A program made the translations under genes and the position numbers. A DNA stretch of 64,000 nucleotides from Rhodoblastus acidophilus. Its GTDB lineage: Bacteria > Pseudomonadota > Alphaproteobacteria > Rhizobiales > Beijerinckiaceae. The number at the start of each line of letters is the position of its first letter. Within the stretch, counting starts at the first letter, position 1. The DNA lies in assembly GCF_025961575.1 (NCBI RefSeq), contig NZ_JAOQNX010000018.1, positions 1 through 64,000 on the forward strand. The letters are read 5' to 3'. Positions 1 through 64,000 of the stretch are shown piece by piece. The notes beneath the pieces were generated by a model, which worked only from the letters and a program-made list of their open reading frames with translations, was not told where the DNA came from and made no database searches.

Positions 1-3
1 CAT
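1..3 (-). CDS. start of a mobile-element gene leaving the window
   Basis: Only the initiation codon of this minus-strand gene is inside the window: CAT at 1-3 reads ATG on the minus strand. It is preceded by a near-perfect Shine-Dalgarno (GAGGAGG about 7 bases upstream), so a real gene probably starts here and continues to the left. It follows the 244-residue putative assembly protein in the same direction; positions 4-173 between them hold no convincing gene. In a tailed-phage structural block the next gene would often be capsid or portal, but nothing of the product can be seen. Confidence 0.55.
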
Positions 4-173
4 GGGATTCCTCCTCGAAATCACGCGGGAAGAATCGCATCGTTCAAGCCAATTGGGAATCCCCTATCGAATCGGAACTCGCCGAACGCGCTCTAGAGGG
101 GGCACACGCGGGGGAAGCGGCGGCGCAGCATCGCGTGTGGGCGGCAGCAACGCCGCCCGCCCCGGCTGACCTT

Positions 174-908
174 TCAGCCGGCGAAATTCGCGTAGGCTTC
201 CTGCTCGGCCGGCGACAGCTTGCCGATAGCGCGCTCGTAGGCCATCGGGTCGGTGCTCGCCAGACGGTCGAGGGCGGCGAAGTCGCGCGCGGAGCCGCTG
301 CCGCCACCGTCGCGCCCGCCCATATCGTCATAGGCCGCCGCGCGCTGCTTCAGCCCCATGGTGCCGTTCAGGTCGTCGGTGAAGCTCTTGAACGCCTTCT
401 CAAGCTGCGCCCGGTCAGACAGGTGAGCATACGCCGCGTTGCTGGTCACGGCCTTCACATGCTCGTCAAATGCGATCAGTGCAGCGCGAGAGTTGGCGAT
501 CTTCGCGCCGGTGGTCGCCATGAAGTCGGTCACGGCGGCGCTCCATTGGTTATCCTCGGCCTGACGCTTCATGTCGTTGGCGAGTTCCGCCTTGCGCTGC
601 GCCCAGCGGACTTGCTCGCGGGCGTCGGCGGCGCGGGCTAGGGCGTCGCGGTATTGCGCGGACGTAATCTGGCCGTCCTCGAACTGGCGCTGTGCCTCAT
701 CCTCGAAGGCCGCAACGCGCTGGAGGTTGTCGGCGACGGCGACGGGCGCGGCGGTCAGGACAGGTGTCACGTCCTGCCGCAGTTCCAATTCCTCCACGTC
801 GCGCTGCTCGGGCTCGGTGACCTGCTGCGGGGCGTCGTCCTCGGCGAGGGCGGCGCGCTCCTCGTGGGTCAGGCTCAGGAGTTCGTCGGGGGTGTGCTGC
901 TCGTTCAT
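174..908 (-). CDS. putative phage assembly/scaffold-like protein, 244 aa
   Basis: I recognise no family with certainty. The protein is hydrophilic, with an acidic Glu/Asp-rich N-terminal 45 residues, then Ala/Gln/Arg-rich stretches (about 60-130) predicted to be helical or coiled, and a Gly-rich linker near 200-208. This composition is typical of phage scaffold or internal virion proteins, which is an inference. The start is supported by AGAGGAG seven bases before the ATG. It lies 29 bases after the giant polyvalent protein on the same strand and so is probably cotranscribed with it. It could equally be a virion accessory protein. Confidence 0.6.
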   Translation of the reverse strand: MNEQHTPDELLSLTHEERAALAEDDAPQQVTEPEQRDVEELELRQDVTPVLTAAPVAVADNLQRVAAFEDEAQRQFEDGQITSAQYRDALARAADAREQVRWAQRKAELANDMKRQAEDNQWSAAVTDFMATTGAKIANSRAALIAFDEHVKAVTSNAAYAHLSDRAQLEKAFKSFTDDLNGTMGLKQRAAAYDDMGGRDGGGSGSARDFAALDRLASTDPMAYERAIGKLSPAEQEAYANFAG

Positions 909-937
909 GGTTTTCTCCTCTTAAAAAATGGTCAGTT

Positions 938-3900
938 TCAGCGCCCGTAAACCGATGGCGCGGTGTGCCGGCCGATCCGGTCTTCCAGCTTGTCGTCCAG
1001 GTCGACGCCGTGCTCCATGCGCTCGCCCTTGGTGCGAAGACGCTTGGCCGCCGCTGTGACGTCCTTCGCCCTGATGTGCTCCTCGGGATAGCGCTCGTTG
1101 TAGGCGTCCACCTTCAGCATGGCGGCGTTCAGCGCGTCCTCGTCGCCGGCCATGCGGGCGCGCGCAGCCTCGCGGAGCGCCGCTCCTCTCGCCTCATGGA
1201 TGTGGTTCTGCTGGTTCCGCTGGTACGTGTTACGGTCCAGTTGCTCGCGAACCTGGGCGGGGGTGAAGCCCAAGAACTGCTTGAACAGGTCGAGCACCGA
1301 CAGGTTCTCCACGACCGGGTTTCCGTTCTTGTCGAGCACGCCGCCCGCATAGGCGTAGCGCGCCGCCTTCATCGGGTTCTTGACCGCCGCTGGAGCCAGC
1401 TTCTCAACGCCGCGCCAAGTGTTGCCCTTGCCGATTTCGCCAGCGCCCTGCGCCATCTGATGCGTCAGGCCGATGGTCGCGCCGAATAGCTGTTCGAGCA
1501 CGCGGAGGAAAACCTCATCCGCGTTCTTGGCCTCGTAATTGTTCGAGCGGAACCAAAGGTCAGCGTTGCCGATGCGGTCGGACAGCGCCGTACCGCTGAT
1601 CCAGCCCGGCACGCCATCCATCAGCATGCCGCCGAAGGCCTTGCCGATCAGGCTGTCGCCCGTCGCTTGAAGCACGATCCGGCGCAGGGATTCCTCGGGC
1701 TCGTCGTCTCCTCCCGCCAGCCCCATGAAAAAGCTGGCCAGCGACATCAGCGTGCTCATCATGAACATGCCGGTGAGGCCCGCCATCGGGATGGACATGG
1801 CGACCATGGTCGTGAATCGGCCGATGGCCATCTTGCGCTCAAGCGGCGTCTCGCCCTTGAACGACTGGTGCAGATCGCGGAAGGCGCGGAACAGCACATT
1901 CACTTGGTACGACTTGAGCGCGAAAATCACGCGCGCCATGTCGCCGCGCATCGCGCGCGCCTTGGATGACGCCTGATTGTCGTAATGGCTCATCCAGGTC
2001 AGATCGGACGCCTTCTTCACCGCCTCGGCCTCTGACAGGCCCGCCTTGCGCGCGATGCGATAGGCGGCAAGGAACGTCACTTCACGGTTGGCGCGCTCCG
2101 TATGGTGCATGGGAGCCGACGCGGCCTTCATGACCATGTTCAGGACAGGGTTATAGGAGACGCCCGTTTCCGAGATAGACGCCAGATCATGAGCCTGGGT
2201 CTTGTCGATGACGCCACTCTCGTAGCCCTTCTGAATGGCGCTGCGCTCTTCATCGGCGAGCCCGCTGGAGTTCTCGATGAAGCCACGCCCCCGCATGAAG
2301 TCGGCAGTCGCGCTGGCGAGCTCGCGCATGGCGCGCACCACGCCGGCCTGGGTGTCTGCGTCATAGGCGAGAACCGCGCCGCCCTTGCTGAACGTCTGCT
2401 CGATGTTCACGATTGCGGATGAGACATTGAACGCCATCGTCCACAGGAAGGTGAACGACGTCAGCCTGTGTGCCCAAGTGGCGCCGATGGGATTCATGAT
2501 GAAGTCGTGCGTGCGGCGCGCTTCAGCCTCAATGGCTCCAGACCAAACCGGGTCGGGGCTGACTTCAACTTCCTTGTGCATTTCGTCCAGATGCTCTTGC
2601 AGGTCGATGCCGTATTTCAGGCGGCTCATCTGGTGGCCGGCGTGGAACATGGTGTGCGCGTAGGCGCGCAGCGCATCCGTGTTGAAGCCCATCGTCCCTT
2701 TGCGGTGGATGCGGTGCTTGCGCATCGACATATCCGGCAAGGATTCGAGATAGCGCTGCCACACCTGATCGCGGACTTCGCGCGAGACGTTGCTGTCGTC
2801 GAGGATCGCGTCGAGGTTTTCCATGAACCGGGGATCGACCATTTTGCCGCGGTCTTTGCCTTCCTGCATCAGCCCGGTTTCGACGTGCTGGCCCTTCACC
2901 TGCGACTGTTCGCGAGCGAAGCGCTTGCGATCTGTCTCGCTCTCAAACTTCGAGAAAGAGACAATCCGGCCTTCGTCGTTGCGGACGGTGACGAAGTAAT
3001 TGCCGAAGCGCGCAAGCGGGAAGTAAGGGCCGTGTAGGCGATTGCGCTCGAACTCTGCCCGGAGGCGCTTTAGGCGCGCCGCCCTGGCGCGCTTCCCAAT
3101 CGTTTCGGCATGAGCAAGCCGGTTCTTGGCCTTGTCGATGGCGTCGGCGCGCTCCGCATCGGACAGGCTCGCGTCGCTGTTCGCCGCCTTCACATCATCC
3201 GCATAGCGGCGCTGTGCGCGCTTGATGTTGGCGTCGATAGCGCGCTTCACGTTTTCCAGCACGAGCTTTTCCTGCGCGTCGCCCATTTCCTTATAGGAGT
3301 CGCGAATCTCGTTGAAGATGACCTTCGCGGGCGGCGACAGGGCGTCGTACTGATCCTTCAGCACGCCCCACATTTCCTCTCGGCGCTGCTCGCGCGCAGC
3401 GGCCTCGTCGTCCTCCAGGCTGATCGGGCGCTCCTGCCCACGCCACGGCTTGCTGGGGTCAACCTGCTCGCGCGTAACCTCGTGCATCAGGTCCATGAGA
3501 GCCTGGTTCTCCTTTCGGTTCGGGAAGGAGATTTTTGCGCCATCGCGAACCATCTTGTTCGCGTAGCGGAACCACGCTTGCAGCGTGTCATCGGTCTTCT
3601 GCGCAAGATCGTTGCGCATGGTGTCCATGGCGGTCTTGGAATCAAGATAGCGACGCGCCGACGGAAGATGCTTGGCGATTTCCATGAACAGCGGGCGCGT
3701 CGGGATCAGCCCAAGCGCGCTCGTCTCGGGGTTGTTGCCGCCGGTGAGGCGATCCATCATGAAGCCGGCGACGCGGCGGCGGATGCCGTCGAGGGTTGTT
3801 TCGCCGGATTCAGGCGGGTCGCCAGCAATCGAATAGCGCGCGCCATTCTTGGCAATCTTGGGGTTCGGTTTGCCGTCCCAAGAGCGTAGGGCCGCGAGCG

Positions 3901-6900
3901 CGAGCGAGCGCAACTGGCTCGGCGTGACGTCGCCTAACTGTTTGCCGAAGCGGCGAAGCGCCCAGGCCTTCACATGACCGACGAAGCTATCCACGGCTTC
4001 GCGCAGGCCGCGCGGAGCGGCCTCGGCGTTCTCGATGATGTAGGCGGCGACTTCCTCGGCCATGTGTTCGGCCGGCGCGTTCGCTGCCTGGGCGCGGTCG
4101 AGCGCGGCGCGCCAGAAGTCGCCGTTCGTGTGCGCCTTGCCAGACAGGGCGCGCTCCATGGCGGTGTCGGTGGCCGCCTGAACGCGGCTCATGAGAGCGC
4201 GCCAGCCCTGCGAGCCAACGAGCGGCTCAGCGCCAGCGTGGAAGGCCTCGTGCAGCAGAACGCTATACGCCCTGTCCGGCCTCAGGTGGCGCGCAACCAG
4301 ATGGATCGTGCCATCGGGCATAGTGAAGCCCTGTACGCCACGTTTCTCGCCAGCAGCAGCATGATCGTCGTGCAGCACGATCTTTCCGCTATCGATCATT
4401 TTGGCGATCAGGGGCGCGTGAGGGCCGCGCTCCATGTGCTCACGCAGGCTGGCCGCATCCAAGCCTGACGCTTCCTGCGCGGCGGGCGCGACGGACGCCT
4501 TGGGCGCGCGGCCAGCGGGCTTCGTGGCCTTCGCCTGGGTACGGGGTTGCGCGGCGGCTTTCATCGCCGTCGGCTCATCGGCGGCAGCACGGCGGCGGTT
4601 GATTTCGGTCTCAACCTCGCGGCGGCTCGCGACCAAGTCGCGGTTCGAGCCGTTGGACCTCGCTAGCGTAGCGATAGCCTTGAGGCGCTGGCGAAATTCC
4701 GGCTCAGACATTTCCGCGAGCAGGCGCGCGAACTCGGCGGCGCTAGGCTGCGCGGCCTTGCCCGGGACACGCGCGCGGTCGCCCGGTTCGCCGCCCTCAC
4801 TGTCGGTCGGCATGGCCCCGAACTGCTGCTCGACTGGCGCGGATTGAACCGCCTGTGGCTGACCCTGGCCAGCGGGGCTCTTGCGCGCATCAATCTCGCG
4901 CTCGACGTCGCGGCGAGCCTTGGTGAGCCGAGCGCTCCAGCCGGACGCCTTGCCTTGGTCCGCAAGGAATTTCATGCGCTCGCGCAGTTCAGGCTCAGAC
5001 ATTTCCGAAAGCGGCTTGTCCTGCTGCTTCAGCGGCCGAACAGTCGGAGCTTTCGCTGTGGCTGTCTCGCCGACGCTGGACGGTTCTTCGACCACCTCGG
5101 CGGGTGCAGGCGCTGCCGGCGTTTCAGCCGTCAAGGATTCCTTGACGGGTTCGACCGGCGTTGACGCTTCAATGACAGGCTCAGGAAGAGTGCCGGCTGA
5201 AGTGGTGTTTTCAGGCTGTATCGCCTGATTTTCTTGGGGTTTAGGGCGGCCGGCCGGAGGCTCGGCCGACGCGGACGGCGCAGCGCCTTCCTCGCGCGGC
5301 ACAAAACGCGGCTCGGGCATGTGGGGGGCGTCCGGTGCGGGAACGATCTTCGACGTTCCGCCCGCAAGCTCCTCGTGGCTGATAAGCTGCTGCACGCCAT
5401 CGTCGCCAAGGAACAGCACGCCGTCAGCGTCCTGCCCGACGATATGACCCGCCATCTGCAAGGTGTGATCGGGGAAGCTTTCCGGCACAGCGTTCAGCAT
5501 CACGCGCTTGCCGGCGATGGTCGCCAGCGGCGCATGATCCGGCGCGCCAGCGGCGAGCGCGGCAGACAGCGGCCCGCTAGGCGTCGAAGGCGGCGTACCT
5601 GCATCGCTCGCCAGCGGCACGGTCTGATTGCTGGCAGTCGGCGCGGGAGCCGGCGGCGGTGCGCTGGGAGTTGCTGGCGGCGGCGGCGGTGCCGGCGCTG
5701 GCGACTGGCCTTGCTGGGTGTCCTTGGTCGCGCCATGGAACGCGCCGCCCATGCCAACGCCCATGACAGCGCCGGTGACAGCGCCGCCAAGGCCCTGGTT
5801 CACGACGTCATCCATAAGGGATTTGTTCGGATCGGCGTTCTTGACCGCCTCATTCTGCGCAAGCTGCTGAAGCGCGCTCTGCGGCAGTTCCTCGGCGAGC
5901 CCTTCGCCCAGGCCGGCGCCAGCGAGGCGCTTCGCCAAGTCTTTCAGACCAGCGCCTTCGGCCCGGCCAAGGAAGGTCTTGGCGATGATCCGGTCGCCCA
6001 TGCCGCCGAAAATGCCGGTCGCGATGCCGCCGGTAATGAAGGCGCGCGCGCCCATGTCGGTGGCGAGCGCCTTACGCGCCGCTTCCTCCGACATGCCCTG
6101 CCCCGTCATGGCCTTGAAGGCGTCGGACTGGCGCAGCGTTTCAAAGGGGAGTTTTTCGATTTCCTGCCGAACCTCGCGCTCGCTCTGCGCGCCACCCAGC
6201 AAGCCTTCGGTGGCCGCGCCAGCGACGGTCGCCACAGTTGCAGCGTGCTTCGCAGCTTCCGCCGCCGTCGCGCCGCGCGCCATGGACGCGGCAAACGCAC
6301 CCTTGGCGAGCTTCAGCGCCGGGCCGGACGACAAGAGCGTTTCCGGCATGGACTGGAGGATTGTGCCGGAATAGGCGCGCCAGTCGGTGAACGCGTCGCC
6401 GAACTTGCTCTTGTCGGAATCCCACCACTTCTTGGCGAGGGATTCACGCATCTTCGGCGTGTATTCCTCGGCGAGCTTTTTGCTCTGTTCCTCGGCGACT
6501 TCCGCTCCGGTCTTACCGTTGAGCAACCAGCGGTCGGCCGCGTCGAGCGCGTTCATGATCTTGGTCGGCAGGATTTTGCGAGCAACGCCGTCAATGTCCT
6601 GCACGGCCATATTGAGGCCCTGATCAATCGCCACGCGGGCGTCGTTCAGATTTCCCATCAGGCCAGGCTCTTTGACCGGCGCGGGCGGCGCGGGCGGCTC
6701 AGGAGCGGGCGCGGGGAAATAGGTGTCGGTGATACGCTGCGTGCGCGCGAGCACATCATCCGCATAGCTGTGCGCGTCCGGCCCCCAGGACGCCGGGTCG
6801 GCGTTGCCGGCAGCGAAAGCCTTCACCGCGTCCTGCGGCGGAAGACCGTGCATCTGCATCAGCGTGGCGAGCTTCCTGGCTGCGTAGTCGATGTTCTGCT

Positions 6901-7294
6901 CTGGCACGTAGGGGTTGACGCCCGACTTAGCGACGTCTTCGTCGGTCATCTTGATCATGCCGCGCGTCTTCGCGCCGGGTCCGCGCGAGCGCGCAAACGG
7001 ATCAAGACCGGAGTCCTTTTCGGCCATGCCAATCAGGACGTCGGCCGGGACGTTGTATTTTTCCGCGGCGGCGCGGAAAGCGGCGAGAGAGAGTTGGTCG
7101 AGGGCGCGCTGCTCGATGGCGCTGGTCCCTGACGGAACTACGCGCTGGCCAGGGACATCGGTCGCAACTTTCTCCTGAGCGGGCTCCGGCACGATGCCGA
7201 CGCCCTTTGCGTCCCATTCGGCGAGTTGGTCCTCGACCATTTGGTGAAAATCGGCGATGCGATAGTCGGACATGAGGGCGTCGATCTGGTTCAT
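938..7294 (-). CDS. giant phage polyvalent protein: transglycosylase, HExxH peptidase, LPD38-like C-terminus (2118 aa)
   Basis: A multidomain mobile-element protein. Around residues 60-180 lies a lytic-transglycosylase-like (SLT) domain with the probable catalytic Glu in IGMAEKDSGLDP, followed by a GMIKMT segment. Proline-rich linkers follow (about 200 and 530-560), with Gly/Ala-rich hydrophobic segments between them. Two copies of a roughly 45-residue helical repeat beginning EMSEPE occur near 755-800 and 850-900. A zinc-peptidase motif HEAFH sits at 1015-1019. The C-terminal third resembles the large polyvalent-protein region (LPD38-like) of phage internal proteins, with a hydrophobic stretch near 1815-1850. 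Such proteins enter the cell with phage DNA; the transglycosylase would open peptidoglycan and the peptidase would process the polyprotein or a host target. The role is inference. GGAGAG precedes the start by 6 bases. It lies 14 bases after the degenerate ATPase gene. Confidence 0.85.
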   Translation of the reverse strand: MNQIDALMSDYRIADFHQMVEDQLAEWDAKGVGIVPEPAQEKVATDVPGQRVVPSGTSAIEQRALDQLSLAAFRAAAEKYNVPADVLIGMAEKDSGLDPFARSRGPGAKTRGMIKMTDEDVAKSGVNPYVPEQNIDYAARKLATLMQMHGLPPQDAVKAFAAGNADPASWGPDAHSYADDVLARTQRITDTYFPAPAPEPPAPPAPVKEPGLMGNLNDARVAIDQGLNMAVQDIDGVARKILPTKIMNALDAADRWLLNGKTGAEVAEEQSKKLAEEYTPKMRESLAKKWWDSDKSKFGDAFTDWRAYSGTILQSMPETLLSSGPALKLAKGAFAASMARGATAAEAAKHAATVATVAGAATEGLLGGAQSEREVRQEIEKLPFETLRQSDAFKAMTGQGMSEEAARKALATDMGARAFITGGIATGIFGGMGDRIIAKTFLGRAEGAGLKDLAKRLAGAGLGEGLAEELPQSALQQLAQNEAVKNADPNKSLMDDVVNQGLGGAVTGAVMGVGMGGAFHGATKDTQQGQSPAPAPPPPPATPSAPPPAPAPTASNQTVPLASDAGTPPSTPSGPLSAALAAGAPDHAPLATIAGKRVMLNAVPESFPDHTLQMAGHIVGQDADGVLFLGDDGVQQLISHEELAGGTSKIVPAPDAPHMPEPRFVPREEGAAPSASAEPPAGRPKPQENQAIQPENTTSAGTLPEPVIEASTPVEPVKESLTAETPAAPAPAEVVEEPSSVGETATAKAPTVRPLKQQDKPLSEMSEPELRERMKFLADQGKASGWSARLTKARRDVEREIDARKSPAGQGQPQAVQSAPVEQQFGAMPTDSEGGEPGDRARVPGKAAQPSAAEFARLLAEMSEPEFRQRLKAIATLARSNGSNRDLVASRREVETEINRRRAAADEPTAMKAAAQPRTQAKATKPAGRAPKASVAPAAQEASGLDAASLREHMERGPHAPLIAKMIDSGKIVLHDDHAAAGEKRGVQGFTMPDGTIHLVARHLRPDRAYSVLLHEAFHAGAEPLVGSQGWRALMSRVQAATDTAMERALSGKAHTNGDFWRAALDRAQAANAPAEHMAEEVAAYIIENAEAAPRGLREAVDSFVGHVKAWALRRFGKQLGDVTPSQLRSLALAALRSWDGKPNPKIAKNGARYSIAGDPPESGETTLDGIRRRVAGFMMDRLTGGNNPETSALGLIPTRPLFMEIAKHLPSARRYLDSKTAMDTMRNDLAQKTDDTLQAWFRYANKMVRDGAKISFPNRKENQALMDLMHEVTREQVDPSKPWRGQERPISLEDDEAAAREQRREEMWGVLKDQYDALSPPAKVIFNEIRDSYKEMGDAQEKLVLENVKRAIDANIKRAQRRYADDVKAANSDASLSDAERADAIDKAKNRLAHAETIGKRARAARLKRLRAEFERNRLHGPYFPLARFGNYFVTVRNDEGRIVSFSKFESETDRKRFAREQSQVKGQHVETGLMQEGKDRGKMVDPRFMENLDAILDDSNVSREVRDQVWQRYLESLPDMSMRKHRIHRKGTMGFNTDALRAYAHTMFHAGHQMSRLKYGIDLQEHLDEMHKEVEVSPDPVWSGAIEAEARRTHDFIMNPIGATWAHRLTSFTFLWTMAFNVSSAIVNIEQTFSKGGAVLAYDADTQAGVVRAMRELASATADFMRGRGFIENSSGLADEERSAIQKGYESGVIDKTQAHDLASISETGVSYNPVLNMVMKAASAPMHHTERANREVTFLAAYRIARKAGLSEAEAVKKASDLTWMSHYDNQASSKARAMRGDMARVIFALKSYQVNVLFRAFRDLHQSFKGETPLERKMAIGRFTTMVAMSIPMAGLTGMFMMSTLMSLASFFMGLAGGDDEPEESLRRIVLQATGDSLIGKAFGGMLMDGVPGWISGTALSDRIGNADLWFRSNNYEAKNADEVFLRVLEQLFGATIGLTHQMAQGAGEIGKGNTWRGVEKLAPAAVKNPMKAARYAYAGGVLDKNGNPVVENLSVLDLFKQFLGFTPAQVREQLDRNTYQRNQQNHIHEARGAALREAARARMAGDEDALNAAMLKVDAYNERYPEEHIRAKDVTAAAKRLRTKGERMEHGVDLDDKLEDRIGRHTAPSVYGR

Positions 7295-7308
7295 GGCAAG
7301 CTCTCCGT

Positions 7309-8388
7309 TCAGGCCGCGACGCAGCGTTCGGAAATCTTGATGACGACTCGGCCGTCGACACCTCGGGACTTGGCTTCCTGCTCCAGTTTGAAGCGGCGGA
7401 TTTCGGCTTCCTGGGCGCGGTGGTCGCGGTCGTTCGGAACGATAACGATTTCCCGCACGCCGCCGTCGTTGGGCTCGCCCGCGTTCGGCAATGCATCGAC
7501 CTCGTTACGGACATTTCGATAGGCCGCCCAGGGTGCGATTTCCTCCTGGGTCAGCGCCCGGCCGGTGACGAAGATGACAGCGCGGCTCGTGACTTCGCGC
7601 TCGACTTCCGCAGCCGGGACCGGCGCGGCGGCGGGCGCGACCGCTTTCCAGTTGGGGGTGTGCGGCAGGATCGCGCCCGGCTGAATGGCGATAGCCTCTC
7701 GGCCAGCCAGGAGGATACGCGACGTGCGGAAGGCGCGCGTCCAGCCAGCCACGCCCACCGGGGGCTGCGCGAGCGTCAGACGGTCCGTTGCAGCCTCCAG
7801 AACGACGCTTTCAGCGCCAGCAATGCCTGCCGGCCAGTCCTGCGTGACGAAAAGCACCGCGCAGCCGCACACCGACTCCGCGATCGTCAGAGCGGAGTGG
7901 AGCGCGGAGCGGCGGATTGGATCATGCGAGACGCCAGCCTCAACGATCAGCAAGCGCAGGTGGCGGGGCAGTTCGTCCCGCACGCGATAGAGTTGCACGG
8001 TGCCGTCAGTGAGTCCGCGCAGGTCGCCGCTCGCAGAGGCGATGGCGATTGGTAGCGCCACGGTGACGCCGCGAGCCAGGGCGGCGGCTTCCACGGCGGC
8101 GGCCATCTTGCCGCGATTGGCTGCGATGATCGCCACGCCGCCCGGCTCGCCGATGCTGTTGCCGAAGAAGCCGGCCAGCGAGGCGCGCGTGCCGTTGGCG
8201 TCGGGCAGGCCCAAGCCGCATCCGACGTCGCCGGCAGCGAGCGCCACGGCCAAATCAGCGGCCAACGCGGTGTTGGTGGCGGCGTCGGGACCAGTCAGCG
8301 CGTGAATGCCTCGCGGCGGCAGGATGCCGGCCAGGAGCTTCGTTTGCGCGGTTTCGCCGTGAGTGGTCCATCCTTGGATTTTCGTCAT
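7309..8388 (-). CDS. RepA/AAA_25-like protein with a degenerate P-loop (pseudo-ATPase), 359 aa
   Basis: The N-terminal 200 residues follow the fold order of phage RepA-type (AAA_25) ATPases: LLAGILPPRGIHALTG, then the helix LAADLAVALAAG, a GGVAIIAANRG strand and a LLIVEAG strand. The same order occurs in the helicase encoded at 9437-11737. However, the P-loop region at residues 33-40 reads GPDAATNT, without the Gly-Lys-Ser/Thr needed to bind nucleotide, and the Walker B acid position is altered. ATP hydrolysis is therefore unlikely. The C-terminal part (about 240-359) is unrelated and charged. The start has AGGACAAC upstream. It sits between TerS and the giant protein; a structural or regulatory role in packaging or replication is a guess. 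Confidence 0.7.
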   Translation of the reverse strand: MTKIQGWTTHGETAQTKLLAGILPPRGIHALTGPDAATNTALAADLAVALAAGDVGCGLGLPDANGTRASLAGFFGNSIGEPGGVAIIAANRGKMAAAVEAAALARGVTVALPIAIASASGDLRGLTDGTVQLYRVRDELPRHLRLLIVEAGVSHDPIRRSALHSALTIAESVCGCAVLFVTQDWPAGIAGAESVVLEAATDRLTLAQPPVGVAGWTRAFRTSRILLAGREAIAIQPGAILPHTPNWKAVAPAAAPVPAAEVEREVTSRAVIFVTGRALTQEEIAPWAAYRNVRNEVDALPNAGEPNDGGVREIVIVPNDRDHRAQEAEIRRFKLEQEAKSRGVDGRVVIKISERCVAA

Positions 8389-8429
8389 GATCGTTGTCCT
8401 GGTTGAGGTTTGGTGATGTGGTTGGGAAA

Positions 8430-8966
8430 TTAGGGGCGAACCGGCAGGGCGTTGCCCATCATCTGCTGCACGATCAGGTGCAGCGGGTTCTCCTGCTCAC
8501 CGCCGAGCTTCACGCGCTCCACCCACAATTGCAGGTGCTTGCCCAACAATTCGAGCGCGCGCAGCTTGTCGTTCATACGCACCTTGCGCACGGTGCTGAT
8601 AGCGTCGCCGTCGCTCGACGAAATGGTTTCGACCGAGGCGATGGCGCGGCGCACGGACTCGTCCATGTCTTCAAGCGAGCGGACCTCGCCGGTCGGCGTG
8701 AAGACCTTCGCCGGATCGAGGAAGGCAATCGCCGCGAGCTCGTGAAGCACCCGGTCAGCTGTGATTTCCGTGCGTTCGGAGCGGGATTTTTTGGCGGCCG
8801 AGATGGCGTCGGCGATGTCAACATTCGTCAACAAACGCTGCCCCTGCGACTTTGCCGTCTTCGCGCTATAGCCGGCCTCGAGGGCGGCCTTCGTTGCATT
8901 GAGGGAGATGATGTACTCCTCGACGAAGCGCTGTTGTTTGGGGGTCAGTTTCTTGCTCGGTTTCAT
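8430..8966 (-). CDS. phage terminase small subunit (TerS), 178 aa
   Basis: The N-terminus has the Terminase_2 family signature: LTPKQQRFVEEYIISLNATK followed by AALEAGYSAKTAKSQG, the helix-turn-helix that recognises pac/cos DNA. A central helical oligomerisation region follows, and then a hydrophilic tail. TerS forms a ring that selects viral DNA and hands it to the large terminase ATPase, which is not encoded in this window. AGAGGAAG lies 7 bases before the ATG. The gene lies between the iteron-bearing gene and the degenerate ATPase on the same strand. A TerS without TerL is usual in phage-inducible islands, but TerL may lie to the left. Confidence 0.92.
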   Translation of the reverse strand: MKPSKKLTPKQQRFVEEYIISLNATKAALEAGYSAKTAKSQGQRLLTNVDIADAISAAKKSRSERTEITADRVLHELAAIAFLDPAKVFTPTGEVRSLEDMDESVRRAIASVETISSSDGDAISTVRKVRMNDKLRALELLGKHLQLWVERVKLGGEQENPLHLIVQQMMGNALPVRP

Positions 8967-8983
8967 GTTCTCTTCCTCTGTCT

Positions 8984-9436
8984 TCAGTGCTGTTTGGCGG
9001 CGATGGTGGCGCGCGCCAGGGGCACTTCGAGCCGTTCAGCGACGGCGCGGGCTTCGGCGGGCGTGAACGCGGCGAGCGCCGTCCATTCGTTCACGATGGC
9101 GAGCCAGATGGCTGCGCGCGAGAAGGTGGGGCGGTCGGGTTCCCACCAGTCGGTGAAGGGCATGATGCGTTTCAGCATGTCGCGCGCATGCACCACCGCG
9201 CCGGCGCGGGCGGCGAGAGCATGGGCGGTCAATTGGTGGTTGGGGTTGGAACCGCCCGGGCCGTCCAAACGGTCCTCAGGGCGGTTTCCAACCGCCGGGG
9301 GGTATAAGGGGGGTTGGAACACACCCCCGTTGGAAGCGGTTGGAAGGTTTTTCATGGCGGTTGGAACCAGGGTTGGGAGGTAGTTGGAAGCCGGTTGGAA
9401 GGCCGTTTTTCCGGTTGGAAGGCGGTTGGAAGCCAC
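8984..9436 (-). CDS. unknown mobile-element protein whose 5' end carries a repeat array, 150 aa
   Basis: The GTG start lies directly after the TAG stop of the primase-helicase gene, with no spacer and no clear Shine-Dalgarno, so expression would be by translational coupling. The first 45 residues (motifs such as SNRLPT, FQPAS and NYLPT) are just the translation of an iteron-like DNA repeat in different frames and look unconstrained. From about residue 68 the protein looks genuine: Ala-rich helices and a WWEPDRP loop, with no family recognised. An internal ATG at 9355 is possible. The gene may be a passenger over a replication origin. Confidence 0.5.
   Translation of the reverse strand: MASNRLPTGKTAFQPASNYLPTLVPTAMKNLPTASNGGVFQPPLYPPAVGNRPEDRLDGPGGSNPNHQLTAHALAARAGAVVHARDMLKRIMPFTDWWEPDRPTFSRAAIWLAIVNEWTALAAFTPAEARAVAERLEVPLARATIAAKQH
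9244..9431. repeat. iteron-like array of GGTTGGAA repeats, candidate replication origin
   Basis: The octamer GGTTGGAA (or a one-base variant) begins at 9244, 9312, 9329, 9338, 9359, 9371, 9383, 9393, 9413 and 9424 on the plus strand, and once inverted at 9285-9293. From 9329 on the spacing is 9-12 or 20-21 bases, close to one or two helical turns, so copies face one side of the DNA. The array abuts the 3' end of the primase/helicase gene, where iteron origins of phage-inducible islands are known to lie. Its function as an origin is inferred. Confidence 0.65.
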
Positions 9437-11737
9437 CTAATCGGCAGGCTCGGGCAGGTCGTGGTCGGTCGAGCCGCCCTCCTCGCTTTCGCCTGAAACA
9501 TCCCCACCGATGCCCTGCGACACGATCACAAGGCGCTGCCGCGGCTTCGACGGCGGGCCGAAGCCCTCAACCTCGATGCGGCCGGATTGCAGCAGTCGGT
9601 TCATCGCGCGGCCGAGCTCTGAACTTCTCATGCCCTTGGCATTCTCGTGACCCTGGAAAAGCGCGGGCGCGTAGGTCGGTCCCTTGTTTGGCGAGACGGC
9701 CCGCTTCTCGCGAATGAACTGCTCCAGCAGCGCGAGGAACACGTTGTCGGCGTGATGCGCGGCGTCGGCGGCATTCACGGCGCTTTGCGTCTCGCGCTCG
9801 AACTTGCCATCTTTCCAGCGCAGGACGATCTGTCCGCCGGTAGGCGAGCGATTTGACTTCTTCGTCGAGAGAACGCGCAGGTCGCGATCATCCTCGACGA
9901 CGCGCTTGCCGTCGGTTCTCAGCCTGCGTTCCAGGTAGAGGCGGGAGCGCACGCTGTTGTTCCAGGCCGTATTGCCGCTGGTGCCAGTGCCGGAATTCAT
10001 GCCGCTTTGCGACGGATGCGAAAGCAGCACCACGGTCATGTCGTGCTGAAGGGCGAGCCCACGCAGCATGCCTATGAATTGGCGCGCCTGCACTTTCTTG
10101 ATTTCGTCGCCGCCGAACAGGTCGGCCAACGTGTCCAGAATCAGCAAGTCCGGCTGGTTACGAGCAATGATGCGCTCTAGCGCGGTGAAGAGGGCTGTCG
10201 GCTTCAACAGGCCTTCGCGTCCCTCAGGCGCGGCGAGTACCGCATCCTTGCCGGCGAGGTCAGCGATGATCAGGTCGCTCAGCAGATCAAGGCGCGGCTC
10301 GATGCGCGCGAGACGGCGGTGCAATTCGGCGGTTTCATCCTCGGCGCTGATGAACAGCACACGGCCCTTCTCGGTGTAGAAGCCGATCCAAGGTTTGCCT
10401 GTCGCCAAGGCTGCGCCGAGTTGCAGACCCAGCAGCGACTTGCCCGTAGCGCCATCGCCGGCCAGCATGGTCACGTTGCCGTGCGGGATCAGGTCTTTGA
10501 TCAGCCAGTGCTGGGCCGGGATAGGCTTGCCAGCGAGGGAGGCGGCGCTGATGATTTCCATTTCCACTGCTCGCGGCTGCTGAGCATGAGGCGCGGCGTG
10601 CGGCGCTTCGCCTTGGATAATTTCGCCAGTCTCGGGGTCGGAACCCACCGCGAGATGGTTCGGAATCGGATTGCTTTCGCGCGCGCCGAGCGCGGCGGCG
10701 ATCTGCGCGCCCAGGCGCTCAGCCTGCTCGTCGCCGGGCATTTCGCGATCAACCAGCGGCGGGTGCGGTTGAGACAGGCCGGCATTCAGGCCGCTGGCGA
10801 TAGTCGCGCGGCAAGTGCGCGGGCCATCATCACGCCAGGAACCGTTCGCACGGCACGCGCCCTCCAGGGCTGTCACGACGGCTTCCTGAGAAATCCAGCC
10901 TGCGCCAACGCAGCGCCCCATGGAATAGGCCATTTCGTTCAGAGCGTTGTTGCGGCCACCCTTCGCGGTTTCGGCGAGTTCCTTCGCCTGTGCGTCGAGC
11001 TTGACGCGCGCCCAGGCGCGCTCGCGCTCGCCCGCCGCTGCCGCGCTGGTGAGCGGATCGCAATTCGTCGCGGCCTGGGCTTCCGGTTCGGGCTTCGCGC
11101 GCAACGCGGCGGCGATTCGCTCGGGGAGAGCCGGAATCTTGCCAGTGTCGAACGCCTCCACCAGATCAGGCGAACCCGGTTCGGTGCGCCACTGACGCCC
11201 GTCTGGGAGCGTCGCGCCTGGAGCGATGACATAACCGCCAGCGCCGCGAACATCGACGCCGAGCCCCTTGAACTCGCCGGCCGAATTGCCAAAAGGGGCG
11301 TCGGGCTGGTTCAGAAAATACAGATGAACGCCGCCATTCGCCGTCGCCACCATCGGAGCACCGAACTTGGTCGGATCGCCCACGCGGTCAAAGAAGTTCT
11401 GCAATCCGTCGGGGCCGCCGTGGCGATCCAGGTCGGAGACGATCAGGCCAGCTTTGGCGAGGTCGATGGCAGGAATGGCGTCGGGAAAACTGCGCCACCA
11501 TTTCTCGACGGTCCGCGCGTCGCACGTCGATTCCGCGCGCCATTTGACGAGCGGGTTTTTATGGGTGTTGCAGGGAAACACGGGAGCGCCAACTTCGGCG
11601 AGACGCAGCGCGATCTGACGATTTTTCACGCGCCAGGATTTGGTGCTGTTCGTGGGCGTGGCGAAGTCATCGCTTTGCTCGCCGTGGTCGCTAAGGTCCA
11701 TTTCGGCCACGATAAATTCAAGACCGAGGTCAGCCAT
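9437..11737 (-). CDS. bifunctional primase-polymerase / RepA-type helicase, 766 aa
   Basis: Replication protein of the element. The N-terminal Prim-Pol domain (about 35-190) has the acidic pair in IVSDLDRHGG near residue 101, GGVHLYF near 137 and GVDVRGAGGYVIAPG. A helical linker (about 230-330) follows. The C-terminal RecA/RepA-like AAA_25 domain (about 390-620) has an intact Walker A GDGATGKS near 430, an FISAEDE segment, Walker B LLILD near 532 and LLSHPSQSG. The tail is probably a winged helix (about 670-730). Such enzymes unwind and prime the element's own origin. Its start overlaps the end of the deoxyribosyltransferase gene by 8 bases, and its stop abuts the iteron array. Confidence 0.9.
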   Translation of the reverse strand: MADLGLEFIVAEMDLSDHGEQSDDFATPTNSTKSWRVKNRQIALRLAEVGAPVFPCNTHKNPLVKWRAESTCDARTVEKWWRSFPDAIPAIDLAKAGLIVSDLDRHGGPDGLQNFFDRVGDPTKFGAPMVATANGGVHLYFLNQPDAPFGNSAGEFKGLGVDVRGAGGYVIAPGATLPDGRQWRTEPGSPDLVEAFDTGKIPALPERIAAALRAKPEPEAQAATNCDPLTSAAAAGERERAWARVKLDAQAKELAETAKGGRNNALNEMAYSMGRCVGAGWISQEAVVTALEGACRANGSWRDDGPRTCRATIASGLNAGLSQPHPPLVDREMPGDEQAERLGAQIAAALGARESNPIPNHLAVGSDPETGEIIQGEAPHAAPHAQQPRAVEMEIISAASLAGKPIPAQHWLIKDLIPHGNVTMLAGDGATGKSLLGLQLGAALATGKPWIGFYTEKGRVLFISAEDETAELHRRLARIEPRLDLLSDLIIADLAGKDAVLAAPEGREGLLKPTALFTALERIIARNQPDLLILDTLADLFGGDEIKKVQARQFIGMLRGLALQHDMTVVLLSHPSQSGMNSGTGTSGNTAWNNSVRSRLYLERRLRTDGKRVVEDDRDLRVLSTKKSNRSPTGGQIVLRWKDGKFERETQSAVNAADAAHHADNVFLALLEQFIREKRAVSPNKGPTYAPALFQGHENAKGMRSSELGRAMNRLLQSGRIEVEGFGPPSKPRQRLVIVSQGIGGDVSGESEEGGSTDHDLPEPAD

Positions 11738-12278
11738 TGCCGCCCCCCATCACGCTCAACGCGCGCGCTGAACGCCACGCCTGGATTGCGTTCCAGAAAG
11801 CCTCTTCGAGATTGCCGTTAACCAAGTGGCATGCCTGGGCCACAAACCAGAAATCGTTGACTTGCCGCCTTGTCAGGTCAGGTCCGAGATTCAGAAAAAC
11901 AGGAACGCCAATGGCATGGGCGTGACCGATCTCAACGAGAGTGCCGAAGCAATCCGTCTCGTTTATGCTGGCGAACACGAAATCCGACTTCGCTATCCTG
12001 GCGAGGGAAACATCGAACACGCGAGCACGTTTGTTTTTCTCACCTTGCCCGTGCGTCCCAGGAACATGGGAAAGGCCGTGGCCGAAGCAGGCGAAGAACG
12101 GTCCGGTGCAAACGAAATTCGGCGTGTCTTCAAACTCGTTCGGGTCGAGCGGATTGCGCGGATAGATCGTGCGATACGTCAGGCGCTCGCGCCAGCCGTG
12201 CTGGGCGATTTTTCCGGCCAGATAGACGTGCGGCTTCTCGCGCGGCGGTTGATTTTTGAGGGGGGCTGGGGTAGCCAT
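11730..12278 (-). CDS. nucleoside 2-deoxyribosyltransferase-like protein, 182 aa
   Basis: The N-terminus HVYLAGKI plus a following Trp-Arg, and the later segment NETDCFGTLVEIGHAHAIG, match the nucleoside deoxyribosyltransferase-like Rossmann superfamily. The Glu of the VEIG segment is the expected nucleophile. Phage and island members may act on nucleotides or nucleotide-derived signals; the substrate cannot be read from the sequence. Residues 45-90 form a longer Cys/His/Gly-containing insert than in short family members. It overlaps the primase-helicase by 8 bases, so the two are translationally coupled. Confidence 0.72.
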   Translation of the reverse strand: MATPAPLKNQPPREKPHVYLAGKIAQHGWRERLTYRTIYPRNPLDPNEFEDTPNFVCTGPFFACFGHGLSHVPGTHGQGEKNKRARVFDVSLARIAKSDFVFASINETDCFGTLVEIGHAHAIGVPVFLNLGPDLTRRQVNDFWFVAQACHLVNGNLEEAFWNAIQAWRSARALSVMGGGNG

Positions 12279-12305
12279 TTAATTGGACCTGCATCAATCG
12301 TGATG

Positions 12306-12337
12306 AAACTGCCCAGCGCTGCAACGCCGGGCAGTTT
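12306..12337. terminator. hairpin between the AlpA-like and deoxyribosyltransferase genes
   Basis: AAACTGCCC at 12306-12314 pairs perfectly with GGGCAGTTT at 12329-12337 around a 14-base loop. A T-rich tail follows only on the plus strand. On the minus strand, in which the flanking genes are transcribed, it would act as an attenuating or processing hairpin more than a strong terminator. Confidence 0.5.
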
Positions 12338-12350
12338 TCGTTTGTGAAGA

Positions 12351-12611
12351 TTAGGCGGCGGCGGCTTCGGTGGTGCTCGGCATCGGAAGGCCGGCGATGT
12401 AGAGCGCTGCGATGGGGCCACGCACGCTGCTGCGGCGGCCGTCCTTTTCAAGGATCACGCGGCCGGCTTTAACGTCCTCATAGAAGGTAGTTCTGCCGAC
12501 ATCCTTAAGTGCGCGCACTTCATCCACGCTCAGGCGGCCGACTTTCAGACGCACCTCGACGGGGATCGGGTTTGAATGCCGCTTACGCTTCTTTTCGTCT
12601 TCAATCTGCAT
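12351..12611 (-). CDS. AlpA/excisionase-like DNA-binding protein, 86 aa
   Basis: The central segment LSVDEVRALKDVGRTTFYED, continuing into VKAGRVILEKDGRRSSVRG, has the winged-HTH order of AlpA/MerR-type excisionases: helix-turn-helix, then a Gly-Arg-Arg wing that sets the DNA contact. Proteins of this type direct excision or activate the integrase promoter in prophages and islands. I start it at the ATG at 12611, which has GGAGG seven bases upstream. A GTG 45 bases further upstream has no ribosome-binding site. The Lys/Arg-rich N-terminus is compatible with DNA binding. Confidence 0.7.
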   Translation of the reverse strand: MQIEDEKKRKRHSNPIPVEVRLKVGRLSVDEVRALKDVGRTTFYEDVKAGRVILEKDGRRSSVRGPIAALYIAGLPMPSTTEAAAA

Positions 12612-12679
12612 CGCGTCCTCCAGAACAGCCAGGGCTGACGGAGGACAAAAAATCACAATCGCTCTGGTCGCGAGGGGGC

Positions 12680-13525
12680 TTAGCTTTCGGCCTCGCGAGC
12701 TAAGCTCCCTCTGCTTGATCGGCGCGTTTCATTGATCGCGCTCGCCATGGCTGTCGGGGATTCTTTCCCGTCCAGCCCACGGTTGTGTAGCTGAAATGTT
12801 TCAGGCCAACACCGCGTCAATTCCAGCATGAACTCCGTAAATTGAGACGGCTTCTCTTTGCTGTATTTGCTGTTCCCCGCGCTCGTTGGCAGCCTTAAGG
12901 CGCTAAAGACGCGATCAATATCGCGCAGCATCTTCGCCCACGCTGTCGATGTCGGCGTCTTTGGCCAGAGCGGATCACGCTGGGATGGGCCAATGTCTAT
13001 TGTTTCGGGGGGCGACAGGCTTTTGGCTGCTTTGGCGATTCGCGACACAACGCGAACCGCGTCGGCCAGCGGATTCGCGCTCTCGATTGCAGCGGCCATG
13101 GCTATGTCAAAATCGCTGTCACCGCTTCGACAGGCAGGCGCTAGGTCCAGCGGATTGAGCAAAGCCTCGCTCAGAATGTCGCGCGTCGCCAACATCTCCC
13201 GCGAATCGGTTTCGGATGAAAGCAGCGACACGAGTTCATTGGCCGCGCTCTCGATCTTGGCGACAAATTTTCTCACGGTCACCGCGTTGAACGCCAAAAT
13301 TTCGGTTTCGCGCGCATAGAAATAGCGCCGGGAAATTTCGCTGATTGCAATCCTGGCCCTGTTAGAATTGTCCTTAAAGTCGAGATCGCATTTATCCGCG
13401 ATGCCGTCCCAATCGCGCTTGCGAAGGCTCCAAGCCGGAAGTTCGGGCTCAGCGTAAAAGCTGCCCACAATATCACCCCGCTTGCTACGGCGTCGCTTCG
13501 GCTTGTCGTCTTGATCGTCTTCCAT
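12680..13525 (-). CDS. unknown mobile-element protein, 281 aa
   Basis: No family recognised. The chosen ATG at 13525 begins a strongly acidic-then-basic N-terminus (MEDDQDDKPKRRRSKRGD). The rest is predicted soluble and helical, with an SLLSSETDSREML segment and several Trp residues in the C-terminal half. Starting further upstream at 13663 would overlap the PrtN-like gene and add a low-complexity Arg-rich stretch, so I reject it. The stop codon lies inside a GCTTAGCT/AGCTAAGC inverted repeat (about 12678-12705). It lies between the PrtN-like and AlpA-like regulators and is probably in their transcript. Confidence 0.6.
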   Translation of the reverse strand: MEDDQDDKPKRRRSKRGDIVGSFYAEPELPAWSLRKRDWDGIADKCDLDFKDNSNRARIAISEISRRYFYARETEILAFNAVTVRKFVAKIESAANELVSLLSSETDSREMLATRDILSEALLNPLDLAPACRSGDSDFDIAMAAAIESANPLADAVRVVSRIAKAAKSLSPPETIDIGPSQRDPLWPKTPTSTAWAKMLRDIDRVFSALRLPTSAGNSKYSKEKPSQFTEFMLELTRCWPETFQLHNRGLDGKESPTAMASAINETRRSSRGSLAREAES

Positions 13526-13588
13526 CCAGGTTGCCTTAATGCGTGGCGCGCGGGCCTGATGTTGAGGCTCGCGCGCTAAAACGAAGAA

Positions 13589-13607
13589 GGCCGGCAGATC
13601 GCCGGCC
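13589..13607 (-). terminator. hairpin after the PrtN-like gene
   Basis: GGCCGGC and GCCGGCC form a perfect 7-bp stem with a 5-base loop just downstream of the PrtN-like stop. On the minus strand it is followed by CTTCTTCGTTTT, a weak U-rich tail, so it is probably a partial terminator. Confidence 0.45.
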
Positions 13608-13613
13608 CTCCGC

Positions 13614-13874
13614 TTATTCGGTAAGTTGCCTGAGCTCCTTCGCCGCCGCCTCCCGGCGCGCATCGATCCAGGCGGCTAGGTCGTTGACGTGGACCCCACG
13701 CGCCGCGCGCTTGCTCCCTTCGATACGGACGAGCGGAAGCTTAATTTCGCCTCTGTCAACCTTCTGCACGAACTTTACCGGCTCCAGATGGGTGAAGAAG
13801 TCGGCACAGACCTTCTCCACCGGGATAATGGGCAGGCCGTCGTAGCGCGCCAAGAGCATCCATGCGGTTTTCAT
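13614..13874 (-). CDS. pyocin activator PrtN-like protein, 86 aa
   Basis: The protein closely follows the PrtN family: MKTAWMLLARYDGLPIIPVE, a CADFFTHL segment, then LPLVRIEGSKRAARGVHVND and an Ala/Lys-rich C-terminus. In Pseudomonas, PrtN binds P-boxes and activates pyocin genes. Short PrtN-like proteins are common in alphaproteobacterial prophages and islands as presumed activators of element genes. Its ATG overlaps the stop of the upstream 107-residue gene (ATGA, 13871-13874). The gene is the best candidate for the positive switch of this element, as no CI-type repressor is visible. Confidence 0.82.
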   Translation of the reverse strand: MKTAWMLLARYDGLPIIPVEKVCADFFTHLEPVKFVQKVDRGEIKLPLVRIEGSKRAARGVHVNDLAAWIDARREAAAKELRQLTE

Positions 13875-14194
13875 CGGGCCGCTCCTGCAAGCTGGAGCGC
13901 ACCGTTGGCGATCACCATGGCGAGCGCACGAGCCGAGCCCGGCGCGTCGTTGGTGAACTCAGGGTCACGGTCGGTTTCAAGGCTCAGTGCTTGACTGATC
14001 CAAGCGAGGTCGGCCAGCGATCCGACAGGGTGGGAAGCGATCAGCTCACGAAGCGCCCAATGGCGATCCACCACCGCGCCGTATTCAGTGTCATCCATTG
14101 CGGTTGGCGGATCGCGCAGAATGGCGTCGACCTTCAGCAATTCGGAAAACAGACGCTTGATCGGAGATTTTCCGGTGTTATCTTTCTTTGACAT
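13871..14194 (-). CDS. unknown mobile-element protein, 107 aa
   Basis: No family recognised. It has a basic N-terminus (MSKKDNTGKSPIKRLF), a soluble middle and an Ala-rich C-terminal helix. It overlaps the PrtN-like gene by four bases in an ATGA arrangement, so the two are cotranslated. It is the first gene downstream of the integrase region in the minus-strand series and might modulate PrtN, but this rests on position only. Confidence 0.6.
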   Translation of the reverse strand: MSKKDNTGKSPIKRLFSELLKVDAILRDPPTAMDDTEYGAVVDRHWALRELIASHPVGSLADLAWISQALSLETDRDPEFTNDAPGSARALAMVIANGALQLAGAAR

Positions 14195-14292
14195 GATGCG
14201 AAACCCTTCTTCGCGTTATGATGGTCGGGATTGAGGCGTAGCAGCGCCTCGCCCGGCCGCTTTATCGGGCGGCGAGATTGCCGCCAGATTTC

Positions 14293-15510
14293 TTATGCAG
14301 CGTCGCATTCCGTTTTCGGCTGCACGCCACCGCGCATTTCGGCGCACTGGCTCGCCCACCAATCCATCATTCGGACGCGCTCATCCCAAAAATCCGCCCT
14401 GGCGTAAGCCTTGCGGATCGAATCAGCGTCTTCATGGGCAAGCTGGCGCTCGATTGCATCGGGATGCCAAAGCCCGCATTCGTTGAGCATTGAAGATGCG
14501 GCGGCGCGAAAGCCGTGGGCACTCATCTCGTCTTTCTCGAACCCAAGCCGGCGCAGAGCGGCATTCAGCGTGTTCTCGGACATGCAGCGCGTCGCGGAGC
14601 GCGTGGATGGAAAGAGGTATTTGCCCCGTCCGGTCATCTGCTGCATGTCTCGGAGAATTTCCAACGCACGCGGCGACAACGGAACGCGGTGGGGCCGGCG
14701 CATTTTCATCTTTTCAGCCGGGATGGTCCAGAGCGCGCGATCCATGTCGAACTCGGCCCATTCAGCGGCGCGAAGTTCTCCCGGTCGAACAAAGGTCAAC
14801 GCGAGCAATTCCAGCGCGGCCCGTGTCTCTGGCGCGCCGGCGTAGCCATCAATGGCGCGAAGCAACCCGCCAAACGCCTTCGGCTCGATGATCGCGGCCC
14901 GGTGTTTCACGACCGGCGCGGTGAGCGCGCCCTTAAGCGCCGAGGTCGGATCGTTCTCTGCGCGTCCGGTGGCGATGGCGAATCGGAAAACCTCGCCAAT
15001 AGAGGCGCGCATCTTTTTCGCCGTCTCTAACCGCCCGCGCGCCTCGACAACCCGGAGCGCAGCAAGAACCTCGGCGGACGAAAGTTCCGCAATGGGTCGC
15101 GCGCCGATGACCGGGCGCGCGAGCGCCATATACCAACTGAAATGTTCCAACGTCCCTGCCGCTTTGCCTTCGCGGCGCTTCTTCTCCAGCAATTCGGCGG
15201 CGAGCGCATCAAACGTGGCCTCAAGAGACGCGGTTCGCGTGGACTTTGCGATTTTCTTGATGACGGAAGGGTCTTGGCCGGCGTCGATTTGCTTCTTCGC
15301 CGTCTCGCGCGCCTCGCGGGCTTCTTTCAGGCCGACCGACGGGTAAACGCCGATGGCCAGCGCTTTTTGCTTGCCGGCAATGCGGTAGGCCAGCCGCCAT
15401 CTTTTTGCGCCGTCAGGCGTCACCCATAGCTGTAAGCCGCCGCCGTCGCTCAGCTTCACGACCTTCGGCCCAGGCTTGGCATTTTTGCATTGGAGATCGG
15501 AGAGCGACAT
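14293..15510 (-). CDS. tyrosine-recombinase integrase, P4 type, 405 aa
   Basis: Catalyses site-specific integration and excision of the element. The N-terminus (SDLQCKNAKPGPKVVKLSDG, then LWVTPDGAKRWRLAYR) is the arm-binding DUF4102 domain of P4-like integrases. A core-binding domain follows (about 95-200). The catalytic domain has Arg in FVRPGELR near 243, the His-x-x-Arg pair in SAHGFRAAASS, a His-Glu-Asp (LAHEDAD), and the nucleophile Tyr in KAYARADF near 367. Length is normal. The start lies within a TTGGTA repeat region and 175 bases from the tRNA-Met 3' end, the expected arrangement of an integrase beside its tRNA attachment site. Confidence 0.96.
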   Translation of the reverse strand: MSLSDLQCKNAKPGPKVVKLSDGGGLQLWVTPDGAKRWRLAYRIAGKQKALAIGVYPSVGLKEAREARETAKKQIDAGQDPSVIKKIAKSTRTASLEATFDALAAELLEKKRREGKAAGTLEHFSWYMALARPVIGARPIAELSSAEVLAALRVVEARGRLETAKKMRASIGEVFRFAIATGRAENDPTSALKGALTAPVVKHRAAIIEPKAFGGLLRAIDGYAGAPETRAALELLALTFVRPGELRAAEWAEFDMDRALWTIPAEKMKMRRPHRVPLSPRALEILRDMQQMTGRGKYLFPSTRSATRCMSENTLNAALRRLGFEKDEMSAHGFRAAASSMLNECGLWHPDAIERQLAHEDADSIRKAYARADFWDERVRMMDWWASQCAEMRGGVQPKTECDAA

Positions 15511-15511
15511 T

Positions 15512-15560
15512 GTTGGTACGCACCGCGTTGGTAATTCGGCTTACCAACGAAGTTACCAAC
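15512..15560. repeat. four GTTGGTA repeats: integrase arm sites or operator
   Basis: GTTGGTA occurs at 15512-15518 and 15527-15533 on the plus strand and, inverted, at 15542-15548 and 15554-15560. The two pairs make nested inverted repeats directly upstream of the integrase start codon. Spacing within each pair is 12-15 bases. The position between integrase and tRNA attachment site suits integrase arm-type sites, Xis sites, or an autoregulatory operator. The attachment core itself should lie in the 3' part of the tRNA gene or in 15561-15684. Confidence 0.6.
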
Positions 15561-15684
15561 AATTTCCCCGACTGCAAGCGGGGGTCAACGACCATCCCCG
15601 AACGCCAGCGGAACAATGAGTGCTAGTGAATTCAGGTACTTGAGTACGTTTGCGATCTTCAACGAACGTCAGCGAAGGTAAAAG

Positions 15685-15761
15685 TGGTAGCGGAGGAGGG
15701 ACTCGAACCCCCGACACAAGGATTATGATTCCTCTGCTCTAGCCGGCTGAGCTACTCCGCC
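15685..15761 (-). tRNA. tRNA-Met (CAT), elongator type
   Basis: A complete 77-base cloverleaf on the minus strand: acceptor GGCGGAG pairs with CTCCGCT (one G-T), the D arm begins GCTC, the anticodon stem GAGGA/TCCTT encloses the loop ATCATAA with anticodon CAT, and the T arm is GGGGGTTCGAGTCCCTC. CCA is encoded. The first base pair is not a mismatch, which argues for elongator rather than initiator Met. The 3' end faces the integrase, so this is the probable attachment gene of the element. The sequence after integration remains a full tRNA. Confidence 0.95.
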
Positions 15762-15797
15762 CCGAACACGAGCCGCGCTCGCGTTTGAGTGCGCGGT

Positions 15798-15826
15798 CTA
15801 TAAGACGCCCCACCCTCCCCTGTCAA
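15798..15826 (-). promoter_or_regulatory. sigma-70 promoter of tRNA-Met
   Basis: On the minus strand a consensus TTGACA (15821-15826) is followed after exactly 17 bases by TTATAG (15798-15803). The predicted start falls near 15791, about 30 bases before the tRNA 5' end. This is the clearest housekeeping promoter in the window and shows that tRNA expression is independent of the inserted element. Confidence 0.75.
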
Positions 15827-15840
15827 GGAAGGGCAAGCGC

Positions 15841-16500
15841 CTAAAACAGCTTTTCAATCCGCGTCAGCGTAAACAACCCCAATGGCGCGATCTTCCGGCG
15901 CTCCACCAGCTTCAAATCTTTGCGCGAAGCGATCCAGTCGCCAAGAATCGCCCAGGGAAATTCCGGCCGCCAGCCCAGCGACGCCGAGCGCTTGCCCATC
16001 CAGCGCTCGATCCAGGCGATCGGACCTGCTTCCGCCCCCACGTGATTCACCAGGACGATCTCGCCGCCGACCCGCGTCACCCGCGCCAGTTCCGCCATCG
16101 TCGCCTGCGGGTCCGGCACGACCGTCAGAACATAGGGCGCCACCGTCGCGTCGAAAGTTCCGTCAGCGAAAGCGAGCCGCGTCGCGTCCATCACGCACAG
16201 GCCTTTCACGCGCGTGAGCGAATCGCGGGCGATGCGGTCCTGGGCGCGGCGCAGCATGGGCTCGGAGAGATCGACGCCCACCAACTCCACATCGGCGTCG
16301 AACATCGGCAATTCCAGGCCGGTGCCGACGCCGACATCCAAAACCTTGCCGCCCAGCCGCTGCGCCGCCGCCACCGCCGCGCGGCGGCCCGGCGCCATCA
16401 CCGCGGTGAAGGCCAGGTCGTAGATCGGCGCCCAACGGGCATAGGCCTCCTCGACATGCGCGTTTTCAATCTGCGCGAGATCGCGCGGCATTTGATTCAT
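15841..16500 (-). CDS. class I SAM methyltransferase, PmtA/UbiE-like, 219 aa
   Basis: An [15 protein letters not shown]-terminal signature followed by the SAM-binding motif [13 protein letters not shown] and the acidic loop GVDLSEPML places this in the UbiE/Rhodobacter-type PmtA group. Those enzymes methylate phosphatidylethanolamine to phosphatidylcholine. The segment [11 protein letters not shown] matches motif III. Substrate assignment is only probable: closely related proteins methylate quinones or other lipids. Its ATG overlaps the stop of mnmA (ATGA, 16497-16500), so it is the second gene of that operon. Confidence 0.78.
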
Positions 16501-17708
16501 GCTCTTTTCCGGCGAATCGCCGGCTCCTCTTGGGCGGATTCCGCGCTGCGGATGAAACCGCCGCCGAGAACGCGCGCGCGGGCGTCCTCATTCTCATAAA
16601 ACACACAAGCCTGTCCCGGCGCGACGCCGTTCTCGCCCTCGACGAACTCGACGACGATCTCGTCGCCGCGCCGCAGAATCATCGCCGGCGCCGGCGGGCG
16701 CGTCGAGCGCACCCGCGCCGCGATCTCGCGCCCCAGCGCGTCATCCAGCGTTCCCGGCCCGATCCAGTTCACATCGCGCAATGTGACCCGCTTGGTCGAC
16801 AGGGCCTCGCGCGGGCCGACAGTGACGCGGGCGTTGGCCGCATCGATCCGCACCACATAAAGCGGCTCCCCGCCGGCGCTGGCGCTAGCGCCGAGCCCCA
16901 GGCCTTTTCGCTGGCCGATGGTGTAATTCATCACGCCCGCATGGCGGCCGAGCACGCGGCCGTCGACATGGACGATGTCGCCGGGCGTCGCCGCTTGCGG
17001 CGCCAGTTTTTCCACGAGGTCGCTGTAGCGGCCGGTCGGGACGAAACAAATGTCCTGGCTATCCGGCTTTTCCGCGACGCCGAGGCCGAGGCGCCGGGCG
17101 TGCTCGCGCACCTCCGGCTTGCTCATTTCGCCCAGCGGGAAGCGCAGCAGGCGCAATTGTTCCCGCGTGGTCGAAAACAGGAAGTAGGACTGGTCGCGGT
17201 CCGGGTCCAGGGCGCGGTAAAGCGCCCTCTCCTCTTCCCCATCGCCGCGCGAGCTTTGCTCGTCGCGCCGCGAGGCGATGTAGTGGCCGGTCGCCAAAAT
17301 ATCGGCGCCGAGGTCGCGGGCCATGCCGAACAGGTCGATGAACTTGATCTGGCTGTTGCAGGCCACGCAGGGAATGGGCGTCTCGCCCTCGGCATAGGAT
17401 TGGGCGAAGGCGTCGATCACCTTGGCGCGGAAATTCTGCTCGTAATTGAGCACATAATGCGGAATGCCGATCAGGTCCGCCGCCTGGCGCGCGTCGTAAA
17501 TATCCTGGCCGGCGCAGCAGGCGCCCGGCCGATGCTCGATCTCGCCGTGGTCATAGAGCTGCATGGTGACGCCGATGACGTCATAGCCCTGCTCCTTGAG
17601 CAAGCCGGCGACCACAGAGGAATCGACGCCGCCCGACATGGCGACGACGACGCGGGTCTGCGCCGGCGGCTTGGCCAGATCGAGGGAATTTTTGGCGTGC
17701 GTCATCAT
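16497..17708 (-). CDS. mnmA: tRNA-specific 2-thiouridylase MnmA, 403 aa
   Basis: Introduces the 2-thio group at U34 of tRNA-Lys, -Glu and -Gln. The PP-loop [15 protein letters not shown] near residues 23-37 binds ATP. The catalytic cysteines are seen in [11 protein letters not shown] (about 112-120) and SQDICFVP. Further family motifs are [19 protein letters not shown], and the C-terminal beta-barrel beginning [12 protein letters not shown]. The length is typical for alphaproteobacteria. It is transcribed with the downstream methyltransferase, four bases overlapping. Confidence 0.97.
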
Positions 17709-17842
17709 CTGGGAGGGAACTTTCCTGCGGCGGAGCCTCCGGTCTTTGCGGAGACCTCGGGGCCACCCCTCTTCAATAAGGGTTCAACCGCCCGATTTCA
17801 ACGCGCCCGGGCCAAAAGAGGGCGCGCCCGGTTCGTCGCGGG

Positions 17843-17854
17843 ATGGTTAACCAT
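17843..17854. promoter_or_regulatory. palindrome ATGGTTAACCAT upstream of sciP, possible CtrA half-sites
   Basis: The 12-base palindrome contains TTAACCAT, the CtrA half-site, on both strands. It lies in the 327-base gap between mnmA and sciP (17709-18035), which holds no gene. There is no TTAA spaced seven bases away, so it is not a full canonical CtrA box. The distance to the sciP start is about 180 bases. A role in sciP timing is a guess. Confidence 0.35.
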
Positions 17855-18035
17855 GCATGTGCAGGCGCCTCAATTGGGGACAGTTTGGCCGCGCTGGAAA
17901 GGAATTGGCAAGAAACCGACGCCCAAACAAGCATTTATAGGTCGATTTGCACCCTCGCGCGAAAGTGTTTCTTAAGCGGCCAGCTTTACTGTCGGTAGCC
18001 GTAGTAAGGGTTCTCCGCGTAAGTGAGTGAGTAGC

Positions 18036-18311
18036 ATGACCGAGCCCCATCGCCCGAGGGTCAAATATGTCATTGGTCCAGATGGCAGCCCGCTGACCAT
18101 CGCCGATCTCCCCCCGCCCTCCACAAAACGTTGGGTCATCCGGCGCAAGGCCGAAGTCGTCGCCGCGGTGCGCGGCGGGCTTTTGTCGCTGGAAGAGGCG
18201 TGCAGCCGCTATACGCTGACGGTGGACGAATTCCTGTCCTGGCAGATGTCGATCGACCAGCATGGGCTCGCCGGTTTGCGCACGACGCGGTTGCAGCAAT
18301 ATCGGCAGTAG
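18036..18311 (+). CDS. sciP: SciP, small CtrA inhibitory protein (DUF1153), 91 aa
   Basis: Almost the whole protein matches the SciP family: MTEPHRPRVKYVIGPDG, then LTIADLPPPSTKRWVIRRKA, VVAAVRGGLLSLEEAC and the HTH-like LTVDEFLSWQMSI with LAGLRTTR. In Caulobacter SciP binds CtrA and blocks CtrA-driven transcription in swarmer cells. I start at ATG 18036, which agrees with the family N-terminus; a GTG nine bases upstream is possible. ctrA itself lies 2.2 kb downstream on the same strand. Confidence 0.95.
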   Translation: MTEPHRPRVKYVIGPDGSPLTIADLPPPSTKRWVIRRKAEVVAAVRGGLLSLEEACSRYTLTVDEFLSWQMSIDQHGLAGLRTTRLQQYRQ

Positions 18312-18429
18312 GCTTTTTGATCCCAGGGGTTTTTGACGCCGGCCGCAGGGCCGGCGTTTTTATTTGCGCCTTGAGATATTTTTGCCGCGCGAGATGGACG
18401 AACGAACGGGGCCGGCTTGGAGCCTAACC

Positions 18430-19455
18430 CTATTTCGGCTCCGTCGGCTCCCGCTTCTCTCCGGCGGTCTGATGATGGTGGACGATCGCCTCCCTGAGCC
18501 GCCGCTTTTCAAAGCCGAGCACGACGAAAACCGCGAGGCCGAGCGGGATCAGCAGGTACAGCAGACGGAACAGCAGCAGCGCCGCCAGCACCCCGTCCTG
18601 CGGCGCGCCCGGCATGGCTTTCAGGAAGACCAGTTCGAGCACGCCCAGCCCCCCCGGCGCGTTCGAGGCCAGCGCCGCCGAAAAGGAGAAGATGAACACC
18701 AGCAGCACCACGACGAAACCGGGATTGCCGGCCTCCGGCAGGGCGAAATAGATGATGCCGGCCGCCCCGATCAGTTCGGCGGGCGCCGCGATCAACTGTC
18801 GCAGCACGATCGGCAGGCGCGGATATTCGATCCGCGTGCCCTTGATGGTGAGCGAGGGAAGATGGAAGGCCGAACCGGCGACATAAAGCGCGACCGCGCC
18901 GACCAGAGCGGCGCCGATCCATTGGGCGCTGCGCGGGTCGGCGAGCCAGGGCCGCAGGAATTCCGGCATCAGGCCGCCGATCCGCGCCAAAGCATGGGGC
19001 TGGATCAGCAGGCCGGCGCCGCCGAGCAGAACCTCGCCGAGCACGAAGGTCAGCGAGCAGAGCGCGACAAGAATGGCGACCTGCCCCGCGCTCAGCCCCT
19101 TGGAGGTGTAGCCGCGATAGCGCACCGCCGCGCCTGAGACCACGGAGGCGCCGATATTGTGCGAGAGCGCATAGGTGGTGAAGGAGCAGGCGGCGACGAA
19201 GCGCCAGGAAATATTTTTAATGCCCAGATGGGTCAGGGCGATCCGGTCATAGGCGGCGAGCGCGGCATAGGCGAGCAGGGTCGACAGCACCGCCAGCGCG
19301 TAATGGGTCGCCGGAATGGCCCGGAAGGCCGCGATCAGTTGCGGACCGAGCTGCTGTCCGGCGAATTCGCGGTAAAGCAGCCAGAAAGAGACCCCGACAG
19401 CGCCAAAGCCGATCGCCGGCCAGATGTAATCGAGGTTGCGTTTGATGAAATCCAT
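18430..19455 (-). CDS. YbhN/lysylphosphatidylglycerol synthase-type membrane protein, about 341 aa
   Basis: A polytopic inner membrane protein with about eight hydrophobic segments. The pattern FVAACSFTTYALSHNIGASV, the VSGAAVRYRGY motif and ASNAPGGLGVLELVFL match UPF0104/YbhN, which is related to the flippase part of MprF. It lacks the cytosolic aminoacyl-transferase domain, so lipid transport or a structural lipid role is likelier than LPG synthesis. The start at 19455 (MDFIKRNLDYIW) precedes the first membrane segment. An upstream ATG at 19587 would add 44 low-complexity residues. It is transcribed against sciP. Confidence 0.88.
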   Translation of the reverse strand: MDFIKRNLDYIWPAIGFGAVGVSFWLLYREFAGQQLGPQLIAAFRAIPATHYALAVLSTLLAYAALAAYDRIALTHLGIKNISWRFVAACSFTTYALSHNIGASVVSGAAVRYRGYTSKGLSAGQVAILVALCSLTFVLGEVLLGGAGLLIQPHALARIGGLMPEFLRPWLADPRSAQWIGAALVGAVALYVAGSAFHLPSLTIKGTRIEYPRLPIVLRQLIAAPAELIGAAGIIYFALPEAGNPGFVVVLLVFIFSFSAALASNAPGGLGVLELVFLKAMPGAPQDGVLAALLLFRLLYLLIPLGLAVFVVLGFEKRRLREAIVHHHQTAGEKREPTEPK

Positions 19456-19661
19456 GCGGGACCTGCGAGCCGGCGCCCGCCCCGAGGGGGCGCCATCGTC
19501 CGAAACGCCTGCTGGCCCGGTTTCGTCCAGCACAGGCAAATCTTCGCGCGAAGCGCACAGGCTTTCAGAAGACGTTTCGGGGAGCATTCAGGCGATTCCC
19601 ACGGCCGCGCGCAAAGGAACGGTCTGTTTGCTACAGGCGCGGCCGCAAGGCAAGCTTTCCC

Positions 19662-20060
19662 TCAGGCGCGCGCGCCGCGCAGGCCGGAGAGGTCCATGGC
19701 GTCGCGGGCGAGGTCGACCAGCGCCGGACCCTTTTCGCGGCTCTCCAGAACCTGCGCCTTCGACAATTCGTCATTGGCGAGATCGAGGGCCGCCCGCGCC
19801 TCTTCGAGCTGGTGCTTCAGCTCGTCGGCGGAATGGGCGAGATTGTCGCGCCTCGTGCGCGCCGCGCGCGCATAGGTCGAATAGGCGTAGTGGTTTTGGT
19901 CCTTGACCCCGGTGCGCTGCTCCTCGGCGGCGATTTCCCGGTCCAGGTCTCCCGCCATGCGGCCGAATTCCGCGATCATCATTTCGATCTGGGCGACGCG
20001 GCGGCGTTTTTCATCCACCTGGAATTTTTTCAAACGGACGAGCGTATCCCGCGACTTCAT
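19662..20060 (-). CDS. fliJ: FliJ-like flagellar export chaperone, 132 aa
   Basis: A small, almost entirely helical coiled-coil protein beginning MKSRDTLVRLKKFQVDEKRR, continuing with IEMMIAEFGRMAGDLDREI, and an Arg/Leu-rich second helix. This is the alphaproteobacterial FliJ pattern. FliJ links the FliI ATPase ring to the export gate and recycles chaperones. No other flagellar gene lies in the window. The position beside, and divergent from, ctrA is common in this group. The ATG at 20060 has GGAG upstream; an upstream start at 20210 is not supported. Confidence 0.85.
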   Translation of the reverse strand: MKSRDTLVRLKKFQVDEKRRRVAQIEMMIAEFGRMAGDLDREIAAEEQRTGVKDQNHYAYSTYARAARTRRDNLAHSADELKHQLEEARAALDLANDELSKAQVLESREKGPALVDLARDAMDLSGLRGARA

Positions 20061-20237
20061 GCCAGAAACTCCAATACGCCAAGCTGCAAGGCCTGTTCCA
20101 CAAACTTGATGGTTCCGCGAGACAGGGGAACATTGGCCCAGGGAGGTTGCCGTTTTATTACCCGCGCGACATTTTTTCGCCTGAATCCGAAAAATGCAGG
20201 GAAGGCCCAAAAATCGCGGCGCGGCGTTCAGGCTTCG

Positions 20238-20478
20238 TTAACCGCCATGTTTAACACTCGCTTCAGGCCCGCCGTAAAGCTCCGCTCAAGCGGAGCGCGA
20301 TATGGGCGGAGGAAGCTGGGCGAGAGGGCGGAACCCTCGTTTTCGCACGGTTTCCGCAGGAAATTTTCTCCCGGCGGATACGCCGCGGCGACTCAACGAG
20401 GATAATGACCGAGACCGCTTGCCAGGGTGAATCAGGTTTTGTTAACCATTCGGCGTTAAGCTCGTTCGGTAATGATTC
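20238..20478 (+). promoter_or_regulatory. ctrA control region with CtrA half-sites and GANTC methylation sites
   Basis: The 500-base gap between fliJ and ctrA holds TTAA pairs at 20238-20241/20251-20254 (9-base gap) and 20442-20445/20456-20459 (10-base gap, the first reading TTAACCAT). It also holds two CcrM-type GANTC sites, GAATC at 20429-20433 and GATTC at 20474-20478. In Caulobacter, ctrA is controlled by its own product and by GANTC methylation. The gaps deviate from the canonical 7 bases, so these are candidates rather than proven sites. Confidence 0.5.
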
Positions 20479-20560
20479 GCGTCGACGCTCGCGTTCAGTC
20501 GGGGGACAAGGCCGGCGGCCGGTCAGGCGCCGTATTCTTTGGGCGGGGTGAGGACTTCAC

Positions 20561-21262
20561 ATGCGCGTATTATTGATCGAAGACGACAGCGCCACCGCGC
20601 AAAGCATCGAATTGATGCTGAAGTCCGAGAATTTCAACGTCTACACCACCGACCTGGGGGAAGAGGGCATCGACCTCGGCAAGCTCTACGACTATGACAT
20701 CATCCTGCTCGACCTGAACCTGCCCGACATGTCCGGGTATGAGGTGCTGCGCACCCTGCGCGTGGCCAAGGTCAAGACTCCCATTCTGATCCTCTCCGGC
20801 CTCGCCGGCATCGAGGACAAGGTGAAGGGCCTCGGCTTCGGCGCCGACGACTATCTGACCAAACCGTTCCACAAGGACGAACTGGTCGCCCGCATCCACG
20901 CCATCGTGCGCCGCTCCAAGGGCCATGCCCAGTCGGTGATCGCCACGGGCGACCTGATCGTCAACCTCGACCAGAAGACCGTCGAAGTGAACGGCGCCCG
21001 CGTGCATCTGACCGGCAAGGAATATCAGATGCTCGAGCTGCTTTCGCTGCGCAAGGGCACCACCCTCACCAAGGAAATGTTCCTCAACCACCTCTATGGC
21101 GGCATGGACGAGCCGGAGCTGAAGATCATCGACGTCTTCATCTGCAAGCTGCGCAAGAAACTGGCGAACGCTTCCGAGGGCCGCAATTATATCGAGACCG
21201 TCTGGGGCCGCGGCTATGTGCTGCGCGAACCCTCCGACGCCGACGAGCGCATCACCGCGTGA
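20561..21262 (+). CDS. ctrA: cell-cycle master regulator CtrA, 233 aa
   Basis: OmpR-type response regulator. The receiver domain (1-120) has the acid pocket in LIEDDSA, phospho-acceptor Asp51 in [17 protein letters not shown], and Lys in [11 protein letters not shown]. The winged-helix DNA-binding domain (about 125-225) ends [20 protein letters not shown], the recognition part conserved in CtrA. CtrA activates flagellar, division and methyltransferase genes and silences the origin in many alphaproteobacteria. Length and end are normal. GGGGTGAGGA lies upstream of the ATG. sciP, divK, pleD and a PdhS-type kinase in the same window belong to the same circuit. Confidence 0.98.
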
Positions 21263-21284
21263 GGGGATGACCCCTTCCCGTTCC

Positions 21285-21317
21285 AAACCCCGCCCGACCG
21301 GCGGGGTTTTGTTTTTT
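21285..21317 (+). terminator. rho-independent terminator of ctrA
   Basis: AAACCCCGCC (21285-21294) pairs perfectly with GGCGGGGTTT (21300-21309) around a 5-base loop, and a T-rich tail (TTTTGTTTTTT) follows. It begins 22 bases after the ctrA stop. Confidence 0.93.
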
Positions 21318-21460
21318 GGGCCTGATGAGGGGAACCGCCGCCAAAAGCTTGCGGAAACCCGTAATGGATTGGGGCGCGGCGACCCGCTATGGTCGGGTCG
21401 TGGTTGGGTTTCCCAACCCGGCGCTCGCAGCCCAAAGCCCAAGGGCTCAACAGCGCAATG

Positions 21461-21513
21461 TCCGCCGGCAAAAATCTCCTGGGGAGGCGATTTTTTTGCC
21501 GGCGGATTTTTTT
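21461..21513 (+). terminator. second hairpin with T tail between ctrA and leuA
   Basis: TCCGCCGGCAAAAATC (21461-21476) pairs with a matching arm at 21489-21506 that contains GCCGGCGGA, leaving a 12-base loop. Seven Ts follow at 21507-21513. The orientation is plus-strand, although the neighbouring leuA ends from the other side. It may stop readthrough into antisense leuA, or be a mobile palindrome. Confidence 0.6.
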
Positions 21514-21560
21514 GGGCTGAGCAATACGAGGGATTGGCCCCTGGACGGGGCCGCCCCCAA

Positions 21561-23105
21561 TTAGACGGCGGCGGCCGTTTCCGTCCCGCGCGCCCGGCGG
21601 GCGAACACTTTGTTCAAAGCCGAGACATAGGCGCGCGCCGAGGCGACCAGCGTGTCCGGGTCCGCGCCCTTGCCGGCGCAGACCAGATCGCCTTCGGACA
21701 GACGCACCGACACTTCCGCTTGCGCGTCCGTGCCTTCCGTCACCGCATGGACCTGGAACAGCTCCAGCTTGGCCTCGTGGGGGACCAGGGCGCGGATGGC
21801 GTTGAAAATGGCGTCCACCGGGCCGTTGCCGGTGGCCTGCCAGGTCTTCTGCTCGCCATCGACCTGCAAGGTCAGCGCCGCCGATTGCGGCGCCTTGGTC
21901 CCCGCCATCACCGACAAGGCGACGACCTGGATGCGCTCATGGGCGTTGGCGATCTCGTCGTCGACCAGCGCCGCAATATCCTCGTCATAGACGATCTTTT
22001 TGCGGTCGGCCAAATCCTTGAAGCGGGTGAAGGCGACCTCCAGGCCGTTGTCGCCCAGATCATAGCCCAATTCCTTCAGCTTCTCCTTGAACGCGTGGCG
22101 ACCGGAGTGCTTGCCCATCACCAGCGAGGTTTTGGAGACGCCGACCGACTCCGGCGTCATGATCTCATAGGTATGGGCGTTCTTCAGCATGCCGTCCTGG
22201 TGGATGCCGCTCTCATGGGCGAACGCGTTCCGGCCGACGATCGACTTGTTGTACTGCACCGGGAACGAGGTCACCGCCGACACCAGTTTTGAGGCGCGGT
22301 TCAACAGAGTGGTGTCGATGCGGTTGGTGTAGTGCAGCACGTCGGCGCGGGTCTTCATCGCCATGACGATTTCTTCCAGCGCCGCATTTCCGGCGCGCTC
22401 GCCGATGCCGTTCACCGTGCATTCGATCTGCCGCGCGCCGCCCTGGACGCCGGCGATGGAATTGGCCACCGCCAGGCCCAAGTCATTGTGGCAATGGACG
22501 GAAAAAATCGCCTTGTCGGAGTTCGGCACGCGTTCGCGCACCATCTGGAACAAAGCGCGATATTCGTCCGGCGTGGTGTAGCCGACAGTGTCGGGAATGT
22601 TGATCGTGGTGGCGCCGGCATTGATCGCGGTCTCCACCGCGCGGCACAAAAAGTCGTGCTCGGTGCGGGTGCCGTCCTCGGCCGACCATTCCACCGAAGC
22701 GACATGGTTGCGGGCGCGGGAGACGGAGGACGCGATCAGTTCCAAAACCTTTTCCGGCTCCATCTGCAGCTTGTAGCGCATATGGACCGGCGAGGTGCTG
22801 ATGAAGGTATGGATGCGCGGGATGCGCGCATGTTTCACCGCTTCGGCGCAGCGATCGATGTCCTTGGCCTGGGCGCGGCACAGACCGGCGACGGAGGCGT
22901 TTTTGACGCGGCGCGCGATTTCCGACACGGAGTCGAAGTCGCCCTGCGAGGCGATGGGAAAACCGGCCTCCATAATGTCGACGCCCAACACGTCCAGCAA
23001 TTCGGCAACTTCCAGCTTTTCCTCGAACGTCATGGAGGCGCCGGGGCATTGCTCGCCGTCGCGCAAGGTGGTGTCGAAGATATAAACGCGGTCTTGATCG
23101 GTCAT
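21561..23105 (-). CDS. leuA: 2-isopropylmalate synthase LeuA, 514 aa
   Basis: First enzyme of leucine synthesis: acetyl-CoA plus 2-oxoisovalerate to 2-isopropylmalate. The HMGL-like TIM barrel begins [20 protein letters not shown] (catalytic Arg-Asp), has [13 protein letters not shown] as metal ligands, and [11 protein letters not shown]. The C-terminal regulatory domain (about 400-500) carries leucine feedback. The ATG at 23105 has GGAG seven bases upstream; a longer reading to 23279 is rejected. A leucine-rich leader peptide and a hairpin lie just upstream, so transcription is probably attenuated by leucine supply. Confidence 0.97.
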
Positions 23106-23208
23106 GATCGTCTCCAATTGGGACGCCCTTTGGCCTGCCTTAGATTTTTTGGGCATAACGCGCAAGCGTGCGAGGCCGAGAGCGAAAAACTCGGGTTGAA
23201 ATAACGAT

Positions 23209-23248
23209 CCCCTGAGCGCCCAGGCAAAGCCCGGCCGGCCCTCAGGGG
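23209..23248 (-). promoter_or_regulatory. attenuator-like hairpin of leuA
   Basis: CCCCTGAG and CTCAGGGG arms (23209-23216, 23241-23248) enclose a nested CCGGGC/GCCTGG stem. The distal arm contains the stop codon of the leucine-rich leader peptide. On the minus strand this lies about 105 bases before the leuA start. No long U run follows, so it may act as a pause or alternative structure in an attenuator rather than as the terminator itself. Confidence 0.65.
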
Positions 23249-23346
23249 TTGATAAGGAGAAGGAGGTTTCCGAGCTCAAACGCAGACGCCGTCAGCGCTT
23301 GGGGCGCGACGTTCAGCAAGGGCGTCTGGTTGGCGACAGAGGTCAT
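23242..23346 (-). CDS. leuA leader peptide, 34 aa, leucine-rich
   Basis: A short reading frame with ATG at 23346 and weak GAGAG upstream, ending ELGNLLLLINP and a stop. Four consecutive Leu codons (CTC/CTT, 23254-23265) and one more at 23272-23274 lie just before the attenuator hairpin; eight of 34 residues are Leu. Stalling of the ribosome at these codons when charged tRNA-Leu is scarce would change the RNA fold ahead of leuA, as in classical leu/ilv leaders. The peptide itself needs no function. Confidence 0.75.
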   Translation of the reverse strand: MTSVANQTPLLNVAPQALTASAFELGNLLLLINP

Positions 23347-23473
23347 GCGGCTCTCGGACAGGCAGGGCCTGGATAGATCTAGATAACCGATCTGGCGGCG
23401 CCAGAGCAAGCGAATTCCGGAACAAAGGCGTCGCGAAAAGGGTTGGCCCGGCTTCCGGTCAAAGGAGGTTTGG

Positions 23474-23800
23474 ATGAAACGCGTTCTCCTGTCCGCCGTC
23501 TTTCTCGCGGCGGCGACCCCGGCCTTCGCCTTCGAGCGGGAAGTCAACAATGTCTGGTGGGCCGTGTTCGAACACTATAACGGCGGCGATCAGACCGCCT
23601 GCATCACCGAGAATTACAACAATTTTCCCGTGCAGGCCGTGTTCGAAATCTTTCCCGCCGCCGACCCCTATGGCGCGCCGGCGCCGACGCAAATGGTCAT
23701 GACGCTCGCGCCGTTCCAAACCGTAAAAGTCTGGGGCTGGGCCGACGTCCCCGGCCCCGGCCCGCGCTGCGAATTGCGGGGCTCCGGGCCGATCCCCTAA
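23474..23800 (+). CDS. unknown exported protein, 108 aa
   Basis: MKRVLLSAVFLAAATPAFAF is a signal peptide with a cleavage site after AFA. The mature part of about 88 residues contains two Cys (TACITEN near residue 43, and GPRCELRGSG near the end), which may form a disulfide, and several aromatic residues. No family recognised. Start supported by AAAGGAGG eight bases upstream. It is divergent from leuA, and its stop overlaps the oleate hydratase stop by four bases. Confidence 0.75.
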   Translation: MKRVLLSAVFLAAATPAFAFEREVNNVWWAVFEHYNGGDQTACITENYNNFPVQAVFEIFPAADPYGAPAPTQMVMTLAPFQTVKVWGWADVPGPGPRCELRGSGPIP

Positions 23801-25563
23801 CCCGAGATCAGCCCGGACTCGCGCAAGAGTTTCCCGACCACCTTTTTGTCGGCCCATTTGACCAGCGCATCGCGGATTACTCCGGGAAAGACCGCATCGA
23901 CCGTCTTGCCGTCGCGCAACGCAGCGGCCGCCGCCAGAAGCTTTCGGAGGTCATAGGTGGAATTGCACACCTCCGGTACGGCGCGCTCGACATTGAGCAG
24001 CGTGTAGACCGCCTCCATCGGCGTGCGCACCGAATATTCGGTGGTGAAAATGCAGTCCCTCTCCCGGGACTCGGCGAACTGGCCGATGAAGGCGAAGTTT
24101 TTCGACCCGTCGGGGACGACGTCGGGCCGATCCCCCTTCTGCCGCGGCATGAAGAAAGCGGTGACATAGGGCATCATCACCGGCACGGTCTTGGCTCCGG
24201 TCGCCGCCAGTTCGGGGATTTGCTCAAGCGGCGCGCCGAGATGATAGAGCCATTCCTGGGTGATTTCCTCGCCGGTGCAGGCCTGCATCGGCTTTTTCAC
24301 GTAATCGCCGAGTCTGTCGACGAACAGCGCATAGACCCAGGACACGATCTGGTCCTTCGGCTGCGCCTTGAAATGCGGCTGGCGGTTGACCGTCCAGCTC
24401 ATCAGCCAGCTCGAATCCTTCACCGTGACAATGCCGCCGGTGACCACCTTGCCGCTGAACGGGTCGCGCTTGGCGATGTTTTCGATCAAGGCGGGAATGC
24501 GCGCGTCCAGCGTGGTGACGGTCGCCGATTCCCACTTGGTCTCGGCAATATGCCCGCCAAACACATCGGGACGCCCGAACGCCGGGTCTTTTTCCGCAAT
24601 GCGCCGCCACAGATCCCAGGCGGGCGCCGGGCCCTCGTTGAGTTTTGCGGGCGTAAAATGGTCGCCGCAGTCGGAATTTTCGGTGAGCGAGCCGATGGTG
24701 ATGAAAAGCAGATCGTCCGGTCCGAGATCGACGCCCCCTGCCCCGCCCCGCTCGCGCCAATGGATCCGCGTCGCCTGCTTGCTGTCCGCCGTGAGAGCGA
24801 AATCGACGTCGGTGACTTGCACCCCGTAGCGGAATTTGACTCCGCGTTCGATCAGCCATTTGTGCAGCGGCAGCACCAGGGATTCATATTGGTTGTAGCG
24901 CGTGAATTTTAGCGTCGAAAAATCCGGCATGCCGCCGATGTGATGGATGAAACGGTGCAGGTAGAGCTTCATCTCCAGCGCCGAATGCCAGTCCTCGAAG
25001 GCGAACATGGTGCGCCAGTAGAGCCAGAAATTGCTGGCGAAGAATTCGGCGCCAAATACCTCGTTGATGCGCTTGTTCTCGACGCTCTCGCGGCTGGCGA
25101 GGAAGAGTTGGGCGATTTCGCGCTGGGCGCGGCGGCTGAGCGTGAACAGGCCGTCGGTCCGCGCGTCCTGCCCCCGGTTCGCCGTGGCGCGCTGCAGCGA
25201 AAAATTCGGATCGTCCCTGTTCAGCCAATAAAATTCGTCCAAAACGCTCGCGCCCTCGATCTCCAGCGAGGGGATCGAGCGGTAGAGGTCCCACAGGCAC
25301 TCGAAACGGTCCTCCATTTCGCGGCCGCCGCGTATGACAAAGCCTTTTTCGGGGACATCGGCGCCGTCGAGCGCGCCGCCGGGCAGATCGAGTTCTTCGA
25401 GGATGGTGATTTTGTCGCCGGCCATCTGGGCGTCGCGGATGAGGAAGGCCGCGCCGGCCAAAGCCGCCAGCCCCGACCCGACAAACCAGGCCGTTTTGTT
25501 GTCTACGCCCTCGGGCTTGCGCGGTCGCGCGAAAGCCTCGTAATTGCCGCTGCCGTAACGCAT
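23797..25563 (-). CDS. ohyA: oleate hydratase (MCRA family), 588 aa
   Basis: FAD-containing hydratase that adds water to the cis-9 double bond of oleate to make 10-hydroxystearate. The FAD dinucleotide motif VGSGLAALAGAAFLIRD lies at 28-44. The hallmark segments GGREMEDRFECLWDLYRSIP, FRYGVQV and FTTEYSVRTPMEAVYTLLN are all present. The length is normal. Family members often help detoxify free unsaturated fatty acids. Upstream it is followed by coaE on the same strand. No fatty-acid operon surrounds it, so it looks like a stand-alone unit. Confidence 0.95.
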   Translation of the reverse strand: MRYGSGNYEAFARPRKPEGVDNKTAWFVGSGLAALAGAAFLIRDAQMAGDKITILEELDLPGGALDGADVPEKGFVIRGGREMEDRFECLWDLYRSIPSLEIEGASVLDEFYWLNRDDPNFSLQRATANRGQDARTDGLFTLSRRAQREIAQLFLASRESVENKRINEVFGAEFFASNFWLYWRTMFAFEDWHSALEMKLYLHRFIHHIGGMPDFSTLKFTRYNQYESLVLPLHKWLIERGVKFRYGVQVTDVDFALTADSKQATRIHWRERGGAGGVDLGPDDLLFITIGSLTENSDCGDHFTPAKLNEGPAPAWDLWRRIAEKDPAFGRPDVFGGHIAETKWESATVTTLDARIPALIENIAKRDPFSGKVVTGGIVTVKDSSWLMSWTVNRQPHFKAQPKDQIVSWVYALFVDRLGDYVKKPMQACTGEEITQEWLYHLGAPLEQIPELAATGAKTVPVMMPYVTAFFMPRQKGDRPDVVPDGSKNFAFIGQFAESRERDCIFTTEYSVRTPMEAVYTLLNVERAVPEVCNSTYDLRKLLAAAAALRDGKTVDAVFPGVIRDALVKWADKKVVGKLLRESGLISG

Positions 25564-25610
25564 TGCTTCCTCCGGATTCCCAGGGGGCCGCCAGAGGCGG
25601 CGCCCCTCAT

Positions 25611-26192
25611 TTAGACCTTTAGCGCGCGCAAAATGACGCCAATGCGGCGCTCGGCATGGGCGAGGCCGTGCTGGGTTTCGACGATGAAATGAGCCTGGCG
25701 GCGCTTGTCGGCGTCCGGAATCTGCTTGGCCAGGATCGCCTCGACTTGGCCCTCATCCATGCCGCCACGGGCGAGAATGCGGGCCTTTTGCACCTCCGGG
25801 GGCGCGGTGACGACGATCACCGCATCGACGCGTTTTTGATCGCCGGTTTCAAACAGCAAGGGGATGTCGAGCACGCACAGCGAACGTCCGGCCTTGGCTT
25901 GCGCCGCCACAAACGCCCATTTGTTGCGCCGCACCGCCGGATGGACGATTTTTTCGAGCAGAGCAATTTGATCGGGCTTGCCGACGACCGCGTTACGCAA
26001 CAGGGCCCGATCGACGCGGCCGTCCTTGACCACATCGGGAAAAGCTTCGGCCAACGCCGGGACGATCTCGCCCTCATAGAGCCTGTGCACGCAGGCGTCG
26101 GCGTCGAACACGGCGGCGCCCTGGTCCGCGAGCAGGCCGGCCGTGGTGGATTTGCCCATGCCGATGGAGCCGGTCAGGCCGAGTATGCGCAT
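25611..26192 (-). CDS. coaE: dephospho-CoA kinase CoaE, 193 aa
   Basis: Last step of coenzyme A synthesis. MRILGLTGSIGMGKSTTAGL holds the P-loop; FDADACVH contains the catalytic Asp; DIPLLFETG is the CoA-binding segment. Length is typical. The ATG at 26192 fits the family N-terminus; the frame is open for 80 further residues but that part runs through a palindromic intergenic element and is not coding. In many relatives dnaQ follows coaE; here the oleate hydratase gene does. Confidence 0.95.
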   Translation of the reverse strand: MRILGLTGSIGMGKSTTAGLLADQGAAVFDADACVHRLYEGEIVPALAEAFPDVVKDGRVDRALLRNAVVGKPDQIALLEKIVHPAVRRNKWAFVAAQAKAGRSLCVLDIPLLFETGDQKRVDAVIVVTAPPEVQKARILARGGMDEGQVEAILAKQIPDADKRRQAHFIVETQHGLAHAERRIGVILRALKV

Positions 26193-26246
26193 ATCGCCTC
26201 CCCTCGCCCTTCCTAACCCGACCGGCGGCTCGGCAAAAGAGGCGCG

Positions 26247-26372
26247 CTGGAGAGCGCTCGGTGAACTCCCGTTCACCGAGCGCTCTCTAGTTCTTTGTTT
26301 TGACGCATATTCGCTGACGCGGCCCTCCGGGTCTTCACGCGAACCGGCATCCACTTCGCTCGAAAATGCTCT
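26247..26372. repeat. intergenic element with a 20-bp near-perfect hairpin
   Basis: CTGGAGAGCGCTCGGTGAAC (26247-26266) pairs with the arm at 26271-26290, one G-T pair and a 4-base TCCC loop. The rest of the element (about 26291-26372) contains TTCACGCGAACCGGC and CACTTCGCTCGAAAATGCTC, stretches I associate with dispersed intergenic repeats of Hyphomicrobiales. It ends exactly at the stop codon of the neighbouring small gene. No second copy lies in this window. Confidence 0.6.
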
Positions 26373-26580
26373 AGTCCTGTTCGACGGAGATGCGGGCGGT
26401 TTCGAGGAAAGACGCCGCGGCTTCGTTCTCATGGGTGTTGACGGCGCGGTGCTGACGAATCGAATCGGAAAAGATTTCGGCGATCTCGGCCTCGGAGAGC
26501 GCCCCGGATTTCTTGAGTTTCGTCAGAAGATTGAGCGTTAAAGTGCATGTCGCCAAAGCGGCTTCGTCAATATGCGTCAT
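26371..26580 (-). CDS. small conserved-looking protein of unknown function, 69 aa
   Basis: MTHIDEAALATCTLTLNLLT starts a helical protein with SEAEIAEIFSDSIRQHR in the middle. I have no functional family, though the composition looks like a structured cytoplasmic helical bundle. I start at the ATG at 26580, which has AGGA upstream. The stop codon TAG lies at the border of the palindromic element. Function cannot be assigned. Confidence 0.65.
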   Translation of the reverse strand: MTHIDEAALATCTLTLNLLTKLKKSGALSEAEIAEIFSDSIRQHRAVNTHENEAAASFLETARISVEQD

Positions 26581-26764
26581 CTCTTGTGTCCTGTTCGCTT
26601 TCGCCAACGAAAACGCATGCTGGCTTTGACCTCGATCTGCCTTGGCTGTGCTCGAACCCGCCCAGAAAAACGCGCGGAAGAAACGCCAAGGCTCAAGGTT
26701 TGGACGGCAATTCTGTCATTTTGCGGGTTCGATTGCGGCAAAGTTTTTTTGGACCGCTCCCAGG

Positions 26765-26884
26765 TCAGTAATGGTTGCGGCCTTGCGCGATCTGCAGGGC
26801 GTTCTCGGTCACGCGATAGGCCAGACGATGCTCATGGGTGAGGCGGCGCAACCACCAGCCGGACAGCCGCCGCGTCCAATGGCA
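26765..26884 (-). pseudogene. C-terminal remnant of a YoeB-type toxin, 39 codons
   Basis: The reading frame translates to TRRLSGWWLRRLTHEHRLAY followed by RVTENALQIAQGRNHY and a stop. This matches the last 35-40 residues of YoeB/Txe ribosome-dependent mRNA interferases (LSGFWSRR, EEHRLVY and a terminal RYHY in E. coli), including the catalytic-end His-Tyr. The first half of the roughly 84-residue family is missing and the frame runs into the rubrerythrin-like gene. No YefM antitoxin is nearby. It is a dead stub. Confidence 0.8.
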
Positions 26885-26885
26885 A

Positions 26886-27350
26886 TCACTCGGCCTTCAT
26901 CGCCTTTTCCACCGCCTGCTTAAAACCTTCCTCCTGCTTCAGCTCCTGCGCCTTGACCTGTTCAAAATGTTCGGCGAGCTCGTTTTCGCCCCGCGCCTTG
27001 GCTTCGGAGGCGAGGCGGTCGTAGAGCTTGACGTCGTCGTTGATTTCGTCGTTCACGGCCTCGCGCAGGTTTTCTGCATCGTTGCCCACGAGCCGGTACA
27101 ATTCGGCCCAGCGCAGGAAATGGCCATATTCCATATTGGAGGCCACCTCCATGAGATGGGCCAGCTCGTTCTTGCCAGTCCTGCGCGCCTGTTCGGCGAA
27201 CAGTTTGAATTTGGCCGCGGCGAAGGCTTCGTCGAGCATGGCCGTTTTGAGCGCCTCCCGCCCCTCGGGACTCCGGGGGGGCTGCGCCTGCGCGGCGCCA
27301 GCAAACAGACAGGACAAAGCCAAGATAAAGCTGAGAAAAGCCTTGCACAT
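26886..27350 (-). CDS. exported rubrerythrin-like ferritin-fold protein, 154 aa
   Basis: MCKAFLSFILALSCLFAGAA is a signal peptide, with cleavage after AQA. The mature part is a four-helix ferritin-like bundle: FAAAKFKLFAEQARRTGKNE, then EVASNMEYGHFLRWAELY (an ExxH iron-ligand motif), DEINDDVKLYDRLA and FEQVKAQELKQEEG. Rubrerythrins reduce peroxide, usually in the cytoplasm, and carry a C-terminal rubredoxin domain that is absent here. The second His ligand is not obvious, so metal binding may be altered. I start at ATG 27350, GGGAG upstream. Confidence 0.75.
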   Translation of the reverse strand: MCKAFLSFILALSCLFAGAAQAQPPRSPEGREALKTAMLDEAFAAAKFKLFAEQARRTGKNELAHLMEVASNMEYGHFLRWAELYRLVGNDAENLREAVNDEINDDVKLYDRLASEAKARGENELAEHFEQVKAQELKQEEGFKQAVEKAMKAE

Positions 27351-27403
27351 TTCTTTCACTCCCAAGAATTCGTAAAACGAATTTTTAGGGAGCGAAGTTC
27401 CGG

Positions 27404-29233
27404 CTATTCCACAGTGACGCTTTTCGCCAGATTTCTGGGCTGATCCACGTCCTTCCCCATAATGACCGCCGTGTGATAGGCGAGCATCTGGATCGGCGCG
27501 GCATAGACGATGGCGGAAAAATCCGGAGCCATGTCGGGCATGACGATCTCGCCCGCGAGCGACGTCGCCGCCTCCCCGATCGAATGGGCGTCGCCAAGCA
27601 AAATGATCTTCCCGCCCCTCGCCGAAACTTCTTGCAGATTCGAAACCGTCTTTTCCAGCACCGGATCGGTCGGGGCGATGACGATCACCGGCAATTGCTC
27701 GTCGATCAGCGCGATGGGGCCATGCTTCAACTCGCCCGCCGCATAGCCCTCGGCGTGGATGTAGGAAATTTCCTTGAGTTTGAGCGCGCCTTCCAGCGCC
27801 AGAGGATAGGACGGGCCGCGGCCGAGATAGAGGACATCCCTGGCCTTGCCGAGCTGGTGCGAAAGCTGCTCGATGCTCGGCTCCAGCTTCATCGCCTCGG
27901 CGAGCAGGCCAGGCACGACCATCAGCTCGTTGACCAGGCGTTTTTCCTCATCGGCGCCGAGCACGCCGCGCGCGCGTCCCAAGGCGATGGCCAGCGACGC
28001 CAGCACGGTCAGCTGGCAGGTGAACGCCTTGGTCGAGGCGACGCCGATTTCCGGCCCCGCCAGGGTCGGGGCGGCCACGTCGCTCTCGCGGGCGATGGTG
28101 GAGGTCGGCACATTGACCACGCCGATGATCTTCTGGCCGTGGGCCTTGGCGTAGCGCAGGCTGGCGAGCGTGTCCGCGGTCTCTCCGGATTGCGACACCA
28201 CCAGCATCAGGCCGTTGTCGGGCATGGGGGCTTCGCGGTAGCGGAATTCCGAGGCGACGTCGATCTCCACCCGCAGCCGGGCAAACCGCTCGAACCAATA
28301 TTTGCCCACCAGCCCGGCGTAATAGGCGGTTCCACAGGCGGTCAGCGTGATGCCGGTCAAGTCCTTGGGGTCGAACGGCAGGTCGAACGGCAGGCGCACG
28401 CAATTGTTGGCGAAATCGATGTAATGGGCGAGCGTGCGCGCCACCACTTCCGGCTGCTCGTGAATCTCCTTCGCCATAAAATGCTTGTAATTGCCCTTGT
28501 CCACCAGGAAGGCGCTCGCCTGCGTCTTCAGTTTTGCACGCTGCACCACGCGGTTGGATTCGTCGCGGAACTCGGCAAAGCCGCGGCGCAGAATCACCCA
28601 GTCGCCGTCTTCGAGATAGGTGATGGTGTCGGTGAAGGCGGCGAGCGCCAGGGCGTCCGAGCCGAGGTACATTTCCCCGCCCTCGCCATAGCCAACCGCC
28701 AGCGGCGCGCCGCGCCGGGCGCCTATCAAGAGGTCCTCGAAACCGTCGAACAGCATCCCCAGCGCGAACGCGCCTTTGAGACGCGGCAGTGAGGCGGCGA
28801 CGGCGTCCACGGGGGAAAGCCCACGATTGATCTGCTCGGTCACCAGATGCGCCACCGCTTCCGTGTCGGTCTGGGTGACGAATTCGTGGCCCTGCGCCAT
28901 CAGTTCGGCGCGCAATTCGCGAAAATTCTCGATGATGCCGTTGTGCACCACCGCCAGTTTCGACGTGGCGTGCGGATGAGCATTGTTCTCGGTGGGGCGG
29001 CCATGGGTGGCCCAGCGGGTGTGGCCGATGCCGATCCAGCCCTTCAGCGGCTTGTCCTGGAGCAGCGCGTCGAGATTGCGCAGCTTGCCCTCCGCGCGGC
29101 GGCGCTCGAGATGGCCGTTCTCCAGCGTGGCGACCCCGGCGGAATCATAGCCGCGATATTCCAGCCGCTTCAGCGCGTCGACCAGCGACGTCGCGACCGG
29201 ACCCTGACTGATGATGCCAACAATTCCGCACAT
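27404..29233 (-). CDS. glmS: glutamine-fructose-6-phosphate aminotransferase GlmS, 609 aa
   Basis: Makes glucosamine-6-phosphate from fructose-6-phosphate and glutamine, the first step toward UDP-GlcNAc. The Ntn-type glutaminase domain starts MCGIVGIISQG with nucleophile Cys after Met removal. GHTRWATHGRP and NAHPH bind glutamine. Two SIS domains follow (TACGTAYYAG, VSQSGETADT, SYIHAEGYAAGELKHGP). C-terminus KSVTVE is normal. No glmS ribozyme-like leader is seen. It lies just downstream of glmU on the same strand. Confidence 0.98.
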   Translation of the reverse strand: MCGIVGIISQGPVATSLVDALKRLEYRGYDSAGVATLENGHLERRRAEGKLRNLDALLQDKPLKGWIGIGHTRWATHGRPTENNAHPHATSKLAVVHNGIIENFRELRAELMAQGHEFVTQTDTEAVAHLVTEQINRGLSPVDAVAASLPRLKGAFALGMLFDGFEDLLIGARRGAPLAVGYGEGGEMYLGSDALALAAFTDTITYLEDGDWVILRRGFAEFRDESNRVVQRAKLKTQASAFLVDKGNYKHFMAKEIHEQPEVVARTLAHYIDFANNCVRLPFDLPFDPKDLTGITLTACGTAYYAGLVGKYWFERFARLRVEIDVASEFRYREAPMPDNGLMLVVSQSGETADTLASLRYAKAHGQKIIGVVNVPTSTIARESDVAAPTLAGPEIGVASTKAFTCQLTVLASLAIALGRARGVLGADEEKRLVNELMVVPGLLAEAMKLEPSIEQLSHQLGKARDVLYLGRGPSYPLALEGALKLKEISYIHAEGYAAGELKHGPIALIDEQLPVIVIAPTDPVLEKTVSNLQEVSARGGKIILLGDAHSIGEAATSLAGEIVMPDMAPDFSAIVYAAPIQMLAYHTAVIMGKDVDQPRNLAKSVTVE

Positions 29234-29313
29234 GAATCGATTCCTTTCGCCGCAGAGATGGCGCGAAGCGATAACTCAAGGCAAGTCACGAATGTTTTCA
29301 ATTCGTAGACTTA

Positions 29314-30672
29314 CTAGTCGGAGGCCTTGGACGACTTGAGCGCCCGCATTTTTGCGCGGAAAGCGGCGGCCCAGCCGGGCTTTTCCACTTGCTGTCCGCG
29401 CGCGACCGCAAGCGCGTCGCCAGCAACATCCCGGGTGACCACCGAGCCCGAGCCGACCAGCGCGCCGTCGCCGATCCGGACGGGGGCCACCAGCGAGCAA
29501 TTGGAGCCGACAAAGGCGTCGGCGCCGATCTCCGTGCGATACTTTAAGAATCCGTCGTAATTGCAGGTGATCACCCCCGCGCCGATATTGGCGCGCGGGC
29601 CGATGGTCGCGTCGCCGATATAAGTGAGGTGGTTGACCTTCGCGCCCTCGCCAATCTCCGCCTTCTTGATCTCGACGAAATTGCCGACCTTGGCCTCCCT
29701 GGCGAGATTGGCGCCGGGACGCAGCCGCGCATAGGGGCCGATCGTCGCCTGTTCCGCGAGCGTCGCGCCCTCCAGATGGGAGAAGGCATGGATCACCACA
29801 TGGTCGGCGACGGTGACGCCGGGGCCGAACACGACATGGGGCTCGACCAGCACATCGGCGCCCAATTTGGTGTCGTAGCTGAAAAACACGGTTTCGGGGG
29901 CGACCAGCGTCGCCCCGTTCTCCATGGCGGCGCGGCGCAGGCGGTTCTGCAGCTCGGCCTCGGCCTGGGCGAGCTGGACGCGGTCGTTGACCCCCAACAC
30001 TTCGCCCGCCGGCGCGATCACCAGCGCGCAGGAGGCGCCGTCGGCCCGGGCGATCTCCACCACATCAGGCAGATAAAATTCTTTCTGGGCGTTGTCATTG
30101 CCGACGCGGGACAGCCAATCCAGGGTTTTGCCGCCGTCGAGCGCCATCAGCCCCGCATTGCAGCTCCGCACCTTCAATTCTTCCGCGCTCGCGTCCTTGT
30201 GCTCGCGGATGGCGGTGAGCGCGCCCGTCGCGTCGGTCAGAAGCCGCCCATAGCCGAACGGATTTTCCGGCTCGAACCCCAGGACGGCGACGCCGGCGCC
30301 CTCCGCCAATTTCGCGCGCAAATCTCGAAACGTTTCCGGACGCACCAGCGGCGTGTCGGCGAACAGCACCAGGACGTCGTCAAAGCCCTTCGCAAAAGCC
30401 TCGCGCGCCGCGAGCACGGCATGGGCGGTGCCGAGTCGCTCGGCCTGGACAAAAACCTTGGCGTGGGCGGAGGCTTTGAGCGCCTCGGCGGCCACATCCT
30501 CGCGGCCCGGGCCGACCACGACGGCCAGTTCGTCGGCGCCGGCCTGCGCCACGGCGTCGAGCACATGGGCGAGCATGGAGCGCCCGGCGACCTGATGCAG
30601 CACCTTGGGACGGCTGGAGCGCATCCGCTTGCCTTCACCGGCGGCGAGCACGATGGCGAGGCATTTGCGCAT
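29314..30672 (-). CDS. glmU: bifunctional GlmU, N-acetylglucosamine-1-P uridyltransferase/acetyltransferase, 452 aa
   Basis: Converts glucosamine-1-phosphate to UDP-GlcNAc in two steps. The pyrophosphorylase domain begins with [34 protein letters not shown] binds UTP and sugar. The C-terminal left-handed beta-helix shows hexapeptide repeats ([35 protein letters not shown]-type TYIGDATIG) and the acetyl-CoA part [19 protein letters not shown]. Length is normal. It precedes glmS by 80 bases, so both enzymes of the pathway are one unit. Confidence 0.97.
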
Positions 30673-30814
30673 TCTGGTTCCTCCGTCTGGTTTTCCGGCT
30701 CTATAGGCGACAGCCTAAATGTGACAAAGCAAAAAATCGCCCTCGCGCCCGCCACAATTTCGGTTATATGTCGCAACGTACCTTCGAACTTTCAGGGAAT
30801 GGAACCCCTACGCC

Positions 30815-32350
30815 ATGCTGAAGCGCCGGGATGTTTTGCAATGGGCGGGCGGCGCGGCCGTTTCGCTGCTCGGCGCGGGTTCCGCCCTGGCTGAAGGGTC
30901 GCCCCCGGACGCGAAAACCGCAATCCAGCCCTTCTCCAGCACGCTGGTCCTCGACACCGCCCGGGGGCTTGCGGCCAAACCCTTCTCGGCGCCGGACGCC
31001 GACCTGCCGGGACCGTTGAGCGGGCTCAGCTATGAAGCCTATGTCGCCATCCACGCCAAGCCGGAAGGGATGATCTGGGCCAATGATCCCGGCGGCTTCG
31101 TGCTGGAGCCGCTGCATCGCGGCTTCGTCTTCACCACGCCGATGCAGATCAATCTGGTCGAGGATGGGCTGTCGCGGCGGCTGAGCTATGACGCCGGCCA
31201 ATTCGTCTTCGGCGGCGTCAACATGAGCGCGCCGCCAACCAATCTCGATTTCTCCGGCTTTCGCGCCTTCCACCGCGGCGACGACGGCGCGCTCTCCGAA
31301 ATCGCCATTTTCCAGGGCGCGAGCTTTTTCCGCTCTTTGGCGCCCGGCCAGAATTTCGGCGTTACCGCACGCGGGCTGTCGCTGCGCGCCGGCGATCCGC
31401 GCGGCGAGGAATTCCCGTTCTTCCGCGCCATCTGGATCGAAAAGCCGACGCGGGCCGGCAATGTGCTGGTCGTCCACGCCCTGCTCGATTCGGAAAGCGT
31501 CACCGGCGCCTATCGCTTCACCCTGCATCCCGGCGACGCCACCATCATCGACACGGAATGCACCCTGTTCCCGCGCGTCGACATCGACAATGTCGGGCTC
31601 GCGACCATGAGCGCCACGAGCCTGTTCACGCCGCTGGAGCGGCGCGGCGCCGATGACGTGCGCGGCGCGGCCGCCGAAGTGACGGGCCTGCAAATGGCCA
31701 CCGGCGCCGGCGAATGGGTGTTCCGCCCGGTTTCGAACCGCTCAAAACTGCAAATCTCCGAATTCGTCGACCAGAACCCCAAGGGGTTCGGCTTCCTGCA
31801 GCGCATGCGCAGCTTCAACGCCTTCAACGACGACGTGCAGCATTGGGAGCGCCGCCCGAGCCTGTGGATCGAGCCGATCGGCGACTGGGGGCCGGGCTCG
31901 GTGGAGCTGCTGGAAATCCCTTCCGACGCCGAGCCGGCGCAGAACATCATCGCCTTCTGGCGCGTTAAGAAGGGTCTCGCCAAGGGACAGAGCGCCGAAT
32001 TCGCCTATCGCCAGTTCTGGTGCTGGAGCCCGCCGATCTCGCCGCCCAACGCCACCGTCATCGGCTCGCGCGGCGGACGCGGCGGCGCGCCAAAACAGCG
32101 CCGCTTTCAGGTCGATTTCGAGGCCGATTTCCTCGGCGATCCCGCCAAGGCCGCGGAGATCAAGGCCAATCTCACCGCCAATCCCGGAAAAATCTCCTGG
32201 GTGCGGCTGTTCCCCGCCCCCGAGCAGAAGCGCCTGCGCGTTCTGTTCGATCTCGATCCCAATGGCGAAACCGCCTGCGAATTGCGCCTGACGCTCGAAG
32301 CCCAGGGCGCGCCCGTTTCCGAAACCTGGCTTTATCGATGGACGTCCTGA
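30815..32350 (+). CDS. opgG: periplasmic glucan biosynthesis protein, OpgG/OpgD family, 511 aa
   Basis: Needed for osmoregulated periplasmic glucans. MLKRRDVLQWAGGAAVSLLG is a Tat signal with an Arg-Arg-Asp motif, as in OpgD, and the mature protein belongs to the OpgG/OpgD family: GPLSGLSYEAYVAIH, EFPFFRAIWIEKP, and a C-terminal Ig-like domain ending WLYRW. The last 13 bases overlap the opgH start, giving tight coupling. No upstream gene is on this strand; a divergent promoter is shared with glmU within 30673-30814. Confidence 0.93.
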   Translation: MLKRRDVLQWAGGAAVSLLGAGSALAEGSPPDAKTAIQPFSSTLVLDTARGLAAKPFSAPDADLPGPLSGLSYEAYVAIHAKPEGMIWANDPGGFVLEPLHRGFVFTTPMQINLVEDGLSRRLSYDAGQFVFGGVNMSAPPTNLDFSGFRAFHRGDDGALSEIAIFQGASFFRSLAPGQNFGVTARGLSLRAGDPRGEEFPFFRAIWIEKPTRAGNVLVVHALLDSESVTGAYRFTLHPGDATIIDTECTLFPRVDIDNVGLATMSATSLFTPLERRGADDVRGAAAEVTGLQMATGAGEWVFRPVSNRSKLQISEFVDQNPKGFGFLQRMRSFNAFNDDVQHWERRPSLWIEPIGDWGPGSVELLEIPSDAEPAQNIIAFWRVKKGLAKGQSAEFAYRQFWCWSPPISPPNATVIGSRGGRGGAPKQRRFQVDFEADFLGDPAKAAEIKANLTANPGKISWVRLFPAPEQKRLRVLFDLDPNGETACELRLTLEAQGAPVSETWLYRWTS

Positions 32351-34488
32351 CCGCCGCCGCTCCCGCTCCCACCCACGCGCTGCCCCCGGCCATGCCGGAG
32401 GAATCGCATCTGGACATGCCGGAACAGAACCTGTTCCGCTTCGACCCTGCCAAGGAGCGGCGCCCGCGGACCATCAAGCGCGCGCAACCCTGGATTTCGC
32501 GCACGCTGACCTTCGGCGGCGGCCTCGCCCTGACCGTCTGGGGCGGCTGGCAGATGTACCGCGTCATCGACGTGGGCGGCATCTCCTTCCTCAAATGGAT
32601 GCTGCTGGTCCTGTTCCTCGCGAATTTTTCCTGGATCGCTCTGTCCTTCGCCGCGGGCGTGGTGGGTTTCCTGCATCTTCTGTTCGCGCGGCCGAAGCAG
32701 CCCGAAATCCCCAAGGAGCTGAAGACCCGCACCGCCGTGGTCATGCCCATCTACAACGAGGCGCCCTCGCGCGTGTTCGGCGCCTTGCAGGCGATCTACG
32801 AGGATGTGCAGGCCACGGGCCTCGGCGCGCATTTCGACTGGTTCTTCCTCTCCGACACCACCGACCCCGACATCTGGATCGCCGAGGAGCGGGCGCTCCT
32901 GGCGCTGCGCCGCAATCTCGGCCCGGAGGCGCGGATCTACTACCGCCATCGCCAGAAGAACACGGCGCGCAAGGCCGGCAATATCGGCGATTTCGTCAGC
33001 CGCTGGGGCGGCGCCTATGACCATATGGTGGTGCTCGACGCCGACAGCCTGATGACCGGACACGCCATCGCGGTGCTCGCCGGCGCCATGGAGAATGATC
33101 CGGATTCCGGCATCATCCAAACCCTGCCGCTGATCATCAACCGCAACACGCTGTTCGCCCGCGTGCAGCAATTTGCGGCGCGGATCTACGGCCCGGTGAT
33201 CGCCGATGGCCTGTCCTGCTGGATGGGACGCGACGGCAATTATTGGGGCCATAACGCGATCATCCGCACCGCCGCCTTCGCCGCCCATTGCGGCCTGCCG
33301 CATCTCACGGGCAAACCGCCGTTCGGCGGCCATATTCTCAGCCACGATTTCGTCGAGGCCGCGCTGATCCGCCGCGCCGGCTACACCGTCTACATGCTGC
33401 CGTCGCTGGCCGGCTCCTATGAGGAAAGCCCGCCCTCGCTGATCGACGTCGCCGCGCGCGACCGCCGCTGGTGCCAGGGCAATCTCCAGCACAGCCGCGT
33501 CCTGTTCGCCAAGGGCCTACATCCCGCCACCCGCCAGCATTTCACCACCGGCATCATGGCCTATGTGTCCTCGCCTCTTTGGCTGGCGCAGATCGCCGTC
33601 GGTATTCTGTTGGTCTTGCAGGCGAGCTACATCCGCCCCGAATATTTCTCCCAGGAATTCACGCTGTTCCCGACCTGGCCGGTGTTCGACGCGGAACGGT
33701 CGCTGATGCTGTTCGAAGTCACCATGGCGGTGCTGCTCGCGCCCAAACTGTTCGGCCTGATCCTGGCCTTGTTCGACGGCCCGGTGCGCCGCGGCGGCGG
33801 CGGCGCCATCCGCCTCACCTTTTCGGCCCTGTTCGAGACGCTGATGTCGGCGCTGCTGGCGCCGATCATGATGCTGGTTCACGCCGGCCATGTGCTGCAC
33901 ATCCTGTTCGGCTTCGACACCGGCTGGGAGCCGCAGCGCCGCGACGACGGCTCCGTCGCCTTCAACCAGATCATGCGCCGCCACCGCGACCATGTGATCC
34001 TCGGCGTCATGATGCTGATCGCCGGCATGCTGATCTCGCCCTCGCTGGTGGCCTGGATGTCGCCCACCATCGCCGGCCTGATCCTGGCGATCGTCCTGTC
34101 CTGGGCCAGCGGCCAGAAGAGCATCGGCGTCGCTTTGAAGAAAATCGGCCTGCTGGTGACGCCGGAGGAGCGCAACCCGCCGCCGATCGCCACCCGCGCC
34201 AATGAATTGTCGAAGGCCTATGCGGCGGAAGGGTTCGACAATGCCGACGGATTGCGCGCGGTCTACGAGGACCCGCAGTTCCGCGAGGCCCATGAAACCT
34301 TCCTGCCGCCAGCCCCGCCGCGCGTGCGCGGCGACATCCATCCCGACCGCGCCATGGCGGAAGCCAAGCTCAACGACGCCCAGACCATCGACGACGCGGT
34401 CAACTGGATGCAGCGCAAGGAGCGGATGGTGCTGTTGCACGACCGCGCGCTGATCGGCCTGCTGTCCCGGCTGCCGTCGAGCGCCTGA
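32338..34488 (+). CDS. opgH: glucan glucosyltransferase OpgH, 716 aa
   Basis: Polymerises beta-linked glucose from UDP-glucose at the inner membrane. It has two N-terminal membrane segments (about 63-85, 88-118), a GT2 catalytic domain with MPIYNEAPSRV, the DxD in VVLDADSLMTG and the RRWCQGN acceptor motif, and several C-terminal membrane segments (about 395-590). It is shorter than enteric OpgH (about 850) but normal for this class. The ATG at 32338 lies within the opgG 3' end. No opgC or opgB modifying gene follows here. Confidence 0.94.
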   Translation: MDVLTAAAPAPTHALPPAMPEESHLDMPEQNLFRFDPAKERRPRTIKRAQPWISRTLTFGGGLALTVWGGWQMYRVIDVGGISFLKWMLLVLFLANFSWIALSFAAGVVGFLHLLFARPKQPEIPKELKTRTAVVMPIYNEAPSRVFGALQAIYEDVQATGLGAHFDWFFLSDTTDPDIWIAEERALLALRRNLGPEARIYYRHRQKNTARKAGNIGDFVSRWGGAYDHMVVLDADSLMTGHAIAVLAGAMENDPDSGIIQTLPLIINRNTLFARVQQFAARIYGPVIADGLSCWMGRDGNYWGHNAIIRTAAFAAHCGLPHLTGKPPFGGHILSHDFVEAALIRRAGYTVYMLPSLAGSYEESPPSLIDVAARDRRWCQGNLQHSRVLFAKGLHPATRQHFTTGIMAYVSSPLWLAQIAVGILLVLQASYIRPEYFSQEFTLFPTWPVFDAERSLMLFEVTMAVLLAPKLFGLILALFDGPVRRGGGGAIRLTFSALFETLMSALLAPIMMLVHAGHVLHILFGFDTGWEPQRRDDGSVAFNQIMRRHRDHVILGVMMLIAGMLISPSLVAWMSPTIAGLILAIVLSWASGQKSIGVALKKIGLLVTPEERNPPPIATRANELSKAYAAEGFDNADGLRAVYEDPQFREAHETFLPPAPPRVRGDIHPDRAMAEAKLNDAQTIDDAVNWMQRKERMVLLHDRALIGLLSRLPSSA

Positions 34489-34639
34489 CTCTCGTCATGA
34501 TGAGGCGCCGGCGCCACAGCGGCGGGCAAATCGCGCCGCTGGCCCGGCTTTGGCGCCTCGCGCGCACAAAAACAATGGTAGGTTAATCCGACCGGCGCAT
34601 TCTGCCCAGGTTTTCCCCTCCCCGACCCTGCGCAAGGCG

Positions 34640-35218
34640 ATGATGACCTTAAAATTGCGTTTGCTTGTCCTCCTCAGCGCGCCCGTGCTCGCGGCGGCGA
34701 CGCCGGCGCAGGCCGGCTTCTTTGAGGATTTGTTCGGCATTCAGGAGAAGCCGGCGGCGGCGCCGCAGCCGGCGCGGCCCGATCCGGCGCTGGCGGCCAA
34801 AAGGGCGCAACAGGCCCACGCCGCGCACGAGAAGAGCATCGCCAACCAGATCGCGGCCAACAAGGCGCTGAAGGCGGCTCAGGCGGGCAAGGACCCGGCC
34901 ATGCTCGCCTTGCAGGACAATACGCTGCGGCGCGGCGACATTGTTTCGGGGCCGAACGGCCTGATGGTCTATATGGGCGGCGATCCGGAAAATCCCGGCG
35001 AGGCCCGCTTTGTCCCCGCCAATGATCCGCGGCTGGAGAAAGGCCTGCGCGAAAACCTCAAGGGCCTGAAGCGGCCCACCGCCGCGGTGACGCCGGAGCC
35101 CAGACCGCCGGAGCCCCAGCCCCAGCCGCAAGCCACCGAGGTTGCGCAGCAGGTCTCGGTCGAACGCGACGGCAAGGTGATCCGCGTCATCGGCGCCTAT
35201 CAGGGCGGCGCGGACTGA
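34640..35218 (+). CDS. unknown exported protein, 192 aa
   Basis: A signal peptide (LLVLLSAPVLAAATPAQAG) is followed by FFEDLFG, an Ala/Gln/Pro/Lys-rich linker (about 35-75), and a folded part containing RRGDIVSGPNGLMVYMGGDP. A proline-rich stretch (about 150-170) precedes a C-terminal strand KVIRVIGAYQG. No family recognised; the small domain may bind a ligand or peptidoglycan. I start at ATG 34640 rather than at 34550, which would place a hydrophilic tail before the signal. Confidence 0.72.
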   Translation: MMTLKLRLLVLLSAPVLAAATPAQAGFFEDLFGIQEKPAAAPQPARPDPALAAKRAQQAHAAHEKSIANQIAANKALKAAQAGKDPAMLALQDNTLRRGDIVSGPNGLMVYMGGDPENPGEARFVPANDPRLEKGLRENLKGLKRPTAAVTPEPRPPEPQPQPQATEVAQQVSVERDGKVIRVIGAYQGGAD

Positions 35219-35329
35219 ACGAAATCCGCGGCGGCCCAGCTTTCGCCAAGGTTCGTTCAGTTTGGATTAAGCCTAATTGACGACAATATGCCGTGTGAAA
35301 GGGGACGCTTCCCTTTCGGAGACGGTCCT

Positions 35330-36049
35330 ATGAACGATCTTGTCCGCCTCGACCATGTTTTCGAGGAAAAGAAATTCACCGCGAAATCCGCCGCCGCTTC
35401 GGTCGGCGCGGCCTTGCTGCTCGTCGGTCTCGGCTGGGGCGCCGGGGCGAAGATCGACGCGATGCGCGGCCCCACGCCCGAGCAAATCGCCGCGGAGGCC
35501 GCCGCGAAGAGCGCGGAAAAGGTCGCGCAGGCCGAAAAGACCCACCAGCGCGCGATCTCGGAGCTGCGCGCCAATGTCGACGGCTTGAAGACCAAGCTGG
35601 ACGCCGAGGCCGAAAAGGCGCGCGGCTCCGAAGCCGCCGTCGCCGCCCTGCAGAAAAGCCTCGCCGAGGAAAAGGCCCAGTCGCAGGCGCTGCACGCCCG
35701 TCTGGAAAAACTCCAGGCCGCGGCCCAGCCCGCCAAGCCGGCGGAGCCGCCGACCCCGCCCGTCCGCCCCGCCGTCGACCGCACGCCCACCGCGACCATC
35801 GCGCCCCACGCCAAAGTGGCCGCCGTGAAGCCCGCCGCCGCCCCCACGCCGAAGCGCTATGGCGCCTATATTCTGCGGGAGGTCAATGACGGGCTGGCGA
35901 TCATCGAGGGCGCCTATGGCGAGCAGGAGGTCGGCCCCGGCGACGTGCTGCGCGGCGGCGTGCGCGTGCAGAGCGTCGAGAAGCGCGGCGGCAACTGGGT
36001 GGTCATGACCGACCGCGGCTATATCGCCCCGGAAGGTTTTTGGGACTGA
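35330..36049 (+). CDS. unknown inner-membrane coiled-coil protein, 239 aa
   Basis: One membrane segment near residues 22-40 (AAASVGAALLLVGLGWGAGA) separates a short cytoplasmic N-terminus from a long periplasmic coiled coil (about 50-135, Ala/Lys/Glu-rich). A Pro/Ala linker follows, and the C-terminal globular part has RYGAYILREVNDGLAIIEG and PGDVLRGGVRVQSVEKRGG, resembling type-IV-pilus PilP/TonB-like assembly modules in outline only. ATG 35330 is preceded by GGTCCT, a weak site. Same strand as the preceding exported protein, 111 bases apart. Confidence 0.72.
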   Translation: MNDLVRLDHVFEEKKFTAKSAAASVGAALLLVGLGWGAGAKIDAMRGPTPEQIAAEAAAKSAEKVAQAEKTHQRAISELRANVDGLKTKLDAEAEKARGSEAAVAALQKSLAEEKAQSQALHARLEKLQAAAQPAKPAEPPTPPVRPAVDRTPTATIAPHAKVAAVKPAAAPTPKRYGAYILREVNDGLAIIEGAYGEQEVGPGDVLRGGVRVQSVEKRGGNWVVMTDRGYIAPEGFWD

Positions 36050-36052
36050 GAC

Positions 36053-36322
36053 TCAGTCCTTGCCGCATTCGCGGGTTTGGCGGGAATCGATATCGCCGTT
36101 GGGACGATGGTAGCTGACGACGCTGAGCCGGCAGCCGCTTTCGTCCCGCCAGATCCGCACGATCTCATGGCGGCGCCAGTCGCCCTTGCTGTCGACGCGG
36201 GCGCCGGGCGCCGCGGCGATATTGCCCGCCAGGGCCGAGGGGAAGGCCTGCGACCAGACGGCGGACGGCGCGCCCGCCGCCACAGCCGCGAGGCCGAAGA
36301 CCAGCATATAGACCTTTCTCAT
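36053..36322 (-). CDS. small exported protein of unknown function, 89 aa
   Basis: Signal peptide (MRKVYMLVFGLAAVAAGAPS, cleaved near AVWSQ) and a mature part with RVDSKGDWRRHEIVRIWRDE and two Cys (SGCRLSVVSY, TRECGKD), one near the end, suggesting a disulfide. The ATG at 36322 has GGAGCGGGAT upstream. Its end lies four bases from the stop of the coiled-coil membrane protein, so the two genes converge. No family recognised. Confidence 0.65.
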   Translation of the reverse strand: MRKVYMLVFGLAAVAAGAPSAVWSQAFPSALAGNIAAAPGARVDSKGDWRRHEIVRIWRDESGCRLSVVSYHRPNGDIDSRQTRECGKD

Positions 36323-36372
36323 TATCCCGCTCCATCGCGGCGCCTGCGCCGCGTCGCCAGCTCTTTCGCGCG

Positions 36373-36603
36373 CTATTTCTGCGGCTGGCCGTTCTTGTTC
36401 ATGCCATCTTTGCTCTGGCTCTGCGTGGTCCCGTTCTTCTGCGGGTCCGTCTCGTTCTGGATCTTGCCTGGCTTCTGCATGGTGGGACTGTCGCGGTCGG
36501 CGGCGGTCGCGCCGCCCTGTCCGGTTGAGCCGGATTGCGCCCAGGCCGCGACCGGCGAAAGCGCCAGAGCAGCGGTCAGGGCGAGGGTCAAATTGAACTT
36601 CAT
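36373..36603 (-). CDS. small exported low-complexity protein, 76 aa
   Basis: MKFNLTLALTAALALSPVAA is a clear signal peptide. The mature 50 residues are Gly/Thr/Gln/Asn/Lys-rich, without hydrophobic core (QSGSTGQGGATAADRDSPT), thus probably disordered in the periplasm. AAGGAGG-type Shine-Dalgarno precedes the ATG. Located 50 bases upstream of the 89-residue exported protein on the same strand. No function proposed. Confidence 0.7.
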   Translation of the reverse strand: MKFNLTLALTAALALSPVAAWAQSGSTGQGGATAADRDSPTMQKPGKIQNETDPQKNGTTQSQSKDGMNKNGQPQK

Positions 36604-36815
36604 GAGGCGCCTCCTTGCGGCGTGCTAAAGGCCGCGCGCCTGCGCGGCATCGCATCCGGAGAAGACGCCAAACTCGTGATTTGGTTGCAGAAAATGACGA
36701 GAAATCGCCGGGCCAGAGCGTAGGGATTACGCCCCGATCTTGGCTTTACTGTGGTCGTCGCGCCAGCATTGTTTTTCGTTCAGGCGCGTCCTACGGCGAA
36801 TACTGACGAAAACGC

Positions 36816-37409
36816 CTAAAATTGTTGCGGAAGGTTGCGCCGGGGATGGACCTGCGCGGCATAGGCGGCGTGCAAGGCCGGCAGGATGTCCTCGACCTCC
36901 TCGCAGACGAGATAGCGGGCCTCATAGGGCGCGCGAATGAAGCCGGTGTCGCGCATATGGTCGAGCAGCGCCAGAAGCGGCGCCCAAAACCCCTGGAGAT
37001 CGGCGATCAGCACCGGCTTGTCGTGCCGCCCGAGCTGCACCCAGGTCAATTGCTCCACCAATTCCTCCAGCGTGCCGACGCCGCCGGGAAAAGCGACGAA
37101 AGCGTCGGCCTTTTCGAACATCAGCCGTTTGCGCGAATGCATGTCATCGACGACCAGCAGCTCCTGCACGTCTTCCAGCATGTGCTCGCGCCGCGCCAAA
37201 AACCCCGGAATGATGCCGGTGACGCGGCCGCCCGCACCAAGCGTGGCGCGCGCGATCGCGCCCATCAAGCCGAGATTTCCGCCGCCATAGACCAGACCGA
37301 CGCCGTTTTCGGCGAGAAGGACGCCAAAGCGCTCGGCCGCGCGCAGAAAGGCGGGATCGTGGCCCGGGGAGGAGCCGCAGTAAACACAGATGTTTGCAAT
37401 CGCAGCCAC
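36816..37409 (-). CDS. LOG-family Rossmann protein (TIGR00730), 197 aa
   Basis: Phosphoribohydrolase of the cytokinin-activating LOG type: ICVYCGSSPGHDPAF at the start, YGGGNLGLMGAIAR, and the signature PGGVGTLEELVEQLTW, with Arg/Glu for catalysis. Plant and bacterial LOG enzymes release the free base from nucleoside 5'-monophosphates; substrate in a non-plant-associated bacterium is not fixed. Length is normal. It is divergent from pepN, with a 160-base gap. Confidence 0.93.
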   Translation of the reverse strand: MAAIANICVYCGSSPGHDPAFLRAAERFGVLLAENGVGLVYGGGNLGLMGAIARATLGAGGRVTGIIPGFLARREHMLEDVQELLVVDDMHSRKRLMFEKADAFVAFPGGVGTLEELVEQLTWVQLGRHDKPVLIADLQGFWAPLLALLDHMRDTGFIRAPYEARYLVCEEVEDILPALHAAYAAQVHPRRNLPQQF

Positions 37410-37573
37410 GCCGGTCCCCCTTGCCTCGTCCGAATCCTTCTTGCCGTTTTGGCGGGCGCCGCGTCAAGAATGCCTAAAATTTCCCATATCGACATCGCAA
37501 ATCTTTTGGAGAATGGCCATTTTCGCTCGGCGACGCTAAGAAGCACCCTTGTCGTCCGCAGCAAGAGCCTTGC

Positions 37574-40234
37574 ATGTCCGCGCACTCCGATTCCGCCGCC
37601 CCCTCCCCGGTTCGCCTCGCCGATTACCGCCCCACCGATTATCTCATCGACACGGTCGATCTCGACTTCCGGCTGGACGCCACGGCGACGCGGGTGGTGT
37701 CGCGCCTGCGCCTGCGCCCCAATCCGGCGGGCCGCGCGGGCGCGCCGCTGGTCCTCGACGGCGGCGATCTCAAACCCTTGCGCGCGAGCCTGGACAATCT
37801 GCCGCTCGACCTCGCCGCCGTGGCGACGCCGCATCGCCTGACCATCGCCAATCCGCCGCAGCGCCCGTTCACGCTTGAGGTGGAGACCGAGCTCGACCCC
37901 TCCTCCAACACCCAGCTCGAGGGCCTCTACCGCTCCAACGGAACCTTTTGCACGCAATGCGAGGCCGAGGGGTTCCGCCGCATTACCTATTATCTCGACC
38001 GCCCCGACGTGATGGCGGTGTTCACCACGCGCGTCGAAGCGGCGAAGGACGAAGCGCCCATCCTGCTGTCGAACGGCAATCCGGTGGAGACGGGCTCCTC
38101 CGGCCCCGGCCGCCATTACGCCATCTGGCATGATCCCCATCCCAAGCCCTGCTACCTCTTCGCTTTGGTCGGCGGCGATCTCGGCTGGATCGAGGAGGAG
38201 TTCACCACCGGCTCGGGCCGCAAGGTCAAGCTCGCCATCTATGTCGAAAAGGGCAAGGAACATCGCGCCCATTACGCGATGGAAAGCCTGATCCATGCGA
38301 TGCGCTGGGACGAATTCGTCTATGGCCGCGAATATGACCTGGATGTGTTCAACATCGTCGCCGTCTCCGACTTCACCATGGGCGCGATGGAGAACAAGGG
38401 TCTCAATATCTTCAACGACAAATACATCCTCGCCATTGCCGAGACGGCGACGGATGCGGATTACGCCCATATCGAAAGCGTGGTCGCCCACGAATATTTC
38501 CACAACTGGACCGGCAACCGCATCACCTGCCGCGACTGGTTCCAGCTCTGCCTGAAGGAAGGCCTGACCGTCTATCGCGACCAGGAATTTTCCGGCGACC
38601 AGCGCTCGCGCGCCGTGCAGCGCATCACCGATGTCCGCGCCCTGCGCGCGGCGCAGTTCCCCGAGGACGCCGGCCCGCTCGCCCACAATGTCCGCCCGGA
38701 CACCTATCGCGAGATCAACAACTTTTATACCGCGACGGTCTACGAAAAAGGCGCCGAAATCATCCGCATGCTGCGCGCGCTGATCGGCCATGACGCCTAT
38801 CACGCCGGCATGGCGCTCTATTTCGAGCGGTTCGACGGCAAGGCCGCGACCATCGAGGATTTCCTCTCCTGCTTCGCCGAATCCTCCGGGCGCGACCTCG
38901 GCGATTTCGCCCAATGGTACGCGCAGGCCGGCACGCCGCGGGTAAAAGTGAGCGGCGCCTACGATTCTGAAGCCAAGACCTATCAGCTGAGCTTGAGCCA
39001 GCACATCCCGCCAACGCCCGGCCAAGCGGAGAAAAAGCCGCTGCCCATGCCGATCCGCATCGGCCTGATCGGCCGCGACGGCGGCGAAATCCCGCTGGTC
39101 CAGGACCATGCGCAGAACTGGCGCGAGGAAAAATTCGGCGTGTTCGAGCTTGCCGGGCCCGAGCGGACCATCGTGTTCAAGAACGTGCCGACCCCGCCGG
39201 TCGCCTCGGTCAACCGCCGCTTTTCCGCCGCCGTCATCCTGGAACAGCAGCTGTCCGAGGACGACCTGCTGCTGCTGATGGCGCATGACAGCGACCCCTT
39301 CAACAAATGGCAGGCGGCGCAGAGTTTTGCGACGCGGCTGATGATCCGCTCCACCGCCGCCATCCGCGCCGGGGAAATGCCGGCGTTTTCAGAAAAATTC
39401 GCGCTGGCTTTGGCCGATGCGCTTGAGCATTACGAGACCGACCCCGCTTTCGCCGCACAAATGGCGGCGCTGCCGACCGAAAACGACCTCGCCCGCGACA
39501 TCGGGACCGATGTCGATCCCGAAGCCATTTTCCTGGCGCGCAAAGCCCTTCGCGACGGCGTGGGCCAGTTGCTGTCGCACCGCCTGCTCGCCCTTTACGA
39601 CAAGCTGCAATCCGACGCCCCCTATTCGCCGGACGCGGCAAGCGCCGGACGCCGCGCCTTGCGCAACGCCTGCCTCGATCTCTACGCCGCCGGCAACCAT
39701 GCCGACGGCTCCGAAATCGCCCTGGCGCAGTTCCAGCACGCCACCAACATGACGGACAAGATGGGCGCGCTCTCGGTGCTGAGCCGGCTGCCGACCCCGA
39801 CGCGCGAAAAGGCGCTGGAATTCTTCTACCGCGCCCATTGCGACGAACCGCTGATCATCGACAAATGGTTCTCGCTGCAGGCGACCATTCCCGAGCCGGA
39901 CACGCTGGCGCGGGTCAAACGGCTAACCAAGGTCCACGCCTTCAACATCGCCACCCCGAACCGGGTCTATGCTTTGATCGGCGCCTTCGCCAACGCCAAT
40001 CCGCTGTGCTTCAACGACCTCAGCGGCGACGGCTACCAATTCGTCGCCGATCTGGCGCTGCAGGCCGACGGCGTCAACCCGCAGGTTGCAGCGCGGCTAC
40101 TGTCGGCGTTCCGCTCCTGGCGCAATCTGGAGGCTCGGCGCGGCGAATTGGCCGAACAGGCCCTGCGGAAGGTGCTCGACGCCTCGAAGCTTTCGCCAGA
40201 CTTGCGTGACATCGCGCAACGTGCGCTCGGCTGA
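37574..40234 (+). CDS. pepN: aminopeptidase N, PepN, 886 aa
   Basis: M1-family zinc aminopeptidase releasing N-terminal residues from peptides. The exopeptidase motif GAMENKGLNIFN lies near residues 275-286, the zinc motif HEYFHNWTGNR near 305-315, with the third ligand Glu in LKEGLTVYRDQE. The C-terminal alpha domain (about 560-886) has helical repeats. The start MSAHSDSAAPSP fits; length agrees with the E. coli-type PepN. A terminator follows. Confidence 0.97.
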   Translation: MSAHSDSAAPSPVRLADYRPTDYLIDTVDLDFRLDATATRVVSRLRLRPNPAGRAGAPLVLDGGDLKPLRASLDNLPLDLAAVATPHRLTIANPPQRPFTLEVETELDPSSNTQLEGLYRSNGTFCTQCEAEGFRRITYYLDRPDVMAVFTTRVEAAKDEAPILLSNGNPVETGSSGPGRHYAIWHDPHPKPCYLFALVGGDLGWIEEEFTTGSGRKVKLAIYVEKGKEHRAHYAMESLIHAMRWDEFVYGREYDLDVFNIVAVSDFTMGAMENKGLNIFNDKYILAIAETATDADYAHIESVVAHEYFHNWTGNRITCRDWFQLCLKEGLTVYRDQEFSGDQRSRAVQRITDVRALRAAQFPEDAGPLAHNVRPDTYREINNFYTATVYEKGAEIIRMLRALIGHDAYHAGMALYFERFDGKAATIEDFLSCFAESSGRDLGDFAQWYAQAGTPRVKVSGAYDSEAKTYQLSLSQHIPPTPGQAEKKPLPMPIRIGLIGRDGGEIPLVQDHAQNWREEKFGVFELAGPERTIVFKNVPTPPVASVNRRFSAAVILEQQLSEDDLLLLMAHDSDPFNKWQAAQSFATRLMIRSTAAIRAGEMPAFSEKFALALADALEHYETDPAFAAQMAALPTENDLARDIGTDVDPEAIFLARKALRDGVGQLLSHRLLALYDKLQSDAPYSPDAASAGRRALRNACLDLYAAGNHADGSEIALAQFQHATNMTDKMGALSVLSRLPTPTREKALEFFYRAHCDEPLIIDKWFSLQATIPEPDTLARVKRLTKVHAFNIATPNRVYALIGAFANANPLCFNDLSGDGYQFVADLALQADGVNPQVAARLLSAFRSWRNLEARRGELAEQALRKVLDASKLSPDLRDIAQRALG

Positions 40235-40249
40235 CCACGCATCAATACG

Positions 40250-40294
40250 GAGAAGCGGACGGGCAATTACACGTAGCGTTAGCCTCCGCTTCTT
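40250..40294 (+). terminator. hairpin downstream of pepN
   Basis: AGAAGCGGA (40251-40259) pairs with TCCGCTTCT (40285-40293) around a 25-base spacer with a smaller inner pairing; a short T-rich tail (TCTGTTA) follows. It begins 17 bases after the pepN stop. The remainder of the gap to 40524 shows no gene. Confidence 0.6.
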
Positions 40295-40524
40295 CTGTTA
40301 CATGCGTTTCTTTTCGCGAAGAGCTCAATGTTACCCTAGGTTATCTTGGTTTCGGCGGGGCCTGCGGCGGACCCGTTGCCGACCCGTTTTGACAGGTTTA
40401 CTAAAAATTTACTCTGGACAAATAGCCGCCGCGGGATTCAGATAAGAGTGATTCGAGAGCAGTGTTCGTCGCTTCGATTCACCCCGAAAATTCAACCTTC
40501 GAGTTTCCCCCACGGGAGTCCTTC

Positions 40525-42900
40525 ATGGCGCGTGCAAACGCGGCAGCCTCGTCCTTTTGCCTGGACACACCGACATCAGGAATGTTCGCCGCCTCGCGCA
40601 ACGCCGAAGGCCAGAAATCCTCTACATCTCCGCAAGTGATCGACGCGCCCCAGCCCCGCCCGCGACCCGTCCGCACCCCCTCGCCCAAACCCTCCCGCGT
40701 CGGGCCGGCGCTGTGCCGCCTGGTCCCCTTCGCCGCCGTCCTGTTCCTGCTGCTGCTGCTCGGCCTCGCCATCGACGCGACGCTGGGGACCTACTACCAG
40801 GTTGAGCCGGAGGCGCTCGCGGAACTCGAAACCATCGGCCAGCTCGCCGCCGACGACATCCATGCCGCGTTGCGCCGCGGCGAGCCCGGCGCGCCCGCCT
40901 CCGCCGTGCTCGGCGCCGCCCGCCGCCACATTTTTGCGCGCGGGCGTTCCGTCATGCTGACGGACCGCGAGGGGCAGATCGTCGCCGCCGCTCCGGAAAG
41001 CGCGGCGCATGGCTCGCTCGCGGCCCGGCTGGGCGGCGCGCCGCTCGCGGTGCTCGGCGAAAAAGCCGGCGCCATGCATGTTTCCGGACCGAATGGCGAC
41101 GTCCTCGCCTCCGTGCGCAATCTCGAGGGACCATTCGGCCAGATCGCCATCGTGCAGCCGGTCGAACAAGCTTTCGCCGAATGGCGCGCCAGCGCCTGCC
41201 GCACCGTGCTGCTGCTGCTCGCCACCTCCGCCATGCTGGGCCTGCTCGGCTTCGCCTTCTACACCCAGGCCCGGCGCGCGGCGCAGGCGGAGAGCGAGCG
41301 CGCCCGCATCCGCGCCCGCATGGACGCCGCGCTGGACCGCGGCCGCTGCGGCCTGTGGGACTGGAATCTGGCGACCGGCCGCATCCACTGGTCCGAATCC
41401 ATGTATGAGCTGCTGGGCATGCCATCGCGCGCGGAATTCCTGTCCTTTGGCGAAATTCGCGCCCTGCTCCATCCCGACGACGGCGATCTCGTCGGCATTG
41501 CCGAGGATCTGACCGCCGGCCGGCTCGAAACCGTCGATCACGCTTTTCGCATGCGCAACGCCAATGGCGCCTTCGTCTGGCTGCGCGCCCGCGCCCAGGT
41601 GATCCGCGACGCCGGCGACGGCCAGCCGCATCTGGTCGGCATCGCCATCGACATTTCCGAGGAAAAGCGCCTGGCCGAGCGCAGCGCCGCCTCCGACCGC
41701 AGGTTGCGCGACGCGGTCGAAACCATTTCCGCCGCCTTCGTATTGTGGGACGAGCACAATCGGCTGGTGCTGTGCAATTCCAAGTTCCAGCGCCTGCACG
41801 GGCTCAGCGACGCCTGCGTCGCCGCCGGCGCCACTTACGCGCAGGTCATGGCGCATTCGCAACCCGTCGTTCAGGAAAGCGAAACGGTGCACGACGCCGA
41901 CGGCGGCGGGCGCGTCTACGAGGCCCGGCTCGCCGACGGGCGCTGGCTGCAAATCAACGAGCGCCGCACCAAGGACGGCGGCTATGTCTCGGTCGGCGCG
42001 GACATTTCCGACCTGAAACGGCACGAACAGAGCCTACTCGAAGGCGAGCGCAAGCTGATGGCGACCATCGCCGACCTGCGCAAATCCCGGCAGACCCTGG
42101 AATTGCAGGCCCAGCAGCTCGCCGAACTCGCCGAGCGCTATTTGGAGCAAAAGGCGGCGGCCGAAACCGCCAATCGCGCCAAAAGCCATTTCCTGGCCAA
42201 TATGAGCCATGAGCTGCGCACGCCGCTGACCCATATCATCGGTTTCGCCGAAATGATGGAAAACCAGATTTTTGGCGAGATCGGCCACGCCCGCTATCTC
42301 GGCTATGCCGGCGATATCAGGAAATCCGGAGAATATTTGCGCGCCGTGATCGGCGACGTGCTGGAAATGTCGCGGCTGGAGGCGGGCGTGGTCGACCTGT
42401 CGGCGCGCGAATTCGATTTCGCGCCGGCGCTCGACCGGGCCATCTCAGCCTTCACCGCCTCCGCCGAGGCCAAGCAGGTCACGCTGGCGCTGGACTCCTC
42501 GGGAAGCGAAAAGGCCTATGCCGACCCCGAGGCGTTCGACAAGATTCTCGACACGCTGCTCAAGAATGCGCTGAAGTTCACGCCGCATGGCGGGCGCGTG
42601 ACCCTGCGCGGGCGCTGCGAGGCCGCGGGCTGCGAGATCGTGGTGGAAGACAGCGGCTGCGGCATGAGCGCCCAGGAGATCGAACAGGCCTGCCACCCCT
42701 TCGAACAGACCTCGCCGCTGATGGAAGACGGCATGAAGGGGCCGGGCCTGGGCCTGTCGATCGCGCGTTCGCTGGTCGAGCTGCATGGCGGCCGTCTGCA
42801 GATCGAATCGGCCCCGGGCCTGGGCGCCCGGGTGCGCTTCACCCTGCCCGGCCCCCGCCACGCCAGCGCCAAGAAAATCGCGCTCACCACCGCAGCCTGA
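40525..42900 (+). CDS. PAS sensor histidine kinase, PleC/DivJ (PdhS) type, 791 aa
   Basis: Membrane kinase with segments near 65-88 and 227-248 bracketing a periplasmic sensor domain, then a PAS_3 domain (about 265-382, with IHWSESMYELLGMP and PHLVGIAIDISEEKR), a second PAS-like part (about 392-498, VLWDEHNRLVLCNSKFQRLH), HisKA with H in FLANMSHELRTPLTHIIGF near 561, and HATPase with N box LLKNALKFTP and GPGLGLSIARSLVELHGG. The H-box region resembles PleC/DivJ, which act on DivK and PleD, both encoded 15 kb away. I start at ATG 40525 with GGGAG upstream. Confidence 0.85.
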   Translation: MARANAAASSFCLDTPTSGMFAASRNAEGQKSSTSPQVIDAPQPRPRPVRTPSPKPSRVGPALCRLVPFAAVLFLLLLLGLAIDATLGTYYQVEPEALAELETIGQLAADDIHAALRRGEPGAPASAVLGAARRHIFARGRSVMLTDREGQIVAAAPESAAHGSLAARLGGAPLAVLGEKAGAMHVSGPNGDVLASVRNLEGPFGQIAIVQPVEQAFAEWRASACRTVLLLLATSAMLGLLGFAFYTQARRAAQAESERARIRARMDAALDRGRCGLWDWNLATGRIHWSESMYELLGMPSRAEFLSFGEIRALLHPDDGDLVGIAEDLTAGRLETVDHAFRMRNANGAFVWLRARAQVIRDAGDGQPHLVGIAIDISEEKRLAERSAASDRRLRDAVETISAAFVLWDEHNRLVLCNSKFQRLHGLSDACVAAGATYAQVMAHSQPVVQESETVHDADGGGRVYEARLADGRWLQINERRTKDGGYVSVGADISDLKRHEQSLLEGERKLMATIADLRKSRQTLELQAQQLAELAERYLEQKAAAETANRAKSHFLANMSHELRTPLTHIIGFAEMMENQIFGEIGHARYLGYAGDIRKSGEYLRAVIGDVLEMSRLEAGVVDLSAREFDFAPALDRAISAFTASAEAKQVTLALDSSGSEKAYADPEAFDKILDTLLKNALKFTPHGGRVTLRGRCEAAGCEIVVEDSGCGMSAQEIEQACHPFEQTSPLMEDGMKGPGLGLSIARSLVELHGGRLQIESAPGLGARVRFTLPGPRHASAKKIALTTAA

Positions 42901-42962
42901 ACCCCAGGGGACTGGATCGCATTGCGCGCTCCCGTCCTGTCGACTGGGGCACTCCCCTCCCG

Positions 42963-43223
42963 TCACTCCCGCGCGGCTCTCGCGTAAACCGTCTCCATGC
43001 GCGCCGCGAGCGCCAGGTCCTTTTCGGTCACCCCGCCCGCGTCATGCGTGGTCAGCTCCACCCAGACCTTGTCGTAAACATTCTTCCATTCGGGATGATG
43101 GTCGACGCGCTCGCAGTAAAAGCCAACCTCGACCATGAAGGCCAGAGCTTCGGAAAAACCTGAAAAGCGGAAGCATTTCGACATGCGCTTGTCATCGCCG
43201 CTCCACCCCTCCGGAAATCGCAT
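42963..43223 (-). CDS. pterin-4a-carbinolamine dehydratase-like protein, 86 aa
   Basis: The segment FRFSGFSEALAFMVEVGF followed by HHPEWKNVYDKVWVELTTHD and LALAARME matches PCD/DCoH. The His-His-Pro-Glu-Trp dehydratase motif is present. The family usually has about 20 more N-terminal residues forming the first strands; here the protein begins directly at MRFPEGW, so it is slightly short, but the active site is intact. It recycles tetrahydrobiopterin and may stabilise RNA polymerase-type dimers. The start codon lies close to the divergent 43299 gene. Confidence 0.85.
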   Translation of the reverse strand: MRFPEGWSGDDKRMSKCFRFSGFSEALAFMVEVGFYCERVDHHPEWKNVYDKVWVELTTHDAGGVTEKDLALAARMETVYARAARE

Positions 43224-43298
43224 GGTTCCCTCCCCTTTGCGCCCGCCCCGTCAGAGGCTAAAACGCGCCATCTTAATCCATGGATCGCCGCCGCCCAC

Positions 43299-44231
43299 AT
43301 GCGCCAAATACTCGCCCTCGCCTTCATGCTGCTCGCCGCTCCCGCCTTCGCCCAGGGCGCGCAGGGGCTCGTCAACGAAACCGCCGTCACCGTGAACAAC
43401 CGCTCCACGCCGGAACTCTGCGCCGAGCGCGACAATGTCGCGCTGGAGTTCGTCTCGCCCGAGGTGCGACACATGGAGGTGCAGGCGACCCACCCCTCCT
43501 ATATCGGCATGATCCGCAACGACCGCTGGGCGCCCGATTTCTCCGCCTGCAACATGCCGCATGGCGAAGGCGCGCTGCCGCGCAAGACCTTTTATGAATC
43601 GCCGACCCTGTGGCTGACCGGCCTCACCGATCCGACGTTCTGGCGACCGGGGACCGTGCCGATCAAAGTCGGCGACCGCGTCGAGACCGGTTTTAACTAC
43701 ATCCAGCTGTGGATGCTGTATCGCGAGCGCGCCGAAGAGGTGCTGGTCCTCTACCCCTCCGACGGCTATTGGCGCATTCGCCCGCTGCCCTTCGGCGAGA
43801 TGCGCTGGACGGCTTACGGCTCCTCCTTCCTGATCGGCCCCGTGGAAGTGCAGGACCGCCCGATTGTCGCGCTCAAGGACATTGTCTTCGATCCCGAGAA
43901 AAAGGCGTTCACGCTGAATTTCGCCCGCGGCGGCTCGGCAATTGTGACGCTGAAGGCTGTCGATCAGGAGCATATCGCGCTCGACGTCGCCTATTCCGGC
44001 GCCATGCCCGAAAAGCTGCCGTTTGCCGCCATGCGCTCCATGTATGTCAGCGAAAGCAACGCCGATGTGTCCGCCGTGGCCTGGCGGGTGAAGGACGGCG
44101 CCGGCTGGGGCGAGTCCAACATTCTCGCCTGGAAGGGCGGTCAGGTCACCGAACTCTGGGCCGGCCGCGCCACGCCGTCGCGCCACAACCAGTCGGCGCC
44201 CGACATGATCTTTTCCCACTTCCGGCCCTGA
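43299..44231 (+). CDS. unknown exported protein, 310 aa
   Basis: MRQILALAFMLLAAPAFAQG is a signal peptide cleaved after AFA. The mature part is mostly beta, with a conserved-looking THPSYIGMIRNDRWAPDFSA segment and two widely spaced Cys (PELCAER, FSACNMPHG). Several strands repeat in the middle and C-terminal half (for example RVETGFNYIQLWMLYRE, FLIGPVEVQDRP). No family recognised. The next gene starts four bases after its stop, so both probably serve the same envelope process. Confidence 0.72.
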   Translation: MRQILALAFMLLAAPAFAQGAQGLVNETAVTVNNRSTPELCAERDNVALEFVSPEVRHMEVQATHPSYIGMIRNDRWAPDFSACNMPHGEGALPRKTFYESPTLWLTGLTDPTFWRPGTVPIKVGDRVETGFNYIQLWMLYRERAEEVLVLYPSDGYWRIRPLPFGEMRWTAYGSSFLIGPVEVQDRPIVALKDIVFDPEKKAFTLNFARGGSAIVTLKAVDQEHIALDVAYSGAMPEKLPFAAMRSMYVSESNADVSAVAWRVKDGAGWGESNILAWKGGQVTELWAGRATPSRHNQSAPDMIFSHFRP

Positions 44232-44234
44232 ACC

Positions 44235-45284
44235 GTGAGCCAGCGGCTGCCCTGGATCGACGCGGCGCGCGGCGGCGCGCTGTTGGCCATGGCGGCCTAT
44301 CATTTCACCTGGGATCTCGCGGAATTCCGCTGGATCGACGGCGCGGTCACCGCGTCGCGCGCCTTCCATTTTTTTGGGCACGCGATCGCCGCGAGCTTTT
44401 TGGCGCTGTCGGGTTATAGCCTCGTGCTCGCGCGTCGGGCGCGGGGCGAAAAACTCTGGCGCGATCCGCATTATTGGCGGCGCTGGAGCCAGGTCGTCGC
44501 CGCGGCGGCCGCGGTGACGCTCGCGAGCTATGCGCTGTTTCCCGAGGCGCCGATTTTCTTCGGCATTTTGCATTGCATCGCGCTGTCGAGCCTGCTCGCC
44601 CTGCCCTTTGTCGAGGCGCCGCTCGTGGCGGTGTTTGTCGCAGCCGGATTGGCCTTGGCCGCGCCGCTGCTGGCCTCGCCTGTGTTCGACGCGCCGCAAT
44701 GGTGGTGGACGGGCCTGTCGGCGCTGACCCCCATCAGCAACGATTACCGGCCGCTGCTGCCCTGGCTGGGTTTCATGCTGCTGGGCGTGGGGCTCGCTCG
44801 TCTCCCTCTCCCCGCGCGCGGGGAGAGGGTTGGGGTGAGGGGCTGGGCCGTTGGCTTCAATGTCGTCCGAAAAAGCTTTCCTGAAGATGTCCAGGCCAGC
44901 GCCCCCGCCCCTCACCCCCCGCCCTCTCCCCGCACAAGCGGGAAGAGGGGGCCGGCGCGACCCTTCATCAAGCCCCTCGCCTTCCTCGGCCGCCATTCCC
45001 TGGCGTTTTACCTGATCCACCAGCCCGTTCTCTACGGCGCCCTCGCCCTGATCGGCCCGCAAGCCGCGCGCATCGACGAAGCGGGCTTCCTCGCGCAATG
45101 CACGGTCCAGTGCGCCGCCTCGGGCGCCGACGCGGGCCATTGCGAAGCCTCCTGCGGCTGCGTCGTCGCGCGCGCGAAGGCGGCGGGACGCTGGCGCGCC
45201 CTTGCCCTCAACACCCTGGATGCGGCGCAAAGGTCGGCGACCCATGACGACGCCGTCGCCTGCTACGCCGATAGCGCGCGCTGA
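44235..45284 (+). CDS. DUF1624 / heparan-alpha-glucosaminide acetyltransferase-like membrane protein with in-frame insert, 349 aa
   Basis: The N-terminus LPWIDAARGGALLAMAAYHF, WDLAEFRWIDG and FGHAIAASFLALSGYSLVL match DUF1624 membrane acyltransferase-like proteins, with further membrane segments to about residue 188 and again at 245-275 (FLGRHSLAFYLIHQPVLYGA). Between them about 50 residues (RLPLPARGERVGVRG to HPPPSPRTSGKR) are translated from a palindromic DNA repeat. The insert keeps the frame. The C-terminus, Cys-rich (CTVQCAASGADAGHCEAS), is unusual and could bind metal. GTG start follows the upstream stop by three bases. Confidence 0.8.
   Translation: MSQRLPWIDAARGGALLAMAAYHFTWDLAEFRWIDGAVTASRAFHFFGHAIAASFLALSGYSLVLARRARGEKLWRDPHYWRRWSQVVAAAAAVTLASYALFPEAPIFFGILHCIALSSLLALPFVEAPLVAVFVAAGLALAAPLLASPVFDAPQWWWTGLSALTPISNDYRPLLPWLGFMLLGVGLARLPLPARGERVGVRGWAVGFNVVRKSFPEDVQASAPAPHPPPSPRTSGKRGPARPFIKPLAFLGRHSLAFYLIHQPVLYGALALIGPQAARIDEAGFLAQCTVQCAASGADAGHCEASCGCVVARAKAAGRWRALALNTLDAAQRSATHDDAVACYADSAR
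44804..44951. repeat. palindromic element inside the DUF1624 gene
   Basis: Two hairpins lie in opposite orientation. The left is CCCTCTCCCCGCGCGCGGGG followed by AGAGGG and TTGGGGTGAGGGGC; the right is GCCCCTCACC, CCCGCCCTCTCCCCGC, then GCGGGAAGAGGGGG. They flank about 70 bases including GTCCGAAAAAGC. The arrangement is that of bipartite interspersed palindromes, normally intergenic, yet this one is in frame within a coding region. Copy number cannot be judged from this window. Confidence 0.7.
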
Positions 45285-45493
45285 GCCGCGCGCGAATCAG
45301 AATCGCCCAAACCCGAGAAATTTCATCGCTATTCCTGTCAAGTCCGGGGAATCGCCTAGGCAAGTTTCCGAACTATTTTCAAAAAGCAATTGGGTTCACC
45401 AATTTGTGATCGGGAAAACTGCGACTCGATGAAGCCGAAGCTGCGCTAGGCGCGTTGGAGGAGCATTGGTTCCGACACGCCTAGAGGATAACA

Positions 45494-45760
45494 ATGGAAC
45501 ACGCAGCACCCCCCAAGAAATCGACCCGGGGCTTCGCCTCGATGGATCCGGAGAAGCAGCGGGCGATCGCGCGGAAAGGCGGCGAGAGCGTGCCGCGCGA
45601 GAAGCGCAGCTTCTCCCAGAACGCCAGCCTGGCCGCCGAGGCCGGCCGCAAGGGCGGCAAGAGCGTCAATCCCGGCAACCGCAGCTTTGCGCGCGACAAG
45701 GACCTCGCCAAGAGCGCGGGCCGCAAGGGAGGCCGCGCCGCGCATCCCGGCAGCGAATGA
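45494..45760 (+). CDS. KGG-repeat stress protein, 88 aa
   Basis: The small basic protein has three RKGG motifs (IARKGGESV, AGRKGGKSV, AGRKGGRAA) around RSF-containing turns (KRSFSQNAS, NRSFARDKD). This is the KGG general-stress protein pattern (YciG/ConE-like), usually induced in stationary phase and thought to be disordered and protective. Start supported by GAGG seven bases upstream of ATG 45494. Transcription ends at the bidirectional terminator. Confidence 0.88.
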   Translation: MEHAAPPKKSTRGFASMDPEKQRAIARKGGESVPREKRSFSQNASLAAEAGRKGGKSVNPGNRSFARDKDLAKSAGRKGGRAAHPGSE

Positions 45761-45805
45761 GGCGCGCGACAATTTTCCGGTCCATGACCACGTGGACCTA
45801 AACAA

Positions 45806-45836
45806 AAGAGGCCCCTTTCGGGGCCTCTTGCTTTTT
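45806..45836. terminator. bidirectional terminator between the KGG gene and petC
   Basis: AAGAGGCCCC (45806-45815) and GGGGCCTCTT (45820-45829) form a perfect 10-bp stem with a TTTC tetraloop. GCTTTTT follows on the plus strand, and CTTTTGTTT on the minus side (45801-45805 and beyond), so it may serve both convergent genes. Confidence 0.9.
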
Positions 45837-45856
45837 CGGGAACGAACGCGTGCGGT

Positions 45857-46696
45857 TTAGTGCGCGACGTTGGACCAGATCTTCTTCTTGGTGAAGTACA
45901 TCAGGCCCGCGAGAATGAACAGGAAGGCCAGGACGCGGAAGCCGATGCGCTTGCGCTGCTCCAGGCTCGGCTCGGCCGCCCAGTACAGGAAGCTCGCGAC
46001 GTCCTTGGCGTACTGGTCGAGGGTCGCCGGGGTCCCGTCGGTATATTCCACCTGGCCGTCGACCAGGGGCTTGCCCATGGCGATCTTGTGGCCGGGGAAA
46101 TAGGCGTTCCAGTTCGGGTCCTCGTCCTTCTCGTAGCCATGCAGGATGGCGTAGATGTAGTCGGGGCCCAGCTCCTGGTACATGCCGCCGGGAACCGGCA
46201 GGGCGTCGAAGATGAACTTGGGGAAGCCGCGTTCATACTTGCGGGACTTGGCCAGCAGCGACATGTCCGGCGGGGCGGCGCCCAAAGCGGTGGCCGCAGC
46301 CTCCGGGTTCGGGAACGGCGCCGGGAAATAGTCCGACGGACGGCCGGGACGGTCGAACATGTCGCCCGAACCGTTCGGCCCGTCCTTGATCGTGAAGGAG
46401 GCGGCGAGCGCCTTCACCTGGTCTTCCGGCAGTTCCGGACCGCCCGTCTGGCCGAGCGTTCGGATAGGGATGTGCAGCTCGTGGCAGTTCGAGCAGACTT
46501 CCTTGTAGACCTTGAAACCGCGCTGCAGCTGGGCGCGATCGAAGGTGCCGAACGGACCGGCGAAGGTCCATTCCTGGCGGGTCGGGGTCGGCTGCTCGTG
46601 CTCGTCGGCGCGGGCGGCGGAGCTGGCGACGGCGGTCAGGCCGGCGACGGCCACGGCGAGGCCGAGGGTCTTGGTGAGGGTTTCTTTGAAGGTCAT
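45857..46696 (-). CDS. petC: cytochrome c1 of the bc1 complex, 279 aa
   Basis: Heme-c subunit passing electrons from the Rieske centre to cytochrome c. An N-terminal signal peptide (about 1-30) precedes the heme-binding CSNCH (Cys68, Cys71, His72); GHKIAMGKPL supplies the Met ligand, and a C-terminal anchor (RIGFRVLAFLFILAGLMYFT) precedes the positively charged end. Downstream partner of petB (10 bases away) and petA on the same strand. Separate petB and petC genes, not a fused one. Confidence 0.96.
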   Translation of the reverse strand: MTFKETLTKTLGLAVAVAGLTAVASSAARADEHEQPTPTRQEWTFAGPFGTFDRAQLQRGFKVYKEVCSNCHELHIPIRTLGQTGGPELPEDQVKALAASFTIKDGPNGSGDMFDRPGRPSDYFPAPFPNPEAAATALGAAPPDMSLLAKSRKYERGFPKFIFDALPVPGGMYQELGPDYIYAILHGYEKDEDPNWNAYFPGHKIAMGKPLVDGQVEYTDGTPATLDQYAKDVASFLYWAAEPSLEQRKRIGFRVLAFLFILAGLMYFTKKKIWSNVAH

Positions 46697-46706
46697 CGAA
46701 GGGTCC

Positions 46707-48011
46707 TCACTTCCAAAGACGCGTGGACTTGGTGGGCGCCTTGGCGGGCGCCGCCTTGACGGGTTCGGGCTTCGGCGGCTCGACCTTGCCGGACTTGGCC
46801 AGCACGGCCTCGGCGATGGTCGCGGGCACCGGCAGCGTCTTTTCCCACCTGGGAAGGAACGGCAGGATCGCGAAGAAGCCGAAGTACAGCAGGCTGAGGA
46901 CGCGGGAGACGGTCACGTAGGGTTCCGCCGCCGGCATGGCGCCGCAATAGCCCAGGCCGATGCTCACGACCACGAAGGCCCAGAACAGCGCCTTGTACAT
47001 CGGGCGATACTTGGCCGAGCGCACCGGGGACTTGTCCAGCCAGGGCAGGAAGGCCAGCACGGCGATGGCGGCGAACATCGCGATGACGCCCGCGAGCTTG
47101 TCCGGAATCGCGCGCAGGATCGCGTAGAACGGCAGGAAGTACCATTCCGGAACGATGTGCGGCGGGGTCTTGAGCGGGTTGGCCGGGATGTAATTGTCGG
47201 CGTCGCCCAGATAGTTCGGCACGTAGAAGATGAACCAGCAGTAGAGCAGCAGGAACACCACGACGCCCAGGCCGTCCTTCATGGTCGCATGCGGCGTGAA
47301 GGGCACGCAATCCTTCTCGACGTCCTTGATTTCGACGCCGTCGGGATTGTTCTGGCCGGTCACATGCAGCGCCCAGACGTGCAGGCCCACCACCGCGAAG
47401 ATGACGAAGGGCAGCAGGTAATGCAGGGCGAAGAAGCGGTTCAGGGTCGGGTTGTCGACGGAATAGCCGCCCCACAGCCAGGTGGTGATCTCGTTGCCGA
47501 AGATCGGAATGGCCGAGAACAGGTTGGTGATGACCGTCGCGCCCCAGAAGGACATCTGGCCCCACACCAGCACATAGCCCATGAAGCCCGTCGCCATCAT
47601 CAGCAGGAAGATGATCACGCCCAGGATCCACAGCACTTCGCGCGGGTTCTTGTAGGACCCGTAGTAGAGGCCGCGGAACATGTGGATGTAGACCGCGAGG
47701 AAGAACATCGAGGCGCCGTTGGCGTGGGCGTAGCGGAACAGCCAGCCCCAGTTCACGTCGCGCATGATCTTCTCGACGGAGGAGAAGGCCAGGGTCGCTT
47801 CCGGCGTATAGTGCATGGTCAGCACGACGCCGGTGATGATCTGGGCGATCAGCATGAAGGAGAGGATGGCGCCGAACGTCCACCAGTAATTCAGGTTCTT
47901 CGGCGTGGGATAGGCCACGAACGAGCCGTGGGCGAAGCTCAAAATCGGCAAGCGGGCTTCAAGCCACTTCACAAAGCCGTTCTTGGGCTCGAAAGTCGAG
48001 AGTCCATGCAT
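46707..48011 (-). CDS. petB: cytochrome b of the bc1 complex, 434 aa
   Basis: Membrane subunit with the two b hemes. The eight helices are recognisable, with the heme-binding pattern [24 protein letters not shown] and the second His pair around [37 protein letters not shown] is the ubiquinol-oxidation PEWY loop. The C-terminus has a Lys/Pro/Ala-rich extension. I start at the ATG at 48011 ([12 protein letters not shown]), with AAGAGAT upstream, in place of a TTG at 48026. It follows petA by 28 bases. Confidence 0.97.
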
Positions 48012-48039
48012 GAGTGATCTCTTCAAAATGACGAGGGGC

Positions 48040-48570
48040 TTAGCCGATCTTGACCTTGGTGTCGGTCAGGAAGGCGTAGGGCGGCACATCGAGGTTGCGC
48101 GGGGCCGGACCCTTGCGGATGCGGCCGGACGTGTCATAGACGGAGCCGTGGCACGGGCAGAACCAGCCGTTATATTCGCCCTGGTTGCCGAGCGGGATGC
48201 AGCCGAGATGGGTGCAGACGCCGATGACGATCAGCCATTCGGGCTTCTGCACGCGCGACTTGTCGGTCGCGGGATCGGGCATGCTGGCGTTGTCGCCGTC
48301 CTGGGCCGCCTTGATCTCGTCCGCCGTGCGATGGCGGATGAACACCGGCTTGCCGCGCCACTTGACCGTGACGATCTGGCCGGCCGGAATGGCGCCGATG
48401 TCGATCTCGGACGAAGCCATCGCCAGCGTCGAGGCGTCCGGATTCATCTGGCTGATCAGCGGCCACGCGACGGAAACCGCGCCGACGGCGGCGACCGATC
48501 CGGTGGCGACGTAAAGAAAATCTCTGCGACTGGTTTCATCCGTCGAAGGCGTGGGCGTGGCTGTGGACAA
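48040..48570 (-). CDS. petA: Rieske iron-sulfur subunit of the bc1 complex, 176 aa
   Basis: Carries the Rieske [2Fe-2S] cluster. [17 protein letters not shown] is a Tat-type uncleaved anchor at the start. Cluster ligands are CTHLGC and CPCHGS. The TTG at 48570 is the best start: GGGGAT lies seven bases upstream, and the resulting length (176) fits the family. A longer reading to 48801 has no family support. First gene of the bc1 operon; the promoter should lie in 48571-48874. Confidence 0.95.
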
Positions 48571-48874
48571 GGCGACATCCCCAGGGTTTCGAGCGCGCGC
48601 CCTGCTGCTCCGGGGCGGCTCTGCTTGCTCGCAAAAAGCGAGGCGGTCTCTACGATGCGCGGTTCGACGAGCGAGGCCGCGCGGCGGAAAATATTCCCTC
48701 CCGCTCGCAACCGCGCCCAAGTGACGCGATGACGAAATGCAGGCCAAGGGAGGCCATTCGGCAGGCGCCGCTATTTGGCGCCTTTCGACCCCATTGTCCA
48801 TAGAACGAACTTGGCGATTTGTTAGGCGGTGAACGGCGTATTGCCGGACGTTTGGGCGCCGTTATGATCGCCGC

Positions 48875-49393
48875 ATGAATCAGGAGCCTTCGCGCGTCCC
48901 TCCCCTGTGTCTCGCGCTTTACCAACCGGACATTCCTCAAAATGCGGGAACCATGCTCCGGCTTTGCGCATGCCTCGGGGTGGAGGCGGCGCTGATCGAA
49001 CCCGCCGCCTTCCCCCTGACAGAACGTCACTTTCGGCGCGCCGGCCTCGACTACCTCGACCAAGTGATGATGACGCGACACCTCTCGTGGCGCAATTTTG
49101 AGCAGTGGCGCGCGACAAATGGACGCAGGTTGCTGCTGCTGTCGACACGGGCGGCCTCGCCCTACCACGCCTTCGCGTTCCGCCCCGGCGACATCGTCAT
49201 GGTCGGACGCGAATCCGCGGGCGCGCCGGAGGAGGTGCACGAGGCCGCCGACGCGCGCCTGCTCATCCCGCTGCGCGCCGGCGCGCGGTCGCTCAATGTC
49301 GCGGTCGCCGCCAGCATGGTTTTGGGCGAGGCGCTGCGGCAGATCGATGGGTTCCCCAAGTCAGGGATTTTGGAGGGCGCGAGGCCTGAATAG
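48875..49393 (+). CDS. trmL: tRNA (cytidine/uridine-34-2'-O)-methyltransferase TrmL, 172 aa
   Basis: SPOUT methyltransferase acting on the wobble ribose of tRNA-Leu. LCLALYQPDIPQNAGTMLRL, with Asn in the catalytic knot, GDIVMVGRESAGAPEEVHEA and LRAGARSLNVAVAASMVLGE are the three SPOUT motifs. Length is normal. It is divergent from petA. The C-terminal end KSGILEGARPE is slightly longer than usual. No ambiguity in the start ATG. Confidence 0.95.
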   Translation: MNQEPSRVPPLCLALYQPDIPQNAGTMLRLCACLGVEAALIEPAAFPLTERHFRRAGLDYLDQVMMTRHLSWRNFEQWRATNGRRLLLLSTRAASPYHAFAFRPGDIVMVGRESAGAPEEVHEAADARLLIPLRAGARSLNVAVAASMVLGEALRQIDGFPKSGILEGARPE

Positions 49394-49407
49394 CCTCTGC
49401 GCGACGC

Positions 49408-50130
49408 CTATCCGCGACGCGATTGATGCTGCTGCGGCGTGCGGAACGGCGCCGCGTCTCTCTTGCGCAGAGCGAAGGCCAGCAGCGCGTTTCGGAACGG
49501 CTGTTCGCGCTCGAAGAGCTGATAGAGGTCCGTGCTGCGATCGATCGGGCGAATTTCGCCGTGCGTGAGCAGACAGCTCAGCAGCACCTCATAATTGTTG
49601 GCGTGCGCCAGATCGTAGACGAAATCCGGCTGGAGGTTGAAGATGCCGTGGTTGACCCAGCCAAAGGCCGGCGTCCAGTGGATCATCACGCCGCCGGCCT
49701 TGGTATGATCATGAAGCGAGCGGAAGACTTGGTATTGGTTGAAGACATGCTCGGACGTGCCGTTGTTGATCGCAACGTCGAAAGGTCCGTCCAATTCAAA
49801 AGGCTCGTTCAGGTCGAACGGATGAGCCTGCGACGACCCGGCGAAATCCACCGCGCAATACCTTTTGCAATCGAACAGAAGGTCATAAAGCACGCGCGCC
49901 GCATGTTTCGCCGGCCAGTTGCCGTAATGCGCCGGGATTTCCGCGAGCCGCTGCTTGACCTGTTGCCGCTGCGCATCATCCTTGACGAGCACAGGATTGT
50001 TGTAAATCGCCTCCGCGGCCAAGGCGATGGTCTCACTCTCTCCGAGCTCCAGAATCTCCGCCGATTGTGGTAAGAGATTTTTCTCGCGCGCCAGCACGAG
50101 GAAACCAAATTCCATTGATGAAATGCCCAT
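49408..50130 (-). CDS. methyltransferase-like protein of unknown substrate, 240 aa
   Basis: ILELGESETIALAAEAIYNN and FDVAINNGTSEHVFNQYQVF, followed by HTKAGGVMIHWTPAFGWVNHG, are the motif I to III segments of a class I methyltransferase, but the glycine-rich SAM loop is degenerate at the N-terminus (ELGESET in place of DxGxGxG), which suggests altered or lost catalysis. Similar proteins occur near polysaccharide genes, but none is nearby here. Its stop lies 15 bases from the trmL stop and the two genes converge. Confidence 0.6.
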   Translation of the reverse strand: MGISSMEFGFLVLAREKNLLPQSAEILELGESETIALAAEAIYNNPVLVKDDAQRQQVKQRLAEIPAHYGNWPAKHAARVLYDLLFDCKRYCAVDFAGSSQAHPFDLNEPFELDGPFDVAINNGTSEHVFNQYQVFRSLHDHTKAGGVMIHWTPAFGWVNHGIFNLQPDFVYDLAHANNYEVLLSCLLTHGEIRPIDRSTDLYQLFEREQPFRNALLAFALRKRDAAPFRTPQQHQSRRG

Positions 50131-50450
50131 GACGAGGCCCTCGACAAAAGATCTGAAATATTTTGGCGAACCTTAGACAGAAGCATTCCGCGAGACAAGC
50201 GCACACCGCGCCGACCGCCAGGCCACCGCACGACAACGCCCGCGCCAGTCCCGGCGGACCGTGCCTTCCGCGCGGCAGCCTCGACAAAATGATGAGGATG
50301 CGCCGCATGTTCAGGCGCGTTTTTTTCGCGGCGGGGGGCGACAAAAGGAAGCAGGTTGCTGCTAATCTTCGGAAATGCAGCGTCGCCCTCGGCGCCTGAG
50401 CGTCCCGCCCCGGCCAGGGCTCTGCGAGGGGCGGGGCGGCGGCCGCTCCC
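50131..50450. other. gap upstream of hemF, no gene seen
   Basis: The interval between the methyltransferase-like gene and hemF holds promoters for both directions presumably. An open frame on the plus strand (50163-50399) starts TTG and reads an unstructured Arg/Ala-rich peptide without a ribosome site; I see no gene, repeat or strong hairpin. A Fnr-like box was not apparent. Confidence 0.4.
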
Positions 50451-51353
50451 ATGGAGACAGATGTGACGGACACGGAGCTGGACCAGCGCAAGCGTGAAGC
50501 CGCCGAATGGTTTTCGACCTTGCAGGGGCGGATCATCGCCGCCTTCGAGGCCTTGGAGCGGCGCGACGGCGCCTATGAGCCCGAGGCCGAGCCGGGAACC
50601 TTCGTCCTCTCGCCCTGGGAGCGGACCAACCATGACGGCGCGCCCGGCGGCGGCGGCCGGATGGCCTTGCTCAAGGGGCGACTGTTCGAAAAGGCGGGGG
50701 TTCACGTCTCCACCGTCCACGGAACCTTCGCGCCGGAATTCGCGCGCCAGATTCCGGGCGCGGCGGCCGATCCCCGATTCTGGGCGGCCGGCATTTCGCT
50801 GATCGTCCATCCGCGCAATCCGAACATCCCGGCCGCCCACATGAACACAAGATTCGTGGCGACCTCCAAAACCTGGTTCGGCGGCGGCGCCGACCTCACC
50901 CCGGTGCTGATGGCGCGCCGCAGCCAGGACGACCCCGACACGCAGGCCTTTCACGCGGCGATGCGCGGCGCCTGCGCCGGCCACGCCGTCGCCGATTACA
51001 ACCGGTTCAAATCCTGGTGCGACGACTACTTCTTTTTGCCCCATCGCAATGAAGCGCGCGGCGTGGGAGGAATATTCTACGACGAACTCGAAGCCGGAGG
51101 CCAAAATTTCGGCCCCGCCTTCGCCTTCACCCGCGCCGTCGGCGAGGCCTTCGCCGATATTTACCCGAGGCTGGTCGAGGCCAATATGGGCAAGAGCTGG
51201 ACGGCGGCGCAGCGCGAGGAGCAACTCGAACGGCGCGGCCGTTACGTCGAGTTCAACCTGCTCTATGATCGCGGCACGATTTTTGGTCTGAAAACGGGAG
51301 GCAATATCGATTCGATTCTCTCCTCCATGCCGCCGGTGGTGACATGGCCATAA
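50451..51353 (+). CDS. hemF: oxygen-dependent coproporphyrinogen III oxidase HemF, 300 aa
   Basis: Converts coproporphyrinogen III to protoporphyrinogen IX with O2. [58 protein letters not shown] and [15 protein letters not shown] are the family signatures; the end [10 protein letters not shown] is the usual rhizobial HemF C-terminus. The ATG at 50451 is followed by a GTG at 50463 that could also serve. The DUF2158 gene overlaps its last bases by the upstream ATG choice. Confidence 0.97.
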
Positions 51354-51382
51354 GTTCTTCCAAGCAGATGGGGACCCCCAAA

Positions 51383-51580
51383 ATGGAATTCCGCCCAGGC
51401 GATCTCGTGCAATTGAAGTCCGGCGGCCGGTCGATGACCGTCGTCAAGTCCGACAAGACCAGTGTCGATGTGATCTGGTACGGGGAAAGCGACGACGCGA
51501 TCCACACCGCGACCATCCCCGCCGCCTGCCTCGACGTGATCGAACTCGACGACGACGAGGATTTCGAAGACGACGAGTAA
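51383..51580 (+). CDS. YodC-like DUF2158 protein, 65 aa
   Basis: MEFRPGDLVQLKSGGRSMTV followed by VIWYGESDDAIHTATIPAA is the small SH3-like DUF2158 fold. A very acidic C-terminus (ELDDDEDFEDDE) is notable. I start at ATG 51383, which gives the family N-terminus and has GGGGA upstream; an ATG at 51344 would overlap hemF by ten bases and add 13 residues. Function unknown. Confidence 0.75.
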   Translation: MEFRPGDLVQLKSGGRSMTVVKSDKTSVDVIWYGESDDAIHTATIPAACLDVIELDDDEDFEDDE

Positions 51581-51679
51581 GCCGCAGCGCAGCGACCGCC
51601 AAATCCCGCCGCGCGGCCTCTCCCGCCGCGCGGTCTCCCGTCGGATGACGCACACGCGAATCCTCGCTATCTTTCAATC

Positions 51680-52174
51680 ATGCGCCGCCTTCATCTGCTC
51701 CGGCACGCCCATGCCGCGCCCCCGGGAAAATATCGCGACCACGAAAGGCCGCTCACCACCGCCGGGCGCGCGGCGGCGGCCCAGGTCGGCCGCGCCCTGA
51801 CGGCGCGCGGCGACCTCATCGACATCGCGCTGTGCTCCGACGCCGCCCGCGCCCGCGAAACCCTCGACCTCGTGCTCGAGACCTCCGGGGCGACGCCCGA
51901 GCTGCGCCTGGAGCGCGGCATCTACCAGGCGGATTGCGAGGAGATCGCCGCGCTGCTGCGCGTCCTGCCGGACGAGGTCCGCACCGTGCTGGTGGTCGGC
52001 CACAATCCAGGCGTAGGCGAATTCGCGGCCGCCTTCGCCGGCGGCGGGTCGACGCCGGACCTCGACCGTCTCAACCGATTTTTTCCGCCGGCGGCGCTGG
52101 CCTCGTTTGAAATCGCGGCGCCGTGGAACGAATTGTCATGGAAGGGCGGCCAATTGCTCGCGTTTCTGTCATGA
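51680..52174 (+). CDS. SixA-type histidine phosphatase, 164 aa
   Basis: MRRLHLLRHAHAAPPGKYRD contains the RHG-type motif (here Arg-His-Ala), with the second conserved part RPLTTAGRAAAAQVG and a later VVGHNPGVGEFA with the catalytic His. This is the short phosphohistidine phosphatase class that removes phosphate from signalling His residues in Hpt proteins; the specific target here is unknown. Length is typical. GCTATCTTTCAATC precedes the start with a weak ribosome site. Confidence 0.88.
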   Translation: MRRLHLLRHAHAAPPGKYRDHERPLTTAGRAAAAQVGRALTARGDLIDIALCSDAARARETLDLVLETSGATPELRLERGIYQADCEEIAALLRVLPDEVRTVLVVGHNPGVGEFAAAFAGGGSTPDLDRLNRFFPPAALASFEIAAPWNELSWKGGQLLAFLS

Positions 52175-52230
52175 CCCTGTATAAGTCGCGTCGGGCGCCC
52201 CACTGAGACGAGACCCGCCCGGAGATCCGC

Positions 52231-53688
52231 TTGCCCATCCTCGACACACTCCTCGCCGAAGCCCGCAACGGCGCGGCCAATCTGTCCGACCTGATCCGTG
52301 GAAAAGGCCTCCGTCTCGGCGTCACCGGCCTGTCGCGCGCCGGCAAGACCGTGTTCATCACCGCGCTCACCCGCCAGCTCACTCTGCTCGGCAAGTCCGG
52401 CAAGAACGCCCTGCCCGCCTTCCGCGTCGCCGAGGAGGGCCGCATCATCCGCGGCAAGCTCGAGCCGCAGCCCGACGACAATGTGCCGCGCTTCGCCTAT
52501 GAGGACCATCTCGCCGCCCTCTCCGGCCCCGAGCGCCACTGGCCCGAATCCACCCGCCAGATCTCGCAGCTCCGCCTGCGCCTGGACTTCGAACGCCGCG
52601 AAGGTTTTCGCGCTGGCGGATCGTCGCTGACCATCGACATCGTCGACTATCCCGGCGAATGGCTTTTGGACCTGCCGCTGCTGCAAAAGACCTATGCCGA
52701 CTGGTCCCGCGAAACTTTTGAAGCCAGCGCCGGCGCCGCCCGCGCCACGCTCGCCGCCGAGTTCCGCTCGTTTTCGCGCTCGCTCGATCCCGCCGGCCCG
52801 GAAGACGAAGGCGTGGCGCGAAAAGCGGCGGAAAAATTCACCGCCTATCTGCGCGCCTCGCGCAGCGAGTCCTACGCGCTCTCCACTTTGCCGCCCGGCC
52901 GTTTCCTCATGCCGGGCGATCTCGAGGGCTCCCCCGCCCTCACTTTTGCGCCTCTGCCGCTGCCGGAAGGTTTTTTCGCCGCGCCGGGCACGCTCGCCGC
53001 GATGATGGAGCGCCGCTACGAGGCCTATAAAACCTTTGTGGTCAAACCGTTCTTCCAGAACCATTTCGCCCGGCTCGACCGGCAGATCGTTCTGGTGGAC
53101 GCGCTGGCCGCGCTCAACTCGGGCGCGGAAGCCGTGCGCGACCTGCAACGCGGCCTCAACGACGTGCTCGCCGCCTTCCGCGCCGGCCACAACAGCTGGT
53201 TCAACACTTTGTTCCGGCCGCGCATCGACAAGATCCTGATCGCCGCGACCAAGGCCGACCATTTGCACCACCTCAGCCATGACCGTCTCGAGGCGATCCT
53301 GCGGGTGCTGGCGTCGCGCTCCATCGCCCGCGCCGAGGATTTTGGCGCGCAAGTGGACGTGGTGGCGCTCGCCGCGGTGCGCGCCACCCGCGAAGCCCAG
53401 ATCAAATATGGCAAGGAGACGCTCGACGCCATTGTCGGCGTCCCGCTGGCCGGCGAATGCCTCGACGGCCACAAATTCGACGGGCGGACTGAGGCCGCGG
53501 TCTTCCCCGGCCAATTGCCCGAAGACCCCCGCCAGGCCTTCCGCGGCGACATGCTGGCGACGCCGGAACATATGGCCGATGTCCGCTTTCTCCGGTTCCG
53601 GCCGCCGCTGACGCCGCAGGGCGCGCCGCCGCAGCAGATCCGTCTCGACCGCGCCTGCCAGTTCCTGTTCGGAGATTGGATGCCATGA
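52231..53688 (+). CDS. ycjX: YcjX-family P-loop NTPase, 485 aa
   Basis: DUF463 family, stress-inducible GTPase-like protein. The P-loop GVTGLSRAGKTVFITALTRQ lies near residues 31-50. ISQLRLRLDFERREGF, IDIVDYPGEWLLDLPLLQ (switch II-like) and KADHLHHLSHDRLEAIL are family marks. TTG start is preceded by GGAGAT. The last four bases overlap ycjF (ATGA, 53685-53688), and the two are a conserved pair of unknown molecular role at the envelope. Confidence 0.92.
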   Translation: MPILDTLLAEARNGAANLSDLIRGKGLRLGVTGLSRAGKTVFITALTRQLTLLGKSGKNALPAFRVAEEGRIIRGKLEPQPDDNVPRFAYEDHLAALSGPERHWPESTRQISQLRLRLDFERREGFRAGGSSLTIDIVDYPGEWLLDLPLLQKTYADWSRETFEASAGAARATLAAEFRSFSRSLDPAGPEDEGVARKAAEKFTAYLRASRSESYALSTLPPGRFLMPGDLEGSPALTFAPLPLPEGFFAAPGTLAAMMERRYEAYKTFVVKPFFQNHFARLDRQIVLVDALAALNSGAEAVRDLQRGLNDVLAAFRAGHNSWFNTLFRPRIDKILIAATKADHLHHLSHDRLEAILRVLASRSIARAEDFGAQVDVVALAAVRATREAQIKYGKETLDAIVGVPLAGECLDGHKFDGRTEAAVFPGQLPEDPRQAFRGDMLATPEHMADVRFLRFRPPLTPQGAPPQQIRLDRACQFLFGDWMP

Positions 53689-54767
53689 GCCAGTTTGACC
53701 CGAGCTCCGACGCCCCCCGCCCCGAGCGGCCGCGTCCGCGCGCCTTCCGCCTCGACCAGCTTGGCGAGGATATGGTCGCGCCCCAGCCCGATTATTACGA
53801 ATTCGAGGCGGCGCAGGCCGCCGCCGCGCAGCCCTCCGTCGCCGCCGAAAAGGAGGAGCGCGCCACCGAGGAGGCGCAGGCCGAGGGCTTTGCGCCGAAG
53901 AAGGGCGGCTGGACCTGGGGCGGCGTGCTGCTCTCGGCGCTGGGCGCGCTGGTCTCGCTCTCCATCGCTTTGTGGCTGGACACGCTGATCGAGGAGCTGT
54001 TCGCCAAGAGCAAGGCGCTCGGCGCGCTGGGCCTCGGCCTCGCCGGCCTGATCCTGGTCGCCATCGGCGTGCTGGTCTCGCGCGAGATTTCCGTGCTCTA
54101 CAAGCAGCGCGCCATTGCGCGGCTGCATCGCTCGCTCGCCATCGCCCATGAGAATGACGATGTCGGCATGGCCAAGGCGAAAGTGGCCGAGCTGATCTCG
54201 CTCTATTCGGACAAGCCGGAAATGGATGTCGCGCGCAAGCGCCTCAAGGAATTGCGCAATGAGATCATCGACGGCGCGGCGCGGGTGGAGATCGCCGAAA
54301 AGGCGCTGATGCCGGCGCTGGATTCGGCGGCGCGCGCGGAAATCGCCAAGGCGGCCAAGGCGGTGTCGCTGGTGACCGCCATCGCCCCGCGCGCCATCAT
54401 CGACGTGGTCTTCGTCGCCGCGCAGGCGCTGCGCCTGATCCGCCGAATTTCGGAAATCTATGGCGGGCGTCCCGGCATGCTTGGCGCCTTCCGCCTGGCC
54501 CGGGCGGTGGGCACGCACCTGACCCTGACCGGCGCGGTCGCCATCGGCGATTCGCTGCTGCAGCAGATCGTCGGCCATGGCGTGGCCTCGCGCATTTCCT
54601 CAAGGCTCGGCGAGGGCGTGTTGAATGGCCTGCTGACGGCGCGCATCGGCCTGTCGGCCATGGCGGTGTGCCGGCCGATGCCGTTCATCGCGGAAAAGCA
54701 GCCGTCGATTTCCGACGTCGCGCCCTTCCTGCTGAAACGCGGCGACAAGGACAAGGCCGCGGGCTGA
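53685..54767 (+). CDS. ycjF: YcjF-like DUF697/TIGR01620 membrane protein, 360 aa
   Basis: Two membrane segments near 85-115 and 120-150 (WGGVLLSALGALVSLSIAL, LGLAGLILVAIGVLVS) separate an acidic Pro/Arg-rich N-terminus from a C-terminal DUF697-like helical domain (about 240-345, including LRLIRRISEIYGGRPG and SRLGEGVLNGLLTARIGLSA). It is the partner of ycjX, with which it overlaps by four bases. The start at 53685 is set by the coupling. Function unknown. Confidence 0.9.
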   Translation: MSQFDPSSDAPRPERPRPRAFRLDQLGEDMVAPQPDYYEFEAAQAAAAQPSVAAEKEERATEEAQAEGFAPKKGGWTWGGVLLSALGALVSLSIALWLDTLIEELFAKSKALGALGLGLAGLILVAIGVLVSREISVLYKQRAIARLHRSLAIAHENDDVGMAKAKVAELISLYSDKPEMDVARKRLKELRNEIIDGAARVEIAEKALMPALDSAARAEIAKAAKAVSLVTAIAPRAIIDVVFVAAQALRLIRRISEIYGGRPGMLGAFRLARAVGTHLTLTGAVAIGDSLLQQIVGHGVASRISSRLGEGVLNGLLTARIGLSAMAVCRPMPFIAEKQPSISDVAPFLLKRGDKDKAAG

Positions 54768-55032
54768 CGGCGGTCCCCTCGCGGCCAGGGTCCTGTCAAG
54801 GGACCGGGTTTGACGCTGCAACCCGGCGCGCGCAGGCCGCGCGCCTCGTTGGCGCGCGAGCGTGAACACACTGAAACACATGACAAATCCGCGACTGACC
54901 CCTTGGTAACCCCTGCAACCTGTCGCGTGTCCTGCCGTTGGGGCATGTTGCTTCCCCAAGGGGTGGATCGAATGAAAGCGACGCGTCGAGGTCGCCATGC
55001 GTTCCGTCCCGTCGAAGCTGGGGGAGGACGCC

Positions 55033-55290
55033 ATGAAGCAGCATCTCGAACGCGCGCTTTACGAGATTTGTTACGCGCTCGCGGAATTCGAGCAGGCCAG
55101 GGCCAACAGACATGGCCCGGGAAGCCCGGCGAAAAACGTCCATGTCGCCGAGAAGGCCGACAGCGTCATTGTCCTGCTCCGCCTGTCGCAATGGGCCCTG
55201 GAGACGGCGCTGCGCTGCATCCGCGACATCGATCGCGCCGCCGCCGCGCCGCCGGCGATGAGCGGTCGCGAGCCGCCCGCCGCCCCGTGA
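55033..55290 (+). CDS. unknown small helical protein, 85 aa
   Basis: MKQHLERALYEICYALAEFE leads a helical protein with two Arg/Leu-rich helices and a short Ala/Pro tail. The ATG at 55033 has a strong Shine-Dalgarno (GGGGGAGGAC) seven bases upstream; an upstream in-frame ATG is not supported. It lies in an otherwise gene-poor part (54768-55032 shows no other gene). No family recognised. Confidence 0.65.
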   Translation: MKQHLERALYEICYALAEFEQARANRHGPGSPAKNVHVAEKADSVIVLLRLSQWALETALRCIRDIDRAAAAPPAMSGREPPAAP

Positions 55291-55405
55291 CAGGCGGCGC
55301 GCCTTAGGACCGGCTCAAACGCGGAAAGGACATGGGGAATCGTTAACTGGCCTCGATTACGGTGCGGCAATTGCTTGGGCCCAGCCGCTCAGAGGTTTTT
55401 GCATC

Positions 55406-56263
55406 ATGTCATTCGGCAAGCGAGGCGTGACGCCTCCGCAACAGGCTCCCGCGCCGTCCCCCGATGAGGAGGAGCCGGAGCCCCCCATCACCCGCCAGCC
55501 CCGGACGGTGGTGACGACCGAGAAGCTGAGCGTCCTCGATATCCTGCTCTATGGCGTCGGCTGCATCGCCGTGGCGGCCTGTCTCGTGCTTTATCTGAAG
55601 AAGACGCCGAGTCCCCCGCGCGAAAATCCCGTGCGCGAAAATGTCGTGCGCGAAGAGGTCGCGGAGCGGGCGCCGCCCGTCGCCTCCGACTATTCGCCGT
55701 TAGACGTCGTCCGGATCAATCTGGACAAGGGCGAAGCCGGACGCCTGTTCGACTTCGCGATCGTCGCCGCGCCCAGCGCCCGCTGTTTTGCCCGACTCAA
55801 CACGGTCCGACCCTGGCGCCATCCCGGCTGGACCAACCGCGCGCTCGACGAGCCCAACAGGATCCTGAAATTCCAATATGAGGTGGCGGGGCTGGCGCTG
55901 AGCTGCCTGATGACCGAGGACCAGCGCCGGTTCTGCAAGCCCGCGGAGCGCGCCAAGATCAAGAAGGCGGTCGCGTTCTATCTCGGCAAATATCGCCGGG
56001 AAGTCGCCGCGAAAAACCGCGTGGTCAAGCCGCCGCAGGACAAGCTGTACAGGGCGCAGGACGAGATGTTCCGCACCCTCGCCGAGCGGATCAAGGCGTC
56101 GGACCCGGCCGCCGATGATGACGTGGGCGTCGACGACCCCGGCGAATTGTTCAAGGGCATCGCCAGCGTGACCGACGCGGGCTATTTCACCGCGGCCGAT
56201 TTCGGTTCGGCCCCGGAATTCGCGCCCTACATCCGCCCGTCCCTGGCGAAACCCTGCGGGTGA
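55406..56263 (+). CDS. unknown membrane protein, 285 aa
   Basis: An acidic Pro-rich N-terminus (about 1-45) precedes one membrane segment (LDILLYGVGCIAVAACLVLY), then a periplasmic part of about 200 residues with RENPVRENVVREEV, a short repeat, and several Lys/Arg-rich helices. Cys pair in SARCFARLN and LALSCLMTEDQRRFCKPAER may be structural. No family. The upstream region contains GGGGAATCGTTAACTGG, a GANTC plus TTAA, possibly a cell-cycle regulated promoter, low confidence. Confidence 0.7.
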   Translation: MSFGKRGVTPPQQAPAPSPDEEEPEPPITRQPRTVVTTEKLSVLDILLYGVGCIAVAACLVLYLKKTPSPPRENPVRENVVREEVAERAPPVASDYSPLDVVRINLDKGEAGRLFDFAIVAAPSARCFARLNTVRPWRHPGWTNRALDEPNRILKFQYEVAGLALSCLMTEDQRRFCKPAERAKIKKAVAFYLGKYRREVAAKNRVVKPPQDKLYRAQDEMFRTLAERIKASDPAADDDVGVDDPGELFKGIASVTDAGYFTAADFGSAPEFAPYIRPSLAKPCG

Positions 56264-56272
56264 GGCGCGCCC

Positions 56273-56593
56273 TCACCCCTGCGAGGCCGGCAGCTCCAGC
56301 ACCAGCCCGTCGAGCTCGTCGGACAGCTTGATCTGGCAAGACAGGCGCGAGGTCGGGCGCGGGTCCACGGCGAAATCGAGCATGTCGCTCTCCATGGGCT
56401 CGGGCTTCGGCAGCTTGTCCGCCCATTCCTTGGCGACATAGACATGGCAGGTGGCGCAGGCGCAGGCGCCGCCGCATTCCGCATAAATCTCCTCGACGCC
56501 GGCGTTGCGCGCGATCTCCATGGCCGTCTGGCCAGGCTGGCCCTCCAGCTCGCGCTTTTCGCCCTTCGTATTGACAAAAATGACCTTGACCAT
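56273..56593 (-). CDS. [2Fe-2S] ferredoxin, adrenodoxin type, 106 aa
   Basis: Cluster ligands are Cys40, Cys46 and Cys49 within AECGGACACATCHVY and Cys86 in TSRLSCQIK. The central segment PMESDMLDFAVDP resembles the contact helix of mitochondrial and bacterial adrenodoxins. It may serve a cytochrome P450 or an Fe-S assembly system; neither is encoded nearby. Length is typical. It converges on the 55406 gene with nine bases between. Confidence 0.92.
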   Translation of the reverse strand: MVKVIFVNTKGEKRELEGQPGQTAMEIARNAGVEEIYAECGGACACATCHVYVAKEWADKLPKPEPMESDMLDFAVDPRPTSRLSCQIKLSDELDGLVLELPASQG

Positions 56594-56657
56594 GTGGTGT
56601 TTCCGATCTGGCGCCTAATTTTTCGCCTTTTAGTCGGGATCGGCGAAAATCGCCAGT

Positions 56658-56927
56658 TCAATCGGCGTGAGGCCCCGCCAGCAGCGCGCAGCCGGCGCCC
56701 ACCTCTTCTGGCGCCGCGCCGATCTCCGCCGCGAACTGCAGCAGCAGCGTCTCGTCGGCGGCCAGATGCGCCATCACCCCGGCCAAAAACCCCGGTTCGG
56801 CCGCCGCCTGGCGCAAATGGGCGGGATCGAGTCCGCTCAGCGCCAAAAAACACTGGAGACGCTCGTCGTCGCCGGCAAGAAAGGCCAAACCCTTGATCGC
56901 CATATCTTCGGCGACTTCACGATTCAT
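56658..56927 (-). CDS. DUF3572 protein, 89 aa
   Basis: MNREVAEDMAIKGLAFLAGD and LQCFLALSGLDPAHLRQAAA match DUF3572, a small helical protein whose gene sits next to divK in many Hyphomicrobiales. The acidic, Ala-rich C-terminus is less conserved. I start at ATG 56927, which fits the family better than 56993. It lies divergently upstream of divK, with 165 bases between. Function unknown. Confidence 0.8.
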   Translation of the reverse strand: MNREVAEDMAIKGLAFLAGDDERLQCFLALSGLDPAHLRQAAAEPGFLAGVMAHLAADETLLLQFAAEIGAAPEEVGAGCALLAGPHAD

Positions 56928-57092
56928 TTTGGGTTTTCGCGGGGCGCCGAGGACCAAGAGCGTTTCTCTTTTCAATGGAACAATTTGGCTCAAGTTCTAC
57001 CCTGGGGTGAAGCGCATTTTCAATTCGTCAATGTCTGTTGGTTAGCTTGTCCGCGAGACTCCTGAGGTCGGGCGCGCCCGAAGCGGAACCCC

Positions 57093-57461
57093 ATGGTAAA
57101 AAAAGTCCTGATCGTTGAAGACAACGAACTCAATATGAAGCTCTTCAACGATCTGTTGGAAGCGCACGGCTACCAGACCATCCAGACCCGCAACGGGGTC
57201 GAGGCGGTGTCGCTGGCGCGCGCGCATCATCCCAATCTCATCCTGATGGACATTCAGCTTCCCGAAGTGTCGGGCCTCCAGGTCACGCAATGGCTGAAGG
57301 ACGACCCCGGTCTCGCCGACATTCCCGTGGTCGCCATCACCGCCTTCGCCATGAAGGGCGACGAGGAAAAAATTCTCCAGGGCGGCTGCGAGGCCTATCT
57401 GTCCAAGCCGATTTCCGTGGTCAAGTTTTTGGAAACGGTGCGGAAATTCATCGGAGACTAG
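57093..57461 (+). CDS. divK: single-domain response regulator DivK, 122 aa
   Basis: A stand-alone receiver: [20 protein letters not shown] contains the acid pocket, Asp53 in [14 protein letters not shown] is the phospho-acceptor, and [16 protein letters not shown] the conserved Lys. Phosphorylated by DivJ and dephosphorylated by PleC in Caulobacter, DivK controls the DivL-CckA-CtrA relay. Its stop codon TAG (57459-57461) lies within the first bases of the inserted palindromic element. pleD follows as the second gene of the ancestral operon. Confidence 0.97.
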
Positions 57462-57728
57462 GGCCTGTGAACGGATGTGGCATGAGCCGTGACGCTGGGC
57501 ATTTTGGCTTGCGGGCAGGAGCCGGTTGCAGCCAATATCGCGGATATTGGCAAGACCGGCGACGCACTCCGCAAGCCAAAAGGCCCGCGCCCGAAGGGTT
57601 TGGCCGAAACGGCCGCCTGGTTCGTCTAAGTCGAGGGCCAATATTCTCAATATTGGCCCTCGACGTCTCCTGCCATGCGTCTCGTTTCGGCCAAATCCCG
57701 GCCCATGCCACATCCGTTCACAGGCCCT
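57460..57728. mobile_element. MITE-like palindromic element between divK and pleD, 269 bp
   Basis: Perfect 25-bp terminal inverted repeats: left begins AGGGCCTGTGAACGGATG (57460-57484), right ends CATCCGTTCACAGGCCCT (57704-57728). Inside are nested palindromes: GCCAATATC/GATATTGGC (57531-57551), a 15-bp stem at 57631-57663, and arm pairs at 57502-57513/57569-57581 and 57597-57612/57683-57699. No transposase. No target duplication is apparent. The left end overlaps the divK stop codon and the right end stops four bases before the pleD ATG. Confidence 0.8.
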
Positions 57729-57732
57729 GCTC

Positions 57733-59115
57733 ATGACCGCGCGCGTTCTGGTGGTCGACGACCTCCTCCCCAATGTGAAGCTGCTCGAAGCGCGCCTCAC
57801 CGCCGAATATTTTGACGTGGTGACGGCCACCAACGGATTCGAGGCCCTGAAAATCTGCGAGCGCGGCGAATGCGATATCGTGCTGCTCGACGTGATGATG
57901 CCGGGCATGGACGGGTTCGAGGTCTGCCGCAAGCTCAAGGCCAATCCGGACACGCTGCATCTGCCGGTGATCATGGTGACGGCGCTCGACCAGACCTCCG
58001 ACCGGGTCCGCGGACTCGAGGCCGGCGCCGACGATTTCCTCACCAAGCCGATCGACGAGATCGCGCTGATGGCGCGCGTGCGCTCGCTGGCGCGTCTGAA
58101 AACCTCGGTGGACGAGCTGCGCGCCCGCGCGGAAACCTCGGTGGCGCTTGGCGTCACCGACGCGGTGGACCACAGGCTCGACAGCGGGATCGGCGGCAGG
58201 GTGCTGCTGGTCGACGATCGCGTCAATTCCTGCGAGAAAATCCTGTCGGCCCTGAGCGACCGCTACGAGGTCGATGTCGAGCCCGACGCGGCCGAAGCCC
58301 TGTTCCGCGCCTCCGACACCCCTTACGAGCTGGTGATGGTCAGCCTTGGGCTCGCGGCTTACGACGGCTTGCGGCTGTGCAGCCAGTTGCGCTCGGTGGA
58401 GCGCACCCGCCACACGCCGATCCTGATGGTCGCCGATATCGAGGATCGCGCCCGCGTGCTGCGCGGCCTCGACCTCGGCGTGAACGATTATCTGGTCCGC
58501 CCCATCGACAAGAACGAGATCATCGCCCGCGCCCGCACCCAGGTGCGCCGCAAGCGCTATGCGGATTCGCTGCGCTCCAACGTGCAGGCGGCGCTGGAAA
58601 TGGCGGTGGTCGACCCGCTCACCGGCCTCAACAACCGCCGCTATCTGCAGACCCATGTGGTCGGATTGATGGAGCAGAGCGCGCAAAAGGGCCGTCCGCT
58701 CTCGGCGATGGTGCTCGACATCGACCATTTCAAAGGGGTCAACGACACCTACGGCCACGATGTCGGCGACGACATTTTAAGAGGCTTCGCGGCGCGGGTG
58801 CGGCGCGTGGTGCGCGGCGCCGATCTGTTGTGCCGCTTCGGCGGCGAGGAATTCGTGATCGTCATGCCGGAGACCCGCCTGGCCGTGGCCCGGCTGGTGG
58901 CCGAGCGGGTGCGCGCCAGCGTGGCGGCGACGCCCTTTCCGATCTGCGGCGGCTTGGAGACGCTTGGCGTCACCGTGTCGATCGGCGTGGCGGCATCCCA
59001 TGGCGGCGAAAGCCCGGACGCCCTGTTCAAGCGCGCCGACCAGGCGCTTTATCGCGCCAAGAGCGGCGGGCGCAACCGCGTGACGGTCGACGACGGCAGC
59101 GCCGCCGCCGCGTGA
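57733..59115 (+). CDS. pleD: diguanylate cyclase response regulator PleD, 460 aa
   Basis: Makes cyclic di-GMP when phosphorylated at the cell pole. REC1 starts MTARVLVVDDLLPNVKLLEA and carries the phospho-Asp in CDIVLLDVMMPGMDGFEV; a degenerate REC2 (about 155-275) acts as dimerisation adaptor; the GGDEF domain (about 295-455) has LDIDHFKGVNDTYGH, the active site GGEEF and, five residues upstream, the RGAD inhibitory site. I start at ATG 57733; the frame is also open through the upstream element, which would add an unrelated N-terminus. Confidence 0.97.
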   Translation: MTARVLVVDDLLPNVKLLEARLTAEYFDVVTATNGFEALKICERGECDIVLLDVMMPGMDGFEVCRKLKANPDTLHLPVIMVTALDQTSDRVRGLEAGADDFLTKPIDEIALMARVRSLARLKTSVDELRARAETSVALGVTDAVDHRLDSGIGGRVLLVDDRVNSCEKILSALSDRYEVDVEPDAAEALFRASDTPYELVMVSLGLAAYDGLRLCSQLRSVERTRHTPILMVADIEDRARVLRGLDLGVNDYLVRPIDKNEIIARARTQVRRKRYADSLRSNVQAALEMAVVDPLTGLNNRRYLQTHVVGLMEQSAQKGRPLSAMVLDIDHFKGVNDTYGHDVGDDILRGFAARVRRVVRGADLLCRFGGEEFVIVMPETRLAVARLVAERVRASVAATPFPICGGLETLGVTVSIGVAASHGGESPDALFKRADQALYRAKSGGRNRVTVDDGSAAAA

Positions 59116-59118
59116 GCG

Positions 59119-60198
59119 TCAGCGCGCCTCGCCTTTCCGCCCCAGCAACACCAGGACGAGCTCCGCCTGGCTGTGCGTGTGCGTCTTCTGGAACAGACGC
59201 GCGAGATGCGTGCGCGCCGTCGAGCGGGCGACGCCAAGGCGCCGCGCCGCAGCGGCCACGCCCTCGCCGCGCAGCATTTCCTCTGCGAGCGCAGCTTCCG
59301 CCGCGGTGAAGCCGAAGGCGGCGAAGGCGCTTCCGCGGTCCGGCGCCGGTTCAATCATCACCAGCGCCGTCGGCCATGAGGGCAGCCGCCAGGGCAGATC
59401 GACGGCGACGGAGGTGACCAGCGCCTTGAGCGCGGCCCGGCCGGCGCGGCGGAGAACGATGGATTCGGTCGTGGCCGGCTTCTCGGCGCAACGCGCGATG
59501 GCCGCGCGCAATCTTGCGGCGTCCTCCGGGTCGAACAGGCGCGAGACGCCGCGCCGGGCGAGCGGCAGCCCGTCGACCAGCAAGGCGCGCGCAGGGGCGT
59601 TGGCGTCCAGCACCCCGCCGTCGCGGTCGACGAACAGCGCGGCCTGACGCGTCAGTTCGAAATGTTTCAGCGTGGCGACCGGCGCGTGCGTCGCCAAGGC
59701 CAGCCTTGTATTGACCTCCAGGGCGCGCATGAGGTGGGGGGCGATGCGCCGCATCAGCTCGAGCTGGCTGTCGTCGAAAGCTCGGGCGCCCTGCACGGTG
59801 AGAACCGTTTGCCGGGCGGCGTCGACCCGGAGAACCGCGCTCGCCATCGCCATGACGCCCTGGGGCCGCAGGAAATCATTATAAAATTCGGTTTTCTCGA
59901 GCTCAGCCGCGGGAACGACCATCCTGTCCGTCTGGACGGCGCCGACCGGCGCGTTGACCGAGGCGAGCCAAGCGGGATTGCGGGCGTGATAATAGCCGGT
60001 GTAGGCCTCGATCGTCGCCGCATCGACGCCGACCATGCAGCCCCAGCAGTCCTCCGGGCGCCGGCCGAGCCCGGCCAGACCGATGCTGGGAGCGCCGAGC
60101 GCGCCGGCGATGGCGGCAAGGGCCTCCGGCCAGGAGGTCATGTCGAGGCTGGCGGCATGGATGCTGTCCAGCAATTTGGGCAAGAGACCGGACGTCAT
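59119..60198 (-). CDS. LuxR-type transcriptional regulator, 359 aa
   Basis: The C-terminal 65 residues (FGFTAAEAALAEEMLRGEGV, then AARRLGVARSTARTHLARLF) are a LuxR/GerE HTH. The N-terminal 200 residues contain no recognisable autoinducer-binding or receiver domain, but have a GWQ-poor PAS-like layout (YYHARNPAWLASVNAP, VVPAAELEKTEFYNDFL). The signal is unknown. It converges with pleD, four bases between the stops. Confidence 0.85.
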   Translation of the reverse strand: MTSGLLPKLLDSIHAASLDMTSWPEALAAIAGALGAPSIGLAGLGRRPEDCWGCMVGVDAATIEAYTGYYHARNPAWLASVNAPVGAVQTDRMVVPAAELEKTEFYNDFLRPQGVMAMASAVLRVDAARQTVLTVQGARAFDDSQLELMRRIAPHLMRALEVNTRLALATHAPVATLKHFELTRQAALFVDRDGGVLDANAPARALLVDGLPLARRGVSRLFDPEDAARLRAAIARCAEKPATTESIVLRRAGRAALKALVTSVAVDLPWRLPSWPTALVMIEPAPDRGSAFAAFGFTAAEAALAEEMLRGEGVAAAARRLGVARSTARTHLARLFQKTHTHSQAELVLVLLGRKGEAR

Positions 60199-60497
60199 GC
60201 CGCGCTCCCCGAAAATTTGGTCCGGATCAAATCAACAGTCGTATCCACTTCAAACAGCGCGAATCATTCTGGGGATATTTTCAGTTCGGTCAAACCCCTC
60301 GGCGGCGAAGGGGCGGCGCGACGATTGCAGTAACGCAAGGTCAACCGACCGCACTTGTTCCGGCGCTCCATCATTCGCATGACGACCCGCCGTCGGAAGG
60401 GGGGCAAGCTTCCGAGGCTACTCCCTTCAAAGCATTTCATTTTCCGCGCCGCGCGCCTCGATGAGGCTGGCGCCTCTTCAGCTTCTGGAGATCTCGG

Positions 60498-61148
60498 ATG
60501 GACGATATTGCCGCCCTCTCGCCCGAACGCCTGTTCGCGCTGCTGCGCGCCGTTTCCGGATTCGAACGCCCCTCCGACGACGACCCGCGTGTTCCGCGCG
60601 GCCCCGCCGGTCCGGTGATCCGCGCCGCGCTCGCGCATGTTAACGTCTTCAATCCCCATCCGGAGCCATGGAAGACGAAGCGGGCCGACCTCGATCAAAC
60701 TTCGGAGAGCGACTTCGGGCCTTATCCCCAACCGTGGCGCGTGCTGCTGGCGGAGCTGTTGCGCCGGCATCCGGAGCTTTGGGAACCTGTCCACGGCGGC
60801 CCCCTGGGCGCTGTCTCCCGCGCCGGGCTGGCGCGCGCGGTCGGCGAGGAAATCGTCGCGCGGGCGGAACTGATCCAGACGGTCATCCATGCGACCGCCG
60901 GAAAGGCAGCCGAACATGGCGGCGCCAAAGCCTTCATCCTCGACGTCATCGACGATCTGTGCCCGCCTCCGCCCAAAAAACCGTTTCCGTGGCCCCATGG
61001 CGAGCTGACCGGCGAGGATCTCGCCGTCATCGCCGCCACCCTGGACCTTGGCGCGCAGCAGACGGCGAGCCCGGCGTTGAGGGAGGCGCTGGCCGGCGCC
61101 GCCAACAGGCTGCTGCAACAGTCGCTGCGCCCCGAACTGCGAAGCTGA
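60498..61148 (+). CDS. unknown protein, 216 aa
   Basis: A soluble, Pro/Arg/Ala-rich helical protein with motifs HVNVFNPHPEPW and ILDVIDDLCPPPPKKPFPWP. No family recognised, and no catalytic pattern. Start at ATG 60498 (ATCTCGG upstream, GGAGATC further up). The 299-base region upstream (60199-60497) shows only a short GAGGC/GCCTC hairpin near 60464 and no gene. Confidence 0.65.
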   Translation: MDDIAALSPERLFALLRAVSGFERPSDDDPRVPRGPAGPVIRAALAHVNVFNPHPEPWKTKRADLDQTSESDFGPYPQPWRVLLAELLRRHPELWEPVHGGPLGAVSRAGLARAVGEEIVARAELIQTVIHATAGKAAEHGGAKAFILDVIDDLCPPPPKKPFPWPHGELTGEDLAVIAATLDLGAQQTASPALREALAGAANRLLQQSLRPELRS

Positions 61149-61266
61149 GAGGAGCCAGTGACCGCCCGCCCAGGCGGGCCCGCCGCGCGCGCCTCCCCCG
61201 CGCGCGGTTTCCTTCGTGTCCCCGCGCGCACTGGAATGGCGCGGCTCTTGCTCCCATCTTGGCGGC

Positions 61267-62448
61267 ATGACGACATTCCGCCTGCGCATCGCGCAAACCC
61301 TCGCCGAAGTTCCGCCCGAAACCTGGGACGCCTGCGCCAACCCTCCCGGACAGACCGGCGAGGAGCGCTTCAACCCGTTCATCACTCATGCTTTCCTGCA
61401 CGCTTTGGAGACGACCGGCTGCGTCGGCGGGCGCACCGGCTGGAGCCCTGCGCATGTTCTGATCGAGAGCGATGAAAAACTCGTCGCCTGCGCCCCCGCC
61501 TATTTCAAAAGCCATTCGCAGGGCGAATATGTTTTCGATCACGCCCTCGCCGACGCCTTTTCGCGGGCGGGCGGGCGCTACTATCCCAAACTTTTGTGCG
61601 CGACGCCGTTCACCCCGGTCAACGGCCGCCGCCTGCTCGTCGCCGCCGACGCCCCCCAAGGCGCGCGCGAAGCCGTTGTCGCCGGCTTGCGCCAGCTCGC
61701 CGCCAAAACCGAGGCCTCGTCGCTGCACGTGAATTTCGCCGATGCGCCCGACATGGATTTTTTGCGCGCGCGAAATTTTTCGCCGCGAAAAGGCCAGCAA
61801 TTCCACTTTTTCAATCGCGGCTACGCCGGTTTTGACGATTTTCTGGGCGCCCTCGCCTCGCGGAAACGCAAAGCCATCCGCAAGGAGCGCGAACAGGCGC
61901 TTTCGGCAGGCATTGAAGTGGAATGGGTGACGGGCGCCGCCCTCACGGAAGCGCATTGGGATGCGTTTTTCGCGTTTTACATCGACACCGGAAGCCGCAA
62001 ATGGGGCCGTCCCTATCTGACCCGCGCCTTCTTTTCCGCGCTCGGCGAAAAGCTCGGCGACCGCGTTCTTCTGGTGATGGCGCGACGAAATGGCCGCCCG
62101 ATCGCCGGGGCGCTCAATCTGATCGGCGACGACGCGCTCTACGGCCGCAACTGGGGCTGCCTCGAAGACCACCCCTGCCTGCATTTCGAGCTGTGCTATT
62201 ATCAGGCGATCGATTTCGCCCTGTCGCGCGGCTTGAAGCGGGTCGAGGCCGGCGCCCAGGGCGAGCACAAGTTGGCGCGCGGCTATGAGCCGGTGGCCAC
62301 CTTTTCGGCGCACGAATTCCGTGATCCGCGGCTGGCCGCAGCGGCCGAGGATTTTTTCGCCCACGAGGGCGCGGCGGTGGAGGAAGTGATCGCCGAATAT
62401 GCGGCCATGGCGCCGTTCAGGAAGGGGGAGAGTCCGACAAAATCATGA
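61267..62448 (+). CDS. GNAT-fold acyltransferase, DUF482/FemAB-like, 393 aa
   Basis: LAEVPPETWDACANPPGQTG, NPFITHAFLHALETTGCVGG and the central FHFFNRGYAGFDDFLGALAS, RKRKAIRKEREQAL match DUF482 (peptidoglycan-biosynthesis-like) proteins of the GNAT superfamily. LNLIGDDALYGRNWGCLED is the C-terminal GNAT half. A FemAB-like aminoacyl transfer to cell wall precursors has been suggested for relatives. I start at ATG 61267; the upstream ATG at 61216 lacks a ribosome site. Confidence 0.85.
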   Translation: MTTFRLRIAQTLAEVPPETWDACANPPGQTGEERFNPFITHAFLHALETTGCVGGRTGWSPAHVLIESDEKLVACAPAYFKSHSQGEYVFDHALADAFSRAGGRYYPKLLCATPFTPVNGRRLLVAADAPQGAREAVVAGLRQLAAKTEASSLHVNFADAPDMDFLRARNFSPRKGQQFHFFNRGYAGFDDFLGALASRKRKAIRKEREQALSAGIEVEWVTGAALTEAHWDAFFAFYIDTGSRKWGRPYLTRAFFSALGEKLGDRVLLVMARRNGRPIAGALNLIGDDALYGRNWGCLEDHPCLHFELCYYQAIDFALSRGLKRVEAGAQGEHKLARGYEPVATFSAHEFRDPRLAAAAEDFFAHEGAAVEEVIAEYAAMAPFRKGESPTKS

Positions 62449-62479
62449 CAGTTCTTTCGTTGTGTGCCAGTGTGGCGAC

Positions 62480-62683
62480 ATGGCCGATCCGCTCAGAGAA
62501 TTCGTGATGGAAAGCGCACTCGCCCGCGCCGAGGAAACACTGCCCGACCGCCGCGCCTTCGGCCTGAACGCGCAGGATTGGAAAAGATTTGTCGAAGCCT
62601 TGGACACGCCGATCCGTCCCCTGCCCCGGCTCAAAAGCCTTTTCGCGACGTCGAGCGTGTTCGAGCGCGAAGACAAGAGCTGA
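62480..62683 (+). pseudogene. truncated DUF1778 (TacA-type) antitoxin, 67 aa
   Basis: Residues DPLREFVMESALARAEETLP and DRRAFGLNAQDWKRFVEALD, then a tail with LKSLFATSSVFE, match the second half of DUF1778 antitoxins, which neutralise TacT by wrapping around it. The N-terminal ribbon-helix-helix strand and first helix (about 30 residues) are missing, so DNA binding is lost. An ATG lies at 62480. The rest looks intact, so it may still be translated but is a fragment. The toxin fragment follows directly. Confidence 0.75.
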
Positions 62684-62823
62684 TGCCCTACTTTTGCTCG
62701 ACCGTCTCGCGGTGGACAGCAGCGCGCGCGGGAAAGAGCTCGGCGCGAACTTCTGGGGAACGCGATGCTGCGGTCCTGCTCAAGGATGTGCGCGCGCTCG
62801 TGGGCGCCGCAAAGCCCGCTTGA
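62684..62823 (+). pseudogene. frameshifted remnant of a TacT-like GNAT toxin
   Basis: In one frame the sequence after the antitoxin reads ALLLLDRLAVDSSARGKELG and in another RDAAVLLKDVRALVGAA. Joined, these give the central beta strand and acetyl-CoA binding loop of TacT acetyltransferase toxins (LLGRLAVD, GxGxG-like and RDA helix). A frameshift lies between them and the N- and C-terminal parts of the roughly 160-residue toxin are gone. It is a dead remnant next to the truncated antitoxin. Confidence 0.65.
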
Positions 62824-62873
62824 CCCTCCGACCGGGCTTCGCCACTTTCCGCGCGAAAAATCCGGAGGCCGAA

Positions 62874-63299
62874 ATGACCGTCGCTTACGATCCCCAAAAC
62901 ATTTTCGCCAAGATTTTGCGCGGCGAAATCCCCTGCGTCAAAGTCCGCGAGGACGACAAAACCCTGGCCTTCATGGACGTGATGCCACGCGCCGACGGCC
63001 ACGTTCTCGTCGTCTCCAAAACCCCGGGCCGCAATATTTTCGATCTGCCGGAAGAGGCCCTGTCCGAGCTGATTCTGCGGGTGCAAAAAGTCGCCCGCGC
63101 GGTCAAAACCGGGACCGGCGCGGATGGCGTCACCATTCACCAATTCAACGAGCCGGCCGGCGGCCAGAGCGTGTTCCACATGCATTTCCATGTGATTCCG
63201 CGCTGGGAAGGCGTGCCGCTGCGCGCGCATGGCGGCGCCATGGTCGAGGCCGCCGTACTGGAGACCCATGCGGCGAAAATCCGCGCGGCGCTGGAGTGA
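62874..63299 (+). CDS. HIT-family nucleotide hydrolase/binding protein, 141 aa
   Basis: The C-terminal part HMHFHVIPRWEGVP contains the HIT motif His-x-His-x-His. N-terminal IFAKILRGEIPCVKVRED, LAFMDVMPRADGHVLVVSK and FNEPAGGQSVFH complete the fold. HIT proteins act on AMP-lysine or other nucleotide conjugates; the physiological substrate is not known. CGGAGG lies seven bases before ATG 62874. It lies downstream of the decayed toxin-antitoxin pair. Confidence 0.93.
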   Translation: MTVAYDPQNIFAKILRGEIPCVKVREDDKTLAFMDVMPRADGHVLVVSKTPGRNIFDLPEEALSELILRVQKVARAVKTGTGADGVTIHQFNEPAGGQSVFHMHFHVIPRWEGVPLRAHGGAMVEAAVLETHAAKIRAALE

Positions 63300-63303
63300 G
63301 TCG

Positions 63304-63936
63304 TCAGAATCCGCCGAACCGGTAACTCACGCCGGCGCGCAAAATATTGTCGGCGATGCGCGCGGAAAATGGCGCGATACCAAAATCCTGGCGGCCGAAA
63401 TCGTAATAGCGGTATTCGAGCCGCCAGCTGAACTGGTCGGTGAGCGCATAGTCGAGGCCGCCGCCGACGACATAGCCGCTGCGGACGGCGCTCGAATCGG
63501 CGCCGGCATAGCGGCCCTCCAGCGTCGTCCAGGCGTAGCCCGCGAGCGCGAAAACCATGGCCTGCCCGGACACCCAGCCCAGCCGGGCGTCGGCGGAGCC
63601 GAACAGGTTTTGCGCGTAGGAGCCGGGCAGCGCGCCATAGACGAAACGCCCGGAGGCGCTGGCGCCGTTGACGTCCGCCTCGACGCCGGCGGCGACATGG
63701 CCGGTGACGACGGTGTAGCCGAGATGCGCGCCGCCGAACACGGCGTTGGTGGCGACGGAGACGGAAGGGTTGACGCCGAGTTGGACGGCGCCCCAGGCGC
63801 CGCCGACCTGCAAGCCGCCGTAAGCGCCGCCAAAATCGTGATCGATGAGGCCGCTCCCCTTGGTCGCCGCGAAATCGGCGGCCTGAACGCCGCCGACGGC
63901 AAGCAAAACCGTCGCAAGGGAAAGAAACAGACGCAA
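63304..63936 (-). CDS. Omp25-like outer membrane beta-barrel protein, 210 aa
   Basis: Signal peptide MRLFLSLATVLLAVGGVQAA followed by a Gly-rich N-terminal segment (LIDHDFGGAYGGLQVGGAWG), alternating hydrophobic strands with aromatic belts, and a terminal FSARIADNILRAGVSYRFGG ending in Phe, which is the C-terminal signature for outer-membrane insertion. This matches the Omp25/Omp31 porin-like family of Hyphomicrobiales. Length is typical. It converges on the HIT gene. Confidence 0.9.
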   Translation of the reverse strand: MRLFLSLATVLLAVGGVQAADFAATKGSGLIDHDFGGAYGGLQVGGAWGAVQLGVNPSVSVATNAVFGGAHLGYTVVTGHVAAGVEADVNGASASGRFVYGALPGSYAQNLFGSADARLGWVSGQAMVFALAGYAWTTLEGRYAGADSSAVRSGYVVGGGLDYALTDQFSWRLEYRYYDFGRQDFGIAPFSARIADNILRAGVSYRFGGF

Positions 63937-64000
63937 GGTTTTTCCTCACACAGGGAGAAGAGTCGCGCAAAGACTTGCGCGCTCCTCCACAAACGTGAGC

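Follow-up and report, generated by a model that had tools for sequence, protein, structure and literature searches.

The 64-kb window (the whole 64,000-nucleotide stretch analysed, at the start of contig NZ_JAOQNX010000018.1, here C18) carries a tyrosine-integrase element adjoining a tRNA-Met gene, and it raises the question of whether this element is a prophage or a phage satellite. The initial annotation had left the choice to what would come first beyond the window's left edge, TerL and capsid genes or a copy of the attachment repeat. On C10, the contig of the same genome that probably carries the far end, the attachment copy came first, with no homologs of TerL, portal, capsid or tail genes before it, which points to a satellite. 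The features of the window are as follows.

15685 to 15761, minus strand: tRNA-Met (CAT), the integration site
15682 to 15705, no strand: attachment core, matched 24/24 by C10:5033-5056, a copy of the 3' end of tRNA-Met
14293 to 15510, minus strand: tyrosine integrase (family scans; 55% identity to the SSC7 element integrase)
13871 to 14194, minus strand: 107-aa ORF, function not assigned in Pfam/PHROG scans
13614 to 13874, minus strand: PyocinActivator/PrtN-type protein, PHROG excisionase family
12680 to 13663, minus strand: 327-aa ORF, function not assigned in Pfam/PHROG scans
12351 to 12656, minus strand: 101-aa ORF, no family match, first annotated as AlpA-like
11730 to 12278, minus strand: 182-aa nucleoside deoxyribosyltransferase-like ORF, score below the Pfam cut-off
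9437 to 11737, minus strand: Prim-Pol and AAA_25 primase-helicase, 766 aa (family scans)
9244 to 9431, no strand: iteron array with eight exact occurrences of GGTTGGAA, immediately 3' of the primase-helicase gene
8984 to 9436, minus strand: 150-aa ORF, GTG start
8430 to 8966, minus strand: small terminase subunit (TerS), Terminase_2 (1.4e-43), with a C-terminal tail pattern
7309 to 8388, minus strand: 359-aa RecA/KaiC-fold protein with degenerate P-loop (predicted model and scans)
938 to 7294, minus strand: 2118-aa slim giant virion protein with SLT, LPD39 and DarB-like C-terminus (family scans)
174 to 908, minus strand: gp61-like protein of 244 aa that probably acts as a scaffold (phrog_8246; all-helical model)
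1 to 95, no strand: insertion-sequence 5' end and contig break; the element probably goes on in C10

The gene order and single strand read from the letters agree with the ORF layout, with all core genes, from the integrase through the 244-aa ORF, on the minus strand. Family scans covered 11 window ORFs (Pfam and PHROG), every one listed above except that of 150 aa, and five (Pfam) or four (PHROG) ORFs of C10, an ORF of 127 aa excepted. They backed the integrase, PrtN-like, primase-helicase and TerS assignments and the virion-type nature of the giant, while the AlpA-like label was left unsupported, with no Pfam, PHROG or NCBIfam match. The iteron array was likewise confirmed: all eight copies of GGTTGGAA in the window (both strands) fall inside it, whereas no 8-mer reached more than four copies when the 470-bp iteron region, which is 66% GC, was shuffled 200 times. 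We presume that the array is the replication origin; no comparable array lies 3' of the primase in the SSC7 element or in L111, the two further elements described below. Because its 5' part overlaps the iterons, the 150-aa ORF may have its true start downstream.

As had been annotated, the left end of the element lies outside the window: the contig starts inside the end of an insertion sequence, which we take to be IS630-like, judging by its TA target site and the text of its transposase. We infer the join of C18 to C10 from the attachment copy and the orientation of the insertion sequence rather than from a sequenced junction. On C10, 4.7 kb separate the insertion sequence from the distal attachment copy (C10:292-5056 being the putative element part), and the element would thus measure about 20.4 kb from its tRNA-Met end to that copy. 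On this join it would lie between attachment repeats, integrated by its own integrase, with the far repeat on the other contig. The attachment copies and a sister element in the same gene support placement in tRNA-Met by the tyrosine integrase. The right flank of tRNA-Met is common to three relatives and the left flank to none of the three, so no empty site was recovered that would confirm the far end.

Homologs of TerL, portal, capsid and tail proteins were found neither in the window, nor in all 162 kb of C10, nor in the SSC7 element. Of 45 podovirus reference proteins, only the TerS, giant and gp61 queries matched the window; as a positive control, 33 of the 45 matched 40 kb of an R. acidophilus prophage (29 of 41 when queries from that prophage were excluded). 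A complete head, packaging-motor and tail gene set is absent, as in phage satellites, and the TerL, portal and major capsid protein that would mark a Parlo-like prophage were not found. The morphogenesis homologs trace to Parlo/POI1126-like phages, which, like the R. acidophilus phage, we take to be podoviruses. A prophage of this kind is present in R. acidophilus, and the one prophage of the genus that was examined adjoins an ORF that is presumably dusA-like. We think it quite probable that the element is an integrative satellite in Rhodoblastus that would exploit Parlo/POI1126-like podoviruses, a helper type assigned by homology. The cognate TerL and capsid genes, present in all three phages or prophages searched alongside, are absent from the element's own genome, the complete SSC7 chromosome and the record G419. 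The helper would be external because the element's own genome holds no such phage. Two Terminase_6C proteins there (C6 and C26) were rejected as signs of a helper, as their neighbours do not look Parlo-like by ORF text and searches with cognate TerL and capsid gave nothing. The 26 spacers of a CRISPR array on C32 gave no usefully long match to any other part of the compared sequences.

The alternative that survives best, though an unlikely one, is a decayed Parlo-like prophage that is now immobile, its TerL, portal, capsid and tail genes having been deleted. TerS, the giant and the gp61-like protein all have relatives in such phages, and insertion sequences are numerous in the genome, as decay would have it; however, the reduced set, with intact window frames, recurs elsewhere. 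In Rhodoblastus sp. SSC7, a MAG with a complete chromosome, a 19.8-kb sister element occupies the same tRNA-Met, with integrase, primase, TerS, RecA-fold protein, giant and a gene in the scaffold position; its far end holds a restriction-modification pair. It too lies between attachment repeats, and like the window element it reaches the far repeat without late phage genes. The third element, L111, is partial, with its 5' end missing, and its record also holds other tail-like ORFs; primase, TerS, RecA-fold protein and giant follow each other in window order, and no gp61-like gene was detected. Its TerS belongs to a different family from that of the window, which also speaks against decay. The TerS, 359-aa, gp61-like and int genes have zero inner stops in the window and in their SSC7 counterparts, and the two copies diverge less at codon positions 1-2 than at position 3; these genes appear to be under constraint, again contrary to decay. 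Remnants of the cassette were found on C32 and on contig C24 of R. acidophilus.

The C-terminal tail pattern of TerS is present in all four element TerS proteins, spanning two TerS families, and in its strict form in five of eight Parlo-like phage TerS (Parlo, POI1126, L240, L244 and G001). In the background, 1 of 662 ORFs fitted the strict and 13 of 662 a looser pattern, a comparison that is only partly independent because the pattern was drafted after these TerS proteins had been viewed. Four loci had lacked a first match; a re-check recovered TerS in L246, L247 (G420) and L250 and none in L249. In the L246 and L247 (G420) proteins the last 45 residues do not contain the tail, and the L250 protein fits only with one position relaxed. 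The tail is not universal among the phages, with G420 lacking it though a close relative by its giant.

The 359-aa protein had been annotated as a degenerate ATPase. The predicted model (pLDDT 67) supported a RecA/KaiC fold (Foldseek E 7e-6 against RecA/KaiC structures, at a query TM-score of only about 0.3 to 0.4), whereas the match to an AAA family was marginal (E 0.071); the P-loop is degenerate. Clear homologs were found only in these elements and the remnants, and 2 of 105 giant-bearing loci have the protein; the element family is small. The single protein found no relative among viral contigs, and a three-row alignment matched only the record of L111 there. When the order was searched with this alignment, 41 of 397 genomes gave a match, the element's own included; the matches in the other 40 were partial, at about 19 to 27 bits in ORFs of about 250 to 820 aa, and we read them as generic RecA/KaiC-type proteins. 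The gene adjoins TerS or the gp61-like gene and was not found in the R. acidophilus prophage, which argues against decay from such a phage.

The giant has 2,118 aa in the window, and the phage giants have 3,764 (Parlo), 4,841 (POI1126), 4,208 (R. acidophilus) and 4,311 (G420). Roughly 2,000 central residues are missing in all three elements and both ends are kept; the ends lie in one frame in the window and in L111, and the SSC7 giant gene is spread over several frames. Loss of the same internal segment in three of three elements is a further point against a decayed prophage. By its N-terminal end the window giant is closer to phage G420, and those of SSC7 and L111 are closer to the R. acidophilus prophage; in the C-terminal tree, element positions interleave with phages. 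The N4 virion RNA polymerase, in the part of PMC5512222 that describes it, has an N-terminal injection part, a central enzyme and a C-terminal encapsidation part. The slim giant resembles this protein and P1 DarB with two ends kept and the middle lost, but it has no polymerase, and what it keeps at the C-terminus corresponds to the LPD39/DarB-like region seen in podovirus giants. Giant frames shorter than 3,000 aa were found in 24 of 105 giant-bearing loci, L091, L093/L164 and L147 among them, and several of the 24 are cut by locus ends or broken; slim giants may also exist elsewhere.

The ORF annotated as assembly-like matched phrog_8246, whose gene sits between the portal and major capsid protein genes in Parlo and POI1126. 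Its product is probably a scaffolding protein, although phrog_8246 carries no scaffold or other function label and no Pfam family matched. In all 16 loci compared, the gp61 homolog has a portal gene, a capsid gene or both in its neighbourhood, a count that leans to phages because the loci were drawn from a viral collection; this is not so in the window and SSC7 elements. The all-helical model (pLDDT 79) had no PDB match at E <= 0.001 and one match, to an unnamed protein, in a viral structure library (E 1e-7). The top PDB match, P4 Psu, at E 0.68, was not taken as evidence, and PDB sequence matches (E 0.021 or worse) were read as chance coiled-coil matches.

It is very unlikely that this is not a satellite but an integrative element using phage-derived proteins beyond packaging, for example in protein delivery or defence. 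Polyvalent proteins also occur in conjugative elements, according to the available part of PMC5512222, and the far end on C10, with ORFs oriented opposite to the core, holds genes of no known family and a CoiA_N-like ORF. Yet none of the scanned window and C10 ORFs matched a conjugation family, and TerS and the gp61-like gene fit best with a phage. PADLOC identified no family in the five C10 ORFs given to it. Least probable of all is a complete prophage whose late genes lie elsewhere because C18 joins a contig other than C10: the join does run through a multicopy insertion sequence (three 5' and three 3' ends of the same sequence type in the genome), but the genome lacks the cognate TerL and capsid genes, we read C12 as paired with C8 from one interrupted methyltransferase-like gene spanning both, neither C58, 6,072 bp long, nor C12 over its first 8 kb matches window or podovirus proteins, and only C10 among the three 3'-end contigs has the attachment copy.

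Under the satellite reading, multiplication of the helper would lead the PrtN-type excisionase and the integrase to release the element, and the Prim-Pol helicase would replicate it from the iterons. The element's TerS would select satellite DNA and dock on the helper TerL, perhaps through the shared C-terminal tail. The gp61-like protein would scaffold the helper capsid protein, and the resulting shell may be smaller, to suit a 20-kb genome about one third as long as those of the phages (57-63 kb). The slim giant, with its SLT-bearing N-terminal end and C-terminal virion part and without the central helicase-bearing payload, would replace the helper's giant and be injected with the DNA on transfer. 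That the family supplies an edited version of the largest virion protein injected by the helper, with the central anti-restriction-type payload removed, is a tentative proposal to which we give somewhat less than even weight. If it is true, satellites would repeatedly swap the giant gene with helpers and maintain its slim form to let a small scaffold-controlled shell hold both the protein and 20 kb of DNA.

Phage-inducible chromosomal islands (PICIs) are described (PMC6092414, section 6) as having iterons directly 3' of the replication gene in two sets flanking an AT-rich region, a one-direction core, capsid morphogenesis homologs in some members, PICI-exclusive genes, an attachment site that temperate prophages never use, induction that depends on a phage, and interference with phages. 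The element has the one-direction core by gene orientation, and it is like Gram-negative PICIs in its site-specific integrase, in a primase followed on its 3' side by iterons, in having packaging and probable morphogenesis genes while TerL, capsid and tail genes are missing, and in its accessory genes at the far end. It differs in its size of about 20 kb, its putative Parlo-like podovirus helper, its giant virion and RecA-fold proteins, and the unconfirmed AlpA. EcCIMP1, an E. coli PICI, also uses a temperate helper, vB_EcoP_Kapi1, presumably short-tailed from its EcoP name. The text of PMC11773190 has no word beginning podovir; in the part of it available, EcCIMP1 is without identifiable terminase or capsid morphogenesis genes and no giant virion protein is mentioned, whereas the present element has TerS and the gp61-like gene. 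The cf-PICIs and Mulch/Flayer are also satellites encoding their own virion morphogenesis genes, but they encode capsid protein, portal and TerL (PMC10690885, in the part available), none of which was found here. The Parlo, POI1126 and R. acidophilus podoviruses have relatives of the TerS, giant and gp61-like proteins, and Parlo-like podoviruses also carry TerL, portal, capsid, tail or internal virion genes and longer giants, which the element does not. PICMIs integrate beside fis, with reduced gene content and no capsid remodelling genes, and an element of 20 kb in tRNA-Met falls outside that group.

Known satellites redirect packaging through TerS and shell size through a scaffold, or encode a head in full. 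If a satellite supplied a cut-down injected virion protein as well, as this element may do, internal virion proteins would be a further hijacked layer, and the element would be a natural experiment separating the encapsidation and DNA-entry parts of a DarB-type giant from its enzymatic payload. Satellites would also be extended to Parlo-like podoviruses and to Rhodoblastus, for which the element-bearing strains and the R. acidophilus prophage form an available test pair.

The element at the left end of the window is best read, with good confidence, as a satellite of Parlo-like podoviruses, and this reading of the sequence would explain its ends, its missing genes, the set it retains and its recurrence. 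Its core genes run leftwards on the minus strand from tRNA-Met (15685-15761), and the window, which covers 64 kb from the start of contig C18 in a genome assembly (G000) of 4.91 Mb and 80 contigs, opens within the 5' end of an insertion sequence that occurs in multiple copies. The initial annotation had proposed to look for a direct copy of the tRNA-Met 3' end, and a sequence search located one on another contig, C10, at positions 5033-5056: it lies in direct-repeat orientation and matches the tRNA-Met 3' region at 24 of 24 bases, including three just outside the tRNA gene. The start of C10 falls within the 3' part of an insertion sequence of the kind found at the window's left edge, oriented as it would be if a single copy lay between C18 and C10. 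This insertion-sequence type is common to three 5' ends (C18, C8, and C57) and three 3' ends (C10, C12, and C58). C8 appears to pair with C12: by our reading of the translations, their flanks code for successive stretches of a single methyltransferase-like protein, though the frames differ in the computed join. This leaves C18 and C57 against C10 and C58; of the latter two, only C10 carries the attachment repeat (att). Thus, we infer that C10 holds the far end of the element and joins C18 through the insertion sequence; without the latter, the element measures 15,610 + 4,741 bases, about 20.4 kb. None of the three relatives compared (G001, G004, and G006) has the sequence to the left of tRNA-Met in common with the own genome, so no empty site confirmed the far end. 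Downstream of tRNA-Met, on its 3' side, the region matched none of the Rhodoblastus-group genomes compared (these three and Rhodoblastus sp. SSC7), and this side of the tRNA gene is probably an integration hotspot. The insertion-sequence family, whose two sequence types are about 87-90% alike, accounts for assembly breaks at many contig ends.

G000, contig ends C1, C6, C8, C18, C21, C23, C28, C35, C38, C47, C53, and C57, and internal in C27: insertion-sequence family of about 1.05 kb

The C10 part of the element contains a 273-aa ORF, two small ORFs, and the following two, all in the opposite orientation to the core genes.

G000:C10:2520-4454, strand opposite to the core: 644-aa ORF, with a CoiA_N-like region at its start, below the Pfam cut-off
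C10, adjoining att, strand opposite to the core: 108-aa ORF, phrog_436

The 644-aa ORF is a candidate accessory or defence gene; the SSC7 element, a sister element, has a restriction-modification pair at that place.

Late genes were sought with a set of 45 reference proteins of podoviruses: Parlo and POI1126 supplied 41, and a prophage of the R. acidophilus genome G001 supplied 4. The window and the SSC7 element were matched by the TerS, giant protein and gp61 queries only, and none of the 45 matched C10 over all its 162 kb. In the positive control, 40 kb of the G001 prophage was matched by 33 of the 45 proteins, 4 of these being its own. The initial annotation had taken an attachment repeat reached ahead of TerL and capsid genes as the sign of a satellite, and this is the arrangement that we found across the window and C10 with the 45 proteins. 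When whole records were searched with the TerL and capsid protein of G001, there was no match in the own genome, SSC7 or G419 (the record of a third, partial element, L111); matches were obtained in G154, G420, and G421. The own genome also has two other Terminase_6C proteins. We rejected these loci as a Parlo-like helper, since by ORF text their surroundings do not look Parlo-like.

The phage-like genes have podovirus relatives. The 2,118-aa giant protein matched 47 phage records, including Parlo, LASTA, PEp14, PBC5, and POI1126. The 244-aa protein matched 7 records and corresponds in Parlo to gp61, encoded between the portal and the major capsid protein; in a viral collection, all 16 loci with gp61 relatives had a portal and/or major capsid gene nearby. 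Scaffolding genes usually occupy this place, and we therefore call the gp61-like protein a probable scaffold. Its PHROGs entry is without function, and its all-helical model had no significant match in the PDB. G001 carries an apparently complete Parlo-like prophage, with 62%, 59%, and 67% identity to Parlo in TerL, portal and capsid protein, respectively; it also has TerS, gp61, tail and internal proteins, a 4,208-aa giant, an endolysin and, by ORF text, an integrase-like ORF. The satellite would depend on a helper phage of this Parlo-like kind, and a change in shell size and transfer of the satellite may follow.

Scanning species-level genomes and viral contigs with the C-terminal alignment of the giant gave 29 + 76 = 105 loci, and only 2 of them, L096 and L111, also had the 359-aa protein of the window. 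L096 is the SSC7 element, on a complete chromosome assembled from a metagenome. Its integrase, TerS and gp61-like protein are 55%, 42%, and 46% identical to those of the window, and it has a primase with AAA_25, a 359-aa homolog and a giant in several frames. After the gp61-like gene come an Mrr-type nuclease, an N6/N4 methyltransferase and finally an imperfect att repeat (92% over 24), so that tRNA-Met to att spans 19.8 kb. The order is TerS, giant, 359-aa, gp61-like in SSC7 and TerS, 359-aa, giant, gp61-like in the window. In L111 (IMG/VR 2802429733_000002), which begins close to a contig end, the order is that of the window: primase, TerS, 359-aa homolog, giant. No gp61-like gene was found in it. 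More than 10 kb beyond these genes lie ORFs that are tail-like by ORF text. The same record (G419, L200/L201) has tail-like and peptidoglycan-binding-like ORFs, again by ORF text, at about 24000-36000, perhaps from another prophage. Two remnants were also present.

G000:C32:36915-37625 (L062:16916-17626): another such element, in remnant form, with an intact-looking TerS and residues 1-50 of the 359-aa protein
G001:C24:21273-25302 (L061:9274-13303): degraded TerS-359-giant cassette at a contig end of R. acidophilus

The C32 TerS is 50-54% identical to that of the window. Beyond the remnant lie cas-like ORFs (by ORF text) and, at a greater distance, a CRISPR array; its 26 extracted spacers had no useful match elsewhere in the sequences searched. 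The C24 fragments are 54-74% (359-aa protein) and 74% (giant) identical; a Parlo-like prophage and what is left of such an element thus occur together in R. acidophilus.

TerS belongs to Terminase_2 in the window, SSC7, and C32 and to Sf6_terminase in L111, and a hydrophobic tail pattern recurs at the C-terminus of all four. The strict pattern occurred in 5 of 8 phage TerS (Parlo, POI1126, L240, L244, and G001) and in 1 of 662 background ORFs; it was missing in G420 and L246, and L250 fitted only approximately. The TerL of phage L240 is of Parlo type, and its TerS, of Sf6 type, is 42% identical to that of L111. Parlo-type phages thus have TerS of two Pfam families, several with the same tail pattern. 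The TerS body apparently can change with the tail kept, which would fit tail docking on a common motor, a reading weakened by the three exceptions; the tail is possibly a TerL-docking peptide. Our confidence in the satellite draws on the other lines of evidence, and this weakening left it unchanged. The fold of the 359-aa protein is of the RecA/KaiC type (Foldseek E 7e-6, model pLDDT 67), and its P-loop comes close to the canonical form in SSC7 and is degenerate in both the window and L111; as a guess, the protein could be accessory to TerS or to replication. In the TerS, 359-aa, gp61-like and integrase genes, neither the window nor SSC7 shows an inner stop, and divergence between the two is lower at codon positions 1 and 2 than at position 3, which is probably saturated.

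In the window, iterons lie directly 3' of the primase, the position described for PICI origins, where they directly follow the replication gene (PMC6092414, section 6); SSC7 and L111 had no comparable array. The element would work like a PICI. We nevertheless keep it apart from that class because AlpA was not found, contrary to the AlpA-like gene of the initial annotation, and because membership would also turn on exclusive genes, induction and interference. Judged by title and the start of the abstract, the matches listed in literature searches, mostly outside subscription papers, held no description of such an element (phage satellites with podovirus, capsid, scaffold, terminase, ejection or internal virion proteins; PICIs in Alphaproteobacteria; Rhodoblastus prophages; rhizobial satellites).

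The window giant aligns to the G001 and G420 versions (4,208 and 4,311 aa) over about residues 64-821 and 922-2118, and some 2,000 phage-giant residues between these parts have no counterpart in it. About the same stretch is absent from the L111 and SSC7 giants; in G001, it includes a Helicase_C domain and, below the cut-off, a weak match to SNF2. LPD39 lies in the part that the slim giants keep. According to the passage on it in PMC5512222, the N4 virion polymerase has an N-terminal part for injection, a C-terminal part for encapsidation and the enzyme between them; by analogy, the slim giant would fit a protein that has lost its payload and still has its delivery parts. The N-terminal end of the window giant is 45% identical to G420 versus 31% to G001, and those of L111 and SSC7 are closer to G001. 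A C-terminal tree (73 of 106 rows, near-identical ones removed) placed the window, SSC7, and L111 together in a clade with support 1.0 that also contains phages: SSC7 grouped with the R. acidophilus prophage (1.0) and the window with the IMG/VR phage L099 (0.96), and the placement of L111 and of L098/L100 was weak (0.47 and 0.42). Either the central part was lost more than once or the ends were exchanged with phages. By frame length alone, the giant was at least 3,000 aa in 81 of the 105 loci and shorter in 24. Frames of 2,133-2,194 aa on other viral or bacterial contigs (L091, L093/L164, and L147) may be further slim versions.
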